The notes below the pieces were generated by a model, which ran no database searches, was not told where the DNA came from, and was given only the letters and a program-made list of their open reading frames with translations. Below, in pieces: positions 1-64,000 of a DNA stretch of 64,000 bases; position 1 is the first letter of the stretch, and every line of letters begins with the position of its first letter. The DNA comes from Onthophagus taurus (lineage: Eukaryota > Arthropoda > Insecta > Coleoptera > Scarabaeidae). The stretch covers positions 1,054,001 to 1,118,000 of the forward strand of contig NC_091976.1 in the NCBI RefSeq assembly GCF_036711975.1, read 5' to 3'. Position numbers and translations under genes: made by a program.

Positions 1-1340
1 AACGCAGTTCATTAGCGAGCACATGGATAAACGGGAACAAGTTGACATAATTTACACAGATTTTACAAAGGCATTTGATAGATTAGATCATGGAATACTT
101 CTTTCTAAACTCTGCAGTCTTTGATTTACCAATGATTTCGTGGATTTAATTTCATCTTACCTCTCCAATAGACTTTGCTATGTGAGCTACAACGGTTTTA
201 AATCTAATACGTTCACTGCTGGCTCTGGTGTTCTACAGGGTTCCAACCTGGGTCCCCTTCTATTCAATGTTTATCTGAACGATCTATTACGACGACTTGA
301 TGGTAATGTGCTTGCTTACGCCGATGACCTAAAGATCGTGTAACATCTTATTCGCTCGTGTAACATCCCCTGAAGACTGTGTTATCTTACAGCGCAATCT
401 GAACATTATCAGTTCCTGGTCAATACAGAATGGAATTGACCTTAACATAGCAAAATGCGTTGTCGTATCCTACACAAGGTGTAATAACCCATTAAGGTTT
501 AATTATAGTGTGGGAGTTGAAGCAATACGCAGAGAACGCGCTATTCGAGATTTGGGTGTCTTATTCGATGACCAGTTGCAATTCAAAGACCATGTTAACG
601 CTATAGTAAAGTCAGCCTCTGGTGGATTGAGTTTCATTATCAGGCAATGTAAAAAATTTAACAACGTAGCTGCATTAACAGTACTTTTCTATGCGTTTGT
701 TCGTACAAAATTGGAATATGGTTCTATGGTTTGGTATCCTTATTATACTTCTCACCAGCTCATGCTCGAAAGAGTGCAGAAGAGGTTCTTAAAATACTTA
801 CATTTTAAAACAGTTGGTCAGTATCCGGAGCGAGGTGTTGACTACGTTGCGTTATTGGAAGAATTTAATTTTTCATCTTTGAACAATCGTAGAGAAGATG
901 CTAGTAGAAAATTTTTATCGAACATCGTCAATTGTACTGTCGGCTCACCTTCACTTCTTGCTCGAGTTGGATTCATTATACCCAGACCTGGTATCAGGAA
1001 TAGCAACACATACCAGATGCCGATCGCTAGGACCAACGTTCTGATGCGGGCGCCTCTGACACATATGGCACGGAACGCAAATAATGAAGTTACCACTTAA
1101 ACTATATATCCCTTATTAATTTTGTAATTTGTAAAATATCTCTATTGTGACATATTATTATTATTATTTTTTTTTTTCTCTTGTTTTTGTTTGGAATTTA
1201 TCTGAATTGCTATTAATTTTTGTTTTGTGCGAAGAAAAGGTAAAGTGTACCTTTTCTTCTCTTTGTTGTACATTATCCTGTAATTGGGTCTTCCTGTTGG
1301 ATAATAAAGAGATATATTATTATTATTATTATAAAGGTTA
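1..1340 (+). mobile_element. 3' part of a non-LTR retrotransposon (Jockey/CR1-like), broken
   Basis: The left window edge cuts into a reverse transcriptase. Bases about 35-120 read as palm motif A (DFTKAFDRLDH), then the frame breaks. Bases 140-343 contain the LQGSNLGPLLF and YADD motifs (YADD at 317-328) and end at a premature stop in a short duplication of TCGTGTAACATC. The frame resumes at 510-1100 with the post-RT region (LGVLFDDQLQFKDHV and KLEYGSMVWYPYY). A 3' tail follows with AATAAAG near 1304 and a (TTA)n microsatellite at about 1313-1336, typical of non-LTR 3' ends. Three or more frame breaks mean it is dead. Clade placement is from motif likeness only. Confidence 0.85.
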
Positions 1341-2160
1341 AAAAAATGTTTTAAGAATTCTTTAAGAACATTAATTATCTCCTTTTTTTCTATATTTCTT
1401 TATTACCTCTCTCCTTTTATTCGGCTTTCGATGTCCATGACTGCGTCTGATTTGTTTTGGCAGTAAATTCGGAAACAACAGGAATTGAGGTTGATGGAAT
1501 TGTAATTCCTTCAATCAAAGTTAATAGAAAATAAATATTAAAGGTTTTGTCTCGGTTTGGCCTCATTTTTAAGATAAAATTAGAGAATAATTGTTGAATG
1601 AAAAATTAATACACTTCACACTTATGTAACTTAAGAAAAAATTTTAATATCGTTATTTAAGCTATCTTTTGGGAAATATAAAAGTTATGGTTTTCGCAGC
1701 ATAAATATTCCTCAGAAAAATTTTAAAGGAAAGATCCGTTTTAAGGATTTTTGGTGAATCATGAGAAATAGATAACGAAATTCATGAAATCGTGGAGGTT
1801 TTATTTTTGAAAATAAGGAAATGATTTTTTGTATCAACCTGTTTACACTTTCCTCTTTAAGAAAACATATAGCTATAATTTTGGTTTAACTACAGTCTTA
1901 TTGTCAATTTGAAAATGATAAATTATTATTTCAAGAAGAATATTTTTCACGTCAAAATATCTTATCTAAAACATTTTCCTTTGTTAGGCTTATCAACGCG
2001 GTTCATTTAAAACATTCAAAGACGTATGTCGCAATGTTTCATTTATCATCAAAGACACATTAAGAAGTAAATAACTAATAGCACTCATTTCGGTCATTTC
2101 TAAAGGTTCTTATCGCCGATGAATAGCAAAAACAATGTAAAAAATGAGTGAGAAAATTCT
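1341..2160. other. AT-rich intergenic DNA
   Basis: No gene, repeat structure or coding-like frame was recognised. It ends at the promoter of the secreted-protein gene. Confidence 0.6.
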
Positions 2161-2170
2161 AAATTTTGCG

Positions 2171-2178
2171 TATAAAAG
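2171..2178 (+). promoter_or_regulatory. TATA box of the secreted-protein gene
   Basis: TATAAAAG lies 77 bp upstream of the ATG at 2248. Transcription would begin near 2200, giving a leader of about 45 nt without a needed intron. Confidence 0.7.
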
Positions 2179-2247
2179 AGCATGCAAGCACCATAATGTT
2201 AACTACTTTGGTTTTACTTCTCTAAGAAACAGGTGAAGAGCTAAACA

Positions 2248-3758
2248 ATGAAGTTTAACTTAGCTTTCTTACTTTTGATAGTTTGCATAACAACTACGTT
2301 AGCTACTGGTAAGAATACCTTTAATAATTATTTACTGTATTTATGTAATAAAATTTTATCTTATTTAGAACACCATCATAAAAAGCACAAGCATGGTTTA
2401 AAACACCACCATGGTGCAAAACATCACCATGCAAGACATCACATCGCCAAACGCACTAGTTGTCTTTCATTAAAACTGAATTTGGATTTGATAGCCCAAA
2501 GTGTGAATGAAGTCGATCAAGCTATGTGTGGGTCAGTATTACTCACAACATGTAAGAAATTAATTGTAGCGTCCAGAAAATTTAATTATAATTCTTAAAC
2601 TATTTCTTCAACAGTCAAAGCTACTACTTGGGCTCAAACGAAACTGCAAATTACAAGAGTATGCGCTATCGATTTTAAATTCGACTTTTCATTATCAATC
2701 TCCCTAGGGTTGATAAAAACTTCTTATGTATCACTTCAGCTAGCAATTGAAAGCTTCGAAAACATCAAGAGTGGTTTACCCTTATTATCTCTTCCAAGCT
2801 GTTGGTCTGAAACTGTTCTGAAATGTAAGTGTAATACGTAAAAGATATTAATTTCCTTTTACAGAAACACCAAATCTATTTTTTAGTGAAAAATTGCTTG
2901 TCGCTTATCATGGAATTTGAAGTCTCTTTAAAGAAATGTAAGTATGCTTAATCGCATCGATATGAATAGTCTTGATAAAATCGCTTTCTTATACTCATAG
3001 GCGACAATAATGAAGATGGAACCACTATAGAAGGATCTAGCAATAGTGAATCAGGTAGTCAATCAACTACACCAGGTACATCGTCGAGTACCGATTCCCA
3101 ATCCTCAGGAAGCGTAAGCGAAATAACCGACACATCCGATAAAGATACGGCAACAGTAGTACCAACAGATGATACAACGACGAAAGAGACCGAAACATCA
3201 TCAGATACATCAGGCTCGTCTTCCGACGACAGTACAGATACCGAAAAGACAGAACACAGCCAGGAAACAGCAGACAACACTAATGAAACCGAAACATCAT
3301 CAGTTACACCAGGCACGTCTTCCGATAGCAGTATAGATACCGAAAAGACAGAACCCAGCCAGGAAACAGTAGGCAGCAATAATGAAACCGAAACATCATC
3401 AGTTACACCAGGCACGTCTTCCGACAGCAGTATAGATACCGAAGTACCGGTAACGGATGACAAGAGTGATACTGAAGAGACAGAAAGCAACCAGGAAATA
3501 ACAGATAGCAATGATAAAACCGAAACATCGTCAGTTACACCAAACACGTCTTCCGGCAGCAATCCAGATACCGAAGCAACGACAACGGACGGCAAGAGTG
3601 ATACGACAACCGAAAATAATTGCAAGGGAAATGGTAAAGGATTGGGGGCTTGTCAAGATACCCATCCAACAAAAGGCAAAAATCAACGTCGCGCTCCAAG
3701 ACGTCACCTTAGACACCACAAGCTTTATAAGGCCCACAAACACAATTCTCACTATTAA
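2248..3758 (+). CDS. Secreted His-rich / Ser-Thr-Asp-Glu repeat protein (420 aa, five exons)
   Basis: Family not recognised. Proposed exons are 2248-2308, 2369-2551, 2615-2824, 2887-2937 and 3001-3758. Every junction is GT-AG and phase 1, and the joined frame is open for 421 codons. The product begins with a signal peptide (MKFNLAFLLLIVCITTTLA). A Lys/His-rich stretch with HHHKKHKHG and HHHGAKHHHARHH follows, ending at a possible dibasic cut (AKR). Next comes a roughly 115-residue, probably helical domain with six cysteines. Four imperfect repeats follow, the first two about 33 aa long, rich in S/T/D/E (core SSVTPGTSSDSSIDTE) and mucin-like. The basic, His-rich C-terminus has two more cysteines. 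A TATA box sits upstream and AATAAA at 3815. Secretion is well supported. Metal binding by the His tract and O-glycosylation of the repeats are inferences. The exon 3-4 boundary is the least certain, since another AG lies at 2863-2864. Confidence 0.75.
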
Positions 3759-3814
3759 ATGAAATATCTTGCATACATAGACAATCACTGGTAAATGGGT
3801 TTGTAATTTGTCGA

Positions 3815-3820
3815 AATAAA
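3815..3820 (+). terminator. Polyadenylation signal AATAAA
   Basis: AATAAA lies 57 bp after the stop at 3756-3758 of the secreted-protein gene. Confidence 0.6.
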
Positions 3821-3829
3821 TTAGTAAGA

Positions 3830-4680
3830 AGCAGTATATTTGAGTGTATCGAATTTTTTTAAACCTTCCACCAAATCTTAAATACATTTGCATAAATTAT
3901 TCTTCGCTCGCCAAAAATGTAGTGCATACATCGTTATAGGGTTCTAATAAGGAGCTTTCTTTCTTAGTTTTAAACATGTATTTTAATTATTAACAGTTAT
4001 TAAAATTGTACCCGCTAGATCTATGCAATGATAAAATGCTTGCAAATCGAGCAGGGTCAATTGGTGTGCAGGATTTCTCCTAAACCAGAAGTCGAATAAT
4101 CAAACTTCAATACGATTACTTTTCTAAACTCAATGACTAGAGAAATTTTAAGTAAATAAATATTTTTTGATTATTTTTTGAGAAAATGAATCATACGTAG
4201 GATTTTCAAAAAATATTCATTTTCGACGAAATGGTGCCCATTCTAATATGAAATGATTTATTGATAAAAAAACATGTATAAAAATGGTTGTAAAACAGAT
4301 AACTTTAGATAAGTAACATTTATAATAATAAATATTTATAATAAGGAATTTGAAGATTTCAAGAAATGATTTTCAAACTAATAAATTCTACATAAATTTA
4401 CTTTAATACCCTATTAATTTCGTCGTTACATCTCAAATCCTGTTCTTGAAATACGATATTTTAACGAATGGGAACTAATTAATAAATCTATAAGCATCGA
4501 GTATCAACTTGTCGGCTCACCCATTATCAACAACACTTCTAATTGATGTAGCAGTTGTAATCTTTTGTAACTCATCTCATTTATAAAGTACTTTTTCCAA
4601 ATAACACATCAGATCATTGTGAAGATATTGAAATCTACAACATAGACTGAAATGCGAAGTTTACATCCTAAAAATAAAGT
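3830..4680. other. AT-rich intergenic DNA
   Basis: Nothing recognised. It abuts the microsatellite tail of the next retroelement on the right. Confidence 0.6.
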
Positions 4681-4688
4681 CTGGTTTT

Positions 4689-7075
4689 AGCAATAACAAT
4701 AATAATAATAAATGCCTTTATTAATTAGTCGCAAAAAAGAAAAAAAAATAGTAATAAATTCTTAGAAAGTAGACTTATTTTCTGCACGAAGTTCAGTTTG
4801 GTTATTAACCAACTGCTTTTCCACATACTACTTCACTGGTAGATCTTTGTACGTTTTGGCTATCTCGTAGGAAAAGGATCGGTGCGAGGCGCGGCGTGGA
4901 ACCGTCAATACATCTTTCCTTCTTACATTAATATTATGGACATCGCTTCTGAAAGATAGGCGTTGCAGCAAGTAAGGAGGCCGTTGATTTTTAATAATTT
5001 TATAATAAACGCAAGTTGCATGCAGTTTACGTCTGTTTTTCATGTTGGAGAAGGGTATTCTCCTCGGGTCCACTCTTTATAGGAGCCTCGTAACGTGGTC
5101 AAATGTGTCAAAAGACAAGGGGGAAAGGATCAAGCGGCGGATGTCACAAAAACAAAATACAAGAGATCAATAAAACTTTGAATTAATGAGATACTTTAAT
5201 TTAATTTCTTTTAAACACAAATCAAATAAATAAAAAGCAAAAAAACAGTAAATATTTCTATCTCGTACTCACATAATGGTTTTTGGGTTGATTGACACCT
5301 TTGTCTTCTGCTTTCTTCTCTTATTTTTCTCTTTTAATTTTTTTAGTCTTTTTCCACTTTTCACTCCCACACTTTACCCATGCCTCTACTCTAACTCTCG
5401 ACCACACTCTCTAACTTCTTCTTTCTCTCCACTTTTCGCGAGTCCGTCATCCGTTGTCCCCACTCCCAAAATATTTCTGTACTTCCCCGAATTAAATATA
5501 GATATCTTTTCTGACTTGTTACATAAGAGATAGAGGGCGCCATGCCCACCCCTCAAGCACTTGGCCACATGCTCCTCAAACCTCAACTGATGATCCAATG
5601 TAACTCCTAAAACTTTTATATCATCAGAAACAGTAAGAGGTTCGCCATCCACCACCAATTGACCGGATATCAAAGGTTTATTTGCTCTCCTTGTGACACT
5701 ACCGCAAAACAGAAGACTTATAAGTCTTTTGTTCTTCTATTTTGTATTGTTTTGCATCTATAGATGGATTAAGCACAAGCTCATGACGTTTTGCAACATC
5801 AGAAAATAATGCTACATCTGAGTTAAACTTTATTTTATGCAGGCATCATCCCAATTATTTGGATTAAAATTCAGCAGAAGCTGTGTATGATCTGCATATA
5901 AGTGAATCTGCGAATGCTCAAGAACTTGGTTAAAATTAGATGTATAAATAGAGAACAATAGTGGCCTCAAAATGAACCCCTGAGGGACTCCACGAGTAAC
6001 AGACAGAGCGCTCGATATCTGACTATTAATCTTCACAACGTGAGACCTATCCGACAAAAATGACTTTATCAAAATTACAGTCTGATTTCCAAGACCAAAA
6101 CAATGAAGTTTAGATGCAAGTATATTATGATTTATTGTATCAAATGCTTTGGTGAAGTCCAACGATAACAAAAGTGCGGCTTGCCCGGCCTCTTTAGAAG
6201 CAAATACCTCATCAGTAAGGTTCAATAAAGCTGTTGTGCGGCTGAAACCCGAATGAAACCCATATTGTTGATCTCGCAGTATATTATAACTTTCGCAGTG
6301 TGCTCTAAGTTGCCTTTCCAAGACTCTCTCTAAATTTTTTGATATTACTGGATACTGATCGGTCTAAAATTCCTTAGGGCAGAAAGGGAGATATTTTAGG
6401 TAACGCAATTACTTCATCCATCTTCCAGGCATCCGGAAAAACTGATTGATGAATAGCAGCATTTATTACGTGAGTAATATAAAGAATGAGAAAAGGGGCA
6501 CACAAGTCAATCATCCAGACTGAGATACCATCAGAACCCACCGTTGCAGTTTTAATGTTATTGATTATTATAGATACTTCATAAAACGAGTCAACAAAAG
6601 AGTCAACGGGCATAAAAGCTTGCATTATCTGCGCTCTAGGGTTTACATTATTTTGATAAAATATGGGTAAGTCGGGATCAGTCTGAATATAAAGTGAAGA
6701 ATCACTGTGATCAAAATATTATTTAAATCGTTTGGAAGAAAAATGTTAGGTACTTTGTTATCGATTTTTTTATTTATATTTAAAAGTTTAATCTTTCTCC
6801 AAAGAGCTTTTGCGTCTTTACTACGTAACGCGTAATTATAGTATGCCTTCATTTCAACCCGCACCGTTGATGTTGCCAGATTGCGATGTAACTTGTATGA
6901 AACCCAGTCTTGAATAAGCTTAGACTTTTTGAATTTTTTAAGCGCATCATCTTGAATAGACATTTGTAGTTTAGTAGTATTATCTGTTAGCCAGGGACTG
7001 GGGGGCTTTGTAAACCGTCTAGTTTTTAAAGACGCATGCAAATCCATCAGAGTAAGTAAAATCAATCATATACAA
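4689..7075 (-). mobile_element. Non-LTR retrotransposon, degenerate
   Basis: Reading leftwards on the minus strand, 7065-6643 is the endonuclease-RT linker (PPSPWLTDNTTKLQ). 6625-6374 is the first RT fingers region (VGSDGISVWMIDLC). 6321-5830 is the RT palm, with QQYGFHSGFSRTTALLNL, LDFTKAFDTINH and GVPQGFILRPLLF. The catalytic box is YADH instead of YADD. 5673-5386 continues with ISGQLVVDG and KVLGVTLDHQLRFEEHV, and 5073-4828 is the C-terminal tail. Several frameshifts and stops separate these pieces. The 3' end carries AATAAAGGC and a (TTATT/TTA)n tail at 4689-4712. No APE endonuclease is left upstream, so the copy is 5' truncated and inactive. A purine-rich tract (pyrimidine-rich on +) interrupts it at about 5300-5480. 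Confidence 0.85.
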
Positions 7076-7080
7076 TTTTT

Positions 7081-8712
7081 GTTTTTTTAATAGTTATTAT
7101 TATAATACTTTTATTAAACTAAGATTAGAACTAAAACTAGAACTAACACTAGAAACTTTCGGGTTTTGCCGTGCGTCTTTTAATAAAAGGTTTGACGTTT
7201 CGGATGCCATGTTGCAACCTTCTTCAGAAACTGGTTCGAAGTGACGAGATCAAAAAATCGGTAACTATATATAAGTCGGAAAAACTAATTACTAATCAGT
7301 TAACGCTAATTACAAACTAATTAATAACTAATTGCGTCGCGTCCGGTGTGAGGCGGGAAGAGGTCTTCGTGTTCACCACCATCTTCCATGTTCTGCTAAG
7401 CTCCCAGCCATCCTCTCTGTTGACGTTATTTTTATATCGGTGAATCTCTATGGCTTCTCTTGTCAGTCTTTGGTAGTATCTGGTGTCCCTAGCCAGCACC
7501 TTTGTTTGTTCGAAGTCTATTCGGTGCCCCTCTGCATGGCAATGTTCCGCAACCGCCGACTGCTGGATCTTCTTCAGCCTTACATCCCTCTCATGCTCCT
7601 TGATGCGGCACTCGACGTTGCGTCCAGTTTGGCCAACATAAACCTTCCCACAACTACACGATAGTCGATAGACTCCCGCTCCTTTTAATGGAGTTAGTTT
7701 GTCCTTGGCTATCGGGAGTGTGTTCTGAATTTTACTGACCGTGCCGTACCGCACTACGATGTCGTTCTTCTTGAGGTGCCTAGCAATTCGTTCTGTTACA
7801 CCTGAAACATAGGGAAGACAGATAAATCCAAGTGGTTTTGTACTTACCGTGTCCTCGCTCTGCTTTCGCTGCTTGATGGCCTGGTTGATGTCCCTCGAAA
7901 TGTATCCATTCTTCTGCAGCACGCCTCGTAGAAAGTGTTGCTCCTTCTTCAAGTTCTCTCCTTCACATAGTCTCGCTGCTCGCTGAAATGATGTACGGAT
8001 CACGGACCTCTTCTGTTGGGGATGATGATGTGAACATGCCTGTAAATACCTGTTGGTATGGGTCTTCTTTCGGTATATACCAAGTTCTATATCTCCATCC
8101 TGGTGATCAACACATCTAGGAAAGGTAGTTTTTTGGCAGTTTCTGTTTCCATGGTGAACTTAATCATAGGATGTTGAGAGTTCAAGTGATCCAAGAACTC
8201 TTGGAGCCGTTTTTGACCATGTTGCCATATCACAAACGTGTCATCCATATATCGGAGCCATAGTTTCGAATAATTCCATGTAGAAATTAGCTATAACTGG
8301 CGATAGTGGAGATCCCATGGCTGCCCCTTCGAACTGCTCGTAAAATTCTCCTTTCCAGCTGAAATACGTCGACGATAAGCAATACTCCACCAGATCTGGT
8401 ACGTATCCTGGTAAACCCTCCGGAATGAGTTTTCGGCGAAGACCCTCTACAGCATCCTTAACTGGTACCCTAGTAAAAAGGGATTCCACATCGAAACTTA
8501 CCAACATATACCCAGCATCCAGCTTTACACCTTTTACCGATTCCACAAAATGTGTAGAATCCCTGACATACGATTCCGTGTTATCTGTAAAGGGGGACAG
8601 AATCTTTGCAAGATGTTTAGCCAGCTGGTATGTTGGGGAGTTGATGGCGCTGACGATAGGGCGGAGGGGGACGTCTGGCTCAGTTTAATTCACACCGGCC
8701 GTGAAAGCCTTC
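7081..8712 (-). mobile_element. Penelope-like element (RT plus GIY-YIG), frameshifted
   Basis: On the minus strand, 8546-8241 encodes a Penelope-type RT segment (YMLVSFDVESLFTRVPV and GAAMGSPLSPVIANFYME). A frameshift near 8258 follows, after which YMDDTFVIW and the distal RT (KKLPFLDVLI) are still readable. 8003-7317 encodes the C-terminal GIY-YIG nuclease with GVYRLSC, KVYVGQTGR and a downstream RIKEHERD segment. Past the nuclease stop lies a hammerhead motif (7186-7235) and a low-complexity tail of CTAGAACTAACA-like repeats (7118-7155). The left boundary near 8690-8712 carries ACACCGGCCGTGAAAGCCTT, which recurs almost unchanged at 20239-20258 in another PLE remnant. Intact reading is lost, so this copy should not encode a functional enzyme. 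Confidence 0.85.
7186..7235 (-). ncRNA. Hammerhead ribozyme motif (PLE 3' region)
   Basis: On the minus strand CTGAAGA (7227-7221) fits the CUGANGA core. A stem II follows with GG-UUGC pairing to GCA-U-CC, one U-U mismatch and one extra base at its foot. GAAACGTC (7201-7194) gives GAAA, a minimal stem III (AC/GU) and C17. Stem I forms between GTTT before the core and AAAC after it (7193-7190). The predicted cut is after C at 7194. This is the type I layout known from PLE hammerheads. Activity is inferred from core conservation only. Confidence 0.75.
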
Positions 8713-10147
8713 AAGAAATACAAAAGAAAAATATTTAATGAGATCTGTGAGCCTGTTTCTTATTTACAAGTGTTGATATATCTGGCTCTATTCTGCTCAA
8801 TTTGAGTCTTAAAGGTGGCTCTCCCAACTCGCACATATAAGATGACGCAAATGGTAATAATACCTTCAGATCATCAGACAGTTCTGGATATTCATTTCGA
8901 ACTTTAAGCCAAAAATTGCTCAATTTAAGTTCTTTGAAAATTAATTTTAATTCTCCATCAGATAATAACTCAATTAGTTTTTCACTAAAATGAAATGACA
9001 CATTTTTGGGTAATTTACATTGAAAGGGGTTTCGAATCCAGTCAAAGTTAGAAAAATCTTCCGGAAAATAAGTACTAAATTGACATTTTAAATCTGTCAA
9101 GTGAAGATGTTATATCTTTAACAATCGATTGAATAACTTTGAACTTGTTTTCTATAACAAAACATTCTAATGTTGGAAATGCTGCAAAATTATTCTCCTT
9201 GCAGTATGAGCACCACAAATCTATTTTTTTTGTAATGGCTTTAATTTTATCATTGGCCACTAATATATTTAATTGTTCACCTTGAAGACTTAAATTCAAC
9301 TCGTTTAATTTGAGAAAAATGTCACTTAAGTAAGCTAACCTACATAGCCATTCTTCATCGGTTAAAAAGTTTGTACATTTTTTGTCTTTATCATTACCAT
9401 TTAAAAACACAAACACTTCTTCTTTAAGTTCAAATAGTCTCGTTAGAACCCTACCCCTCAAAAGCCAACGAACCTTTGTATGTAAAAAAAGATGCTGATG
9501 CTCACTACCCATTTCTTTGCATATGTGCGCAAAAATCCTTGAGTTCAGAGGACGCGCCTTTATAAAATTTATTATTTTAATGTTTTTCGATACAAGCGCT
9601 TCTCTATGAATCATACAGTGAACCCATGTTACATTGGGTGAAACTTCTTTGATTCGGGCTAGAAGTCCGCTGTGTTTTCCAACCATGGCACGAGCTCCAT
9701 CACTGCACACACCCACACAATTTTTTTTCCTCTTTTTTTTCCTTGCAAAAAAGAAAGTCAACTACTTCATTTTTGTATCCATATTTTGCAAAACAAATTA
9801 GTTGTGCAGCATTTTGGCAATCCGTAGATTCATCCAATTGAAGACTAAAAAATTTACTTTTCCGAATTCTCATTATAATTTCGTTTTCCACATTTTCTGC
9901 CATTTCAAATATTCTGCGGCTAACTGTTGTATCCGAGAGTGGTATTTGAGATATTTGTTGCATTTCCTTTTCGCCAAACATAATGGCTGCTATATCTTGG
10001 GCTGCTGGAGCAATTAAGTCTTCAGCAATTGTGTACGGTTTGCCAGATTTTGCTATACGATAGCTCATTATTTCATCCACCTTGCGACCCCGAAAAAACT
10101 TTTCGCGACCCCATTGTGGGTCGCGACCCATAGTTTGAATAGCACTG
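8713..10147 (-). pseudogene. Degenerate hAT transposase (ZBED/SCAND3-like), TIR at one end
   Basis: The minus strand from 10131 reads LIAPAAQDIAAIMFGEKEMQ, FSLQLDESTDCQNAAQL and FAKYGYKNEVVDFLFCK. A frame change follows, then GVCSDGARAMVGKHSG, VHCMIHREALVSK, FIKARPLNSRIFAHICKEMG, HTKVRWLLRGRVLTRLFEL and, after another shift, the C-terminal DLKVLLPFASSYMCE. These match the hAT-type transposase-like proteins related to ZBED5/SCAND3. The segment that family has between LLFC and NCVGVC is deleted, and the BED finger is absent. A hAT-like terminus starting CAGTG lies at 10147, followed by GGGTCGCGACCC-type repeats near 10080-10130. The other end was not found and abuts the PLE at about 8712, so PLE insertion or truncation is likely. 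Confidence 0.8.
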
Positions 10148-10283
10148 GCCTGGACAAATTATACACCGAATTTTTAATAATAATTTTAATTATTAAATAT
10201 TTTGTTTTTTGTTACATGTTTTTATCTTTCACTTTTCAGTAAAATTTTATTAGAAATATGACTGCCCAGCTCTACATACATAT

Positions 10284-10309
10284 TATATAAAATAGACAAT
10301 TCTCAGTAG
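10284..10309 (+). promoter_or_regulatory. Probable core promoter of the DUF229 gene
   Basis: TATATAAA at 10284-10291 is followed by an initiator-like TCAGT at 10303-10307. The TATA-to-Inr distance (about 21 bp) is shorter than usual, so the exact start is uncertain. Confidence 0.45.
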
Positions 10310-10380
10310 TTGGAGGGGGGAAGAAATGTTGAAGTTTATTCTGTCAACATTATTTATAATGTTTTATTTATTTCGTTAAA

Positions 10381-11958
10381 ATGTTTTATTTTATGTTAAT
10401 TTTGGTTCTTTTTCAAATATCCTGTGTTTCCAGTGAACGAAAACTGCGAATACGTAAATTTTCTCTAAATATTTCACATGGATTTTCTTAAAATTCTTAT
10501 TTTTCAGCTCCAATGACAAAGTACTTAATCGAAAATGACGTCTGCTATGTCCCATATTTTGATCCTTGGTCTTTGCAATCAAACTACAAAAATCAATCGG
10601 GTTTCATTAATTTTTGCCCAGAAATTGAACCCTTGGTATATTTTGAAAGAACAAACTTAAAAATAAACGTTTACATCAAAGATTTCTTGCTAGAAAATTC
10701 GATGGAACTTGAATGTTGTCTGAGCAACATAACGAGAAATATGTCTAAATCAATTCCGGATAATTCCTTTAGCGAATCTAGTTGTGAGGTTTTTGAGAAT
10801 TCAACAGAAATAAAAAACGATGTAATTCGAACGATTTGTTATAAGAACGATACGAAGAAAAAACTTTACGAGGATATTCATGGATTTTTTATAGATACAA
10901 ACTTAAATCGAACCGACGAAGAGGTATCCTCTCCTCTGATTGGTTACAACGTTTTAATAATTTTAGTGGATAGTTTGTCGCAAAATAACTTTTTAAGACA
11001 CCTTCAAAATACCCATCGCTTTTTAATAAACAGTGGTTATGTAAATTTAAATATTTTTAATCAAGTGGGCAAAGATAATTTTCAAAATATACTTCCACTT
11101 CTAACGGGATTTTCGCATAGATTTGCACGAATGAAATTCGGTAATCCATCAAAAAAATTCTTTGACGATTATCCATTTGTGTGGAATGATTTCGAAAAAA
11201 ATGGATATGTAACAGCATTTGCTCAAGATTACTCCGAAAAGCATTTTTTTAATGAAAAGTGTTTAGGTTTTTTTGAGCAGCCGACAACTTATTACTTTAG
11301 AAGTTACATAATGAGTTCGAATCGATTGAATACAACATATTTGAACAATATGCCTAATTGCACCGCTTCCTTTTCGGCATCGGAAAGAATTTTAAATTTA
11401 ATATTAGAATTTGTTAAAACTTTTCTCAAAAGAAACTATTTCGGAACATTTTGTTTGAGCTCATTTACTAAATACGATTTTAACGCTCCAGGAAGAATGG
11501 ATGAAATTCTTTTAGAATTTTTCAAAATGCTTCAGAATCTTTTAGAAGATACATTTATTTTCTTTTTAGGCACAAATGGTTATTTTAATGATAACGTTTC
11601 GAAAAATATTTACGGCTGGTTCGAAAGTAGAACTCCGTTCGCATACGTTTACGTTCCGGTAGTTTTTCGAACAATTTATCCAGAACAATACAATTCGTTA
11701 TTAAGCAATCGAGAAAAATTGATCTCACCTTATGATATTTATGTTACTCTTCAGGATATTTTGGAAAAATCCCGCAATGGTTACATCTCGAAGCCGGCAA
11801 GATCTTGTCGAAATTGTAACTCAATTTTTCGAGAACATTCTCATTACCGAACTTGCAAAGAAGCAGGAATCGATAAATATTGGTGCACATGTTTAAACAA
11901 AAAGTTTGAACAATTTCAAAATGGAAATGAAAGTAATACGTATTATGTGGATTTGTAA
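10381..11958 (+). CDS. DUF229 sulfatase-like (alkaline phosphatase fold) secreted protein, 507 aa, likely pseudoenzyme
   Basis: Two exons are proposed, 10381-10453 and 10508-11958. A 54-bp GT-AG intron joins a signal-peptide exon (MFYFMLILVLFQISCVSS) in frame to the long exon. Without that exon the next ATG is 10513 and the protein lacks a signal. NVLIILVDSLSQNNFLRHL (near residue 172) matches the DUF229 start of the sulfatase-like fold. Later segments (YPFVWNDFEKNGYVTAFAQD, ESRTPFAYVYVPVVFR, SPYDIYVTLQDIL and a Cys-rich tail ending YWCTC) follow family order. In the alkaline phosphatase superfamily a DHG box binds metal. Here the matching place reads FFLGTNGYF (about residues 377-385), and the earlier His-containing box reads FTKYDFN (about 345). 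I infer loss of metal chemistry. The protein is shorter than typical DUF229 members, but the frame is clean, so it looks maintained. Confidence 0.8.
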
Positions 11959-11973
11959 ATTATAGCGTTTATT

Positions 11974-11979
11974 AATAAA
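11974..11979 (+). terminator. Polyadenylation signal AATAAA
   Basis: AATAAA lies 16 bp downstream of the stop of the DUF229 gene. Confidence 0.6.
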
Positions 11980-11989
11980 ACGACAATCT

Positions 11990-12253
11990 TCGTTTTTAAG
12001 TACTTTATTCAAGCTAAATACTACCCACCTGCTTTTCCTTGTAAGCTGCCACTAAACTGAAAGGTTCTAAGTGACAAAATATTAGTTTTCGTTCCAAATA
12101 GTAGAGAATTACATTTTCAACCCATCCCCTTCTCTTGTAAAGCTGGTTACTAACATCTATTAATGAAGCAAATAGTTTGTGTTATCTATGTTAACTATAA
12201 GTGAGTATTACAAATCGGAACCGTCCTAACTAGATAGGACTAGATGCATTTTA
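11990..12253. other. Intergenic, nothing recognised
   Basis: Short AT-rich stretch between the DUF229 gene and MITE copy A. Confidence 0.5.
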
Positions 12254-12255
12254 TA

Positions 12256-12809
12256 CAGCCTGATTCAAAGTAAGCGCCTTATTTTTTTTAGCCACACTAT
12301 GGGTACTACTTTCAAAATATTTGGCAGTAATATGTTTTGGGACATTCTCTACACGATGGTGATGCCACATTTTTGTCAACTTTTTTTTTAAATGGAATGC
12401 CAAAATTTTTTTTTTATTATTGAGATCCTAAAAACATTCTTTATACGATAGTATTTTGTTTTTCTTAAAAATTCATTTCTTTCCCCATCAAAAAGCACAC
12501 ATTTTAATCTAGTAGCGCATGAATGTTTTACACTCGATGTTATTTTTGTCCAAATATCAAGCAGCGCTAGACACAAAAGCAACAATTAAACTTTATTTTG
12601 TAATAAACATCTACTTATTTATTTATTTTGACAAAAATAACATCGATTGTAAAACATTCATGCGCTAGTAGATTAAAATGTTAGGTTGCTATTAAATATG
12701 ATATCACCATCGTGTAGAGAATGTCCTAAAACATATTACTGCCAAATATTTTGAAAATAGTACCCATAGTGTGGCTAAAAAAATAAGGCGCTTACTCTGA
12801 ATCAGGCTG
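12256..12809. mobile_element. TA-flanked MITE, copy A (Tc1/mariner-type)
   Basis: The element starts CAGCCTGATTCAAAGTAAGC and ends with its inverted complement, flanked by TA at both sides. Terminal arms of about 110 bp pair with few mismatches, and a further inner inverted pair (about 12520-12575 with 12625-12680) lets most of the element fold back. It contains no transposase. The same family occurs again at 25341-26206. Confidence 0.85.
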
Positions 12810-12829
12810 TATTTATTTTGTGAAATTCA

Positions 12830-13385
12830 TTTGATTGATTCATAACCTCAAATTGTATCTGACAATATGCAGATCTTCTTCATCTTTCTCCTAAATCTAT
12901 CGGACTGTTGATTTTGAAGTCGCTGTCTAAGGACATTGTGGAAGGTGCACTGCCAGCTGTCCTACATCATTTTGGTGATCTTCCTGATGACGGCTTTCTG
13001 CTGGTTCTCTCCCTTCATTACTATACGCCATAGTCTATGCTTGCCCATTCTCTTCGCATGACTACCAATCATTTTGTCGTTGTGTGCCCCATCGTACAAC
13101 GTGCTATACCTATTCTGCACTGTCCCGGGATGTTAGTGTCCCTTATTTTATCCTTTATCGTTTAGCCTAAGATATTTCCTAAAGTTTTCATTTCAGTAAC
13201 GCTCAGTATGTTTTTTGTCTTGTTGGTATCTTCACGGGTTTCTATACCGTAGGTCATAATGGGCCTTATGCAGGTTTTATAAATTCCTATTTTGCTATCT
13301 GTTCGCAGATATTGGTTTGACCAATAGTGTCTCTTAAACATCGTGACAGAACTGCTGCTTTATTTGGGTACATTAATATCAAAAG
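12830..13385 (-). mobile_element. RTE-type non-LTR 3' coding remnant
   Basis: With many stops, the minus strand reads in shifting frames as the end of an RTE-like RT polyprotein. Recognisable pieces are near 13270-13200 (IKPA*GPL*PTV*KPVKIPTRQ) and near 13010-12950 (NEGREPAESRHQEDHQND, like the GRPPKRW tail region). The rank of decay is high. Confidence 0.6.
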
Positions 13386-13735
13386 CGGCCCTCTCCAAAA
13401 AATACTTTTTTTCAGGAAAACATAAACACAAAAATAAGGAAAGCAAAAATAAGTGTTCAAACATTTTACAACTGTTTCAGTTCTGGCTTAATATTTAAGA
13501 TCATCATTATGTATGAGTCAAAATGAAATATTTCCAACATTTTTCTCAAAATTTTGAATTTAAGTTGGAATTTGGCCGGTTTTGACACTTTATTAATTTT
13601 ATTTTTTTCTTTTACTTTATTTGTGTTCAATAACAACTCCATTACACAAAATAAACTGTATTTAACTAAAATTATGACAAAAATCACTAACTTAAAGGAT
13701 AAAACAGAAATACATTGCACAACACATTAAAAGAT
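13386..13735. other. AT-rich spacer
   Basis: Nothing recognised. Short minus-strand frames here show no domain. Confidence 0.5.
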
Positions 13736-14597
13736 CTAATAAATTCTTGTTTTTGTTTCTTCTGGGGTCTTTTCACAAAGAATATTCTCTTCTACAGTAA
13801 ACTCTTCCTGGCCCGGTTTATTTCTAGAAGCCATTTGGGAAACAATGATGTTCGTGTAAAACTCAAGGAAATCGATCTGCTGCCAAAGCTTATCAACATC
13901 GTGAACTTTAGCAGCATTTAGGATTCTTCCGGTAGAAATTTGTTTAGGATTTGCTTTGTTTACATATTTTCCCCTTCTACAAACTCCACTGTCACCCCCT
14001 AGCTCGGACTTATAAGTAAATTCTTCTAGAATAAAATGATTTTTGATTCCTTTTAAAAAAGAAACGCTTGGAAGATGCAAACTTGAAATGCCACTGCTCT
14101 GGTGGCTACATAATAGCATTAACTTCACTTTTCCAACTAAGATCAGGAACTTCACTTCCCAAGTGAAATACCTGGCCATAGTTTTGCAAAATTGTGTAAA
14201 ATTCCTCTGGTCAAGAAAGTACCTCCTATTTCCTGATGACTTTTTCTATCCTTGCAAACACTCTATTGGGCGGAATAAATGAATGCTCAGGAACAGGGAA
14301 AATGTATTCTATTTTTTTAAGGGTTGAAGGCGGCTCGTGTAGGAGCCACTTTCCAAGCTTTAACATAAGAATCGAATTTTTGTTTTGGCCTCCACAGCCA
14401 TCTGCAACGCATCGTAGAGAAATTACTGTAAAATCGATATGTTGCAGTCTGTGATAAACACAAGACGCTATTTCATTAGATCCTTTTGGTAACGCATGTT
14501 CTCCCCAGGTGTATAAAAAAGTGTTCCCTTTTAAAGGATCCTTGAAACTATCTTGGACAATAGACAAGCTATATAAATAAAGCTGCCGGCTGTGCAT
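13736..14597 (-). pseudogene. DUF7869-like transposon-associated protein, C-terminal half (frameshifted)
   Basis: The minus strand from 14597 contains MHSRQLYLYSL, TFLYTWGEHALPKGSNEIAS and CVADGCGGQNKNSILML, then VPEHSFIPPNRVFARIEKV, and ends in a stop at 14226. A second frame, 14179-13736, carries the continuation, with VHDVDKLWQQIDFLEFY. The DGCGGQNKNS box and the later H-x-F-x-P run match the DUF7869 domain that is spread as multicopy insect proteins of probable transposon origin. That assignment is from memory of the motif and not from a search. The N-terminal part probably lies at 16800-17210, separated by the insertion at 14663-16686. Confidence 0.55.
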
Positions 14598-14662
14598 TTG
14601 ACTTGCTTAATAAATGCAATGCTCTTTTCTTGTGGAATCTTACCCTAAAGGAAGTAACGCCG

Positions 14663-16686
14663 CACAGTGGTCCAAACACTCAAAACCCGATCGAAAATCA
14701 ATTAAAAAAAAAATTGTATAGTGTTGTTTTTTTAAATGTTACATATATTTTAACTATTAATAGACTCTTAGTGAAGTTTATGAAGTCTTTGGTGTTTTAT
14801 AATAGCTACTGCGCGAAATAAATTGCTATTACAATTACCTTATTTTGTATAAGGAAATTTTTTAGAAAACGACACAACTTTAGAAAACAAAAAAGATGGT
14901 ATATCACTACTTGAAAATATTGTGTCGTTGATTTCTTATAAAGTACAGAAAGGTCTTCATTTTACGACTTTCCAAATTTCAAACGATGTTTGTTGAAAAA
15001 AATTACAACCATTTCTATTGACGTCAATAAATACTTATATTTTTTGACCATTCAATCTTTTAAATTAAATATCTTGCGAGCGAACAAAATCGAACAATTG
15101 TAGCCAACATTTTTTTATTGCTGAAGGTATGGTGTACATAGCATAAGAAAGAAATCTTGCGCCAACGTGCGCCTTAACCAAAAAATTGGCAGTCAAAGAT
15201 TACTTAACACATAATTGTGGATCTTATTTATCCTTGTTATGATTTTCGTTATTTTGTTGCTATGTTTTGGTTTTTATCTTTTCTATTTTGGGTAGACTTC
15301 AAACAAATGAAGATTTATTTAAAAGAGCTCCGATCCATTTATTAGTAACTTTTATAAAGAATGTTCAGAAAGATATAAAAATATGAATGAAGACATGAAA
15401 AATTTACTTATACTGGACAAGTCTCTAGAAGAAAAGGAAGGTAAAGAAGAAGATGATGATGATGAAGAAAGTGAAGAAGAAGACAATAATGATGAAGAAG
15501 TAAATATAGAGGAACAAGATCTAGAAAATGAAGAAGACTCCCACAAATTGAGATAAATTTTGTTATGTTGGTGAATATAACAAAATATTTTATATTATCT
15601 CGAATAATTTGAAATGTATGTGGACTATCTCAGTATCATGGGAAAATTCTACTATAAGTAGGCTTCAAACTTACGTATTATGGTCTCCAATATCACTTCA
15701 AATTAAGAGCGATGAGTTTATTCTCGAATAGTTCTTAAAACATTTTTAGTAAAAGCTAAGTAAAATTGAGCTATCTAACCAACTAATTCTGCCAATTAAT
15801 TTTGCCACATTTTCATCAAATTCCATTTCTGATAGGGTAAAAAAATATGGGGCGTTCCATTTAAAATTTTCGACTTTCTTACCATTGAATATGGAGAAAC
15901 GATAATTCAATTTTTGACCAGCCTGTATAAGATACTTTAATACAACAAATGACAATCTGTTTGACAACATCTCAAGAGTAATCGTGCCAATTTAGAGCTT
16001 TTTTGAATGAACGTTGGCTGAGATATAAGGTTTTAAAGAGCATAAAGTAATTTGCCAAAGAAAAACTTAAAAACAAAATAACTCGAAAACGAAAAATGGT
16101 AGGTACCAATAACTTTTATCAAAGTCAACTTATTTTGTCGAATATAATTATTAAAAGGTGCATTAAAAACTATAGCATTCCATTTAAAATAACGAAGTTG
16201 TGGTCTACATCCGGTAGACCGGAAGTGGCGGCCATCTTGAAAGTATTTTAGATCGAAAGCTTCGAATGAACAACCCATGTTGTCAAAATTTCAAACCGCT
16301 ACGAATAGTGGTACCTAAAAAAGTTCTAACGAACCAGTTACGTGAGACATCCGGTATAGGTCCTCTATAAAACAATTTCGATAGGAATTTGCGATCACGT
16401 AATTACACAAAAAAAATGTGAAGTAATATACGTCTAATGTTTTGCACAAAATTTTATAGTAATATTCTTCTTTAAAGTCCTAATTTATATGAAAAGAAAA
16501 TGAGTATGAATTTAAATAAAGTACTGCTTGGGTAGTACTACTTCCGGTTGCGGAATTTAATTCAAATTTTGACACAACATTACCCTTTTGGTCTTATAAT
16601 CATATGCCAAGTTTCATAAAGCTAGCTAATTGTTAATACCAAAATAATATTTTCGATCGGGTTTTCTTACCGCTCGGACCACTGTG
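14663..16686. mobile_element. Transib-like element with RSS-like CACAGTG termini and 5-bp GC-rich TSD
   Basis: Both ends read CACAGTGGTCC inward, and both carry AAAACCCGATCGAAAAT a short distance inside. The exact 5-bp duplication CGCCG flanks the element (14658-14662 and 16687-16691). A 5-bp, GC-rich duplication and termini beginning CAC(A/T)(A/G)TG are the hallmarks of Transib, the superfamily related to RAG1. The left end has 12 nt between CACAGTG and AAAACCC. No Transib transposase was readable inside, only an acidic frame at 15322-15556, so it is probably non-autonomous. It interrupts the older DUF7869-like relic. Confidence 0.7.
15322..15556 (+). other. Short acidic open frame inside the Transib-like element
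   Basis: The frame opens after a stop and ends at TAA 15554-15556. Its ATG at 15383 gives 57 residues, with EEDDDDEESEEEDNNDEEVN in the middle. There is no domain, promoter or splice support. It could be the remnant of an element-encoded C-terminus or chance low-complexity sequence. Confidence 0.25.
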
Positions 16687-16799
16687 CGCCGTGCCAATCC
16701 TTCTACCCTGTGTTTAGTAATTGTTATTATTATTATTAGTGTTTAGTAATACCCAGAACTTTAAGAAATGTTGGACGGCAGACATGTTTTGTCGTTTTT

Positions 16800-17210
16800 C
16801 CTTAATATCCAAAATCAAAAAAGTTATCGACTGCTGTTATCGACTGGTCTTCTTCGTCTGGTTAAATTCATCGGAATATGTTTTAGTATAAAAGAATCTT
16901 GTTTTAGTTTTTCCGGGGTACTGTAGTATCGTCTATGGAAATCCAAAATAATTTCTTTACTGATTGTTGAGTATCTGAAGGACTTTGTATTATGCCCACA
17001 TGTAGGCATCTCCGGAGAAGTAGCTGATGAATATCTGCAAATAAATATTTGTGCACATACTCTCTAAAATTTACCGCCATTACAAACCTCATTATTTTAT
17101 CACAGTTTCTTTTGCACGATGCTGATCGTATTAGGCGTTTACGTGGTTTATCAGTTTCTTCTTCAATGTTAATTTCCAAATTACACCATGTAATAACCAC
17201 AATAAAGAAA
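16800..17210 (-). pseudogene. Probable N-terminal part of the DUF7869-like relic
   Basis: Overlapping minus frames read LAVNFREYVHKYLF-like text, then CGHNTKSFRYSTISKEIILD, FHRRYYSTPEKLKQDSFILK and TRRRRPVDNSS. An R/F-x-x-YYS-x(n)-Q-x-x-FI run followed by RRR is common before the DUF7869 domain. The two frames overlap by one base shift, so it is decayed. A (TTA)n stretch lies at 16722-16740. Confidence 0.4.
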
Positions 17211-17535
17211 AATTGAGCGTTTGTATGAGATAGTTAAGGAGGTACCATCAATCAACGCTGTCGAACATATGATCACAAATGGTTTAACGCATGCGCTGTG
17301 GATTTGGCATAAACAGTAGTGGAGTTGGCCGATTTTGCAACTCAGATCAAAATTTAGGTAACAATTTCCATGGGATATGGTCTGCTTTGCCACAAATGAG
17401 AAAGGGAAAACATGCAGAGAGCCATCTAGAGTTTCAAAATAAAATAAAACCGAAAATGACAAATTGTGGATTTGGCCGCTTTTGATCCTAAGCTACTCAT
17501 TTACTTGACTGATTAGTTTACTTACCGATATGTTA
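17210..17535. other. Unassigned stretch
   Basis: Opposite-strand open frames exist here, but none shows a domain. It may be upstream sequence of the DUF7869-like relic. Confidence 0.4.
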
Positions 17536-17539
17536 GGCG

Positions 17540-18340
17540 CACCTTGACAAATGCCTTTATCACGCTTATTAAAATATATTGATTTGTCTTTTAGATGCTT
17601 GATGATAAACATGGCATCTGTTATTGATCTGTTTTTCCGGAATCCCAGTTATTCTTGTCTGTTCTTAATTTCCGCTTTTAGCTTCTCTTTCAAGATGCTA
17701 GCAAAGTTATTGATCTGTAGTTCCTTCCTTTGTAGTTATTAGTTTTTATTTGCTGTTGTATGGGTGTTTTGCAGTTTATTTGTCAGTCTGTGTTCATAGA
17801 GTTTCGTGTACTTTTTGCCAATAGGGATTCAATGTTGTGGAATTTTGTTCTATGATTATTTTGCATAAAACTAAATTGTGGTCAGTACCTAGGTTGGCTA
17901 ATTTTAGGGTTCTCACATCTAATATTTGCTCTGTTTGTTGGAATGAAGTCAATCATGGGTCGTTGTCTTCTGGTGTTGCAGAAAGTATACTTGTGTTATT
18001 GATTCTCAGCTTATTCCTGACGCAAAAGTATTTACGTATTCAATGTCTTCAATATTCTCGGTACAATGTTCCTGCAAGATGACCACTTTAGACTTTGCAC
18101 TTTTCTGTTTCACTTTTCCGCTGTACAATAAAATATAGTCTTCAAACATGGATATTTCTTGACCTTTTTCTTTCTTTCTGGTATCCCACAAGTATCAACT
18201 TTGCGCAATAATAATTTCCTGGTGTCTACTATTCTTATGATGTTACATTCCAGCATGCTATTCTGGCAGTATTTTGTTTCATTATTAGCTTAACCATTTC
18301 CATAAGATTGTCGACCTTTTACTTTTTAATTTATCTCTGC
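17540..18340 (-). mobile_element. RTE-type non-LTR remnant (APE and RT pieces)
   Basis: The minus strand near 18191-18006 reads as an APE endonuclease segment (RKKEKGQEISMFEDYILLYS), and near 17720-17560 as RT (GFRKNRSITDAMFIIKHLKD). The order APE then RT is correct for the element. Stops and deletions are frequent. Confidence 0.6.
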
Positions 18341-18344
18341 CTTA

Positions 18345-18990
18345 GGTGCAGGTGTTGAATTCATGGGTTGAATGACATTGAGATCCAAAGTGTTAATTGA
18401 TGGGATAACGTCTTTAGGAAAACTGTTCTTTGTAGTGGCTCCAGTCAATCGGCGAGGTAAATCACTTAGGAATTAATACCATTTAATTCAGCATTCTAAA
18501 ACATATAACTATTAGCCAATAGATTCAGGATCGGTGTTCATCCAAAATTTGACGATTCCCTCTGAGATTTCCTGCTATATATAATAAGTCAATAAAAGGT
18601 TTCTGTTCAATAACATTCCACAGATGTCGTCGAATAGAATGTGATGTCTCTTTCTATGGAATGTATGTTTTATTGATTCTATGTACTATTTTGTATATTT
18701 ATGATAGTTAGATGTTCAAGATGTCGTATGTATATAAATTATGCCAACAAACGAAATGTTGAGTAATAACTAATAACATTGTCAGATCGCTACTCCTATC
18801 GATATTCCTCGGGAATGAATTTTTGGCCCACTTGGTATTCATCTTCTAACTCCTCAGCATTTTTTTCCAACTGACAATTGATGGAAATTTCTATGTTAGG
18901 AGGTGGTCTTAATTTTCTCCTGAGTTCACTAGTCCGTTGAAGCTCTTTGATAAAGATGACCTGAATTGCCCACATCCGTTCATGGATTTA
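18345..18990. other. AT-rich spacer
   Basis: No feature recognised. It may include decayed 5' sequence of the RTE remnant to its left. Confidence 0.45.
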
Positions 18991-20094
18991 TGAATGTTTC
19001 AAATGACCGGCGAGACGATAGCAACAAACCACTCAGCAACAAACTTTTTCCTTTATATTTCCACCTACTTCTAGGGCCCATATCTTCGTTATCTAGAATT
19101 ACCAAACTTCACGGCCTTGTGCAGCCGTTACCAGATGGAAATTCAATAAATGGTTTACATATTCGGAAAGAACTGACCTTTGACTATCTTATTCCGAGTT
19201 TTCGTCCGTCAATATCTGTAGGCGTCTGTAAAAAAAACGCTCCTGAAAAAGACTCTACAGTTGGCAACAAACTTTACCTTTGAATTTCCATCTACTTTTC
19301 GGACAGATATCTTTGTTATTTATAACGCTAGCGAAAAACTAAGTACACGGTTGGAAAGCTTGGTCGTTTCTCTATCTTAAACCGAGTTTTCGTCCGCCGA
19401 TATGTTGATAATAAGGGCAAGAAAAAATAAGAAACGTAGCACTGCATTTAATTTACCTCAAAATTACCAAACTTCACGTCCTTGTGAAGCCGTTACCAGA
19501 TGGAAATTCAATAAATGGCCTACATATTCGGAAAGAGCTGACTTTGGACTATCTTATTCCGAGTTTTCGTCCGCCAATATCTATCAGCGTCTGTAAAAAA
19601 AACGCACCTGAAAAAGCCCCTACCGATGAAAACACGCAAATATTTCTTGCACTAATAACTTTCCTATTTGACAGGGAGAAAACTCTACAACTATATTCAG
19701 CTTATGGGAAATTTCCTGCTCTTTCCAACGATGTGTGAAACACCGTGATCACACGTATACACAATCCTTTTTTCTGACTATGAACTACTTAAACCTCGAA
19801 TTTTTGCCGCGGGTAAGCCACGCTTGGGTCAATAACTCTCTTATATGAAGGGGAGAAAACTCTAGAACTATATTCATCTTATGGGAAATTTTCTGCTCTT
19901 TCCAAGGGTGTGCGACGCACTTCGCTTAAGCATTTGCATACGCGTTTTTTAAATTGATAAACTGAATAACTTAAAATGCAAAGGTTGGTAACGTTACCAG
20001 ATTCAAAACCATCAAAACACAATTTCAGATTCTGATAATATAGGTGTAACATGAAATAATCTTTCCGTTTTGAACAGTTTAACATGTTTCTAAA

Positions 20095-20258
20095 CGTAAA
20101 ACTAAAACTAGAACTAACACTAGCACTATCACTAGAACTAACACCAGACCTAGAACTAGAAACTTTCGTGTTCGCTTCAAACTTGTTTTCTGAAGAAGGT
20201 TGCAATATGACATCCGACACGTCAAACATTTTATTAACACCGGCCGTAAAAGCCTTCG
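20095..20258 (+). mobile_element. Penelope-like element terminal fragment
   Basis: It holds CTAGAACTAACACTAG-type low-complexity repeats, a CTAGAAACTTTCG junction, a hammerhead-like core, and ACACCGGCCGTAAAAGCCTT at 20239-20258. All of these are shared with the PLE at 7081-8712, but the hammerhead lies in the opposite orientation relative to the CTAGAA tail. It is nested in the perfect-TIR element. Confidence 0.7.
20180..20232 (+). ncRNA. Hammerhead motif with broken core
   Basis: CTGAAGA (20191-20197), a stem II like that of the 7.2-kb copy, and ACGTC then CAAAC are present. The GAAA box reads GACA (20217-20220), which changes the essential A14. Expected to be inactive. Confidence 0.65.
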
Positions 20259-20820
20259 TACTTATGTATATGTTTTTAAATGATTTTAAATAAATTAAGA
20301 GTGAATGAAAAATTATCTGTCAACATGAAATGAAGTTAGGATTCTCTCTCGGGTAAAACTTTGTCCCAATTTTTCCTTCATCAAATAAGAAAGTTAGGAT
20401 AAGAAGTGATTGCGTTCTGCTACCTGCAGGTTGTCTGTAGGCTATCGGTAGGTTGATAACGGCTGCACACAGCCTAAGTGGAGCAATTTTGAGGTGATTT
20501 AAATGCAGTGTGTCGTTTCTTATTTTTTTCTGCTCTTATTATTAATATATCGGCGGACGAAAACATGGTTTAAGATATAGAAAAGTCCAAGCTTTCCAAC
20601 CGTGTGGTTAGTTTTTCGCTATCTTTCTAGATAACGAAGATATGGGCCCTAGAAGTAGGTGGAAATATAAAGGAAAAAGTTTGTTGCTGAGTGGTTTGTT
20701 GCTATCGTCTCGCCGGTTTTCAAATGTTAATACTTAATATGTATATGTCTATTAATATGTCTATACGTTTATTTGTTTTAACTAACAGTTTAAGAATTTT
20801 TTTTGTTATAAACTAACTAA

Positions 20821-21706
20821 AGCTTTGTTCGTTGGGACTGCACTACTCTGCACGACATGGCACTCGTATGACGTCATAGTGCAATGAAGTGTAAGTCAGT
20901 GCAATGTCATGTCAACTTAGTGCAGGTCAGAAAAGTGTATAAACCGTGGTCCCAACGAACAGATTTTTATAAACAAAGTGTATAACATTTGAAATGGACG
21001 AACAGGAGATTGTCAGCGAAATACTCGTGGAAAATGAAATTATCGCAGGATGTTTTTTTAGTAGCGTTTTTTTAGTATTCATCAATTATTATTATTTTTT
21101 ATTTTTTTCAATTATTAGCGAAATATATTTTCTATACCAAACTACTAACCCTTATTAGTTCTTTCAAAAGTACTACTACTACTTGATAAACAGTACTTGC
21201 AAAAAAAAATTTTGGGTGGTGAGGGTAGTTAACCCCAGCCACCCCTAAAAGAGAAAAAACACATAATTAATATTTTTAAATGTACTATAAGTGTATTTAA
21301 TGCCGCCAAAATCGACAGGGTAGTTTTTAAATTATTCCAAAAAAGTAGGGGTAGTTTTCTACTGCCTCTACTGGGATTGAATATACTGTGTTCTCTAATA
21401 CAACAAATATTAATTATTATAAGGTTTTATTTCTTAATATTTAATATTAATATTAATTATTACAAAACACGTTTTCAAATATTCCGCCATTTTAGTTGCA
21501 CTGCACTTATTGAACTTAATCGAAAGCAGGTGCAACAAAATCTGCACTAACTTGCACCGGCTGCACTACATTGCACTGCACCTGGCCCAACGAACAGTAT
21601 GAGTGCAACTGCACTAAACTGCACTATCCCCAACGAACACACAACATCTGCACTAAACTGCATAGTGCAAGTGAGTGCAAGTAGTGCAGTCCCAACGAAC
21701 AAAGCT
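20821..21706 (+). mobile_element. Harbinger-like element, internally deleted (TAA TSD)
   Basis: Inverted ends AGCTTTGTTCGTTGGGACTG are flanked by TAA (20818-20820 and 21707-21709), the PIF/Harbinger TSD type. Subterminal regions are dense in TGCACT/AGTGCA motifs, probable transposase-binding repeats. A TATA-like box (TATAAAC near 20938) precedes ATG at 20995, which opens MDEQEIVSEILVENEIIA and then runs out, like the beginning of a Harbinger nuclease. No complete gene remains. Confidence 0.75.
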
Positions 21707-21845
21707 TAAGTAAAAATATCACTAATTTAGGTTTGATGTTTAAAACATCAAAAAAAAATGACAATAAATTTTTTTTCGTGATTTCTCTAAATAATCTTTA
21801 TTATTAAAAAAGGGTAGGTTAAATTTCGAATCTAAATTTAAAAAA

Positions 21846-23091
21846 ATGTATTACTTGGATGAAACAAAATTAGAAATACACGAGGAAGTTGAAGAGAGTA
21901 AGTTTTTCTTTATCATTATTGTTTCTACTTCTTTTTATTTTTGAATGAAAATCGTTACCTAAATCGTTACCTAAATATGACGACAAAAGAACCGATCCGT
22001 TCTTTTGGTCACGACATCGTATTTTTTCGATTCGGCAACACGCAACATTCATAGGTACTGAAATAATCGAACCGAACGAAACGCGAACCACTTCAAAAAC
22101 GATTCTCGAACGAAATGAAGGGTTTTTAAATAAATTCAAATAAGTTCGTCTTATTAAGTATTTCTTATTCCATTTTTTTAGAATTTGAATACGTAGTTGA
22201 AAGAGAAGAGCAAAAAAATGTTTGCTTTGGATCGTCGCAAAGAAGAAAGACGGGTTTTGTCGATGGAGGCAAATTAAGCAAATGTGGCCCTGGTTCTTAC
22301 AATATTAAATCGGGAATAGATCAGTTTTTAAATAAGGTTACTCTTTTCAATAGTTTTTTTGTTAAGTCTATGTTTTGAATACTTTATTTTTATATTATTT
22401 AAGGTAAGAAGCAAAAGAGGTGTACCTGGGTTGGCAAACTGCGCTCCAAGATCGGGAGGACGAACTGAACAAACTCCAAGTCCCACAAGATACGATCCTG
22501 AGCCTGAACGTCCACCAAGACACGACGGAGCTGCTCCATTTGACATAAAATGCTCACGGGGAAAAATGTTTATCAATAAAAATCCGGGGTAAATTTATTT
22601 TAATTAGTTTCTTTATCACATTCAATTTTAATTTTGCTTTAAAGACCTGGAACTTATACTACCGCAGTTAGAAAATGCCGACGAACGAGATTGAATAGTA
22701 ATTTTGGAAAGCCTACTGTGATTCCGACGGTAGAAGAAGTGTGTATACCAACAGCAGTTGATACCTGCATAAAATGTTCAAGAGTTTGCGAAGGAGATTA
22801 TTGGCAAAACAATCACACAGTTTTTTTGTGTCAGTGCTGTATGGCGGAAGAGGTCAGGTTACACGAAGTTTTCAATAAAGAGGAGCTAAGAAATTTTATC
22901 GTAAAAAACTGTTTCACGTTTTTAAAACTTAACTTCTAAAAGAATCAAACTTTTTTCAGAAAATGAGAAATTGCTTCTATATGCATCGACACGATGGCAC
23001 AACCGCTGCGATAAGATTATTATCAAATTTTCAATTTTTCACAAGACATAAAATTGAAAATTATTTGGATTTGTACATAAAGTGTTATTAA
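21846..23091 (+). CDS. SHIPPO / sperm-tail PG-rich repeat protein (five-exon model, about 259 aa)
   Basis: Proposed exons are 21846-21897, 22182-22336, 22404-22588, 22645-22900 and 22960-23091, all GT-AG and in frame. The product contains KCGPGSYNIKSGIDQFL, a proline-rich middle (PSPTRYDPEPERPPRHDG), APFDIKC, and the repeat NPGPGTYTTAVRK. The PGPGTY core of that repeat forms only when exons 3 and 4 are joined, which supports the splice. SHIPPO (STPG) repeats are found in ciliary and sperm-flagellum microtubule proteins. A four-cysteine cluster (CIKCSRVC, then CQCC) follows and could bind zinc. If the last intron is retained, the protein ends KLNF at 22939 (228 aa). Splicing gives MRNCFYMHRHDGTTAAIRLL near the end. 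The multiple PGPGxY-like units make function in sperm or cilia a reasonable inference. Confidence 0.7.
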
Positions 23092-23106
23092 TAAATTAAG
23101 GTGATA

Positions 23107-23112
23107 AATAAA
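23107..23112 (+). terminator. Polyadenylation signal AATAAA
   Basis: Lies 16 bp after the proposed stop at 23089-23091, favouring the spliced last exon. Confidence 0.5.
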
Positions 23113-23284
23113 ATGTTGTTACTATAATAATTAATAAATTTCACCATATTAATTGGCTCTACTACATTGTATTCGTTATTGATTGCCGTTTATAATGGAC
23201 ATTCTTTTCCTAAATAATCTTCTCTCTTCACTTTGATCTTAGCCATAGCCATAGGCCCAGAGGCGATAGTATAATATTGACACC

Positions 23285-23418
23285 ATACCGATATTGAATT
23301 ATATATTGAATATATATATTGAATATATATATTGAATATATATATTGAATATATATATTGAATATATATATTGAATATATATATTGAATATATATATTGA
23401 ATATATATATTGAATATA
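23285..23418. repeat. 13-bp tandem minisatellite (TTGAATATATATA)n
   Basis: About ten near-perfect 13-bp units run up to the Tc1 element, and a shorter block of related units continues at 25191-25255 after it. The Tc1 element therefore inserted within this TA-rich array. Confidence 0.9.
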
Positions 23419-25190
23419 CACTGGCCGGCAAAAAAAAACCGGCCACTAAAATGTAGCCACAATTTCAAAGCTGGCTTACTTGCGAACCATTCATTCGATT
23501 TTGATGATTCTTTTTTTGATCGAAAGATTGATTTATTTGTAATAATCCTGCGATAGAAATTTTTATGCGGATATTAATTTGAGCACATACGGGGTGCAAG
23601 AATGAGAAAACCTTTTTTTCTCGAAATTTGTAATACCCTGTGGGGTGCAACTGCTACAGCAGAGGGTGTTAACTGCAATCAAATAGTAGCCCAATCTTTT
23701 CTGAGCATTTTGTTTTTTTATTCACTCTATTATCTCTGTTACTAACGAAGATGCAGTATATTAAAGCGATCGCCTGTGAAAACAAGACGAGTGACAATAG
23801 TAGCTGATGACAGTTTTATTGTTCTAAGCAATCGTAGAACGACAGCTATAGAAGCTCGGTGTCGTCTTCAAATGGTGCATGTTGTTGATGTCAGTGAGCA
23901 ATTGCGGCAAACTCTGCTTCAAAAGCAATTCGTAACTCGTGAAGGTTGTCCGGTAGGACAGGACGATGACGAATGCGTCTCTCAAGTTAGTCCCAAAGAT
24001 ATTCGATAGGGTTAAGGTCCGGGCTGCACGCTAGCCACTCTATCCGTTCAATACCCTACTTCATCAAGATTTTCGTTAACCACACGTGCTACGTGCGGTC
24101 GAGCATTGTCATGCATTAGCATGAATATATCACCAATAAAATGGGAATAGAACCTCCATGGAAAGGTACTCTTTCCGAAATTGTGCAGGTCGCAAACCTT
24201 TCATTACGATGTCTCCACACTCATTGTCGACCATCAGGTGACCGGAGACAAAATCGAGATGCGTCAGTGAAGAGTACCTTACCCCATTGTTCCTTTCCCT
24301 AATTCATATGTACGCGCCCAAATTGAAGACGTGTTCGCCGATGTCTCTGGAGCAGCTGAGGTCTTTTGGCAGGTCTTCTTGCAGTCAGATCACTTTTATG
24401 AAGTCTTCGGTGAATAGTTCTTTCACTTACGGCAACCCCATGCACCATTTGAAGACGATGCCGAGTTTCTACAGCTGTCGTGCTACGATTCCTCAGAGTG
24501 TTTAGAACAATAAATCGGTCATCAACTGCTGTTGTCACTCGTCTTCTACCGAAACCTTGCCGCCTAGTGAAATTTCCTGTTCCCACATATTGATTCCAGG
24601 CATCCTGAACTGTTGTTGGGGGTATACCCAACGTATGGGCAACGTATTGCTGACTTTTGCCATCCTCAATTAAAGTAACAATACGCGCAACATCAGTTAC
24701 TGACAACGGGATTGCTATTATGTTAAAAGACTGTAAAAATCTTTAACAACTGTCAATTTACTATTCGAAACAAATGACATACGCTACCTAGCGTGCCACC
24801 TTAGATTTTTTATGCTTGCTTGTCTTGTTTTTACAGGCGTTCGCTTTAAAACACTGCATCTTCGTTAGTAATAGAGATAATAGAGAGAATAAAAAAATAA
24901 GATGTTCAGAAAAGATTGGGCTTCCGTTTGATTCCAGTTAACACCATCTGCTGTAGCAGTTGCAACCCACAGGGTATTAGAAATTTCGAGAAAAAAAGTT
25001 TTTCTCGTTCTTGCAGCCCGTATATGCTCAAATTAATATCCGAATAAAAATTTCTATCGCAGGATTATTACAAGAGAATCAACCTTTCGATCAAAAAAAG
25101 AATCATCAAAATCGAATGCGCGGTTCGCGAGAAAGCCAGCTTTGAAGTTTTGGCTAATTTAAAGTGGCGGTTTTTTTTTGCCGGTCAGTT
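23419..25190 (-). mobile_element. Tc1-like transposon, decayed
   Basis: Ends CACTGGCCGGCAAAAAAAAA and TTTTTTTTTGCCGGTCAGTT form long inverted repeats (about 250 bp with divergence), with TA on both sides. The minus strand carries a Tc1 transposase from 24706: HTH text (VARIVTLIEDGKSQQYVAHT, TRRQGFGRRRVTTAVDDRFI) to 24299, then shifted frames with FTDASRF, MHDNARPHVARVVNENLDEV and WLACSPDLNPIEYLWD. All catalytic blocks are visible, but frames are broken. A plus-strand copy of the HTH-adjacent part (RRVTIVADDSFIVLSNRRT, 23776-23905) shows an internal inverted duplication. Confidence 0.85.
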
Positions 25191-25255
25191 TATATATTGA
25201 ATATATATATTGAATATGTATATTGAATATATGAAATATATATATTGAATTAGGC
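25191..25255. repeat. Right continuation of the 13-bp array
   Basis: ATATATTGAATATATATATT-type units directly abut the right end of the Tc1 element. Confidence 0.8.
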
Positions 25256-25340
25256 AAAACATCGACTAAAGTATCGCCGAAGAAAGTGCAACTTCATTTG
25301 AATAAGTCGAAATCGCTTGCGGCCGAGGTTTTACAATATA

Positions 25341-26206
25341 CAGTCTGTTTCAGAGTAAGCGCCTTACTTTTTTTTAGCCACACTATGGGTACTACTTTCA
25401 AAATATTTGGCAGTAATATGTTTTAGGGCATTCTCTACCCGATGGTGATCTCTACCAGATTTCCAATTCCGTTGACTGTCCTTTCAACAAAATAGAGAAA
25501 ATCCATCGTTGAAAAATCTCCCAATTCTATCACTAGCAAAATAAAAACCTTAATGTGTCAAAAGTCAAAACTTATTGTAGTCTTAAATCTTACCGAATAG
25601 ATATAGTAGTCGGTTGGGTCGGTATTACAGGCGGCCTGTTTCTGTTAGTATTAGAAAACAAAATATCCAAAAAACATGCGAGGTGGCGCGACGTTTATTA
25701 TTTTTTTTATTGACTACTATATTAGTTCGGTCGGACTTTCTTAAAATCGTTTATTAATAGAAAATCATTTATAAATAGGTGTCATTAATGAATGATTTTG
25801 TATACATTTATAAATCATATAAATACACAGTCGACGGAAAACTTTATATAATTGATTTTTATTTGCTTCATTCATGAGCTACTAGATTAAAATGTTAGTT
25901 GGCTTTTTGATGGGGAAAGAAATGAATTTTTAAGAAAAACGAAATACTATCGCAAAAAGAATGTTTTTTATTTTTTTTTTCCCAATAATAAAAGAAAAAT
26001 TATGGCATTCCATTTAAAAAAAAAAAAGTTGAAGGTCACCATTTTGAAATAATTCGTCCAATTGAAAATCTGGTATCACCATCGTGTAGAGAATGTCCTA
26101 AAACATATTACTGCCAAGTATTTTGAAAGTAGTACCCATTACCCACAGTGTGGCTAAAAAAAATAATTTACATAAAAAAATAAGGCGCTTACTATGAAAC
26201 AGGCTG
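25341..26206. mobile_element. TA-flanked MITE, copy B (same family as 12256-12809)
   Basis: Ends CAGTCTGTTTCAGAGTAAGC and GAAACAGGCTG, flanked by TA. Outer arms match copy A. The centre differs and is longer. The right arm contains, in inverted form, the inner left arm of copy A, so the two copies kept different parts of a longer foldback parent. Confidence 0.8.
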
Positions 26207-26208
26207 TA

Positions 26209-26670
26209 TATCGCATCAACCCAAAACTCGTAAGTATATCCTATCGTCTCGCCCACAAGCGCACTTGCTAAATCAACAGTATCCTATATCCTACATCCTA
26301 TATCTTCAATTTAGCCTAGGCATTGTAAGATATGTTAACAAGATTCGCGCTGATATTGTATTAATGCAACGCCTCGAGAACCCGACAAGAACTACGTCTT
26401 CTGTCAATTATGGTTGGATTGTTTATGAAGAATTAGTCAAAAAGAGGTCGCTAGCGGTAAAAGCTCTATAGTTAATATCATACCAACCTAAAATTACTCA
26501 ACGAATTGTAGTTAAAACTTATTAACACATTCTAATGCGAATCAGCCACAAGTGACCTTGACTAAACTGCTGATGAAAAACACATGATTTCAATGATTAG
26601 GGAAAGTTCTTTACCACGGTTATCCCCAATTTCGTTAGTATTTAAAAAATTACACGCATCAGGAATTCCA
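26209..26670. other. Spacer without recognised gene
   Basis: Short open frames only. No domain, repeat or promoter was recognised. Confidence 0.45.
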
Positions 26671-27351
26671 AAACATACAGTATGTCCCAGGATAGATGTT
26701 ACAAGAGGTATAATGACTTAAAAATTTTAGAATTTTATTTTAAGGCTAAGGAATTAAGCCCTTGACGTGAGGAGAATTTTAAGAATATTTTCATATTTTG
26801 AAAATCAACTTCGGCATTGATAGTGAATATTAAAAAATATACTAAAAAAATATACTAGAAAAAACTTCTTTAACTGGCTTTTATTTAAATATATATCGAA
26901 CTAGTTTCCCAGATGCGAAGCTAGTTCGCATCTGGGAAGGGAACAGAGAAAATTTGATGCGTTTTTTGAATTATTTGAATAAAGTTAATAAGAACCTGAA
27001 ATTTACTATAGAAATTGAAGAAAATAATCAACTTAATTTTCTAGAGTTAAATTTAACAAGAACAGACAAAGATAAAATTGAATACAACATTCATAGGAAA
27101 CCATCGACAACCATCTCAACAACTATTCCTTATGATTCAGAGCATCCTATTTCACGAAAACTTGCCAATTTTAGATTTTGAATAAATAGAATATTTAACT
27201 ATCCCCTCTCCGATCTGCTAGAAATTTTAGAAATTAACAAACACAAAAATAACAATAACTTCGAATTATTCAGCTTCAATTATATAATAAATCTATTTTT
27301 ATGTGAGTTTTTTAAAAATAAACAATGTTTATACTTCAATATATTTTATAA

Positions 27352-27408
27352 ATTTATTAACTCTACCGGTTTCGGCCTAGACCATCGTCAGGAGTCTCGT
27401 TGTATAAA
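27352..27408 (-). ncRNA. Hammerhead ribozyme motif, minus strand
   Basis: CTGACGA (27391-27385 read on minus) starts the core, GGTC-TA-GGCC makes stem II, and GAAA (27373-27370) precedes a minimal stem III ACCGGT with A17. Stem I is GACTC with GAGTT, and a distal pairing TTTAT/ATAAA can close the end. One extra base stands between the core and stem II. Type I layout, activity inferred. Confidence 0.7.
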
Positions 27409-27823
27409 GTTGGGGTTGTTTTTATGTTCTATTGAGGTTATTTTATGTTCTGTTGAGGTTGTTCTATTTTTATGTTTCTAAGAGATCACAAAACAATTAT
27501 ATAACATGTTTATTTGCCCGGGTAGTTCAATGCAGGTTTAAAACCCGCTCAAGTCTTTTTCCCAGTTTCTTTGTTCTCATCTCACCGTCGACATCTTTTC
27601 GTTTTTGACAAAATTTTTAATATATTTTGATGTCGTACGTTAATTTTATACTTTGAGTTATATTGTGAATGTTTTTGTTGTGATTATTTATTTTTTAAAT
27701 TTTAACGTTATGATAATGTTTTTCGTTTGAGTTTTTCGCTTTTCATGTAAGTATAAATTGCTTTGAAAATTTTGACTAAATTTTTTAAACTGTTTTATTT
27801 TAATGTGTTTTTCGTTTTTGTTA

Positions 27824-27870
27824 CTTTCGACTGAAGATGAGGGTGTAACCTTGAAACTAGTCTCGATATA
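27824..27870 (+). ncRNA. Hammerhead ribozyme motif, plus strand
   Basis: CTGAAGA (27831-27837), stem II AGGGT-GTA-ACCTT, GAAA (27853-27856), stem III ACTAGT, C17 at 27862, and stem I TCGA pairing with TCGA. The predicted cut is after 27862. It lies at the right end of the PLE fragment and touches the MITE that begins at 27873. Confidence 0.7.
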
Positions 27871-27872
27871 TA

Positions 27873-28052
27873 CAGGGTGAGTCAAACTTGAGAAATAGGT
27901 TATAAAACCTATTTCTTTCTTCCATTTCGAAATAGGTCAAATAATTTTATAACCTAAAATTAATATCATCTTAAATCATCGCGTTAAATCATCTTAATTT
28001 ATTGTCCTCTATATGTCCCTGCTCCGTGTCGGTTCTTATGTGAATCACCCTG
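27873..28052. mobile_element. Small TA-flanked MITE
   Basis: Ends CAGGGTGAGTCA and TGAATCACCCTG are inverted with one-base differences, flanked by TA. The interior has no coding frame. Confidence 0.65.
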
Positions 28053-28699
28053 TAAATAAAAGCAAGTTAAAGAAGTTTTTTCTAGTATATTTTTTTAATA
28101 TATTCCCAACTTGCAACATGGATAAAATTCTTAATTGATAGTGAAGCAAAAACTATTTTGAGTTCAGGTAAAGTAAGCTTTTTGTTCATGATACGGCAAA
28201 ATATCATTAAGAAAAGTTGTTCAGAATGAGAAATTATGGCACTATGGAAAATTTCAGAAAGATCTACCTAGATTGATTAAACCACCATATTTTAGATTAG
28301 ATCAGAGTGAAGAAAAAAACAATGAAAAATGCCATGAAAAAAAAAATGACTTAAGTAGTCGTAAATATTGACAAATAAATAGTTTTAATTCACATTTCAA
28401 TTACTATACAATATTTATGTTATTTAAACTAAAATGTGATGGTTTAACCAAAGTAGATAGATCCTTCTGAAATTTGGTATAGGACCATAATTTAACAAAA
28501 CAAACAACTTTACCTAAACTAAAAATAGTTTTCGATTCATTATGAAGGCTGCTTTTGTTTTCAAGTTATGAAAATATTCTTAAAATTCTCCTCACACCAA
28601 GCAGGGCGTAATTTCTTAGCCTTAAAATAAAATTTAAAATTTTTTAAGTCATTATACCTCTTGTATCATCTATCCTGGAACACACTGTATGTTAGTTAA

Positions 28700-29395
28700 A
28701 CAAGAAATAAAAGTAAGTAACAATGTTTCTGTATATCAGAAACCTTATAAAAAATTTTATAATAAAAAGATAGAACATACACTCCCCTACTGCTCTTGAT
28801 ACCACACTGATAATAAATTCAACAATAAACATCGTCTGAACGCAAGACAGAAGATATAGGATTTGCGACCGAGGTATCCCTGGAGCACCTGGGCTCCAAG
28901 CGACTTCGGTTAAAGCATGTTTGAAGAAAGTGGGGGCTTTCATTACTACTTTCACTATACCAGTTCAAGTGGTGTCAAACTTTTTGACGTGCTGGTGTAG
29001 TCTCTGTTGATATGTCCAGGCATGGTCTTTGAAATAGTTCCTCTGAATACTTTATTCTGAAAGTGTTTGTGACCTTTGAATGTCAAAAGTCCACACTAGT
29101 TTGAGAACTCGGTGATAAAGCATAAGGCGGAATATCTGTCCAATCGCCAGTACTTCTTTTGTAGTTAAGTCTGAGTTCTTGCCAGGATATTTAGCCATAT
29201 TTTCATGTAGATCTACTTGTTCATGAATAATACTGCCTCGTGCTTTTCCGTCCAACTTTGTATTTCTGCAATAGCTATTTGTAATTTTTAGATTATATCA
29301 CTGTTATTCTTTCCACTGTCTAGAATTGCGCTGACAACTGCATTTTCATCAAATTTAGGAAAGTCTGCTGTATATAGAAGATAAAGGATCCATAC
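28700..29395. other. Spacer, nothing recognised
   Basis: Open frames on the minus strand lack recognisable domains. Confidence 0.45.
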
Positions 29396-29402
29396 CAATA
29401 CA

Positions 29403-29770
29403 CACTGAGAAAAATGTTATGAAATTTACAACTATATCATGGTATGAGTTACAATAAATTTATTGTACCCATAACTTTTACTATGATTTTTTGTAACAGT
29501 ACATGTTATCGCATATTTACCAACTTTCTATAGTTTTTTTACAATATAGATTCAAATTTAAAGTTGGTGTAAAATTCTCTTATCTAATACTGTAAATTTA
29601 CAATATAGAGAATAAAATTACTTGATAAATTACTTGTAAATTTCATTCTTGATTGTAAATTTTCCTTATAGGGATTAATTTTACTATCTCAATTGAATAA
29701 TACGACCATATCATACGGTCCAAATTACCAATGTGTACATTGTAAATCGACCTTATGATTTTTCTCAGTG
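29403..29770. mobile_element. MITE with CACTGAGAAAAAT ends
   Basis: Starts CACTGAGAAAAATGTTATGA and ends TTATGATTTTTCTCAGTG. The interior is AT-rich without coding. The first bases resemble those of the MITE at 35616-36106. No clear TSD was seen, so the superfamily is open. Confidence 0.6.
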
Positions 29771-29879
29771 CGGCTGTTTCTAGACAACAAGCTCTAAATC
29801 AATCCAAGATAATGCAATTGTGGTATCAGCATATGATTGATAAATAAAAGCTCCTTGGGAACGATGAAAAATTATTTAT

Positions 29880-31835
29880 TCTTAATATAAGATCAGTGCA
29901 ACATGTTTCGAGATTCAAAATCTCTTCATCAGGCACGACTAAAAAACATAAAATTGAAGTAAGAAATATGTATAAAAAATATGTATAACAACATATTTTT
30001 TAATTTTGTTTAGTTACCGTCAATTACTTATGGAGCACGAAATTGAACATCTGACAAACGTGGTGAAATTTTGTAGGTGATTGGAAGAAACAAAAGGCAT
30101 TAACAAATTTTTTAAAAACCTTAAGGGCAAGTTAGTTGGTTAAAAATATTCTAAAACAAGATAGAGACACGTGTTATGATAAAAGAATCGAGAAAAATGG
30201 CCACTTACCCTTCATCGTTAAAAAAAACTAGTTTTTAAGAAATTGAAATTAATTGAACTGTTTAAAATCTGAAAGGGGAAAGTTTATTTAGTAAATTTGA
30301 AAAAATTAATTAAATTAAGAGTTGCATAACTTACAAGAAAAAATTTTTTATAAAAATTATTGCATAAATTAAAGTTTTATTCTTAGGAGTCCATCTGCGA
30401 CGTGAAGAAACTTGAGGTGGACTGAAGGACATAAAATTTGGGGAAAAAGTCTTGCGCCGGAAAAGCAAAAAGGTAGTGGAGGGAAGAGGTTAATTTTAAA
30501 TGAATTTTAAAAATTGGCGGGTATTATTAAGTTCTGTTGTGTCATTTAAAAGTTTGTTATTATAATTGTTTAAATTAATATGCAATTCTTCGAGAAGGTC
30601 CATTTCTCTCGATTTCCCCACGTTTAAAAGTAGTTTAACATTGATAAATTCTATTTTATGTTTATGTTCGTTGATATGTTTAAAAACTGCAGATGAGGGT
30701 TTGCTTAGGTGTTCTTTGAAAAGTTTTTTAATGCTGCGTCCAGTCTGACCAATATAAATTTTAGCGCAATCAGGACATTTGATTTCATAAATACCACTCA
30801 GCTCCTCTTTGTTAAATTGATGTTTATTATTAAAAAGGTGTTTATGGATTTTGTTTTGAGAGACAAAGGCAGGGGCAAGGCCAAATTTCAACAAATTTTG
30901 TTTAACAGGGTTAACAATAGATGGGTGGTAAGGTAAAGCAATATATTTGGTTTTGGACTTAGTGTGAGGATAGATTAATTTAGTGATTTGTGAGTTGTGC
31001 ACTTTATAGTAAATGTTTTGTAAATCTTTTATAGAAAAACCATTATTGAGTCCTATTCTTACAATCTGTTTTATTTCAAGGTTGAGGTTATCATTATTTA
31101 AAGGAACGTTATAAATTCTATTGAAAAAGAAGCGAAAACTGGCAAATTTATGTTGATCACAAGAATAGGAACTTTTTGGTATAATACAATCTGTGGTAGT
31201 GGGTTTTCTAAAGATATTGAAGTTGATAATATTTTCTTTAATGTTTCTAGTTAACTCTAAATCTAGGAAATTTATTTTGTAATTATTTTCTTTTTCGAGG
31301 GTGAATTCTAAATTGCAAATGCTGTTTATCAGATTGAACCAAGTTTAGCATGACTTTCTTCATAGACAACAAGGATATCATCTACGTATCTGGCATAGAA
31401 AGCAATATCCTTACTGAAAAAATGATTTTTATCTAAAAATAGTTCTTTTTCAAATTCATTAACATAGATATCTGATAGAATGCCCGAAATAGGTGAGCCC
31501 ATAGGCAAAACGTCCTTCATTTTGTAAAATCTATTATTAAAGGTAAAAAAGCTCTGACTACATACAATCTCCAAAAGACCAATGAAACTATTAATTTCTA
31601 ATATGTTTAATTTATTAATATCTTGTGAACTGATCAAGTATTTTTTGATGATAGATAATGTTTTATCGATTGGAACGTTAGAGTATAAGTTTTTTATGTC
31701 GAAAGAAATTAGTTTACTAAGGTTTTTAATTTTGAAGGTCTTTAGTTTATTTATTAGATCAGTAGAATTTTTGATTGTGTATGTGAAGTTGTTGTGAAAA
31801 AGTTTATAAAGGAAGTTTTGCAGTGCATATGATGG
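29880..31835 (-). mobile_element. Penelope-like element, RT and GIY-YIG plus 3' hammerhead
   Basis: On the minus strand, about 31830-31040 is RT. Upstream LISFDIKNLYSNVPIDKTLS is readable before the 31637-31329 frame, which holds LPMGSPISGILSDIYVNEFE and the catalytic YVDD (FYARYVDDILVVYEE). Frame 31002-30496 is the GIY-YIG nuclease with GIYEIKC, KIYIGQTGR and FKEHLSKP. A 500-bp non-coding part follows to the hammerhead at 29891-29942. Stops and one shift interrupt the RT, so the copy is probably dead, but all landmarks are in canonical order. Its right end abuts another non-LTR relic. Confidence 0.85.
29891..29942 (-). ncRNA. Hammerhead ribozyme of the 30-kb Penelope-like element
   Basis: On minus, GTGC-CTGATGA (29936-29926), stem II GAGATT-TTG-AATCTC, GAAA (29909-29906), stem III ACATGT, U17 (29900), then GCAC pairing with GTGC as stem I. 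Every invariant core base is present. The predicted cut lies between 29900 and 29899. It is on the same strand as, and 3' of, the RT and GIY-YIG frames, as in known PLEs. Confidence 0.85.
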
Positions 31836-32750
31836 TTTACCTTCTCGAATGCCATACTATAATCCAACAATATCATATCACATAAGTTTTTACCACTAGC
31901 ATTTATTATGTCATCGGTTACATTAAACAGAGTCATAACTATGATTAGTACGAAAATCAGACTGTATATGTAGAAGTATAGAAGGTAGTATGTCGTTGTC
32001 ATTTATATCTTTACGTAACTGCGTTTCCACACACCTTAGAAAGAATTGGCAAGATACTTATAAGTCGCAAATCCTCAAATCCCAAGGGAATCAGTTTCTT
32101 AGGTAAAGGCGACACAAGAGCAACCTTCCAGGAGTTGGTATTATTGATCTTGATTTCCTTTATAACAGCAACTGGAGAGACGAGTGATATTACTCTGATT
32201 TCCCGCTTAATGATATCTGACAGCGGGCCAGCATCGTTCCCTGGATCAGGTTGAAATATCTTTCTCATATAATCTGCGAATCTAGAAACCTTTTGTTTGA
32301 TACATCTGGTCCAGTTACCGTCTTCATTTCTGATAGAAGGTGTTTGCACGATAGATCTTTTTCGATTTGTGGTCAATCTCCTTAGCGAACATTCGGTGTC
32401 TGTTAAGTCTGAAATCTTATCTGGGTCTACTTGGTCAATACGTAGGCTTGCCTGTTGATAGACCTTAATATCCTTGCGTTTGCAGAGCGTTTAGCAATTC
32501 ACTTCCTTTGTTGATTCTCACTTACGATGAATCCATTACCTATGGCTTGAAGGAACTCTTCATATCTTTCACATTCGATGTTATTTCTTCGAGTACTATA
32601 TACACTGACCACAGTTATATTAGCATTTTTGGTTTTACTAGTTACTGTTGTGACTTTATCTTAATACCTTTTGCTTTAGTTTTGCCATTTTCTTTAATTA
32701 TTACTGCACTTTTACTCCCACTTCTGTTGTTTCTTAGGTGATTTGTGGAG
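31836..32750 (-). mobile_element. Non-LTR retrotransposon relic (APE to RT start)
   Basis: Minus-strand text runs APE-like VVSVYSTRRNNIECERYEEF at about 32620-32560. The linker at 32376-32011 includes KVALVSPLPKKLIPLGFEDL and RLISILPILSKVCGN. RT text NVTDDIINASGKNLCDMILL and DYSMAFEKVNH runs to about 31830. The element stops abruptly where the PLE begins, so one cut the other. Confidence 0.7.
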
Positions 32751-32759
32751 TAAACTTTA

Positions 32760-34100
32760 AATTTGGTTACATCTATCTCATTTGTATCGCATTGCTTGAT
32801 GATTAAGCAATACATTTGTATTCCAGGTCATAATAAGTGCATTAAACATTTTAATTTCATGCATTTTTAAGAAAGCATTTCTGACACTTCCTTCCAGTTT
32901 TTTTTATTTGTCCCTATTACAGCTATACAGGCTATGATACACTGTTCTAAGCTAATTACTTTCCCTTTATTAGTTTAAATATTGTGTATATTGTTTTCTG
33001 TTTGAAAGACCCATGATTTTTCGTTCGTCTTCATTATTACTCGAATTTAAGTTACAGGATTTCTATAAAACTAATTATAATAATAACGCTATTGTCTTCC
33101 TTATCCATTTTCAAGCGTATTATGGTTATTAAACCGTTGTCATTAAAAAGTTGTTGAATTGAAATCAAGTACCAACGTAATGAGTAACGGATCCTACTCG
33201 ACGATGACGATACAATTGTAGAAAGTTTTTGTTGCCCCACCCGTTAAGTGTCAGGAAACGAGCATCGAGAGTCAGAAATTGCAAACTCCCGAAATTTCTA
33301 GACGCTTCCGTTACTGATTCAAAATGAAATTTTTAAACATCATTAATAATATTCTAGAACAAAAAAAACAGTTTTCTAACTTCTAAAAATAGAGGAAACA
33401 AAAATTTTAATATATGTAATTCTCATGTGTATTAAGCTATAAATCTTATATTTATATATATTTGTTAAATAAATCTGTTTGTAATAACAACACGATTATA
33501 TGAACGTTCCACTTATTTTTAAGCCAAAAATGAGCGCTAATTTTTCATCTGAGTTCGTCGCTATGTATTTACAGTTACCAACTTGCTAAGTCGAGTGGCA
33601 CGTCGTCCGTTATATCACCCAGAAATTAACTTTGGTTTACCAAACGCGAACTCAATTCGATTATAACGCTAATAAGGATATCCAATTAAATAACAATAAG
33701 TTGTCACGTCATTGTAAAGTCATCACGGATTGTAATTATGATTAAGAATCTCTTTATTTACAAGAATCTTAATAAATAATTAGCTTTAAGGTTACAAAAA
33801 AATTTAAATTTATCTTTAATATTTTCGAGCCTTCTAGAAGGAAGTATATAGGATAACACTTGAGATGAAATCAGTGCCAAGAAGTCTCCCTTTATAATTT
33901 ATTCAAACGATACAGAATGTAAATAAAAAATTCTCTCCTTGCACGATGAGTGCAAACTTATGAGTGTCTTATGATCGTACAGTGGTCATACATCAATCTC
34001 TCGAAGCGTTAACTCCACGTGGGATACTGAGTGGGTTGAGTAGCTCACTACGTTCTTCCTCCGGTTCCGGGAGTCCGAATATAAGAGGAAAACCTCAATT
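32760..34100. other. AT-rich spacer
   Basis: No gene, inverted repeat or array recognised. The last 150 bp (33950-34100) are more GC-rich and may belong to the next relic. Confidence 0.45.
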
Positions 34101-34109
34101 TGACTCATG

Positions 34110-35605
34110 ATACGAAAAGATGGACGCATACAAATATGACGAAAATTGTTGTGATTATTGATTACTTACAAGACTAGCCTGTTGGATCGTCTTGGATATC
34201 ATCTTAGAACGACAAGAAAAACCCCAACATGGAGTCAGCATTCTGCTGCACAACAAGTATTTACAATAAGACTTAGAAGAAATAGACAATAGAGTTCGAA
34301 ACACTCAAAACATGAACAACGTCACAACTCATTTGATAAACCCTTATGCGCCTGATATCTCAACACCACTCGAAGAAACAGTACATTTCTATCAACAGCT
34401 CCAAGAAACAGTAGATAGGATTCACACTAGCGATAAGGTAGTAATACTCGGAGGTCTTAATGCAAGAGCTGACAATAATATAATACTCAAGGAAAACGGA
34501 GAGCTGCTAATAGACTTCTGCTCTAGAAACGAATTAAGAATAAATACATACATCCCACATAAAGAACAGTACAAATAGACCTGTAATAATAGTATAGCCA
34601 GAATGATAATATTATTACAAATCGAACAATACTTCCATCGCAAATACTACACGTAAGAATACTCACAGCCGCCAACATAAAAATGGATGATAACCTTTCC
34701 TAATACAAAGTCTTATTAAAACGATCCCAGGTGCCATCCGACAACGCTATAGTACTAACAATTTCAAACCCGGGAAAGGATACATCACAGCACGGGAACA
34801 GGAGACCTATCAGGCTCCTGACCGGGCTGTCAAGATTCCCGAAAGAATTTTGTTGGAGCGACTGCAAGAAATCCGAAAGGAACCTTTGCGGCTGTGCAAC
34901 CCAGAAGTGAATTTACGCGGCACTTTATACGATGAACGGGTACTGCAAACAATGGAGGATTGGATTGAATACGAAGTAAACGGAAATATTAAGTTTTAAC
35001 AACAAGAGCTCGAATAACAGCTCACTAGACGTCCCGAAAAAAATAGAGATGAAGAGAGACATCACATACCTGGGGTAACGGTTAACGGAAAATTGAACGC
35101 CGGAAAACAAGCAGCCAAGAGGCTAAGCATTGCGAGAAGAACGGCAAACAAGCTCTGCTTTGTTATAAGAGGGCAGTCGCCGCCTCCAGCAGCAACAAAG
35201 GTAAGGATAATAGAAGCCATAATAACGTCGCAGTTGACAATATGGAGTAGAAATCTTGAAAAGTCACTAGAATATGAAAAAATTAGGATCGTTTACAAAT
35301 ACAATCCTACGTTCAACTAACGAATACTCTATATTACGTCAGAAACGCAGACATGCTGCAAGCTATAGAGAAGAAGCCACTGTTCGAATTGCTAGAAGAA
35401 AGAAAATCCAAGTTGTTCAAAAGCTTGAAACAAAACGATGACCCGGACATGGCAAACATAGGTGGTCCTTAAGAGAGACCGGAGATGGAGGCGTATAAAG
35501 ACGCACGATATTACAAAGAAGACGATTGACGGGGGAAGGATTTAGTCGGTCAGGGTTTAGTCCCAACCCGACATTACCTTGCCGATTATGGCAGGGTGTC
35601 TGTAA
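34110..35605 (+). mobile_element. Non-LTR retrotransposon relic
   Basis: Frame 34312-34578 reads as an APE endonuclease piece (YQQLQETVDRIHTSDKVVIL then GGLNARADN, equal to the usual GDFNAR, and NGELLIDFCSRNELRINTY). Near 35050-35320 the post-RT region reads ITYLG then NGKLNAGKQAAKRLSIARRT and TIWSRNLEKS. RT between them is mostly deleted. The GC-richer 3' tail runs to about 35605. Confidence 0.65.
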
Positions 35606-35615
35606 GCAGATTCCT

Positions 35616-36106
35616 ACACTGAGGGAAATTATTCTTGACTCTCAAGAAAAATTTATTCTTGAATGTATTTCTTAGAAACAAGTATAAGAAATATTATCGA
35701 ATGAAGTATGTCATATTCTTAGCATCGAAGAATATCAATTTTTTATATCAAAAAATTCATGCTTGTGTCAATAATTTATAATACTGAAATGAAGAATTAT
35801 ACAAGATTGTTGTTACATGAATAAGTTTTTCTAAAAAGAACGATACGTTATTCTTGACTTAAGAAATCTATTCTCGATATGAAAATGGGGTTGTTGACGC
35901 AATATTAAGATACTATTTTTCAAGATTATTGATTTACTTTCACTAAGAATTCGTTTTCTTGAGAATCAAGAATATTTGTATACATGCTTTGAGAATATGT
36001 GGTTTTTCTTCACTCAACAAAATGATATTCTTGTGGATATACAAGAATATGATAAGCTTGAGCCAAGAGTAATAATCTTCGTTCAAGAATATATTTCTCT
36101 CTGTGT
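35616..36106. mobile_element. MITE with ACACTGAGGGAAAT ends and TTCTTGA motifs
   Basis: Starts ACACTGAGGGAAATTATTCT and ends TATTTCTCTCTGTGT, imperfectly inverted. TTCTTGA/TCAAGAA motifs recur through the element in both orientations. No coding frame. Confidence 0.6.
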
Positions 36107-36168
36107 AATCCCCATAGCTAGCTCAGTGTGCCTATCGAGGTATAGTGCAGATAAAAAAACAACGGCAT

Positions 36169-36610
36169 AGTCAAGAAAGTGACAAACGTTGTAAATAGAG
36201 GCTATAAACAAACCGACAAGGCGATAGTCTCAACTCTTTTTTGTTCAACTTATTAATGGACAAAATAAATAAAGTGATAGCTTTAAACCTAGTGTATAAA
36301 GCGGGCTTAAAAAAAATTTGCAAATTATGCTGCGCTGACGATGCTGCGATAATCAGCAAATCAAGCGAGCAAAGCCCTGCATACGGCTGACTCTACTTCA
36401 AAAACTAAATGCGTGATGGTAGCAAGGGAGGCAATAAGATGTATTCTGGTAGTGAAGAACATGCCATCTCGAACAAGTGCCTACTTGGGTGTACACATTT
36501 CAAGCACTCATGATCCTGCAAAGGACCTGTGACGTAACATCAACAAAGCGTTTATAATTTCAGGCTGCCAACAAGATACTGTTTGGTAGAACAAACAATA
36601 AATACAAAAA
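36169..36610 (+). mobile_element. RTE-type RT remnant
   Basis: Shifting plus frames read LMDKI, CCADDAAIISKSSEQSP (the FADD-type catalytic box as CADD), TSKTKCVMVAREAIRCILV, then SAYLGVHISST. This is the palm-to-thumb part of an RTE RT. Confidence 0.6.
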
Positions 36611-36839
36611 CAAACTTACTCCTAATGCATTCGTAAGAGCCAAAAATATATCGAAGCCCTAAAAGTTCACAAACAAAACATCCCACACAACATACAACCA
36701 ATTATTACCTGTACAAAATTAAGTACTTAACTATTATTTAAATTTCTTGCCCGCTTTGCTAACACTAGTCCTGTCTATAGATCTAAATAGATTATAAAAA
36801 CTAGAATTGAATTTATCATGTAATTTGACCAAATAATCT

Positions 36840-37480
36840 ATCCAAATTAATATACCATGTTATGTTTCCATGTAATGGAATCCATGGAAGAAATTCTTAG
36901 GAACCACACCACCTTTGCCGGTCGTCACAGCATTATTTTTCTAATTAGTGGCAACGCTTCCTTTCCACGACGGACCTCATACCGTTCTAGTAGTATGTTC
37001 TATCTCATTTGTTTGCTGTTTCAGATAACATCATTTATGAATGGTGTCCAGAACACTTATTCTTACAATGTCAGAAACCTAGGTATTATATTGGTTTCTG
37101 ATTTGACTTGGTATCTGCATTTGACATCCTAAATTTAGTTTTATTCCCTCGAAATTCTTAATGATTCCGTGCTCTCTCGACATAGAAACGTTATTAAGCA
37201 TGCTAATCCCGAATATCTTGATAAATGGAAGAACCTCATAAAAATACGGAGAAAGGAACAGGTTCGGTTCCATAGAATGAGTCTTATTATCAGCCACATT
37301 GTGCAAACAACCTCCCATAAGGTACGCAACATGGATTTAAGACGCAAATATTTTTTATATTCTATTCATTTCGATAAAGATCGGCTGCAGTTAAACCCAG
37401 AAATTATTAAATACCATAATAATAGATCTCATAACTTAACGAAGCTAATTCGTCCAATTCCTTCAACTTTGTGGTGAAAT
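36840..37480 (+). mobile_element. Decayed non-LTR 3' coding remnant
   Basis: Frame 36857-37132 ends in SYNVRNLGIILVSDLTWYLH, the typical post-RT VRNLGVxxDSxLxW motif. Frame 37169-37477 (LDKWKNLIKIRRKEQVRFHR) may be its continuation or unrelated. Support is the single motif plus context. Confidence 0.45.
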
Positions 37481-37489
37481 ACCTTATGG

Positions 37490-38405
37490 ACACTTGTATA
37501 TAAATAAGTTAACGTATAAAAGTATACCTAACTGTATTTTATAGACACCAAAAGTCTAAACATTTGAAAGAAGACGATATTGAACCGTTCTAAACGATTA
37601 ACTGTACGTTGAAATTAGTAATGGTACGTTAACAATTGTGCATCTTCAAAAAATTTATTTTAAACGGGTGTTAACTACAGTTATTAAAGATCTAATTGAA
37701 TCCGACCTAAATTATTTAAAAAAATAAATATTTTAATTGAAATCTTTTATTAAATATAACGGAAAAATATGTATTACAGTGTTTATTCACTTGAAACAAC
37801 AAATAATTTCTTTTTTTACTGTTGTAATTTAAATTAATAAATGCTGTTAATCATGTAATTTACCGCATTTTATAGATTTTATCTAGGTTGAAAAAGATAT
37901 GAATAAAAAACAATTCACAGTTTCAATGAATGCTTAACATGTCTTCTTTATAACTACATAAAATGAGTTATTACAATTAACGGTATTTGAGTTTAAAGAG
38001 ATTGAGTAATAAAAGCTTTGAACGATGGTGACTCAATCAATTTTTGGTCGGAGAAAATGTAGAAATTAATAAAACAGTTTTTCCAAGTAAAAGAAAGTGC
38101 ATATAAATCCTCTTTGGTTTTATAACAAGTTTAAAATAAACCAATTCAACTCCTATAGCAACTCAAACTGGAAAGTATAGTTAAGATTGCTAAAAATCCC
38201 ACAAGAGAAATTCTTCGATTCTAAAACGAATAACTAAATTAATATTACCTAATTTATTTATTTATTAACTTCTTTTGATTATTCTTTTCTGGTCCAAATA
38301 GTAAATGATGTTTCGTGTTCTTCTAAAGTCTCGAATGAGAAAATATTGAATGTTAAAGTGTTTTAAAGTTTAACGTTCGAATACATAGTGACTTCTTAAA
38401 GTAGG
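37490..38405. other. AT-rich intergenic DNA upstream of the DM4/12-like gene
   Basis: Nothing recognised besides the promoter that follows. Confidence 0.5.
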
Positions 38406-38411
38406 TCACGG

Positions 38412-38419
38412 TATATAAA
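38412..38419 (+). promoter_or_regulatory. TATA box of a probable upstream exon
   Basis: TATATAAA followed by a pyrimidine-rich leader and a good splice donor at 38569. Start expected near 38442. Confidence 0.5.
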
Positions 38420-38439
38420 GACAAGTTCAAGGTATGCGG

Positions 38440-38568
38440 TTACCATTAAGACTTTGAGACGACGTTGAAGCGGTTGTGCTTTCTTCTACTCTTCTTCAGT
38501 GTTGTTCACCTCTCTATACGAAGTAACAGTGATTCGTTTTTTACTTAATCGACAAAAACTGTAGAAAG
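38440..38568 (+). other. Probable 5' non-coding exon of the DM4/12-like gene
   Basis: It begins about 30 bp after the TATA box and ends GTAGAAAG before GTAATT. The coding exon at 44874 is directly preceded by a strong acceptor (TTTTACTTCCAG, 44861-44872), so an upstream leader exon must exist. This is the best candidate seen, giving a 6.3-kb intron. The link is inferred. Confidence 0.4.
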
Positions 38569-39879
38569 GTAATTTTTTATACAAATTTTTTACTTAAATT
38601 TAACACCAAAATCATTTTCAAATTGAGCAGGTAACTTTTAGGATTCTTTTTCTGTGATAATAACAGATAAGATTACCTGCTTCTAAAACCATTATTTTAT
38701 TTCTTAATGTACTTTGTTTCCAATGAAGTAAAAGTCACGTTTTTGAAAATAAAAGTACCTGTTGCGGACCCTTTCTTAGAGGGTGCAACTTCCGGAACGT
38801 ATTGTTGTAGATTTTAGTGTATCATTCGAACTTAAACGGTTAAGATGGGGTTTTAGTGAAATTTTTTTACGATAATTTGAGTTGTAATTATGAGCTTAGA
38901 AGAGGAAATTTTTAAGTATTTTCAAGGTGGGTCGATTAAGATTTATAATTATTTTATGTATAAATTAAAAGATTAAAAATTAATTAAAATATTCCAAATT
39001 AAATTTTAAAGTTCAAGGTGTACAAAATTCTTTAAGATAATTTCAGGCATCAATTTTTTTTTAATTTATAAGAAATTAATTTCGTATAAAATTTCCATAA
39101 AAAGCGATGGTCGCAACAATGTAAAATTAGTTTTTATGCAATTTCTTTAGATGAGTTAAAAAGAAATAAGAAAAGAATCTATAACCTAAATCAAAAACGT
39201 CACGGACTCTCTCCATCCTTTTATCAAACATAAAAAAGTACACAAAGAAGCTTTCATGTAACATTTTCTTTTCTTTTTTTACATTTCTTAAGAGATATTA
39301 ACACCAACGTTTTGCAATTCTTCACACTTATCTTATCTCAATTATTTCTATTCAATTTAAGTGTGGAACCCAATTTGTAACTTTTCTTAATCAATTTTAA
39401 ATTATCTATAGAATTAAATTAAAAAAGTTTATTATTACTCCTGAAAAGCTTCTATTGTCAACGAAGTCTACACTTGGTGAAAATGACATGGAGTAGGAGC
39501 TGCACAAAGTCGGACTGTGGCGATTGGAGTTTTTCTTAGTGAAAAGTGGGTCGTTCGAACATCAGTCAGTCGGTCGACGAAACTATGACGAAAGTTTTCA
39601 TCTTGTTACATATTTGTAAAAGCTGCGCTCCTATATACGACATGGAAAGTATACGCTCAAATCGAAAAGGAATCTCGAACCATTTATTATACCGTTTTCT
39701 CTTTAAAATTTAAAGAATATTTTTATTTATAATCCACAATGTTACAGCAGAAAAAATCTGTATTATTTATATATTTAACATAAACTTTCTTCGATTGTTT
39801 CCTTAAACGCAAGGAATGTCCGGGGCCAGTTTACAGGTCGTATTTTTAATGGTTCAAGTACCAAGTCATAATCAATGAC

Positions 39880-40425
39880 CAAACGTGAACATTTCCACAG
39901 ATATTGGTTCCTTTTGAAAGAACTGTTGACAATTTATCAAAAATCCATGTCACATTCACCATCCTTTCACAACGTTGACAATAGTATCCTTAATCGGTTT
40001 TCCCAGAAATATCTAAGATCTGCTTAAGAAATGTATTGTTTTACCAAAGAGTTGCAGGAGTGTATCTTGCTGCCTCGTCATTTACAAAGTGACAATCCGT
40101 CTTCAAACCAGAATAGTTCCACAAATATTGGTTTCTCTTGAAACAATTTTTGACAACTCCTCAAGAATCCATTCCAAATTCTAGATTCTTTATTGAAGCT
40201 TTATGGCTTCTTTAAATGAAAGAAATTCCAGGAACAACGTAAACAGCAATATTTTTAATCTGGGCAAACCCCAGAAACATTTAAGATATCCTTGAAGAAT
40301 ATATTGCTTCGCCAATATCTATATATATTATTGCCTCATCATTTACAAAATGACAAACCATCTCCCAATAAAAGAGTAGTTCCACAAACATTGGTAATCC
40401 ATGTCAAATTCATAATTAGTCGGAG
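39880..40425. repeat. Degenerate tandem repeat, about 200-260 bp unit
   Basis: Three diverged units share TTTCCACAGATATTGGTT-like, CATTTACAAAGTGACAA-like and AATCCATGTCA-like words at about 39885, 40110 and 40380. Located in the presumed long intron. Confidence 0.5.
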
Positions 40426-41269
40426 AAGCTTTATAATTTCCTTAAATGATTTCGATTCAGGTCGATTTTGCTGGTTGACTATGCGATGCAAATTTATTCC
40501 TTTTCTGTCTTTCCAACAAAATTTTAGATGTTGCTTTTTGCTTTTCCATGTGCTGTTCTGTCAGTTGATATGACTAGTTGCTTTTGGGTCTGGGCATCAT
40601 CTTCGTTCAATAATGCTTGTATCTCTCGTCTTCGAATTTTTTGGGTGGTTTTCCATTCGACATCGAAATCTCCAATTTTGAAACGTTGAAATCATTTATA
40701 ATAGGTTCTTCCGGACAAGGCATGATCGCAATAAATTTCTGCGAGCCTCCAGTAATTGGTGCTTTTCGGGTACAGAAGTGGCTATCTTCAAAACTCTATA
40801 CAAATTTTAATTAGCAATACGATAAAAAATAATAGAAGCGGCGTAGTCATGCTTGTCTAATACTTAAAACTTTTTTGAAGAACGTATTGTACAGTCTGAT
40901 TGTAATGCTACTTTGAAAAATGATAATTTACAAAGTGATAATTCATGTTTAAGGGAGAGTAGCTCCACATATAAAATAAGGAGATTTTCTTTCAATGATA
41001 CAAACAATTTAACAAAGATCTGGCAAATCCATAAAGTTTTACTTTTGTAAATATAACCTGTCACAATGATATTCGATTATATTTGCCACTTTATTATTTA
41101 CGTAATCTCCAGCTTTTGGATGTGAGTTACATTTATGAAGTCATTAAAAGCAAACTCTGTAATCAATTAGTAAATAATCCTCAAAGGTTGTGGCAATGTT
41201 CTGGTGTAAATGGGTTTCTGCAGAATTGGCAAGTTTTACATGATCGTTTACATTGTTGTGATAGCTGTG

Positions 41270-42690
41270 CAGAAATTGGCTATGAATTATGCTTTTTAGA
41301 TTCAATGTAAACAATTTTCATGCACAATATGCTTCTCAATCCGGTATAGTCTTGAACTAGTGATAGATTTTTTGATGTATGCCAATCCATTTTGACATGT
41401 TGGAGATTTTTCTTTATTCGTGGAAATCGTGGTAACTAAACTGGAACTAGTTGCATTTGTGATTCGTGACACACTTTTTTCCCGATCAGTAAATCATCAA
41501 TTTTGACATTTTGGAGATTTTCAACTTTATTCCTAGAAAATGGCGATAACTAGGCTGGAACTTTGTTATGGAATATGCTTTCCTTGTACAATATAAACAA
41601 TTTTCATGCGCAACACTTTTTTCTATGAATTTTTGAGTTCTGATATTGAGTAGTAATACATTTTTTAATGGAAACCATCAATTTTGACATGTGGGTGATT
41701 TACACTTTACTTACACCGTGGGTAATAGCTATGCTAGAATTTTGTTTTGGAAAAGGCTTTTTTAGCTCAATATAAACAATGTTTGTGCACTACACTTGCT
41801 CTATCGATTCTAATTTTTGAGGAGTAATACATTTTTTTAACGTAAATCATTAATTTTATCGTTTTGGAGATATTTCCTTTATTCTTAGAAACTAATGGTA
41901 GTTACGTTAAAACTGGTTATAAATTATACCTTTCAGACTCAATATGAACAATCTACGTACACAACATATTTTATGATCGGTTATTGTCTTTGAGTAGTGA
42001 TGGATTTGTTAATGTAACTCATCTTTCTTCATGTTTTAGAACTTTTTGGTTTATTTATCAAAAATAGTTTTAGCTAGACTGGAACTGGATAAAGATTGCG
42101 TTTTTTTTAGTTCAGCAGGTACTAAGTAGTTTCGTGATACATATATTTCCTCGTGTTCCTTGTAGTTTTTAAGTAGTAATAGATTTTTGCTCTGTATATT
42201 GCTTCAGTTTGATTGTTTAGAAAGATAGCTAGACTGGCATTTATTGAGATTTATATTTTGTTAATTCAATACAAACTATTTTCGTGAACAACATTCTTCC
42301 CGCTCAGCTGTAATTTTTGAACGGTGAGAGATTTTTTATTGTAACTCATCTATTTTCACATTTTAGAGATTTTTACATCAATAATAGAAACGGATAATGT
42401 AGAACCAATTACAGATTATGCTTTCTAGATTCAATGAACAATTTACACGATCAATAATAATATTTTGGAAATTTTCACTTTAATCGTACAATGTAGCTCT
42501 GGTAAAGTTAAAACTGGTTATGGATTGTACTTTTTTGGTTCAATATGACAGGTTTTCGTATTCAACATTTTTTCCAATTCGTTACAGTTTTTTCTAGTGA
42601 TAAAATTTTCACTCTAAACCATTAATTTCGACATTTTAAGGATTTTGTCTGCAATCCTAGTAAGTGGTAATAGCTTGATTGAACCTGATT
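41270..42690. repeat. Degenerate tandem repeat, about 200-bp unit, seven or so copies
   Basis: Recurrent words in fixed order are TTATGxATTATGCTTTTT, TTCAATATAAACAATTTTC, AGTAGTGATAGATTTTTT, CATCAATTTTGACATTTTGG and AGCTAGACTGGAACT. Units start near 41270, 41560, 41740, 41920, 42080, 42250, 42410 and 42500. Divergence suggests an old array. Located in the presumed intron. Confidence 0.7.
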
Positions 42691-42711
42691 AAAGATTATA
42701 TCTTCGCAAAA

Positions 42712-43450
42712 GTTTCTCAAAAGAAAAATAACTAAACTTCAAAGTCAAAAGAGATCTGAGTTTTGTGGAGTTACGAATTTTGCTCAAAGTAAGTTTTCAT
42801 CGTTTAACAACCACGTTTGTCCTAAGGTTGTCAGAGAGCTTTTCTGACGAACTTCCTTAACTGAAGAGGCCAATCGAAATCGAAACAAAAATATAGTCTG
42901 TTATGTTTGTCGAAAGATGCATTTTGAACGTAGTCTTTCTGAGACACAATGTCTTTTGCTTGCCAAATCTTTCCAAATTGCAAAGTTTGCACAAATCTGG
43001 AAAAGGCTTTGCTTTTGACGAAGTGAAACAGTTTGCGTGAAAATGGGATTCATTCAAAGTAGTTTTGTTTGCAGATTTACACAAGGTGTAGTGGGTCTGG
43101 TTCTCATCAGCACGACGAAGAAGTCGTGGAACGAAGGTTTTGCGGAGCGATGTTGATAAAATCATTTCTCAAAAGATAAAGAACTAAAGTTCAAAGTCAA
43201 AAGATATCTGAGTTTTGTGCAATTACGAATTTTGCCCAAAGTAAGCTTTCATTTTTTAATAGCCACTTATGTCCTAAAGTAGTTAGAGGCCTTTCTGACG
43301 AACTTTTTTAACTGAAGAGACCAATCGGAGTCGAAACAAAAGCGTAGTCTCTTATGTTTGTCGAACGATGCTTTCTAACCGCTGTCTTTCTGAGACACAA
43401 TGCCTTTTGCCTGCCAAATCTTTCCAAAGTGCGACATTACACCCTGTGAA
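42712..43450. repeat. Two direct copies of a roughly 455-bp unit, the second truncated
   Basis: TCTCAAAAGAAAAATAACTA at 42715 recurs as TCTCAAAAGATAAAGAACTA at 43168. The following 270 bp stay alignable, including CTGACGAACTT, CTGAAGAG-CCAATCG and CTTTCTGAGACACAATG. Part of the first unit's right side recurs inverted at about 43480-43600. Confidence 0.7.
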
Positions 43451-43649
43451 AACCTGCACATTCGCAGAACAACTATGAATGGTTCCCATTTTGTCTTTGA
43501 CGCAAACTGTTGCGCATTCGTCAAACTGTTTCACTTCGTCAAAAGCAAAGCCTTTTGCAGATTTATACAAACCTCGCACTTTGGAAAAATTTGGCAAGCA
43601 AAAGACCATCCATTTCGATATTTTGGAGATTATTACATAATATAACATT

Positions 43650-44860
43650 ATTAAATTGTTATATTTAAACGTCTAAAGTTATTTTAAAAATCAACTTGAT
43701 TATATTTTTAAGTTGTCCAATTCATTCCTCTTTAACTTTTTGCCAAGGAACGGTAATTTCCGGTGATATGCAAAAGAAGTTGTTTTAAAGGAATCGAAAC
43801 TCGTACACGCATAGCAAAGAGTAGGTTGTATAACGGTTAAGAAGAAGCCGAAGGAGAAAGAGAAGTGGCACAAGGTCATGTATATTTTCAAGCCTAGTGC
43901 CCTACAGACGATTAATTTTTGTTGTTTCGTTTTCTTGAAAAACTTCTCTGGAGAGGTTTTGTTCTCGCTAGAATGCTGGAAGGATAATTTACCGTTTAGT
44001 CACCGGAAAACCGGACTCAACGTCAGGTTATTGAACGAAGTGGTTCTCGGTTCAAGTTCAAGGATTTAAAAAGTTTTTCAAGATTACTTTCGCATCTTTA
44101 GAAACAAATTTTACTTAGAAATTTACCAAAGAATGATTTTGAACAAAGCATTTTAAAATCATCTATAATCTTATAAATTAGCGGATTTTTTAACTTTCTA
44201 TTTTTTTGTTCTTTACTTTGTTTTATTGTTAAACATAAATACATAATACTATTATGCAATTTACATTGTTTTAGTCGTTTTTTTGAAAAATCTATTGTTG
44301 AGTTTAAATTATCCTTGGAATCCTGCGCTAAAATTGGAAAACAATCGTTTTAGGTCAATGTGCTCAATAAAAACCGTGAATAACAGTGCTGAAGAGCTCA
44401 TACGAATTTCTTCATTTATGTGTGTTAATAAAGTGTGTCGAATAGTTGTCTTTAAGTAATATTAACGGTTTATAATATTTTATTGTTACCACTTGGAAAT
44501 ACTTTGAAATAATTTATTGTATATAAATACTTAAAAATCGTATTTAAGAAAGTTATAAAATATCTTTGCATTTTAATAAAGCTAAAAACTTCTTAGTACT
44601 CTTAAAAACTAATTCAACACCATCCGGCTTTCTCCAACTTAACCTCAAAGTAATTAGTTTTACTCCAAATCCTATTGAGAACCAACTTTCTTCAACAAAC
44701 CTTCACGACTACTCTTTGTATTTGTTTGCCGTTAGTTTTTAATAGTCCCGTTATACAAATCGATCAATTAGCGATTTATCCAAGAAATTAACATCTTCAT
44801 GAACTCAATTCAACAACTAAAATAAACAATTAACGGTTACTCACAAATTTTTAACTTTTA
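43650..44860. other. Intron sequence, nothing recognised
   Basis: AT-rich. No frame with domain support. Confidence 0.5.
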
Positions 44861-44873
44861 TTTTACTTCCAGA

Positions 44874-47800
44874 ATGTATAAAACAGTAAGCAATTGGGTT
44901 TTATTAACCCTCTTAATCAGCAGCTCAATAATCAGTACCTTTGCTTATCCGAATGTACATCAAATGGAAAGAGGATTCGCCCCAATAAGAGGACCTCAAC
45001 TACCGTCCGAAACGATAGCAAGGAAATTCGTTGAAAAACCAAATTCGGTGAAGAAAGTCGCTTTGGATGATTTAAATGATATCGAGACGAATGAAATTCA
45101 AGAATCTGGATTTACTTGGACTAGCTTAATTGGTAAATTAATTTTGGTGTCTTTGGGTGCTATTTTAAAATTTTTAATTTTATTTAGGTTCTTTGATGCA
45201 TATGATCTTCAGCCCAGCCCAACAAGGTCCCAACAAATCAGACGATTTAGAAACAACCAACACTTCCCCATGGGCCAATTTAATTTCAGTTGGTTTGAAG
45301 ATCCTCAAAGCGTTCATTGGCGGCGGAGGCGGTGACGGAATCGACAAAGTTGACAACGGTTCGCCCATGCAAGTAAGTTTTGATTTTCAAAACGATTATA
45401 AATAAAAACATGGTTTTTGAAATCACCCACATCCAAAAAACTAATCTATAAAAAAACTAAACTAAAAAGAAACATCTCAACATTAAATTGGAAGAAAAAA
45501 ATATCTTGGAAGCTTTTAGCCATTTTTGCTTGAGTAGTTGTTATCGTGTCGATTAATTAGTTTATGTAAATAAAATAGTTTTGGAAAGGCACTATTAGTA
45601 GACTCTTCGCTTACACAGGGTGTTCTTGGTGCGGTTCTTTCGACATTGGTCGGTACCCAGGATCCGGAACAGGTCAACATGTTGGCTAAACAGGCCGGAC
45701 AGGTAAGATTCATTCAAATTAACATTTTAAACCTTTAACCAATTTAAAAGTTTGTAAAAAAGTTAATCCTTTTGAAAGATGTATTGCATATTTTCTCTGT
45801 TGAAATGTCCAATAGGTAGCAGAAGCGAATATATATCGATATCATATAAGATATTATGTATGGTCGATGATATATTGTGTTATAGATGCAATTGTATATA
45901 CATTTCCTGGAAAAATCTCGTTAATAAGAAGCCGAAATTTGTTCACATTTATTCACAAGTATTGTCATGTTTGACCATCTTCGATCAACATTACTTATAA
46001 TGCAATGTAAAATGATAAGATAAGATAAAATCCATATAGTCGATTTTGACAATTTTGCTTTTGAATTTTTGATACATTTTTTCAGAAAGTCCAAAGAGCA
46101 AATGAATGTCTTTTTATACCACCTTACAGTTTTCCTAGCAAATTCTTGATTTTTTGACCAAAAAGATTGTTTCGGTGCGTTTTTGTTATCTTCATCTCAA
46201 TTTCAATTACATTGCTAACAATTTCTCTTTTCCCATATTATTTTCGTCGACTGTTTTTATTTCCATACTTCAACGGATATAGTTTATAAAATCAAGTATC
46301 ACCCCGAAATGGCGTCTTTTTGATGGGATATATGTATAGCCGAAATGATAAACCTCCCTTGAAGAGTACTAAACTTTCACCTATTGGTGAACGCATTCTT
46401 GAAAATTCTTGATGCCGATAATTCAAAAGATTCATGTATGAAGAAGTCAACGTGTTGCTTAAAATGATTACTCCATAAAACCCTAAGCTATCTTAATATA
46501 CTCTCTGATCAGTGACCTTATACGGCTGGTCGCAATTGTATTCTGTCGGTATAAGGTCCGTTTTAAATTCAATCAAGTAATTTAGACATGGGTCCTTGAG
46601 AATTTCAAGGTGTCTGCTGAGGTTATCCTGCATCAGCTTAAAGCTGCCTCCTTTTATATATATAAATGAAGTGGTGTGGGACAAGCTGCTGGATTTGTGC
46701 CAGCTGTTGTTGTGCTGTCTTATGATTTGTTTTTGGCCACCAAACCAGTGAGCCTTTTGCCTCACCTCGTCTATGTGGGAGTTCTAGTTTAATTTAGTGT
46801 TTACTGGAACTGTTGTTGCTTTTTTACTATTGTACTTTATTACCCCTAGGCATTTAACTGCTGTTTTTGAAGTTAACAGTTTGTTACGGGGGATGGATTG
46901 CGCCAAAGAAGAAACAACAGTTGTTGAATAAAACAAAATAATTTATTTACAAAATATGTACAAAAAAAACCCTCAACGGTTTTTTAAGACGAAAAGGGGT
47001 CGTCTTCGAATTGGCGGTTGAAGTGCTGGCTTGTTGTCGCTGTTGTTGTCGCTTCGGAGTTCGGTTGGAATTGACTGCTGATGGAAACCCGGCCGCCTTA
47101 AATAGGCGCCCTTGGGTAAAACCCTATCAACCGGGCGTTGTGGTTGGTTGGCGACCGTCCGATCCGTAGGTAGGGTTGACGACCAATGGCCAAGCAGATC
47201 GAACGGCGCTCAATTCGTACTTGGTGACAAATTCTGCCTTCAATGGAGGGTGCTTTCAATTATAGCTTCCTTCTCTGAGTGAAAGGGACTATTTCGATTT
47301 TGTTTGGATTGATGCTGAGCCCATTGCTTCCGCACCAAGTGCTGATAAGTACTAGGGCTTTCTGCATTAGTCGAGTTATGATTGAGTCATATTTACCTCG
47401 GATTGTGATTGTCAGGTCATCAGCATACCCCTGAATCATGAATCCATTTTTTGTTAAGGTGTTCATCAAGTCATCAACTACCAGGCACCCATATGAGAGC
47501 ACTCCCCCTTGGGGACATCCTCTTAGCACCTTAATAGTCACCGACTCGCCTCCCAGACTGGCTGTGATCTGCCGACTTTTCAACATGGAAATTGGTCGTC
47601 GACTGATGTATATCTTTTACATTTAGAGCATTCTCTATGGATTCGTAGGAGGTGTTATCAAAAGCACCCTCTATGTCTATGAAAGCACATAGGGCTATCT
47701 CTTTGGTTGTAATTGTCTCCTCTAAAGTGCTTGTCAAAGTATGGAGAGCAGTAATTGTTGATTTTGCTTTCTGGTAACCATATTGACTCGAATGGAGTGG

Positions 47801-49627
47801 ATTAGTGACAAGCACTCTATTCCTAAGGTATTGATCAATTACCTTTTGCATCCCATTGAGGAGAAATGAAGTTATTAGCCTAACTCCATTCTTTCCTGGT
47901 ATGTATTTCTCCATATTATAGGTATATAGCTGAAGCTATAGCTTAAATTGGCTAAAAATAGGCAGAATTCCATCTCCTCCAGATGATTTTAGAGGCTTAA
48001 AATTAGAAATAGCTCACCTTACTCTGTTGAGTGTAAAGATATTCCCAGTTATGCTGCGAACCCTATCGGATGGACGGGTTATACCCATTACTTTAGGGTC
48101 GGCATCCGCATGGGGGCAAATTTTTGAGGAAGGAAGGTGTGTGCTCAGTAAGAGCTCCTGTGATTCCTTAGCATCCTCAGTGTATTTTCCGTCTTATTTG
48201 CATAGGTGGCCTAGATCAGTGTTATGGTCTTTCGCCAAGATCTTATGCAGGCGAGCAACTGTAAACGTATTATCTATATGTTATCTAATATGCCTTCACA
48301 AAAACTACGCCAGGTTTTTCTTTTGGCGTTACGAATAACCAGGTTATACTACGTTAGGGCTTTCCTATACTTTCCTATAAAATCTCTTTTATTGTCCAAC
48401 CGGATTTACAAGTTGACTTGAATACCATGTTTCTAAGTTTCTAGTATTTCTTAGCTTCGTGGTAAATAGGATTTGGTTAAGGATTTCAATGTCTTTCTGC
48501 AGCGAATTACTTTTTGGTGATGTAAATCCAGCTTCTAGTAGAATTATTTCTTTAATTGAAAAATAATCCGAGAAGTAGACTTGTTAGATGGATTTACTTT
48601 TCTCGGGTTGCGATGAATTTTTCCTCGATTTTGGAATTGGGAGTAAGTTGGGAACATGTTGGGAGTACTTGTAGTCAACTGGTAAGACGACCAGTGTTCT
48701 TCTAACTTTACCATTAAACTTGAGCGTGACTACGCTTATCTAAGGATTTTCTTCCGCTTGGTGATTCCACAACGTAAGGTATATATTCTATACGTTATTG
48801 GATTTTCTTAAGTTCTATGAAGCAGGTAGAACTCAGATTGTGACTAGGGTTACTCACATCTTTCGATACTGATAGAGACGGGATATCAAGAAAGGTTTAC
48901 AACATGTATGGATTTATTAAATGATGCGAATTCTTCATGAACATTAAAACTATGGTGACTATAAAACTGCATATACGAGACCAACTGCATTATTGATGCA
49001 ATAAGAATTTTTAATAATAGTAGATGATATTACGATATTATTTATTATGATTTTGATAATGTTTTTTTTATAAATATATAATACAAGAAATCATTTCTCA
49101 ACTATAACTTATTTTAATTCCATCTAATAGTAAACATATAACGTTATATTTTCCTATAATATTCTTATTTTAATTTTTATTCTAGTTTATCAACATCGTG
49201 GTAAATCTTTTGGATGCTTTGAAAACTTCATTTTCTCACCGTTCTTTAGCAGCTCGTAATATTGGCAGGAAAGATTCAATCAGTGATGCCACTGTAGCTG
49301 GAATAGCGATGATGAAAGGATACATCAGGTCGATGAGCACCGAAAAAGATAGTTGTATGCAAAAATTCATGTGTGATGCCAGTAACGAATGTGTAACGGA
49401 CATTGGACAATCATCACTTTTCTGCCAATTGGGATCGTAAGTTAATTAATTATATACTTTCACAAACAATTAATGTATTATTTTTTTCTTATTTTAGATA
49501 TGCAACTAGTTTTGTTTTGGAAAGATCTTACAAAGACCATACCTTTGATATGCTATACGAAGCTAGTAGAAGAGGTCGCTCGGGTATGAACTGTCAAAGA
49601 GCTTACTTAGAGTGCAACGAAGTTTAA
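44874..49627 (+). CDS. Secreted DM4/12-like protein (302 aa, five coding exons)
   Basis: Coding exons are 44874-45132, 45188-45372, 45619-45702, 49186-49436 and 49498-49627, all GT-AG, joined frame open for 303 codons. The product has a signal peptide (VLLTLLISSSIISTFA), a linker, two hydrophobic Gly-rich stretches (LISVGLKILKAFIGGGGG and GVLGAVLSTLVG), then a helical part. The C-terminal Cys domain reads CMQKFMCDASNEC, FCQLGSYATSFVLE, YEASRRGRSGMNCQRAYLEC. The spacing of Cys with a late Y-x-A-x3-G-x5-C-x4-Y-x2-C pattern fits the insect DM4/12 family (role unknown). The intron at 45703-49185 hosts a non-LTR relic and a solo LTR. The acceptor just before the ATG implies an upstream leader exon. 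Confidence 0.75.
46490..48300 (-). mobile_element. Non-LTR retrotransposon relic (LOA/R1-like) in the DM4/12 intron
   Basis: On minus, 48230-48000 shows pre-RT text. 47914-47531 shows RT (LHSSQYGYQKAKSTITALHT, FIDIEGAFDNTSYESI). 47586-47260 shows RGCPQGGVLSYGC, GYADDLTI and SINPNKIEIVPFTQRRKL. After the LTR insertion it resumes with VKCLGVI and SHIDEVRQKAHW (about 46840-46740). The sequence parallels the better copy at 52640-54466. Frames are broken by shifts and by the LTR. Confidence 0.75.
46882..47229 (-). mobile_element. Solo LTR (348 bp) inserted in the RT relic
   Basis: On minus it reads TGTCACCAAG...CCCCCGTAACA with TG/CA termini, a TATA-like TATTTAAGG, and AATAAA in GTAAATAAATT. It is GC-richer than its surroundings. 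It splits the relic's text between EGRI and VKCLGVI, which are adjacent in the related element at 53.1 kb. Flanks (GAATT and AACTG on minus) show only an imperfect duplication. Confidence 0.7.
48420..49185. other. Intron sequence, nothing recognised
   Basis: AT-rich intron of the DM4/12-like gene, ending in the acceptor TTTTATTCTAG at 49175-49185. Confidence 0.5.
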
Positions 49628-50630
49628 AAAGATAACAAAAATAAATCGGCAGACAAAAAAGATTTTGTCTTTTTAAATGAAGAAGATTCATCTTCTAAAT
49701 CAAGGACTGTATATATAACTTTGCTTATTACTGTACTACTATTTAATAATACTTAATTGTTCATCCTTCAGTCCCTCCCCATAAAAATGGATTAAGTTCA
49801 AAATTTGATTACACGAGATTATTTATTAGAGCACATATTTAAAAATAGCGATCCCCTCTATTAAAAAAAACGGATATTTTAGTTTTGTGATGGACTTCCA
49901 TAGAATCATTTCGTCTATTTCTGTAGAGAAATTGTAGAGACATTGTTCCGATTGTTATACCTATAGATGTTTCGATTGTAATATTCGCGAGAGATGAGTG
50001 AATGTGGTTCCTTTATTGAAGACGTGATTGTGGTTTCTTTGTGATGATTTAAACCATATTTTAACTATTTAGAATTTCTAGAATTTCTGTATTTATAGTA
50101 AATCGAGGTTTTCGTCGCAAAGAATAATAATATGTAGATGTACGTAATTTAATTTTTGTTTTTTGTGTGTATAAGATATTTATAAATAAATCATTTTAAA
50201 AATGAAAATATTGTTTTATTATATTATCCAACTAAAAATTGTATATACCAGAACTGGAAAATAATTTAGGATGATGGAAAAAACATATCAATAGCAATAG
50301 TTTCAACTTCTGATGAACGAAGGATACAAAGTGGTTTCAAATTCGTAGCTTTACACTTCTAGAATTTCGTGTCAGTAGTATCTAGCAGCGATTTGGCGAT
50401 ACGCACGATCAGTACAATAAATGAATTCTAGTATTCTTTTATCACATCGAATCTTTTGTCACTGGGGACAAGAAGCTGAGCTTTTTCAATTAACATAACA
50501 TATCTGCGTGTAGAACAATATTGCAATTCAGTAATGTTAGGAGATTCGCCAGCATTTTTTCTATATCTTTGGATCTTGTAGTGTATCGGTTGCACTTTTT
50601 TTTGGCAACTCTGCGAACAAGGAACAAATT
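49628..50630. other. 3' UTR and spacer
   Basis: AATAAA words occur near 49640 and at about 50184, so the DM4/12-like 3' UTR may reach about 50.2 kb. The rest is unassigned. Confidence 0.45.
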
Positions 50631-50639
50631 AAGATTCCC

Positions 50640-51010
50640 GTCTTCATAAAAAATCAGTTACAATATTTCACTTCCCTGGTCTGCAGATAATGTTTGTATG
50701 TAAAGCTTGCATTCGCAGTGCCCATCTGGGAAGTCTTTCAGATGGTGTTTTCAACTTAAACAACTACTGCAATGCATGATAGTCAGTGATAATGGTTACG
50801 ACAACACAAACTTCTTGTTCAGTGGTGGAATAGTAAGTTTCTGCGGCAGTCAGCAAACGACTGGGAAATTCAATGGGTCGATCATCATTATCCTCATCCT
50901 GAAGTAGAACTCCCCCTAAGGCATAGATTCTGGCATCATTTCGCAAAATTTGTCGGGATCAGCCTGGATTAAAACAGGAGCGCTAGTTATCAATTCTTTG
51001 AGTTGAATTA
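50640..51010 (-). mobile_element. Gypsy-type LTR retrotransposon RT-RNase H fragment
   Basis: On minus, 50946-50764 reads YALGGVLLQDEDNDDRPIEF and SRLLTAAETYYSTTEQEV, the RNase H-like segment after a Gypsy RT. It stops early and lacks flanking domains. Confidence 0.75.
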
Positions 51011-51079
51011 ACGCAGTTATCTCCTCTTAATAATTGTCTCACAGAATTGTGTGATCTCACTACTAACAGTTCTACGTCA

Positions 51080-51780
51080 ATACCTAACAAAGTACAATTA
51101 TCGGTTAGTGTAGGTAGTACCTATAATAAAGTTTTGTAAAAAGGTTTGTTTTATCTGGGCTTAACTTCAAATTATTTGCCCTGAAACAATCTTACGCTTT
51201 CTCTAGTACTGCAACTGTTTTCTGTTTCAGTTTTTGTGAGTCTCTAGATCTGTTTATAAAAGACGTATCATCAGCGTATAGACATATATTATTAATGAAT
51301 GTCAAAAACAAAAGTGGCCCAAGCACAGGACCTTGAGGAACACTAAGAGCAATTTCCTTCCATATCGATACTGTTCCTCTCCAGTGTGCTTGTTGTTTTA
51401 AGGCCGTAGAGCTTATACCGTAATTGTCTAATTATCTTAATAATATCTCATGACTGGCAGAGCCAAACGCTTTACTTAGATCACAGAATGCAATCTGGGT
51501 ATATTCGCGCTGATTCAATCCCTTTGTTATTTTTTCTAAAGCTTCAAGAATTGAAGTTATTGTCCATGTGGGGTTGTGTATGCATAGATAAAGCATCAAT
51601 TTATTGCATATTGCCATTTCATACATTTTTGAGATAGCCGGCGATATTGATAGAGTCTGTAGTTACTAGGATCATTGACTTTCCCTTTTTTCTTCACAGG
51701 CACAACTTTCGCACACATTAAAACAGATGGAAAAATGCCATCTTGCAGACTTTTGTTTATTGAAAAACATAAATCTTAAT
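51080..51780 (-). mobile_element. Jockey-type RT fragment, decayed
   Basis: On minus, 51626-51432 reads AFCDLSKAFGSASHEIL (motif A with FD changed to FG). Downstream in other frames are ALSVPQGPVLGPLLFLTFIN and ICLYADDTSF, then the thumb. Multiple frame breaks. Confidence 0.7.
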
Positions 51781-51789
51781 GCGTAATTA

Positions 51790-51960
51790 GTGCTTCACGG
51801 ATGGAGAAGTATGTGTTGCTGTGGTCGGTCCGAGATTTCATCGGTTCTTCTTGTTGGTTCCATTTGGAAAGGAGCAGATGTTTCGCCAAGATCTCACCTG
51901 GCATCTTCAGTGCGTTGTCGTAGTCTCCTGTCGGCAGTCTGTCGCAATGTTGTCAAAACA
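51790..51960 (-). repeat. Possible PLE terminal fragment with a hammerhead-like motif
   Basis: On minus, CTGAAGA (51910-51904), stem II GCCAGG...UCUUGGC and GAAAC (51884-51880) are in order. The stem III/H17 segment (ACATCTG) and stem I do not pair well. Likely a decayed hammerhead. Confidence 0.35.
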
Positions 51961-51969
51961 CTGCGCTCA

Positions 51970-52630
51970 ATAATGTGCTTCTGTAGCAATGTAACATGTT
52001 TTGCCTTTATTTATTCGCATTCCCCTTGCTTCAAAGCAGACTTTTCAGATCTTAATTTTTTTTTGTAGTTGTGTTTTCGTACATACTGTCAATATTATAT
52101 CTTCCGTGTAGACGAGATTGAAAGTTTTGATCGGTCTGTAATAACTAATTATAGAGGATTTTCTTAATATTTACTATTTCTTAATTATTTGATCCATGAA
52201 TATTACATATAGTGTTATCCTCTTATTTCATACGTTGCTTCATATTAATTTTTTCCGATATTTCTCCGTTTTGCCTAACAGAGCCTTTAACCTTATTTTA
52301 TACACTTTTATTTGTTCTTTGTAATTTTTAGTTTATTTTTTTTCAGTATCGTATCAAAGACCTTTAAAAGCTATATACAGTGCTTGACATCTTTAAACAG
52401 TTCCAGGGCGGTTATTATAAACATTTCGGAAAAAATTTTATTAGATATATCTAATAAAATTTTCTATAGATCGCTTCAGAATAATGTATTCTACAACCGT
52501 ATACTGCTCTGAAGCGGAAGATACGGGACACCTGTATATTGATTTCTATTGCTTTATCTATAGATGTATACATGTAGCATTTTGTAATTTCTCTTCCAAT
52601 TTACCTGCTGCTTCTTGTCTTAAACATTTT
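51970..52630. other. AT-rich spacer
   Basis: No feature recognised. The first about 50 codons of the long frame ending at 54466 fall here and look like chance extension. Confidence 0.5.
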
Positions 52631-52639
52631 CCTATACTT

Positions 52640-54466
52640 GTGTATATAGAGGGAGCGTTCAACAACGCAATACCACAATCTCTTGAAAGAGCTGCTCTTG
52701 ACAGGGGAGTGGAAGCAACTATAGCGGGTTGGATCCGCAATATGCTAGATAGTAGAATAGTTTCTACTTCACTCCACGGTGATACGATACGCTTCAGGCC
52801 GGGAGGTGGCTGCCCGCAGGGAGGGGTGTTATCTCCCCTGCTTTGGTCCCTCCTAGTTGACGATCTGATTGCGATAGTCGAAGCCGTTGGTGTGGAAATA
52901 CAAGCTTATGCTGATGACATTGTCGTTATGGTCAAAGGAACCTGTTTGCCGAGGATATCTAAAGTCCTCCAGGTGACCCTAGATACCATTTGCGCTTGGT
53001 GTAAGGGAGAGAACCTCTCAATAAACCCGCAAAAGACAATTGTTGTGCCCTTCACCAGGAAGCGAAAGTTGGATGGACTAATCCGCCCAACTATCCAAGG
53101 TGAAGAAATTCCTTTCTCAAAGGAAGTCAAATGTCTAGGAGTAATCCTAGACAAAACCCTGTCATGGAATGGACATTTGCAGGGAGTTTTGCACAAAGCT
53201 AGACTATCCTTGTGGACTTGTCGCAGTCTTTGTGGAAAAAATTGGGGTCTTACCCCTGAAAGACCATACTGGCTCTATGTGACTGTGGTTAGACCTATGA
53301 TCACATACGGAGCAGCAGCCTGGTATAGGAAAGTCAGACAGACTTCAGTTATCAGTAAACTTTCACGAATTCAACGAGTAGCTGGATTGGCAATCTCTGG
53401 TGCGATAGGCACAACGCCAACTCTAGCAATGGAGGTTCTGCTTGGCCTATCTCCTCTGCATTTGCATATAGAGAAAGTGGCTAGAACAACCAATTACAGA
53501 TTTAAGCAATATGCTCAAAACTGTTCCGACATGTCCTACCAATGGGCTGCGGAAGACATTATAAGCACTGATACTGTGCTATCAATGCCGTCAGATTTGG
53601 CGGTATCACTATCAGTGATTAATGCTCGATACCAGATTGTACTGCCTGAGCGGCAGTCCTGGATCGAAAATGAAAATTCTCTGGTTCGGGCAGACATTTG
53701 CTTGTACACAGATGGGTCAAAAACGCCTGAAGGGGTAGGAGCAGGAGTATACTGCCAGACACCTCGAATTAAGCAAGCCTACAGCCTGGGTACGTACTGT
53801 ACTGTATTCCAGGCGGAAGTATTCGTTATTGACATGGGTGCTAAAGTCCTTCTTGAAAGAGGGGTGAAGAACATGACAGTACGAATTTTCTCAGACAGTC
53901 AAGCCGCTCTCCAGGCGCTGCAAGCCGTGAAAACGGTGTCGGCTCTGGTTAATGATTGTAAGAGAACATTAAACACACTGAGTTGTGATAACAGAGTCTC
54001 TCTGATCTGGGTCCCGGGTCACTCTGGGGTTGCTGGCAATGAAGCGGCAGATAAGCTAGCACGAGATGGCAGCGCTGAAGCGTTTGAGGGACCGGAACCA
54101 GCAGTTGGTGTATCATTTGCGATGGCCAAATATAGGATTGGACTGTGGGCTGAAGAGAGACTTCGCCTACTGTGGACCAGTTCTCCTGGAATGAGACATG
54201 CTAAGGTGTTTATTAACATCGCCACTGTCAAACCCGGGAATATTTTAGGACTTGCCCGTAGTAGCATAAAAGTTCTAATGGGTGTTTTTACTGGGCACTG
54301 CCGATTAAAAGCACACCTCAACTTGTTGGGTTTAGCCGACGATGTTGAATGCCGACTATGTGCGGAGGAAGCGGAGACGGTTGAGCATGTTTTATGCCAC
54401 TGCCCTGCCGTTAACGTATCAGATTCTCGATTTTTGGGTCGCAGTTTATCTCCTCAAAAGATCTGA
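52640..54466 (+). CDS. RT (partial) - RNase H - Cys/His zinc motif polyprotein
   Basis: The open frame reads continuously from an upstream ATG at 52484, but retroelement similarity begins at IEGAFNNAIPQSLERAALDR near 52645, where motif A lost its first Asp (VYIEGAF). Domains in order are RT with GGCPQGGVLSPLLWSLLVDD and YADDIVVMV; post-RT KCLGVILDKTLSWNGHL and TYGAAAWYRKV; RNase H with CLYTDGSKTPEGVGAG, the E in FQAEVFVID, FSDSQAALQAL and WVPGHSGVAGNEAADKLARD. All four RNase H acidic or His positions are present. A CRLC...HVLCHCP zinc-like end follows. RNase H together with this RT type suggests the LOA/Lian group. The N-terminal endonuclease and first RT motifs are missing, so it cannot retrotranspose. 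Confidence 0.85.
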   Translation: MYIEGAFNNAIPQSLERAALDRGVEATIAGWIRNMLDSRIVSTSLHGDTIRFRPGGGCPQGGVLSPLLWSLLVDDLIAIVEAVGVEIQAYADDIVVMVKGTCLPRISKVLQVTLDTICAWCKGENLSINPQKTIVVPFTRKRKLDGLIRPTIQGEEIPFSKEVKCLGVILDKTLSWNGHLQGVLHKARLSLWTCRSLCGKNWGLTPERPYWLYVTVVRPMITYGAAAWYRKVRQTSVISKLSRIQRVAGLAISGAIGTTPTLAMEVLLGLSPLHLHIEKVARTTNYRFKQYAQNCSDMSYQWAAEDIISTDTVLSMPSDLAVSLSVINARYQIVLPERQSWIENENSLVRADICLYTDGSKTPEGVGAGVYCQTPRIKQAYSLGTYCTVFQAEVFVIDMGAKVLLERGVKNMTVRIFSDSQAALQALQAVKTVSALVNDCKRTLNTLSCDNRVSLIWVPGHSGVAGNEAADKLARDGSAEAFEGPEPAVGVSFAMAKYRIGLWAEERLRLLWTSSPGMRHAKVFINIATVKPGNILGLARSSIKVLMGVFTGHCRLKAHLNLLGLADDVECRLCAEEAETVEHVLCHCPAVNVSDSRFLGRSLSPQKI

Positions 54467-54641
54467 ATGACCTTTCGCCGAGCAAGGTATTAATGTTCGT
54501 TAAGAGCATTGGACTGCACGGTGAAATTTGATAGCGATATCTATCGGGGTACAATAGATCCTTAGGGTCGCGGAGCAAGGTTGGTTGGTCCGCCTACCCG
54601 ATATGTATTCTATGTAATGTAATGTAATGTAATGTATACTT
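52640..54641 (+). mobile_element. LOA-like non-LTR retrotransposon, 5' truncated
   Basis: Intact 3' part of a retroelement with a single open frame to 54466, a 150-bp 3' UTR and a short (TAATG)n tail at 54612-54641. The start lies within RT motif A, as expected for incomplete target-primed reverse transcription. It looks the youngest non-LTR copy here, since its frame is unbroken. Confidence 0.85.
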
Positions 54642-54644
54642 GTG

Positions 54645-54955
54645 TATATTTTTAGAGATACTGGCGTGAGACATATTGCTCTGTAATTTTCGCTTTTTAA
54701 AGTTTTCACTTTTTATTATTATACGTATTATTATTACACATATCCCCATTTCTCTCGATTCTGATTACTTGTGTAATCTTCTTAGATTTTTATTTCTACT
54801 TATAGACAAATTTCGACAGAATAAGGAGCAAACATCAACTACTTTTTACACAAACCCGGAACCTATAAGCTAGAGACGATAAATTAAATTAAACAAAAAA
54901 CGCCAATAATAGTTATTCAATCAATATTTATTTCATTTTACACCATTTTTTTGAA
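54645..54955. other. Spacer between LOA element and inverted gene pair
   Basis: AT-rich. It likely includes the 3' UTR of the minus-strand gene (a TTTATT, equal to AATAAA on minus, lies at about 54927-54932). Confidence 0.5.
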
Positions 54956-54958
54956 GAT

Positions 54959-55685
54959 TTAAGCTTCAATGGCATTATTAAGAACATTTTGAAGAGAGTT
55001 TTGCATACCGTTGAAAGATTGGTTGCAAATTTCATCTTTGGAATTTCCAGTGGCAGTGTTAACGTTCGAATTACCCGAATTCGAAATGGAACAGTTACTG
55101 CAAATAAATCAAATTAAATCAATAATATTTGATGTTCAAACAAAAACTTACGATTTGGAGCAAACTGGTGCAATTTGTTTGATCTTGCAATTCGACGCGT
55201 CACCAACCACGAAAGTAACTGATACATTGATGATGATGTCTACATCAACATAAGTAATAACACAAACACCAAGACCAATTTGGATCAATCCTAAGAGTTT
55301 CACTACAACTACTGCATTTAAGTTCAAGTCGATGTCAACCGCTACTCCAATGCTGATGACTGCGGTTACAACTCCACCGGAAGTTGTTTCGTTGTAAGAT
55401 ATTTCAGTGCCAGCGTTGACCAATACAGCAATTGTGGTACAATCAAGTTCAACGGATACTCCAATAACAACTAATCCGAGCTAAATTAGAATCACATTTA
55501 AAACGATATATTTGAAGAAAAAGAATACTTACCAAATTGATGTTGGCTTGGATGTTAATATCTGGAAGTGAAACTGTGGCAGCTGCATTAAGACAAGCGG
55601 AAATCTTATTTTGACAGGTCTGAGTAGCTGGTTGAGTTGCCCATGATGTGGCGATTAGTCCAAGAATTACCAAAATATATTTCAT
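54959..55685 (-). CDS. Secreted Val/Ile-rich protein, copy 1 (206 aa, three exons)
   Basis: Exons on minus are 55685-55533, 55480-55152 and 55097-54959, GT-AG, 207 codons with stop. The signal peptide is MKYILVILGLIATSWA, cleavage likely before TQPATQ. The mature protein has a short Cys-containing start (TCQNKISACLNAAATVS), long runs of alternating hydrophobic residues (VVIGVSVELD, GVAVDIDLNLNAVVVVKLLG, VCVITYVDV), a Cys pair near CKIKQIAPVC, and an Asn/Ser-rich end. No family recognised. The alternation suggests beta strands. It is the mirror of the plus-strand gene, with only scattered substitutions such as DIIINVSVTFVV for NITINVTVTFAV. Confidence 0.8.
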
Positions 55686-55760
55686 TTTGCTTTATTACAA
55701 ACCTCTCTTACAAATTAACACAGCTGTTAGATTTGATGGATACACTGCCAATTTCGTTGG

Positions 55761-55768
55761 TTTATATA
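55761..55768 (-). promoter_or_regulatory. TATA box of copy 1
   Basis: On minus GGTATATAAAC, about 75 bp upstream of the ATG at 55685. Confidence 0.6.
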
Positions 55769-56093
55769 CCAAGCTTATCAATGAGTAAGATCATGATTTT
55801 GCGGTTGTAAAGATTTGTTTTGGTATTGATTACTCTAAAATAATTTTGTCTTTATAGCATCATTAATAAAATCTCATGTATCGATATTTAAAGGTCCAGA
55901 TAAAAAGAAATATTTAAAAATTACTTGATAAATTTACCGTTTTTAATAAAGCGCAATTAAATCAAAATTAAAATCAGACTTTTGAAAATGTTAATTGTGT
56001 TTTTCCAGACAAATTTATCCTTTAATTTGGCAAATAAAAATAAAATTTTATTACATGAAATTAAAAAGGCAATGATACTCGAAATTAATCGAG

Positions 56094-56100
56094 TATATAA
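56094..56100 (+). promoter_or_regulatory. TATA box of copy 2
   Basis: TATATAA 69 bp upstream of the ATG at 56163. Confidence 0.6.
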
Positions 56101-56162
56101 GGTGATCGATACGGCGCAAACTGTATCACATTGTCCAAAATCACTTTGAAACATATTAAAAA

Positions 56163-56889
56163 ATGAAATATCTTTTGGTACTTCTTGGACTAATCGCCAC
56201 ATCATGGGCAACTCAACCAGCTACTCAAGCCTGTCAAAATAAGATTTCCGCTTGTCTTAATGCAGCTGCCACAGTTTCACTTCCAGATATTAACATCCAA
56301 GCCAACATCAATTTGGTAAGTATTCTTTTTCTTCAAATATATCGTTTTAAATGTGATTCTAATTTAGCTCGGATTGGTTGTTATTGGAGTATCCGTTGAA
56401 CTTGATTGTACCACAATTGCTGTATTAGTTAACGCTGGCACAGAAATATCTTACAACGAAACAACTTCCGGTGGAGTTGTAACTGCGGTAATCAGCATTG
56501 GAGTAGCGGTTGACATCGACTTGAACTTAAACGCAGTAGTTGTGGTGAAACTCTTAGGATTGATCCAAATTGGTCTTGGTGTTTGTGTTATTACTTATGT
56601 TGATGTCAACATCACCATCAATGTAACAGTTACTTTCGCGGTTGGTGATGCATCTAATTGCAAGATCAAGCAAATTGCACCAATCTGTTCTAAATCGTAA
56701 GTTTTTCCCAAAAAATCAAACTTTATTTATTTAATTCGATTTATTTTCAGCAACTGTTCCATTTCTAATTCGGGTAATTCGAACGTTAATACTGCCACTG
56801 GAAATTCCAAAAATGAAATTTGCAACCAATCTTTCAGCGGTATGCAAAATTCCCTTCAAAATGTTCTTAATAACGCTATTGAAGCATAA
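56163..56889 (+). CDS. Secreted Val/Ile-rich protein, copy 2 (206 aa, three exons)
   Basis: Exons are 56163-56315, 56368-56696 and 56751-56889, with the same intron positions and phases as copy 1 (phase 0 and phase 2). The signal peptide is MKYLLVLLGLIATSWA. Mature residues begin TQPATQACQNKISACLNAAA. The central hydrophobic stretch is LGLVVIGVSVELDCTTIAVL then GGVVTAVISIGVAVDIDLNL. Two potential N-glycosylation sites appear in NITINVTVT. The C-terminus is Asn/Ser-rich and ends FSGMQNSLQNVLNNAIEA. Function unknown. Near-identity with the minus copy and retained splice sites point to a recent inverted duplication or gene conversion with both copies kept intact. High secretion and lineage restriction are inferences. 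Confidence 0.85.
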
Positions 56890-56928
56890 ATCTGTAACCT
56901 GATTAATGTTCAAAATGAAGTAAAATGA

Positions 56929-56934
56929 AATAAA
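56929..56934 (+). terminator. Polyadenylation signal AATAAA
   Basis: Forty bp after the stop of copy 2. Confidence 0.65.
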
Positions 56935-56944
56935 GTATTCATAT

Positions 56945-57840
56945 AATCATATCAAAAATTACTTTCCTAGTAATCCAAAAATTTGATCTCAAAAATTTTT
57001 AATGCCTACAAATCATACGAAACCAATTTAAGCAAATCTAATTCTTCTCAACCAGGTATAATATAGATATGGCTTGTATAACAGAAACCCATTAAGCAAA
57101 TTTAAAAAGTTCAATTAGAAAACACCTTGTCATAAATACATCATAAAACACAACCGCACAAAATTGTAGAAACATCGAAAGAATGATTTTACAAAGTGAC
57201 ATAGATGAATTGTTGAAAGTTAAAGAATCAACATACATATTATGTTGTTATATGTGCAGGTGTCCCAAATTCGTTTTCCGCATAGGCTATCGGAATTCTG
57301 GGGTTAATTAAGTAAAGCATGGCGGTCACCGGGAATGTCAACGCATCAAAAATCTTGAATCTAAAGCTTTATAAAATAAATTGTCACATAAAGTGAAAGG
57401 AGAACTAGAAACCTATCGACTAGGACCACACCAGCATTATCTGTGCCCTATCATAGAAAGAAAACAAGTTTTCAGAAACATTGTTTTTTCTTAATAGAGA
57501 CTCAGTAGTATCAGAATAATCAGAATCAATGTCAAATTTTTCTGGTCCTTCTGACATGTCAATATCGTGTACAGAAAATTCTTCAGAAATACCTGAAAAA
57601 TAATTGTCAGAACTATAATATAGATGATCTACGTCTATGTTAATTGTAGCTGTAATATCATTGTTAGTAAGTATTAATAAGCGACTTGTAATTGATATTT
57701 CCAAGTCAGTATTGGTGATTTCAAAGGGAGTTCTACTTACAGTATCAACAATACTAGTACTATTATTATTATTTGTGTATATGTCCCTCTTTACAGTTTC
57801 AGAGTTAGTTTCATGGTTATGGGCAATATAATAGTTATTT
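56945..57840. other. Spacer with a MITE-end-like segment
   Basis: At 57257-57295 CAGGTGTCCCAAATTCGTTT and GCATAGGCTATCG resemble the ends of the foldback MITE at 62437. A 94-residue minus frame (57704-57420) is acidic, with no domain. Nothing else recognised. Confidence 0.4.
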
Positions 57841-57848
57841 ATATTACA

Positions 57849-57935
57849 AGTGGGCTAGAAACATAATTACAGTATGAGTGTCTACGAGTCGTGTAATCAC
57901 ACGAGTACTGTAATTATGCTCTAGCCCACGTGTGA
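57849..57935. repeat. Hairpin with about 25-bp arms
   Basis: GTGGGCTAGAAACATAATTA at the left pairs with TAATTATGCTCTAGCCCAC at the right, and TACGAGTCGTG/CACACGAGTA continues the stem. Probably the end of, or a complete, small foldback MITE. Confidence 0.6.
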
Positions 57936-57939
57936 TATA

Positions 57940-59155
57940 CAGAATTTTATCTACTACTGCTAAAAATTACTAAAAAATCAATTTCTTTAAAAGTCTATTT
58001 GACATTTATAAAAATATTTTGAAATGATTGTTGTCAATTTTGAATTGTCAGTTTCAACATGTTTACTCATCTGGAATAAGTGTTTTGAAATGTAAAAACA
58101 TAACAATTAATGTTTATAATAAATAGTATTGTTTCTCTGTAAGTGGATAGCACTTTTTCTTTTGTATTGTTGCTCGTTTCAATAAATTAAGTCTGTTCTG
58201 ATTAGGTTAAAAATGCGTTACGTAATGAAACCAGTACGGTAATGAACTTCATTACGTAACTCAAATCACCTCAAATGAGTGCGGTAATGATGACTTATCC
58301 AAGCAGTCGTAGATAAACTATTTTAGCTGCTCTTTGGTTTAATAATTTATTTTGCTAAAACTTATGCATTCCCCCATATGTGTTAAAGCTTTTTTGGCAC
58401 GCCGCAAGCTTTTGAGGGTTCTGTGTTTTTACAAAAATCGATTCACTATGCAGTGGATGCGATCTCCAATGAAGTTTCCCACAACAACTGCTTAGCAAAC
58501 AACCCATACTCTGCCTGAAAATTCACAAGATCAGTTAATACCAGCTTTTCATTGACATCAGCTGCAGCTGTAGTTTGGTTCGCACTTCGTCGTGCATTTT
58601 AGTACTAAATTCTCTGGTGTTTGTATGATACTAATACTACTATACTGTCTTTAAAACATTCTAGATCACAACAGTTGTCCTTTTCATTGTTTTGTTTATT
58701 TTTTTCATAAAAAAGAAAAATAAACGTTTTTGGTATTATAATGAAAGTTTTTTATAATTTGAAAAAAAAACAATGTTTTGTCAATTTGATTACTACTATC
58801 CATCACGCCATATTTTATAAAGGTCAAACGAAATTGCAACTATTATGGAAGACGAAAAGGTTTATTACTGATGAGGAAAAGGCAATACATTTCGCAGGTT
58901 ATCTAACTCAACCATTCACTTATCTTAATGACTTTGCACAATTTCAACAATTTGCATGCTTAAAGATCGGATACTTTCCAGAAATATGAAAACATGCCCA
59001 TATTTTACTATTTCATAAACAATTAACAATTTAATATTAACAAATGAAAATCACAAAGCCATAGACGAATCAACCTGCTAAGTACTCTTTCAACAATCTA
59101 GAAAATATAACACAAATAAGATTACACGACGAACTTAACGAAAACCAGGTTTTAT
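57940..59155. other. Spacer, nothing firm
   Basis: A short inverted pair GTTACGTAATGAA/TTCATTACGTAAC lies at about 58214-58259. An 82-residue plus frame (58741-58989) has no recognised domain. Confidence 0.4.
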
Positions 59156-59159
59156 CGTC

Positions 59160-60180
59160 TTTTTTGGCCATCGATTCCAATGATTACTCAACTTAAGACA
59201 GAATGGGTTTGAACATAAAATGTACATAACAAGGTACAGGTCCACCTCTTCGTATCTCTCTACGTGGAACAGTTTGATTTAAATGTTCTCTAACTGCAAT
59301 CGAAAAATGAGGTGGAGCACCAACATGCTGGAACCACATTTGTTGTCTTTGGTCTAAGGGAATGTCGTCAATAAGATTAATTATTGTGTTCTGCAGAAAG
59401 TTTAGATAAGCAGCGTCTGTTAATCGGTTTGGTAAAACAACAGCACCTAAAAACATATCACCTACAATGCCCATCTAAATTTTTAATGAAACATGTGTCT
59501 GATGTCTAGATTCCATTATTCCATGGGGATTTTCATCGGTTTAATTATGCGTGTTGTGTAAATTAACAACTCCATTCCGTGTGAATTCGGCCTCATCAGT
59601 AAAAAGAATATTGACATGAAAACGGGTCTCTTCAGCATCATTGCGTAGAAACCAACGGCAAAAACCTAAACACGTGTTTCAAGATTAACTAGTTTTAAAT
59701 ACTGTACTCGTTGTACATGGCACGGATAAAGCAGTTCCTCGTGAAGGATTCTCCAAAACAAGGGAGCACTAATTCCTAGTTCGGCTGATATTCTCTGCAC
59801 ACTCTTACCCGGATTACGATCTATCCGTGTCAGAATTTCATCTACTGCTTTAGGAGTAGATACCGACCTTAATCTTCCGGATAAAGAGCATTGTCTGCTT
59901 AATGAACCGGTATCACGCAATCTTTGTTGAATTCTTGCAAAAATACAATGTGAAGGAATCTGGCGATTTAGGTAAGCTTTAGCATAAAGTCTTCGCGGTT
60001 CGGTGACAATCCCATTAGCACGACCATAAATGAAATGCATGTCAGTTTATTCTGCGTTAGAGTAAATAACCATAGCAAACGAGAATGTATGCACTGATAA
60101 CTGATAACGTGATAACGGTCAATGTTACATGTTGTGCATATTGAAACTGGACATAATATAGATTACGGAGGGATTGAACT
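59160..60180 (-). pseudogene. Mori-type mariner transposase, decayed
   Basis: On minus, 60040-59666 encodes the N-terminal helix-turn-helix part (MHFIYGRANGIVTEPRRLYA, FARIQQRLRDTGSLSRQ, RISAELGISAPLFWRILHEE), like DUF4817-bearing insect mariners. Frame 59474-59193 gives the second catalytic region as WFQHVGAPPHFSIAVREHLN. The usual D of QHDGAPPH is Val, so one catalytic residue is lost. The first catalytic part between them is frameshifted. Inactive. Confidence 0.8.
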
Positions 60181-60184
60181 TTTT

Positions 60185-60490
60185 CAAAATTAGATTTTCT
60201 TGAAATTTTGGAAATTACTAAACATAAAGATAATAATAATTATCAACTCATGAATGAAAAATTAACTTCAACTCATCCGTAAACCTATCTTTTCATATTT
60301 AAATAATATCGATTTAGAAATTTAAATTTTTTGTTTGTTTTCCGGTTTTATTGCGTTTCAATTATTTCTCGTTTTCGGTATTTCTCGCTCCGCCAAGAAG
60401 GTCATGTCTAGTTTTTAATACCTAATTTGATGTAATTTTACAAGAAATTTCATATATATATTCTTTTTTATTTTAAAGGAGGTTTTTTAT
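60185..60490. other. Spacer with a possible PLE scrap
   Basis: FLEILEITKHKDNNN-like text near 60190-60240 resembles LLEILEINKHKNNNN after the PLE RT fragment at 27.2 kb. Too short to be firm. Confidence 0.3.
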
Positions 60491-61289
60491 TTTATACAGT
60501 GTGTCCCAGGATTGTGTCCCCGTAAGGTATAATTGACGATAAATTTATGAATTCAAATTCCATCTTTTGCAATTAAAGTCTGGATGTCATAAAACGAAAT
60601 ATAACCAAGTTTTACGTCAAATGCCCCCAAGTACCAAAGTTAACGCAAGAAGTTTGTTAACCGGTGCAGATAAAGTGGTCTTTCTGAGCAATGTACAACA
60701 AAAGTTGATTAAGATAAAATGTTTGTTATGTTAAATTATAGCGATATGCCGAATTTTATTAATTTAGCATATAAAAGAAAAAATGAGTTTTTCTTGAAAA
60801 ATTTTTTCTAATATTCCGTTTTACAATAAAAACAAATGATCTGAGTGAACTAACAATTATCATTTGATAGCTTAGCTTTAGCCTATTGTCAAATATTAAT
60901 TGATCATGTTTACATTACAACATAAAATATTTATAGTGCAGTGCTATGGATTGGGGAACATTAGTTTCAATGCAGTTTTAAGGCAATTTGAGGAAAAATT
61001 TGGATTTTTAGTAGATTAATGCACTCCAATAATATACAACCAATCAGAGTAACGATCGTTTAAAATTTCGACCAATAACGTGAATTTCTAAGTGGATAAA
61101 AGTTACCTAGGTTTTTCAACTGAATAAATCACACGTGATATTTTATAACTGATTAAAACGCGACTACCATATATATACTTTTGTTTACGTCACATTTTTG
61201 ACAACTATAATTAAGTCAAAAATAGTTAATAAATAATTAAAAATTGTTGATAAATTGTGCAATTGTCGTGTATTAATCTCCCTAAAATA

Positions 61290-61495
61290 CGCTCGAGCTT
61301 GATTTTAAATCAGGATAATTTTATTTTTAATTCACTCAAGTTTTGTTACCCTTTGGAAATAACTCTCAATCAAAATCAAAAGATAAAATCGCTCCAGCTA
61401 AAGCTGTCGCGATTTTATCAAGCTTTTGATTTCGAGTTATTTCCATGGTAACAAAACTTTCGTGTAAAAATAAAATTATCCGATTAAAAGTCAAG
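61290..61495. repeat. Imperfect foldback within the mariner
   Basis: Arms of about 95 bp pair, e.g. GATAATTTTATTTTTAATTC with AAATAAAATTATCC and TGTTACC...GGAAATAACTC with GAGTTATTTCC...GGTAACA. The centre is near 61395. Confidence 0.75.
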
Positions 61496-61500
61496 CTCTT

Positions 61501-61680
61501 GGTTGCGTTCACAACGCTTACTCGATTCACCCAGGTTTAACCCTAGTCGTTCATAATGACATCCATGTGGACAACATATATAATAATGGATTAGTTGTTA
61601 TATATGTTGTCCACATGGATGTCATTATGAACGACTAGGGTTAAACCTGGGTGAATCGAGTAAGCGTTGTGAACGCAACC
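61501..61680. repeat. Perfect palindrome: 83-bp arms, 14-bp loop
   Basis: GGTTGCGTTCACAACGCTTA starts the left arm, and its exact complement closes the right arm at 61680. All 83 positions match. The right arm runs directly into transposase-coding text (CVFTPDKKTIKRVVKKF), so the left arm is an inverted duplicate or a hairpin MITE end. Confidence 0.95.
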
Positions 61681-61682
61681 CT

Positions 61683-63840
61683 TGTGTATTTACCCCCGAT
61701 AAAAAAACAATTAAGAGAGTTGTTAAAAAATTTTCGGAAACGGACATTGTGGAAAATAAAAGGAAGGAAAAAGACTTTTAGATGAACATGATGCGGGGTC
61801 GATTGTTGCAGTAACGAACGCAATGGATTACGGTAAGATGTCGTTAAGAAAAAGGGCTGTTCAAGTCGGTATAAGCAAATCCCATTTACAAAGAATTTAT
61901 CGAGAAAATAAAATATTGCCGTATAAACCAAAATTTAACCATACTATTGAATTAGGTGATGAAGCAAAACGTTTAGATTATTGTTTGTGGCTTGGGTACA
62001 AAATTTTGAAAGACAGAACTTTTTTAAAAAACATAATATTTTCGGACGAAGCATCGTTCACCACTAATGGTGTGGTTACATCACAAAATTGTCGATTCTG
62101 GTCAAAGACTAATCCACATTATCGGATAGCTTGTAAACACCAGTATTCCCAGAAAGTGAATGTGTGGTGTGCTGTTTTGTGATATTTGGAAATACTTGAA
62201 AATTGTTTGTTTAATTATCTTCACGGCGTGGATTTAGAAAAACGCAATAAATTATATTTCCAACAAGATGGTTGCGGCCCACATTCCACCATTTTAATTA
62301 GAAATTATTTAAATACGTTATTTGGTAGAAAAAAATGGATTGTTATATAATATGGTCCGCAACCATGGCCGCCAAGAAGTCCGGATTTATCTATTATGGA
62401 TTTTTATTTTTGGGGTTATGTAAAACAAAAAGTGTACAGGGTGGTTCAAATTCGATGTCCGAATAGGCTAACTCGAAAACTATAAGAGTTAGAAGAAAAG
62501 TAGCTGACATGTCATGATCTCGTTTTTCGAGAAACTGCTAATGCCGAAAACCTCATAGCGCTATCGTCTTTTGTTTCTCCGCTAGAGGCCAAAATTGAAA
62601 ATATCGTAAAACACGCAAATGTAATTATCTTGGTTATTATTATAGGTGGAGTATTATAACTAAGACATTATATGGACACTTTTTTACAGAGAATTTGATG
62701 ACGTAGTCAAAAGAATTTTGTCGGTTTTAGATTTTGAGATATTATCACAATTTTCGTTTTTTTAAATAGAAACAACCACTGATTATTCGCTTAATAAATT
62801 CGATATTTTTTTCTGATTACAAAAATATAGGATTTGACAGGTCTATTTCTTATTGCTTTAGAATAAAACTAAAAATAAACTTTTCTTTTAGTGCCGTCGA
62901 AGAAATTAAATTTACAGTTTCCTGTAAATTACGGTTCTATAACTAAAGATTAAAAAAACATATTTGTGATATATGTTTTACACAAAAGTTGGAATAGATT
63001 GCATTATTTCACATTTTTTATTAAGATTTAATGTTATTTTTAAATGACTTAATAAATTATCGATAGATGGCGCTCATAGGTTTTTTTTTAAAATTCAAAT
63101 AAACATAGCAACATTTGTTTGTATTCAAAAATTTTCTGAAGTGTCACTTTAAAAATCCTGTTTTTAAGATCGATTACGAAAAGTTTGACATGTTAGAATG
63201 TTACATATTAAAAAATTATTTGTTTTTAAATACCAGAACTTATCTTCGTATTTAATTGTTAACTTTTTAGATTTTACCTACCGCCCCGTAACTTACAGGA
63301 AACTGTAAATTTAATTTCCTCGACGACACTAGATGGAAATTTTATAAAAAAAGTTTTTTTTTAGCTTTATTCTAAAACAATAAGAAATAGACCTGTCAAA
63401 CCCTATATTTTTGTAATCAGAAAAAAATAACGAATTTAATAAGCGAATAATCAGTGGTTGTTTCCATTTAAAAAAACGAAAATTCTCATGATATCTCAAA
63501 ATCTAAAACCGAAAAATTTTTTTTGACTATGTCATGAAATTCGCTGTGAAAAAGTGTCCATATAATGTCGTAGTTATAATACTCCACCTATAATAATAAC
63601 CAAGATAATTGCACTTATTGGTTTTACGATATTTTCAATTTTGGCCTCTAGGGGAAAAACAAAAGACGATAGCGCTATGAGGTTTTCGGCATTAGCAGTT
63701 TCTCGAAAAACGAGATCATGACATGTAAGCTACTTTTTTTCTAACTCTTATAGTTTCCGAGTTAGTCTATTCAGACATCGAATTTGAACCACCCTGTACA
63801 TTGAAAATTTTAATAACAATTTAGACCGTTTAAAACAAAA
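61683..63840 (+). pseudogene. Mariner (DDxD) transposase pseudogene split by the MITE
   Basis: Text begins CVFTPDKKTIKRVVKKFSET. After a shift, frame 61823-62182 gives the HTH (LRKRAVQVGISKSHLQRIYR) and first catalytic box NIIFSDEASF. Beyond the stop at 62180, FQQDGCGPHSTI and, after another stop, WPPRSPDLSIMDFYFWGYVK give the other two catalytic Asp positions. The C-terminus (about 63799-63860) resumes after the MITE, which entered at KQKVY. Catalytic residues are kept but frames are not. Confidence 0.8.
62437..63796. mobile_element. Foldback MITE, about 500-bp inverted arms
   Basis: Ends CAGGGTGGTTCAAATTCGAT and its complement, flanked by TA (62435-62436 and 63797-63798). Arms 62437-62934 and 63292-63796 pair with a few percent mismatch, around a 350-bp centre. 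No coding frame. Inserted in the mariner transposase gene. Confidence 0.9.
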
Positions 63841-63893
63841 ATTGAAACAGTTATTAGAGAAATTTCCGAGGACACACTGTATAATTTTTTAAT

Positions 63894-63972
63894 TGGTAGT
63901 AACACACTTCATTCTCATTGTGAATTTTGTCCTTGTAAATTCACAAGGAGTTGAAGTGTATTACTACCATTT
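63894..63972. repeat. Short inverted repeat at window end
   Basis: TGGTAGTAACACACTTCA and TGAAGTGTATTACTACCA pair with one mismatch across a 43-bp loop, immediately right of the mariner. Probably another small MITE or its ends. Confidence 0.6.
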
Positions 63973-64000
63973 TAAATTTCAAAACTTAACGACGCAATTT

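Follow-up and report, generated by a model that had tools for sequence, protein, structure and literature searches.

The hammerhead motifs in the window, the whole stretch of 64,000 nucleotides that was analysed, are minimal type I hammerheads of decayed Penelope-type elements (PLEs), and a great many related motifs occur elsewhere in this genome. The explanation that joins the observations is that three PLE remnants and solo pLTRs carry the hammerheads, which, judged from their sequences, would work as dimers. This joint reading is very probably correct.

In each of the four named motifs (Table 1), the sequence elements CUGANGA, GAA and H17 are combined with a stem II, a palindromic stem III and a stem I with four to five contiguous pairs; the minimal type I core (CUGANGA ... 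GAA ... UH) is thus found in all four. A preliminary description had given their places, stem III words and cleavage-site letters, and had stated that they share core and layout while differing in all helices. Sequence and scan agree with it on every one of these points. The motif at 27.84 kb has U before GAA, a position at which C predominates in its subfamily. A strict scan of the window (stem I of at least 4 bp, stem II of at least 3 bp) recovers three of the four motifs, missing the one at 7.2 kb because of the mismatch in its stem II. The same scan gives 0 matches in 300 dinucleotide-shuffled windows. A covariance model (R1) was trained on 24 hammerheads of the genome; the subfamilies found in the window were excluded, although one more distant row of the PLE2 clade (L057) was kept. 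Its E-values are 1.3e-7 at 29.9 kb, 4.4e-7 at 27.37 kb, 5.9e-7 at 27.84 kb and 0.053 at 7.2 kb. No hammerhead model of Rfam 15 matches any part of the window up to E = 10, probably because stem III is very short. Since this library missed every hammerhead copy in the window, annotation that relies on Rfam may overlook the class.

Table 1. Features of PLEs and hammerheads in the window
Feature	Position	Strand	Details
PLE1 pLTR stretch	7113-7330	-	99.5% and 97.7% to two genomic copies in locus L051
PLE1-side hammerhead (7.2 kb)	7188-7233	-	stem III ACGU, H17 = C, one U-U mismatch in stem II; 3' of PLE1
PLE1 coding remnant	7317-8684	-	endonuclease (EN) frame 7317-8159, RT frame 8241-8684; separate open frames
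Decayed PLE1-type pLTR piece	20172-20237	+	holds core-broken hammerhead 20190-20223
Putative PLE3 target-site duplication	26816-26827 (left), 28134-28145 (right)		12-bp direct repeat
PLE3 inverted pLTR fragment	26836-26908	-	truncated within its hammerhead
PLE3 EN-region remnant	26912-27304	+	92% nucleotide identity to L009 over 26925-27213
Putative target-site duplication of solo pLTR	27292-27304 (left), 27463-27475 (right)		13-bp direct repeat
Solo pLTR, ACCGGU family	27305-27462	-	inserted in 3' region of PLE3
Solo-pLTR hammerhead (27.37 kb)	27358-27397	-	stem III ACCGGU, H17 = A
PLE3 hammerhead (27.84 kb)	27825-27868	+	stem III ACUAGU, H17 = C
MITE-like insertion	27873-28052		splits PLE3 pLTR; CAGGGTG...CACCCTG, TA on both sides
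PLE2 hammerhead (29.9 kb)	29894-29938	-	stem III ACAUGU, H17 = U
PLE2 coding remnant	30496-31856	-	GIY-YIG EN frame 30496-31344, RT frame 31329-31856
Decayed hammerhead of another pLTR family	51871-51916	-	stem III ACAU

The three PLE remnants span 7.1-8.7 kb (PLE1), 26.8-28.1 kb (PLE3) and 29.8-31.9 kb (PLE2). The RT frame of PLE1 matches RVT_1 at E 2.3e-7, and its GIY-YIG-type EN, without a Pfam match of its own, is recognised through homology to that of PLE2. PLE2 matches RVT_1 at E 1e-12 and GIY-YIG at E 6.3e-4, the latter under the curated cut-off. PLE3 is an EN-region remnant alone, in which no RT was seen; one protein alignment extends it to 27370. PLE3 has a pLTR with a hammerhead, an inverted pLTR fragment and a putative target-site duplication, the last being a feature sought in PLE3 only. 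The preliminary description had proposed at least three PLE lineages, and this holds: the ENs of PLE1 and PLE2 are 26-27% identical, and the EN remnant of PLE3 is a third. PLE3, the ACUAGU remnant that contains the 27.84-kb motif, had gone unreported. Four motifs do not mean four separate PLEs, because the 27.37-kb motif sits on a solo pLTR nested in PLE3. The family of this solo pLTR has 51 other matching places genome-wide, each of up to 113 bases. Of the 52 places in total, half (26) are arranged as 13 head-to-head pairs; the remainder are single, and no same-strand neighbours occur within 5 kb.

Further copies, decayed or partial, are present; that there might be more than four was anticipated by the words "four or more". 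At 20.2 kb, GAA has changed to GAC and the core is broken. At 51.9 kb, outside the range first described, stem III reads ACAU where related copies have ACGU. The 3' half of one more hammerhead lies at about 26895-26908 on the minus strand. The proposed accumulation of motifs stands in that four are present, but the clustering is mild, since roughly 0.9-1.2 hammerheads per 64 kb are expected; the probability of four or more is 0.01-0.03 for a window that was chosen because of its motifs. None of the window copies has a same-strand, same-family partner inside the window, and they are therefore probably fossils.

Patterns for the motifs were counted genome-wide, with the reversed pattern as control. 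The ACAUGU class with H17 = U has 45 matches (control 1), the ACUAGU class with H17 = C has 181 (1), the ACCGGU class with H17 = A has 1193 (0), the ACGU-type pattern CTGANGA..GAAACGTC has 1321 (20) and a general hammerhead pattern has 3961 (59). All five exceed their controls at least 45-fold. Stems I and II are conserved by pairing, not by sequence. Over 24 distinct rows, 90.1% of cells are paired and 81 cells are changed on both sides (score 0.959), compared with at most 44.3%, 27 and 0.241 when pairing partners are slid by 1-3 columns. The helices thus covary between copies, a check that the preliminary description had itself suggested.

Its proposed linkage to PLEs is also seen, since motifs follow EN on its 3' side and in the same orientation. 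An ACGUC hammerhead is found 80-93 nt downstream of 8 of 11 PLE1-type EN matches (C1 below 18.74 Mb). For ACAUGUU, 5 of 45 hammerheads lie 467-567 nt downstream of an EN match, when 29 of at least 138 EN matches are compared (two lists of EN loci contain at least 138 and at least 140). Same-strand EN homology occurs within 1.5 kb upstream of 2/8 ACAUGUU, 4/10 ACUAGUC and 1/10 ACCGGUA loci, and many motif copies are solo, without an adjoining EN. Conversely, 38 loci were fetched by EN (30 + 8, the PLE2 of the window being among the 30), and 25 of them have a recognised hammerhead 3' of EN. Its stem III is ACAUGU in 14, ACAUAUGU in 3, ACAGCUGU in 1, ACAUUGU in 3, AUUGUCAAU in 3 and AAAUAUGU in 1; the dyad symmetry is full in 24 of the 25, several of which are near-copies of one another. 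The core departs from CUGANGA in nine of the 25 (L070, L071, L075, L077, L078, L080, L082, L088 and L089), some of them beside long open frames. In the other 13 loci, the stretch immediately 3' of EN contains no recognised PLE-type hammerhead. Some of these have an ACGUC hammerhead of another type farther downstream (1332 nt in L066), which was left uncounted; such hammerheads occur five times across all retrieved loci.

An EN tree was built from rows with a recognised hammerhead, after removal of L012 (under 60 residues). L009, L016, L018, L047 and the PLE3 remnant are short fragments with under 35% of columns filled. Stem III type follows this tree only in part: rows of the ACCGGU and ACUAGU types are intermingled, on fragments that are short. 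L016 (ACUAGU) stands next to PLE1 on a long branch and is probably misplaced.

Stem III was surveyed in the first 100 places listed of the 3961, with a pattern that fixes only the first A and the last U. When nine rows of one tandem array and four ACGU-type rows are set aside, 87 remain, of which 68 are perfect palindromes. Among the 77 C-G-closed rows, the middle is self-complementary in 67 (CG 39, UA 19, AU 9), against 25% expected at random, and the same is true for 54 of 64 distinct stem II/III combinations. A separate set gave 25/25 symmetric middles and was set aside as circular, most of its loci having been fetched with palindromic patterns. In the PLE2 clade, the symmetry persists across lengths of 6, 7, 8 and 9 nt and changes of letter, in separate EN lineages. 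Dyad symmetry allows stem III to pair with that of another copy, and if two ribozymes shared a single helix III, predominant self-complementarity would be expected. The symmetry fits the dimers that the preliminary description had put forward as one option beside tertiary contacts. When two short copies are co-folded with ViennaRNA, the structures of lowest energy are extended duplexes of other kinds and not the dimer of hammerheads.

In the proposed mechanism, transcripts of tandem PLEs would hold two or more copies of one ribozyme. An example of tandem units is seen in EN matches at C1:31638220, 31641193, 31644166 and 31647139, each spaced 2973 bp. The self-complementary stem III segments of two copies would pair into one shared helix III, which would make both cores active, and cutting at H17 of each copy would release unit-length pieces for retrotransposition. 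Close neighbours are mostly arranged otherwise. Three lists were compared, each over its first 100 places. Same-class neighbours within 1 kb are head-to-head in 27 of 29 cases (14/15, 4/4 and 9/10), not tandem, and so could not dimerise in one transcript.

A more tentative extension, possible but rather doubtful, is that stem III serves for self-recognition and evolves solely from one self-complementary word to another, so that cleavage would report the presence of two intact pLTRs of the same family in one transcript. The words in question are ACCGGU, ACUAGU, ACAUGU, ACAUAUGU and ACAGCUGU; in the odd-length ACAUUGU and AUUGUCAAU, a central U faces U. If this is true, only full tandem units would be processed, and solo and truncated copies would stay uncut. 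The idea that stem III words keep families apart is unsupported, ACCGGU being common to 34 of the 64 distinct combinations. With several thousand PLE hammerheads in many families, and stem III words beside an EN tree, the dimer model becomes testable by comparison, as between-molecule covariation visible inside a palindrome.

Other explanations have been weighed. The motifs could act as monomers, with stem III a 2-bp hairpin with a free loop and palindromes merely inherited from few founder families. The families did expand from few founders, and more than half (39) of the 68 palindromes among the places listed consist of the one word ACCGGU. Self-complementarity nevertheless extends over most distinct combinations, and in the PLE2 clade it survives changes of length and letter across separate EN lineages, which makes monomer action unlikely. 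A signal in DNA or RNA other than a ribozyme, for instance in template binding or integration, would render cleavage irrelevant. Insertion signals are also located in the pLTR, and in the available text of PMC11167929, ribozyme mutants of the Anolis PLE left RNA insertion in vitro unchanged. For a simple sequence signal there would be no need of stems that covary around fixed core letters while little other sequence is kept, and this alternative is given a slightly lower probability still.

Chance matches within AT-rich repeats are suggested by the shortness of the core and by the silence of Rfam; the shuffles, the genome counts against controls and the covariation rule them out. The preliminary description had called the ribozymes of the several lineages independent. 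All helices differ among the four motifs, and the distance from EN differs between PLE1-type and PLE2-type copies. What the hammerheads of the lineages seen have in common, on the other hand, is the core, an open stem I, a stem III that is minimal and symmetric, and a location 3' of EN. Independent origin is unsupported, since shared descent explains the common core and place at least as well, and it appears improbable. Dimeric hammerheads of PLE remnants and solo pLTRs remain the preferred reading.

Metazoan non-LTR retrozymes are tandem repeats of 150-450 bp with type I hammerheads, and the axolotl hammerhead has a palindromic stem III cap (PMC7229834). The 27.37-kb family is similar in that its repeats are short, non-coding and equipped with a type I hammerhead. 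Unlike the tandem retrozymes, it occurs as head-to-head pairs or singles, and retrozyme identity was rejected for lack of same-strand neighbours within 5 kb among its 52 places. In the Poseidon element PAc of Anolis carolinensis, the motif overlaps with the beginning of the ORF, and its cleavage was seen only with the PLE protein (PMC11167929). PAc and the PLEs of this genome are alike in GIY-YIG EN, pLTR hammerhead and tandem genomic units.

Penelope elements have inverted, head-to-head pLTRs (PMC3846280). The head-to-head hammerheads, and in PLE3 the inverted pLTR fragment on the 5' side with its 12-bp border repeat, resemble these, with no difference in kind. For the minimal type I hammerheads of PLEs (Cervera and De la Pena 2014; Lunse, Weinberg and Breaker 2017, via PMC7761336), a very short stem III, location in the pLTR and thousands of copies per metazoan genome are described, and action as dimers has been proposed or reported (PMC7761336). 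In the available text of the cited literature, no description was found of stem III symmetry through 6-, 7-, 8- and 9-nt forms. The window hammerheads have the same core, very short stem III and pLTR location. Since PLE hammerheads as dimers are already in print, the window motifs belong to a described kind, from which they do not differ and of which this genome contains further families.

All four hammerhead motifs named in the preliminary description lie where it placed them, with the stem III and the cleavage-site letter (H17) that it gave. All four combine the hammerhead core with a stem II, a palindromic stem III of four or six letters, an allowed H17 and a stem I of four to five pairs. 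A strict scan recovers three of the four, missing the 7.2-kb motif through one stem II mismatch, and has no match in 300 shuffled windows. An Rfam search of the window detected none of the four. A covariance model built from 24 genomic hammerheads (R1) gives them E-values of 1.3e-7, 4.4e-7, 5.9e-7 and 0.053.

R1 also picks up a sixth, decayed hammerhead (E 0.041). It represents a further family of pLTRs, the terminal repeats that hold the hammerhead in Penelope-like elements (PLEs); 50 other places in the genome match it, and no PLE frame was found beside it. The fifth hammerhead is adjoined by (AACTAACACTAG)n repeats, and similar ones lie at 7117-7154. Two R1 rows at 3.28-3.41 kb (E 0.3 each) fall inside a tandem coding repeat and were taken as chance.

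Features of the window discussed in the text
Feature	Position	Strand	Remark
Hammerhead, ACGU-C	7188-7233	-	PLE1
Hammerhead, ACCGGU-A	27358-27397	-	
Hammerhead, ACUAGU-C	27825-27868	+	PLE3
Hammerhead, ACAUGU-U	29894-29938	-	PLE2
Fifth hammerhead, PLE1 type	20172-20237	+	GAA core broken; 86% to 7.2-kb pLTR
Sixth hammerhead, decayed	51871-51916	-	
PLE1 endonuclease region (EN)	7317-8159		
PLE2 EN	30496-31344		
EN-region remnant of PLE3	26912-27304	+	alignment to L009
13-letter direct repeat	27292-27304 and 27463-27475		flanks stretch with 27.37-kb hammerhead
MITE-like insert, 180 bp, TA-flanked	27873-28052		interrupts PLE3 pLTR
Inverted pLTR fragment of PLE3	26836-26908		left side of element
12-bp direct repeat at PLE3 borders	26816-26827 and 28134-28145		
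Ser/Thr/Glu-rich repeat-coding frame	2979-3758	+	over 99- and 132-bp tandem repeats
Three transposase-like gene frames	8735-10158	-	directly upstream of PLE1 RT frame
13-mer ATATTGAATATAT repeated	23291-23418		9.9 copies
Near-perfect long hairpins	61354-61445, 61561-61622, 63890-63973		

The motifs are abundant in the genome (291 Mb, 33 contigs), in which the window occupies G000:C11:1054001-1118000. Counted on both strands, with the same pattern read backwards as control, the partly overlapping match sets number 45 for ACAUGUU (control 1), 181 for ACUAGUC (1), 1321 for ACGUC (20), 1193 for ACCGGUA (0) and 3961 for the general pattern CTGANGATG...CGAAANNNNTH (59). Taking a genome total of 3961 to 5300, 0.9-1.2 hammerheads are expected per 64 kb, and the probability of four or more is roughly 0.01-0.03 for a window that was itself chosen for its motifs. 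On contig C1, G000:C1:1679028-1680844 holds nine hammerhead-like motifs of the same type on one strand, about 179 bp or double that apart, possibly a pLTR-derived satellite.

The general pattern constrains just the first A and final U of the six stem III letters. Of its 3961 places, the sample takes the first 100, all on C1; nine rows of one tandem array and four ACGU-type rows were set aside. Perfect palindromes make up 68 of the remaining 87 words. Where the second pair is C-G (77 rows of this sample), the two central letters, which would be unpaired in a hairpin, are CG in 39, UA in 19, AU in 9 and others in 10. A second sample of 38 loci, one of them the window's PLE2, was fetched by the EN (a GIY-YIG-type region) and not by the motif. 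A recognisable hammerhead lies 3' of the EN in 25, and stem III has full dyad symmetry in 24 of these, in words of 6, 7, 8 and 9 letters. This count is looser than the pattern counts, as 16 of the 25 were read by eye with a relaxed core and several are near-copies; the core differs from CUGANGA in nine. Loci L079-L081 and L086-L088 have words of odd length (AUUGUCAAU, ACAUUGU), whose central U would oppose U in a dimer. In the parts of the literature searched, no account was found of symmetry surviving changes in stem III length; one may already be in print.

Stems I and II covary. From 43 distinct genomic motifs, 24 were aligned, the same rows from which R1 was built; the window's subfamilies were excluded and one more distant row of the PLE2 clade was included. 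Over eight pairs, 90.1% of cells are paired and 81 double-changed (score 0.959), against 44.3%, 27 and 0.241 in the best slid-partner controls, and none of 500 shuffles equals the real pairing, double-changed cells or score. Two further measures are not clearly above shuffles: pairs with a double change (reached by 388 of 500) and further pair types (44 of 500). Stem II pairs 2-4 likewise covary in two classes, represented by 77 and 63 distinct sequences; the first pair there is almost invariant and so carries little information.

Evidence for linkage to PLEs is provided by the neighbouring EN. The genome has at least 140 matches to the PLE1 EN and at least 138 to that of PLE2. Among the 11 PLE1-type matches on C1 within the stretch spanned by the ACGUC list, eight are followed on their own strand by an ACGUC hammerhead at a distance of 80-93 nt; one has it at 4361 nt and two have none. 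When the 45 ACAUGUU hammerheads were compared with 29 EN matches, five lay 467-567 nt downstream of an EN. A further four were on the EN's strand but 2.9-7.9 kb downstream of it, four were near one in another arrangement, and 32 were near none. PLE2-type EN pieces with ACAUGUU about 7.6-7.9 kb downstream occur on C11 near 8.6 and 9.36 Mb and on C20 at 66-74 kb, as if a single interrupted element had multiplied as one larger unit. When PLE1 and PLE2 proteins were compared by tblastn with motif loci that included 1.5 kb of flank, same-strand upstream EN homology was found at 2/8 ACAUGUU loci (L005, L008), 4/10 ACUAGUC loci (L009, L012, L016, L018) and 1/10 ACCGGUA loci (L030). It was also found in 4/16 further ACCGGU regions chosen for paired motifs (L038, L045, L046, L047). 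All four stem III classes thus accompany PLE endonucleases, and many copies are solo pLTRs. The transposase-like frames beside PLE1 have no Pfam match at E 0.01; we take them to resemble hAT-type ZBED proteins.

An EN tree of 36 rows, each with a recognised hammerhead, supports three PLE lineages in the window, where at least three had been proposed. Two ACGU rows sit far from every other row, together with L016, which is probably misplaced. On one side are 25 rows with ACAUGU-like words (support 87/87). Another group (88/83) holds eight rows in which ACCGGU and ACUAGU interleave; the branching inside it is unsure because several rows are short fragments. Both supports are below the tool's starred level. 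Stem III labels change 12 times on the tree (minimum 8, shuffled mean 20.8), which supports words that broadly track lineage and probably switch within it.

According to PMC11167929 and PMC7761336, the hammerheads of PLEs are located within pLTRs and the elements occur as tandem units; the latter paper cites a 2017 paper whose title has such variants cleaving RNA as dimers. Tandem PLE units 2973 bp apart exist in this genome. In a transcript of such units, two copies would pair through stem III, and the transcript would then be cut into units. What the analysis itself establishes is structure, symmetry, place and the tandem units. The window copies are unlikely to be active in place, because none has a same-strand partner of its family there and the elements are broken.

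An example of a broken element is PLE3. Locus L009 carries the same ribozyme subfamily as the 27.84-kb motif and aligns to 26925-27213 at 92%, continuing over 27212-27304 and 27464-27872. Since this alignment spans both the EN remnant and the 27.84-kb hammerhead, they belong to one element. In L009 the last two blocks share 12 letters; at the corresponding point the window carries the 13-letter direct repeat. The stretch between the repeats, with its hammerhead on the opposite strand, has 51 other genome matches of up to 113 letters. These features make it a solo pLTR that was inserted into PLE3. Elsewhere in the window, the three long hairpins have weak Rfam miRNA scores, under the gathering scores, and are probably MITEs. 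With an inverted pLTR fragment on its left and a 12-bp repeat at its borders, PLE3 has the arrangement that PMC3846280 describes in Penelope elements.
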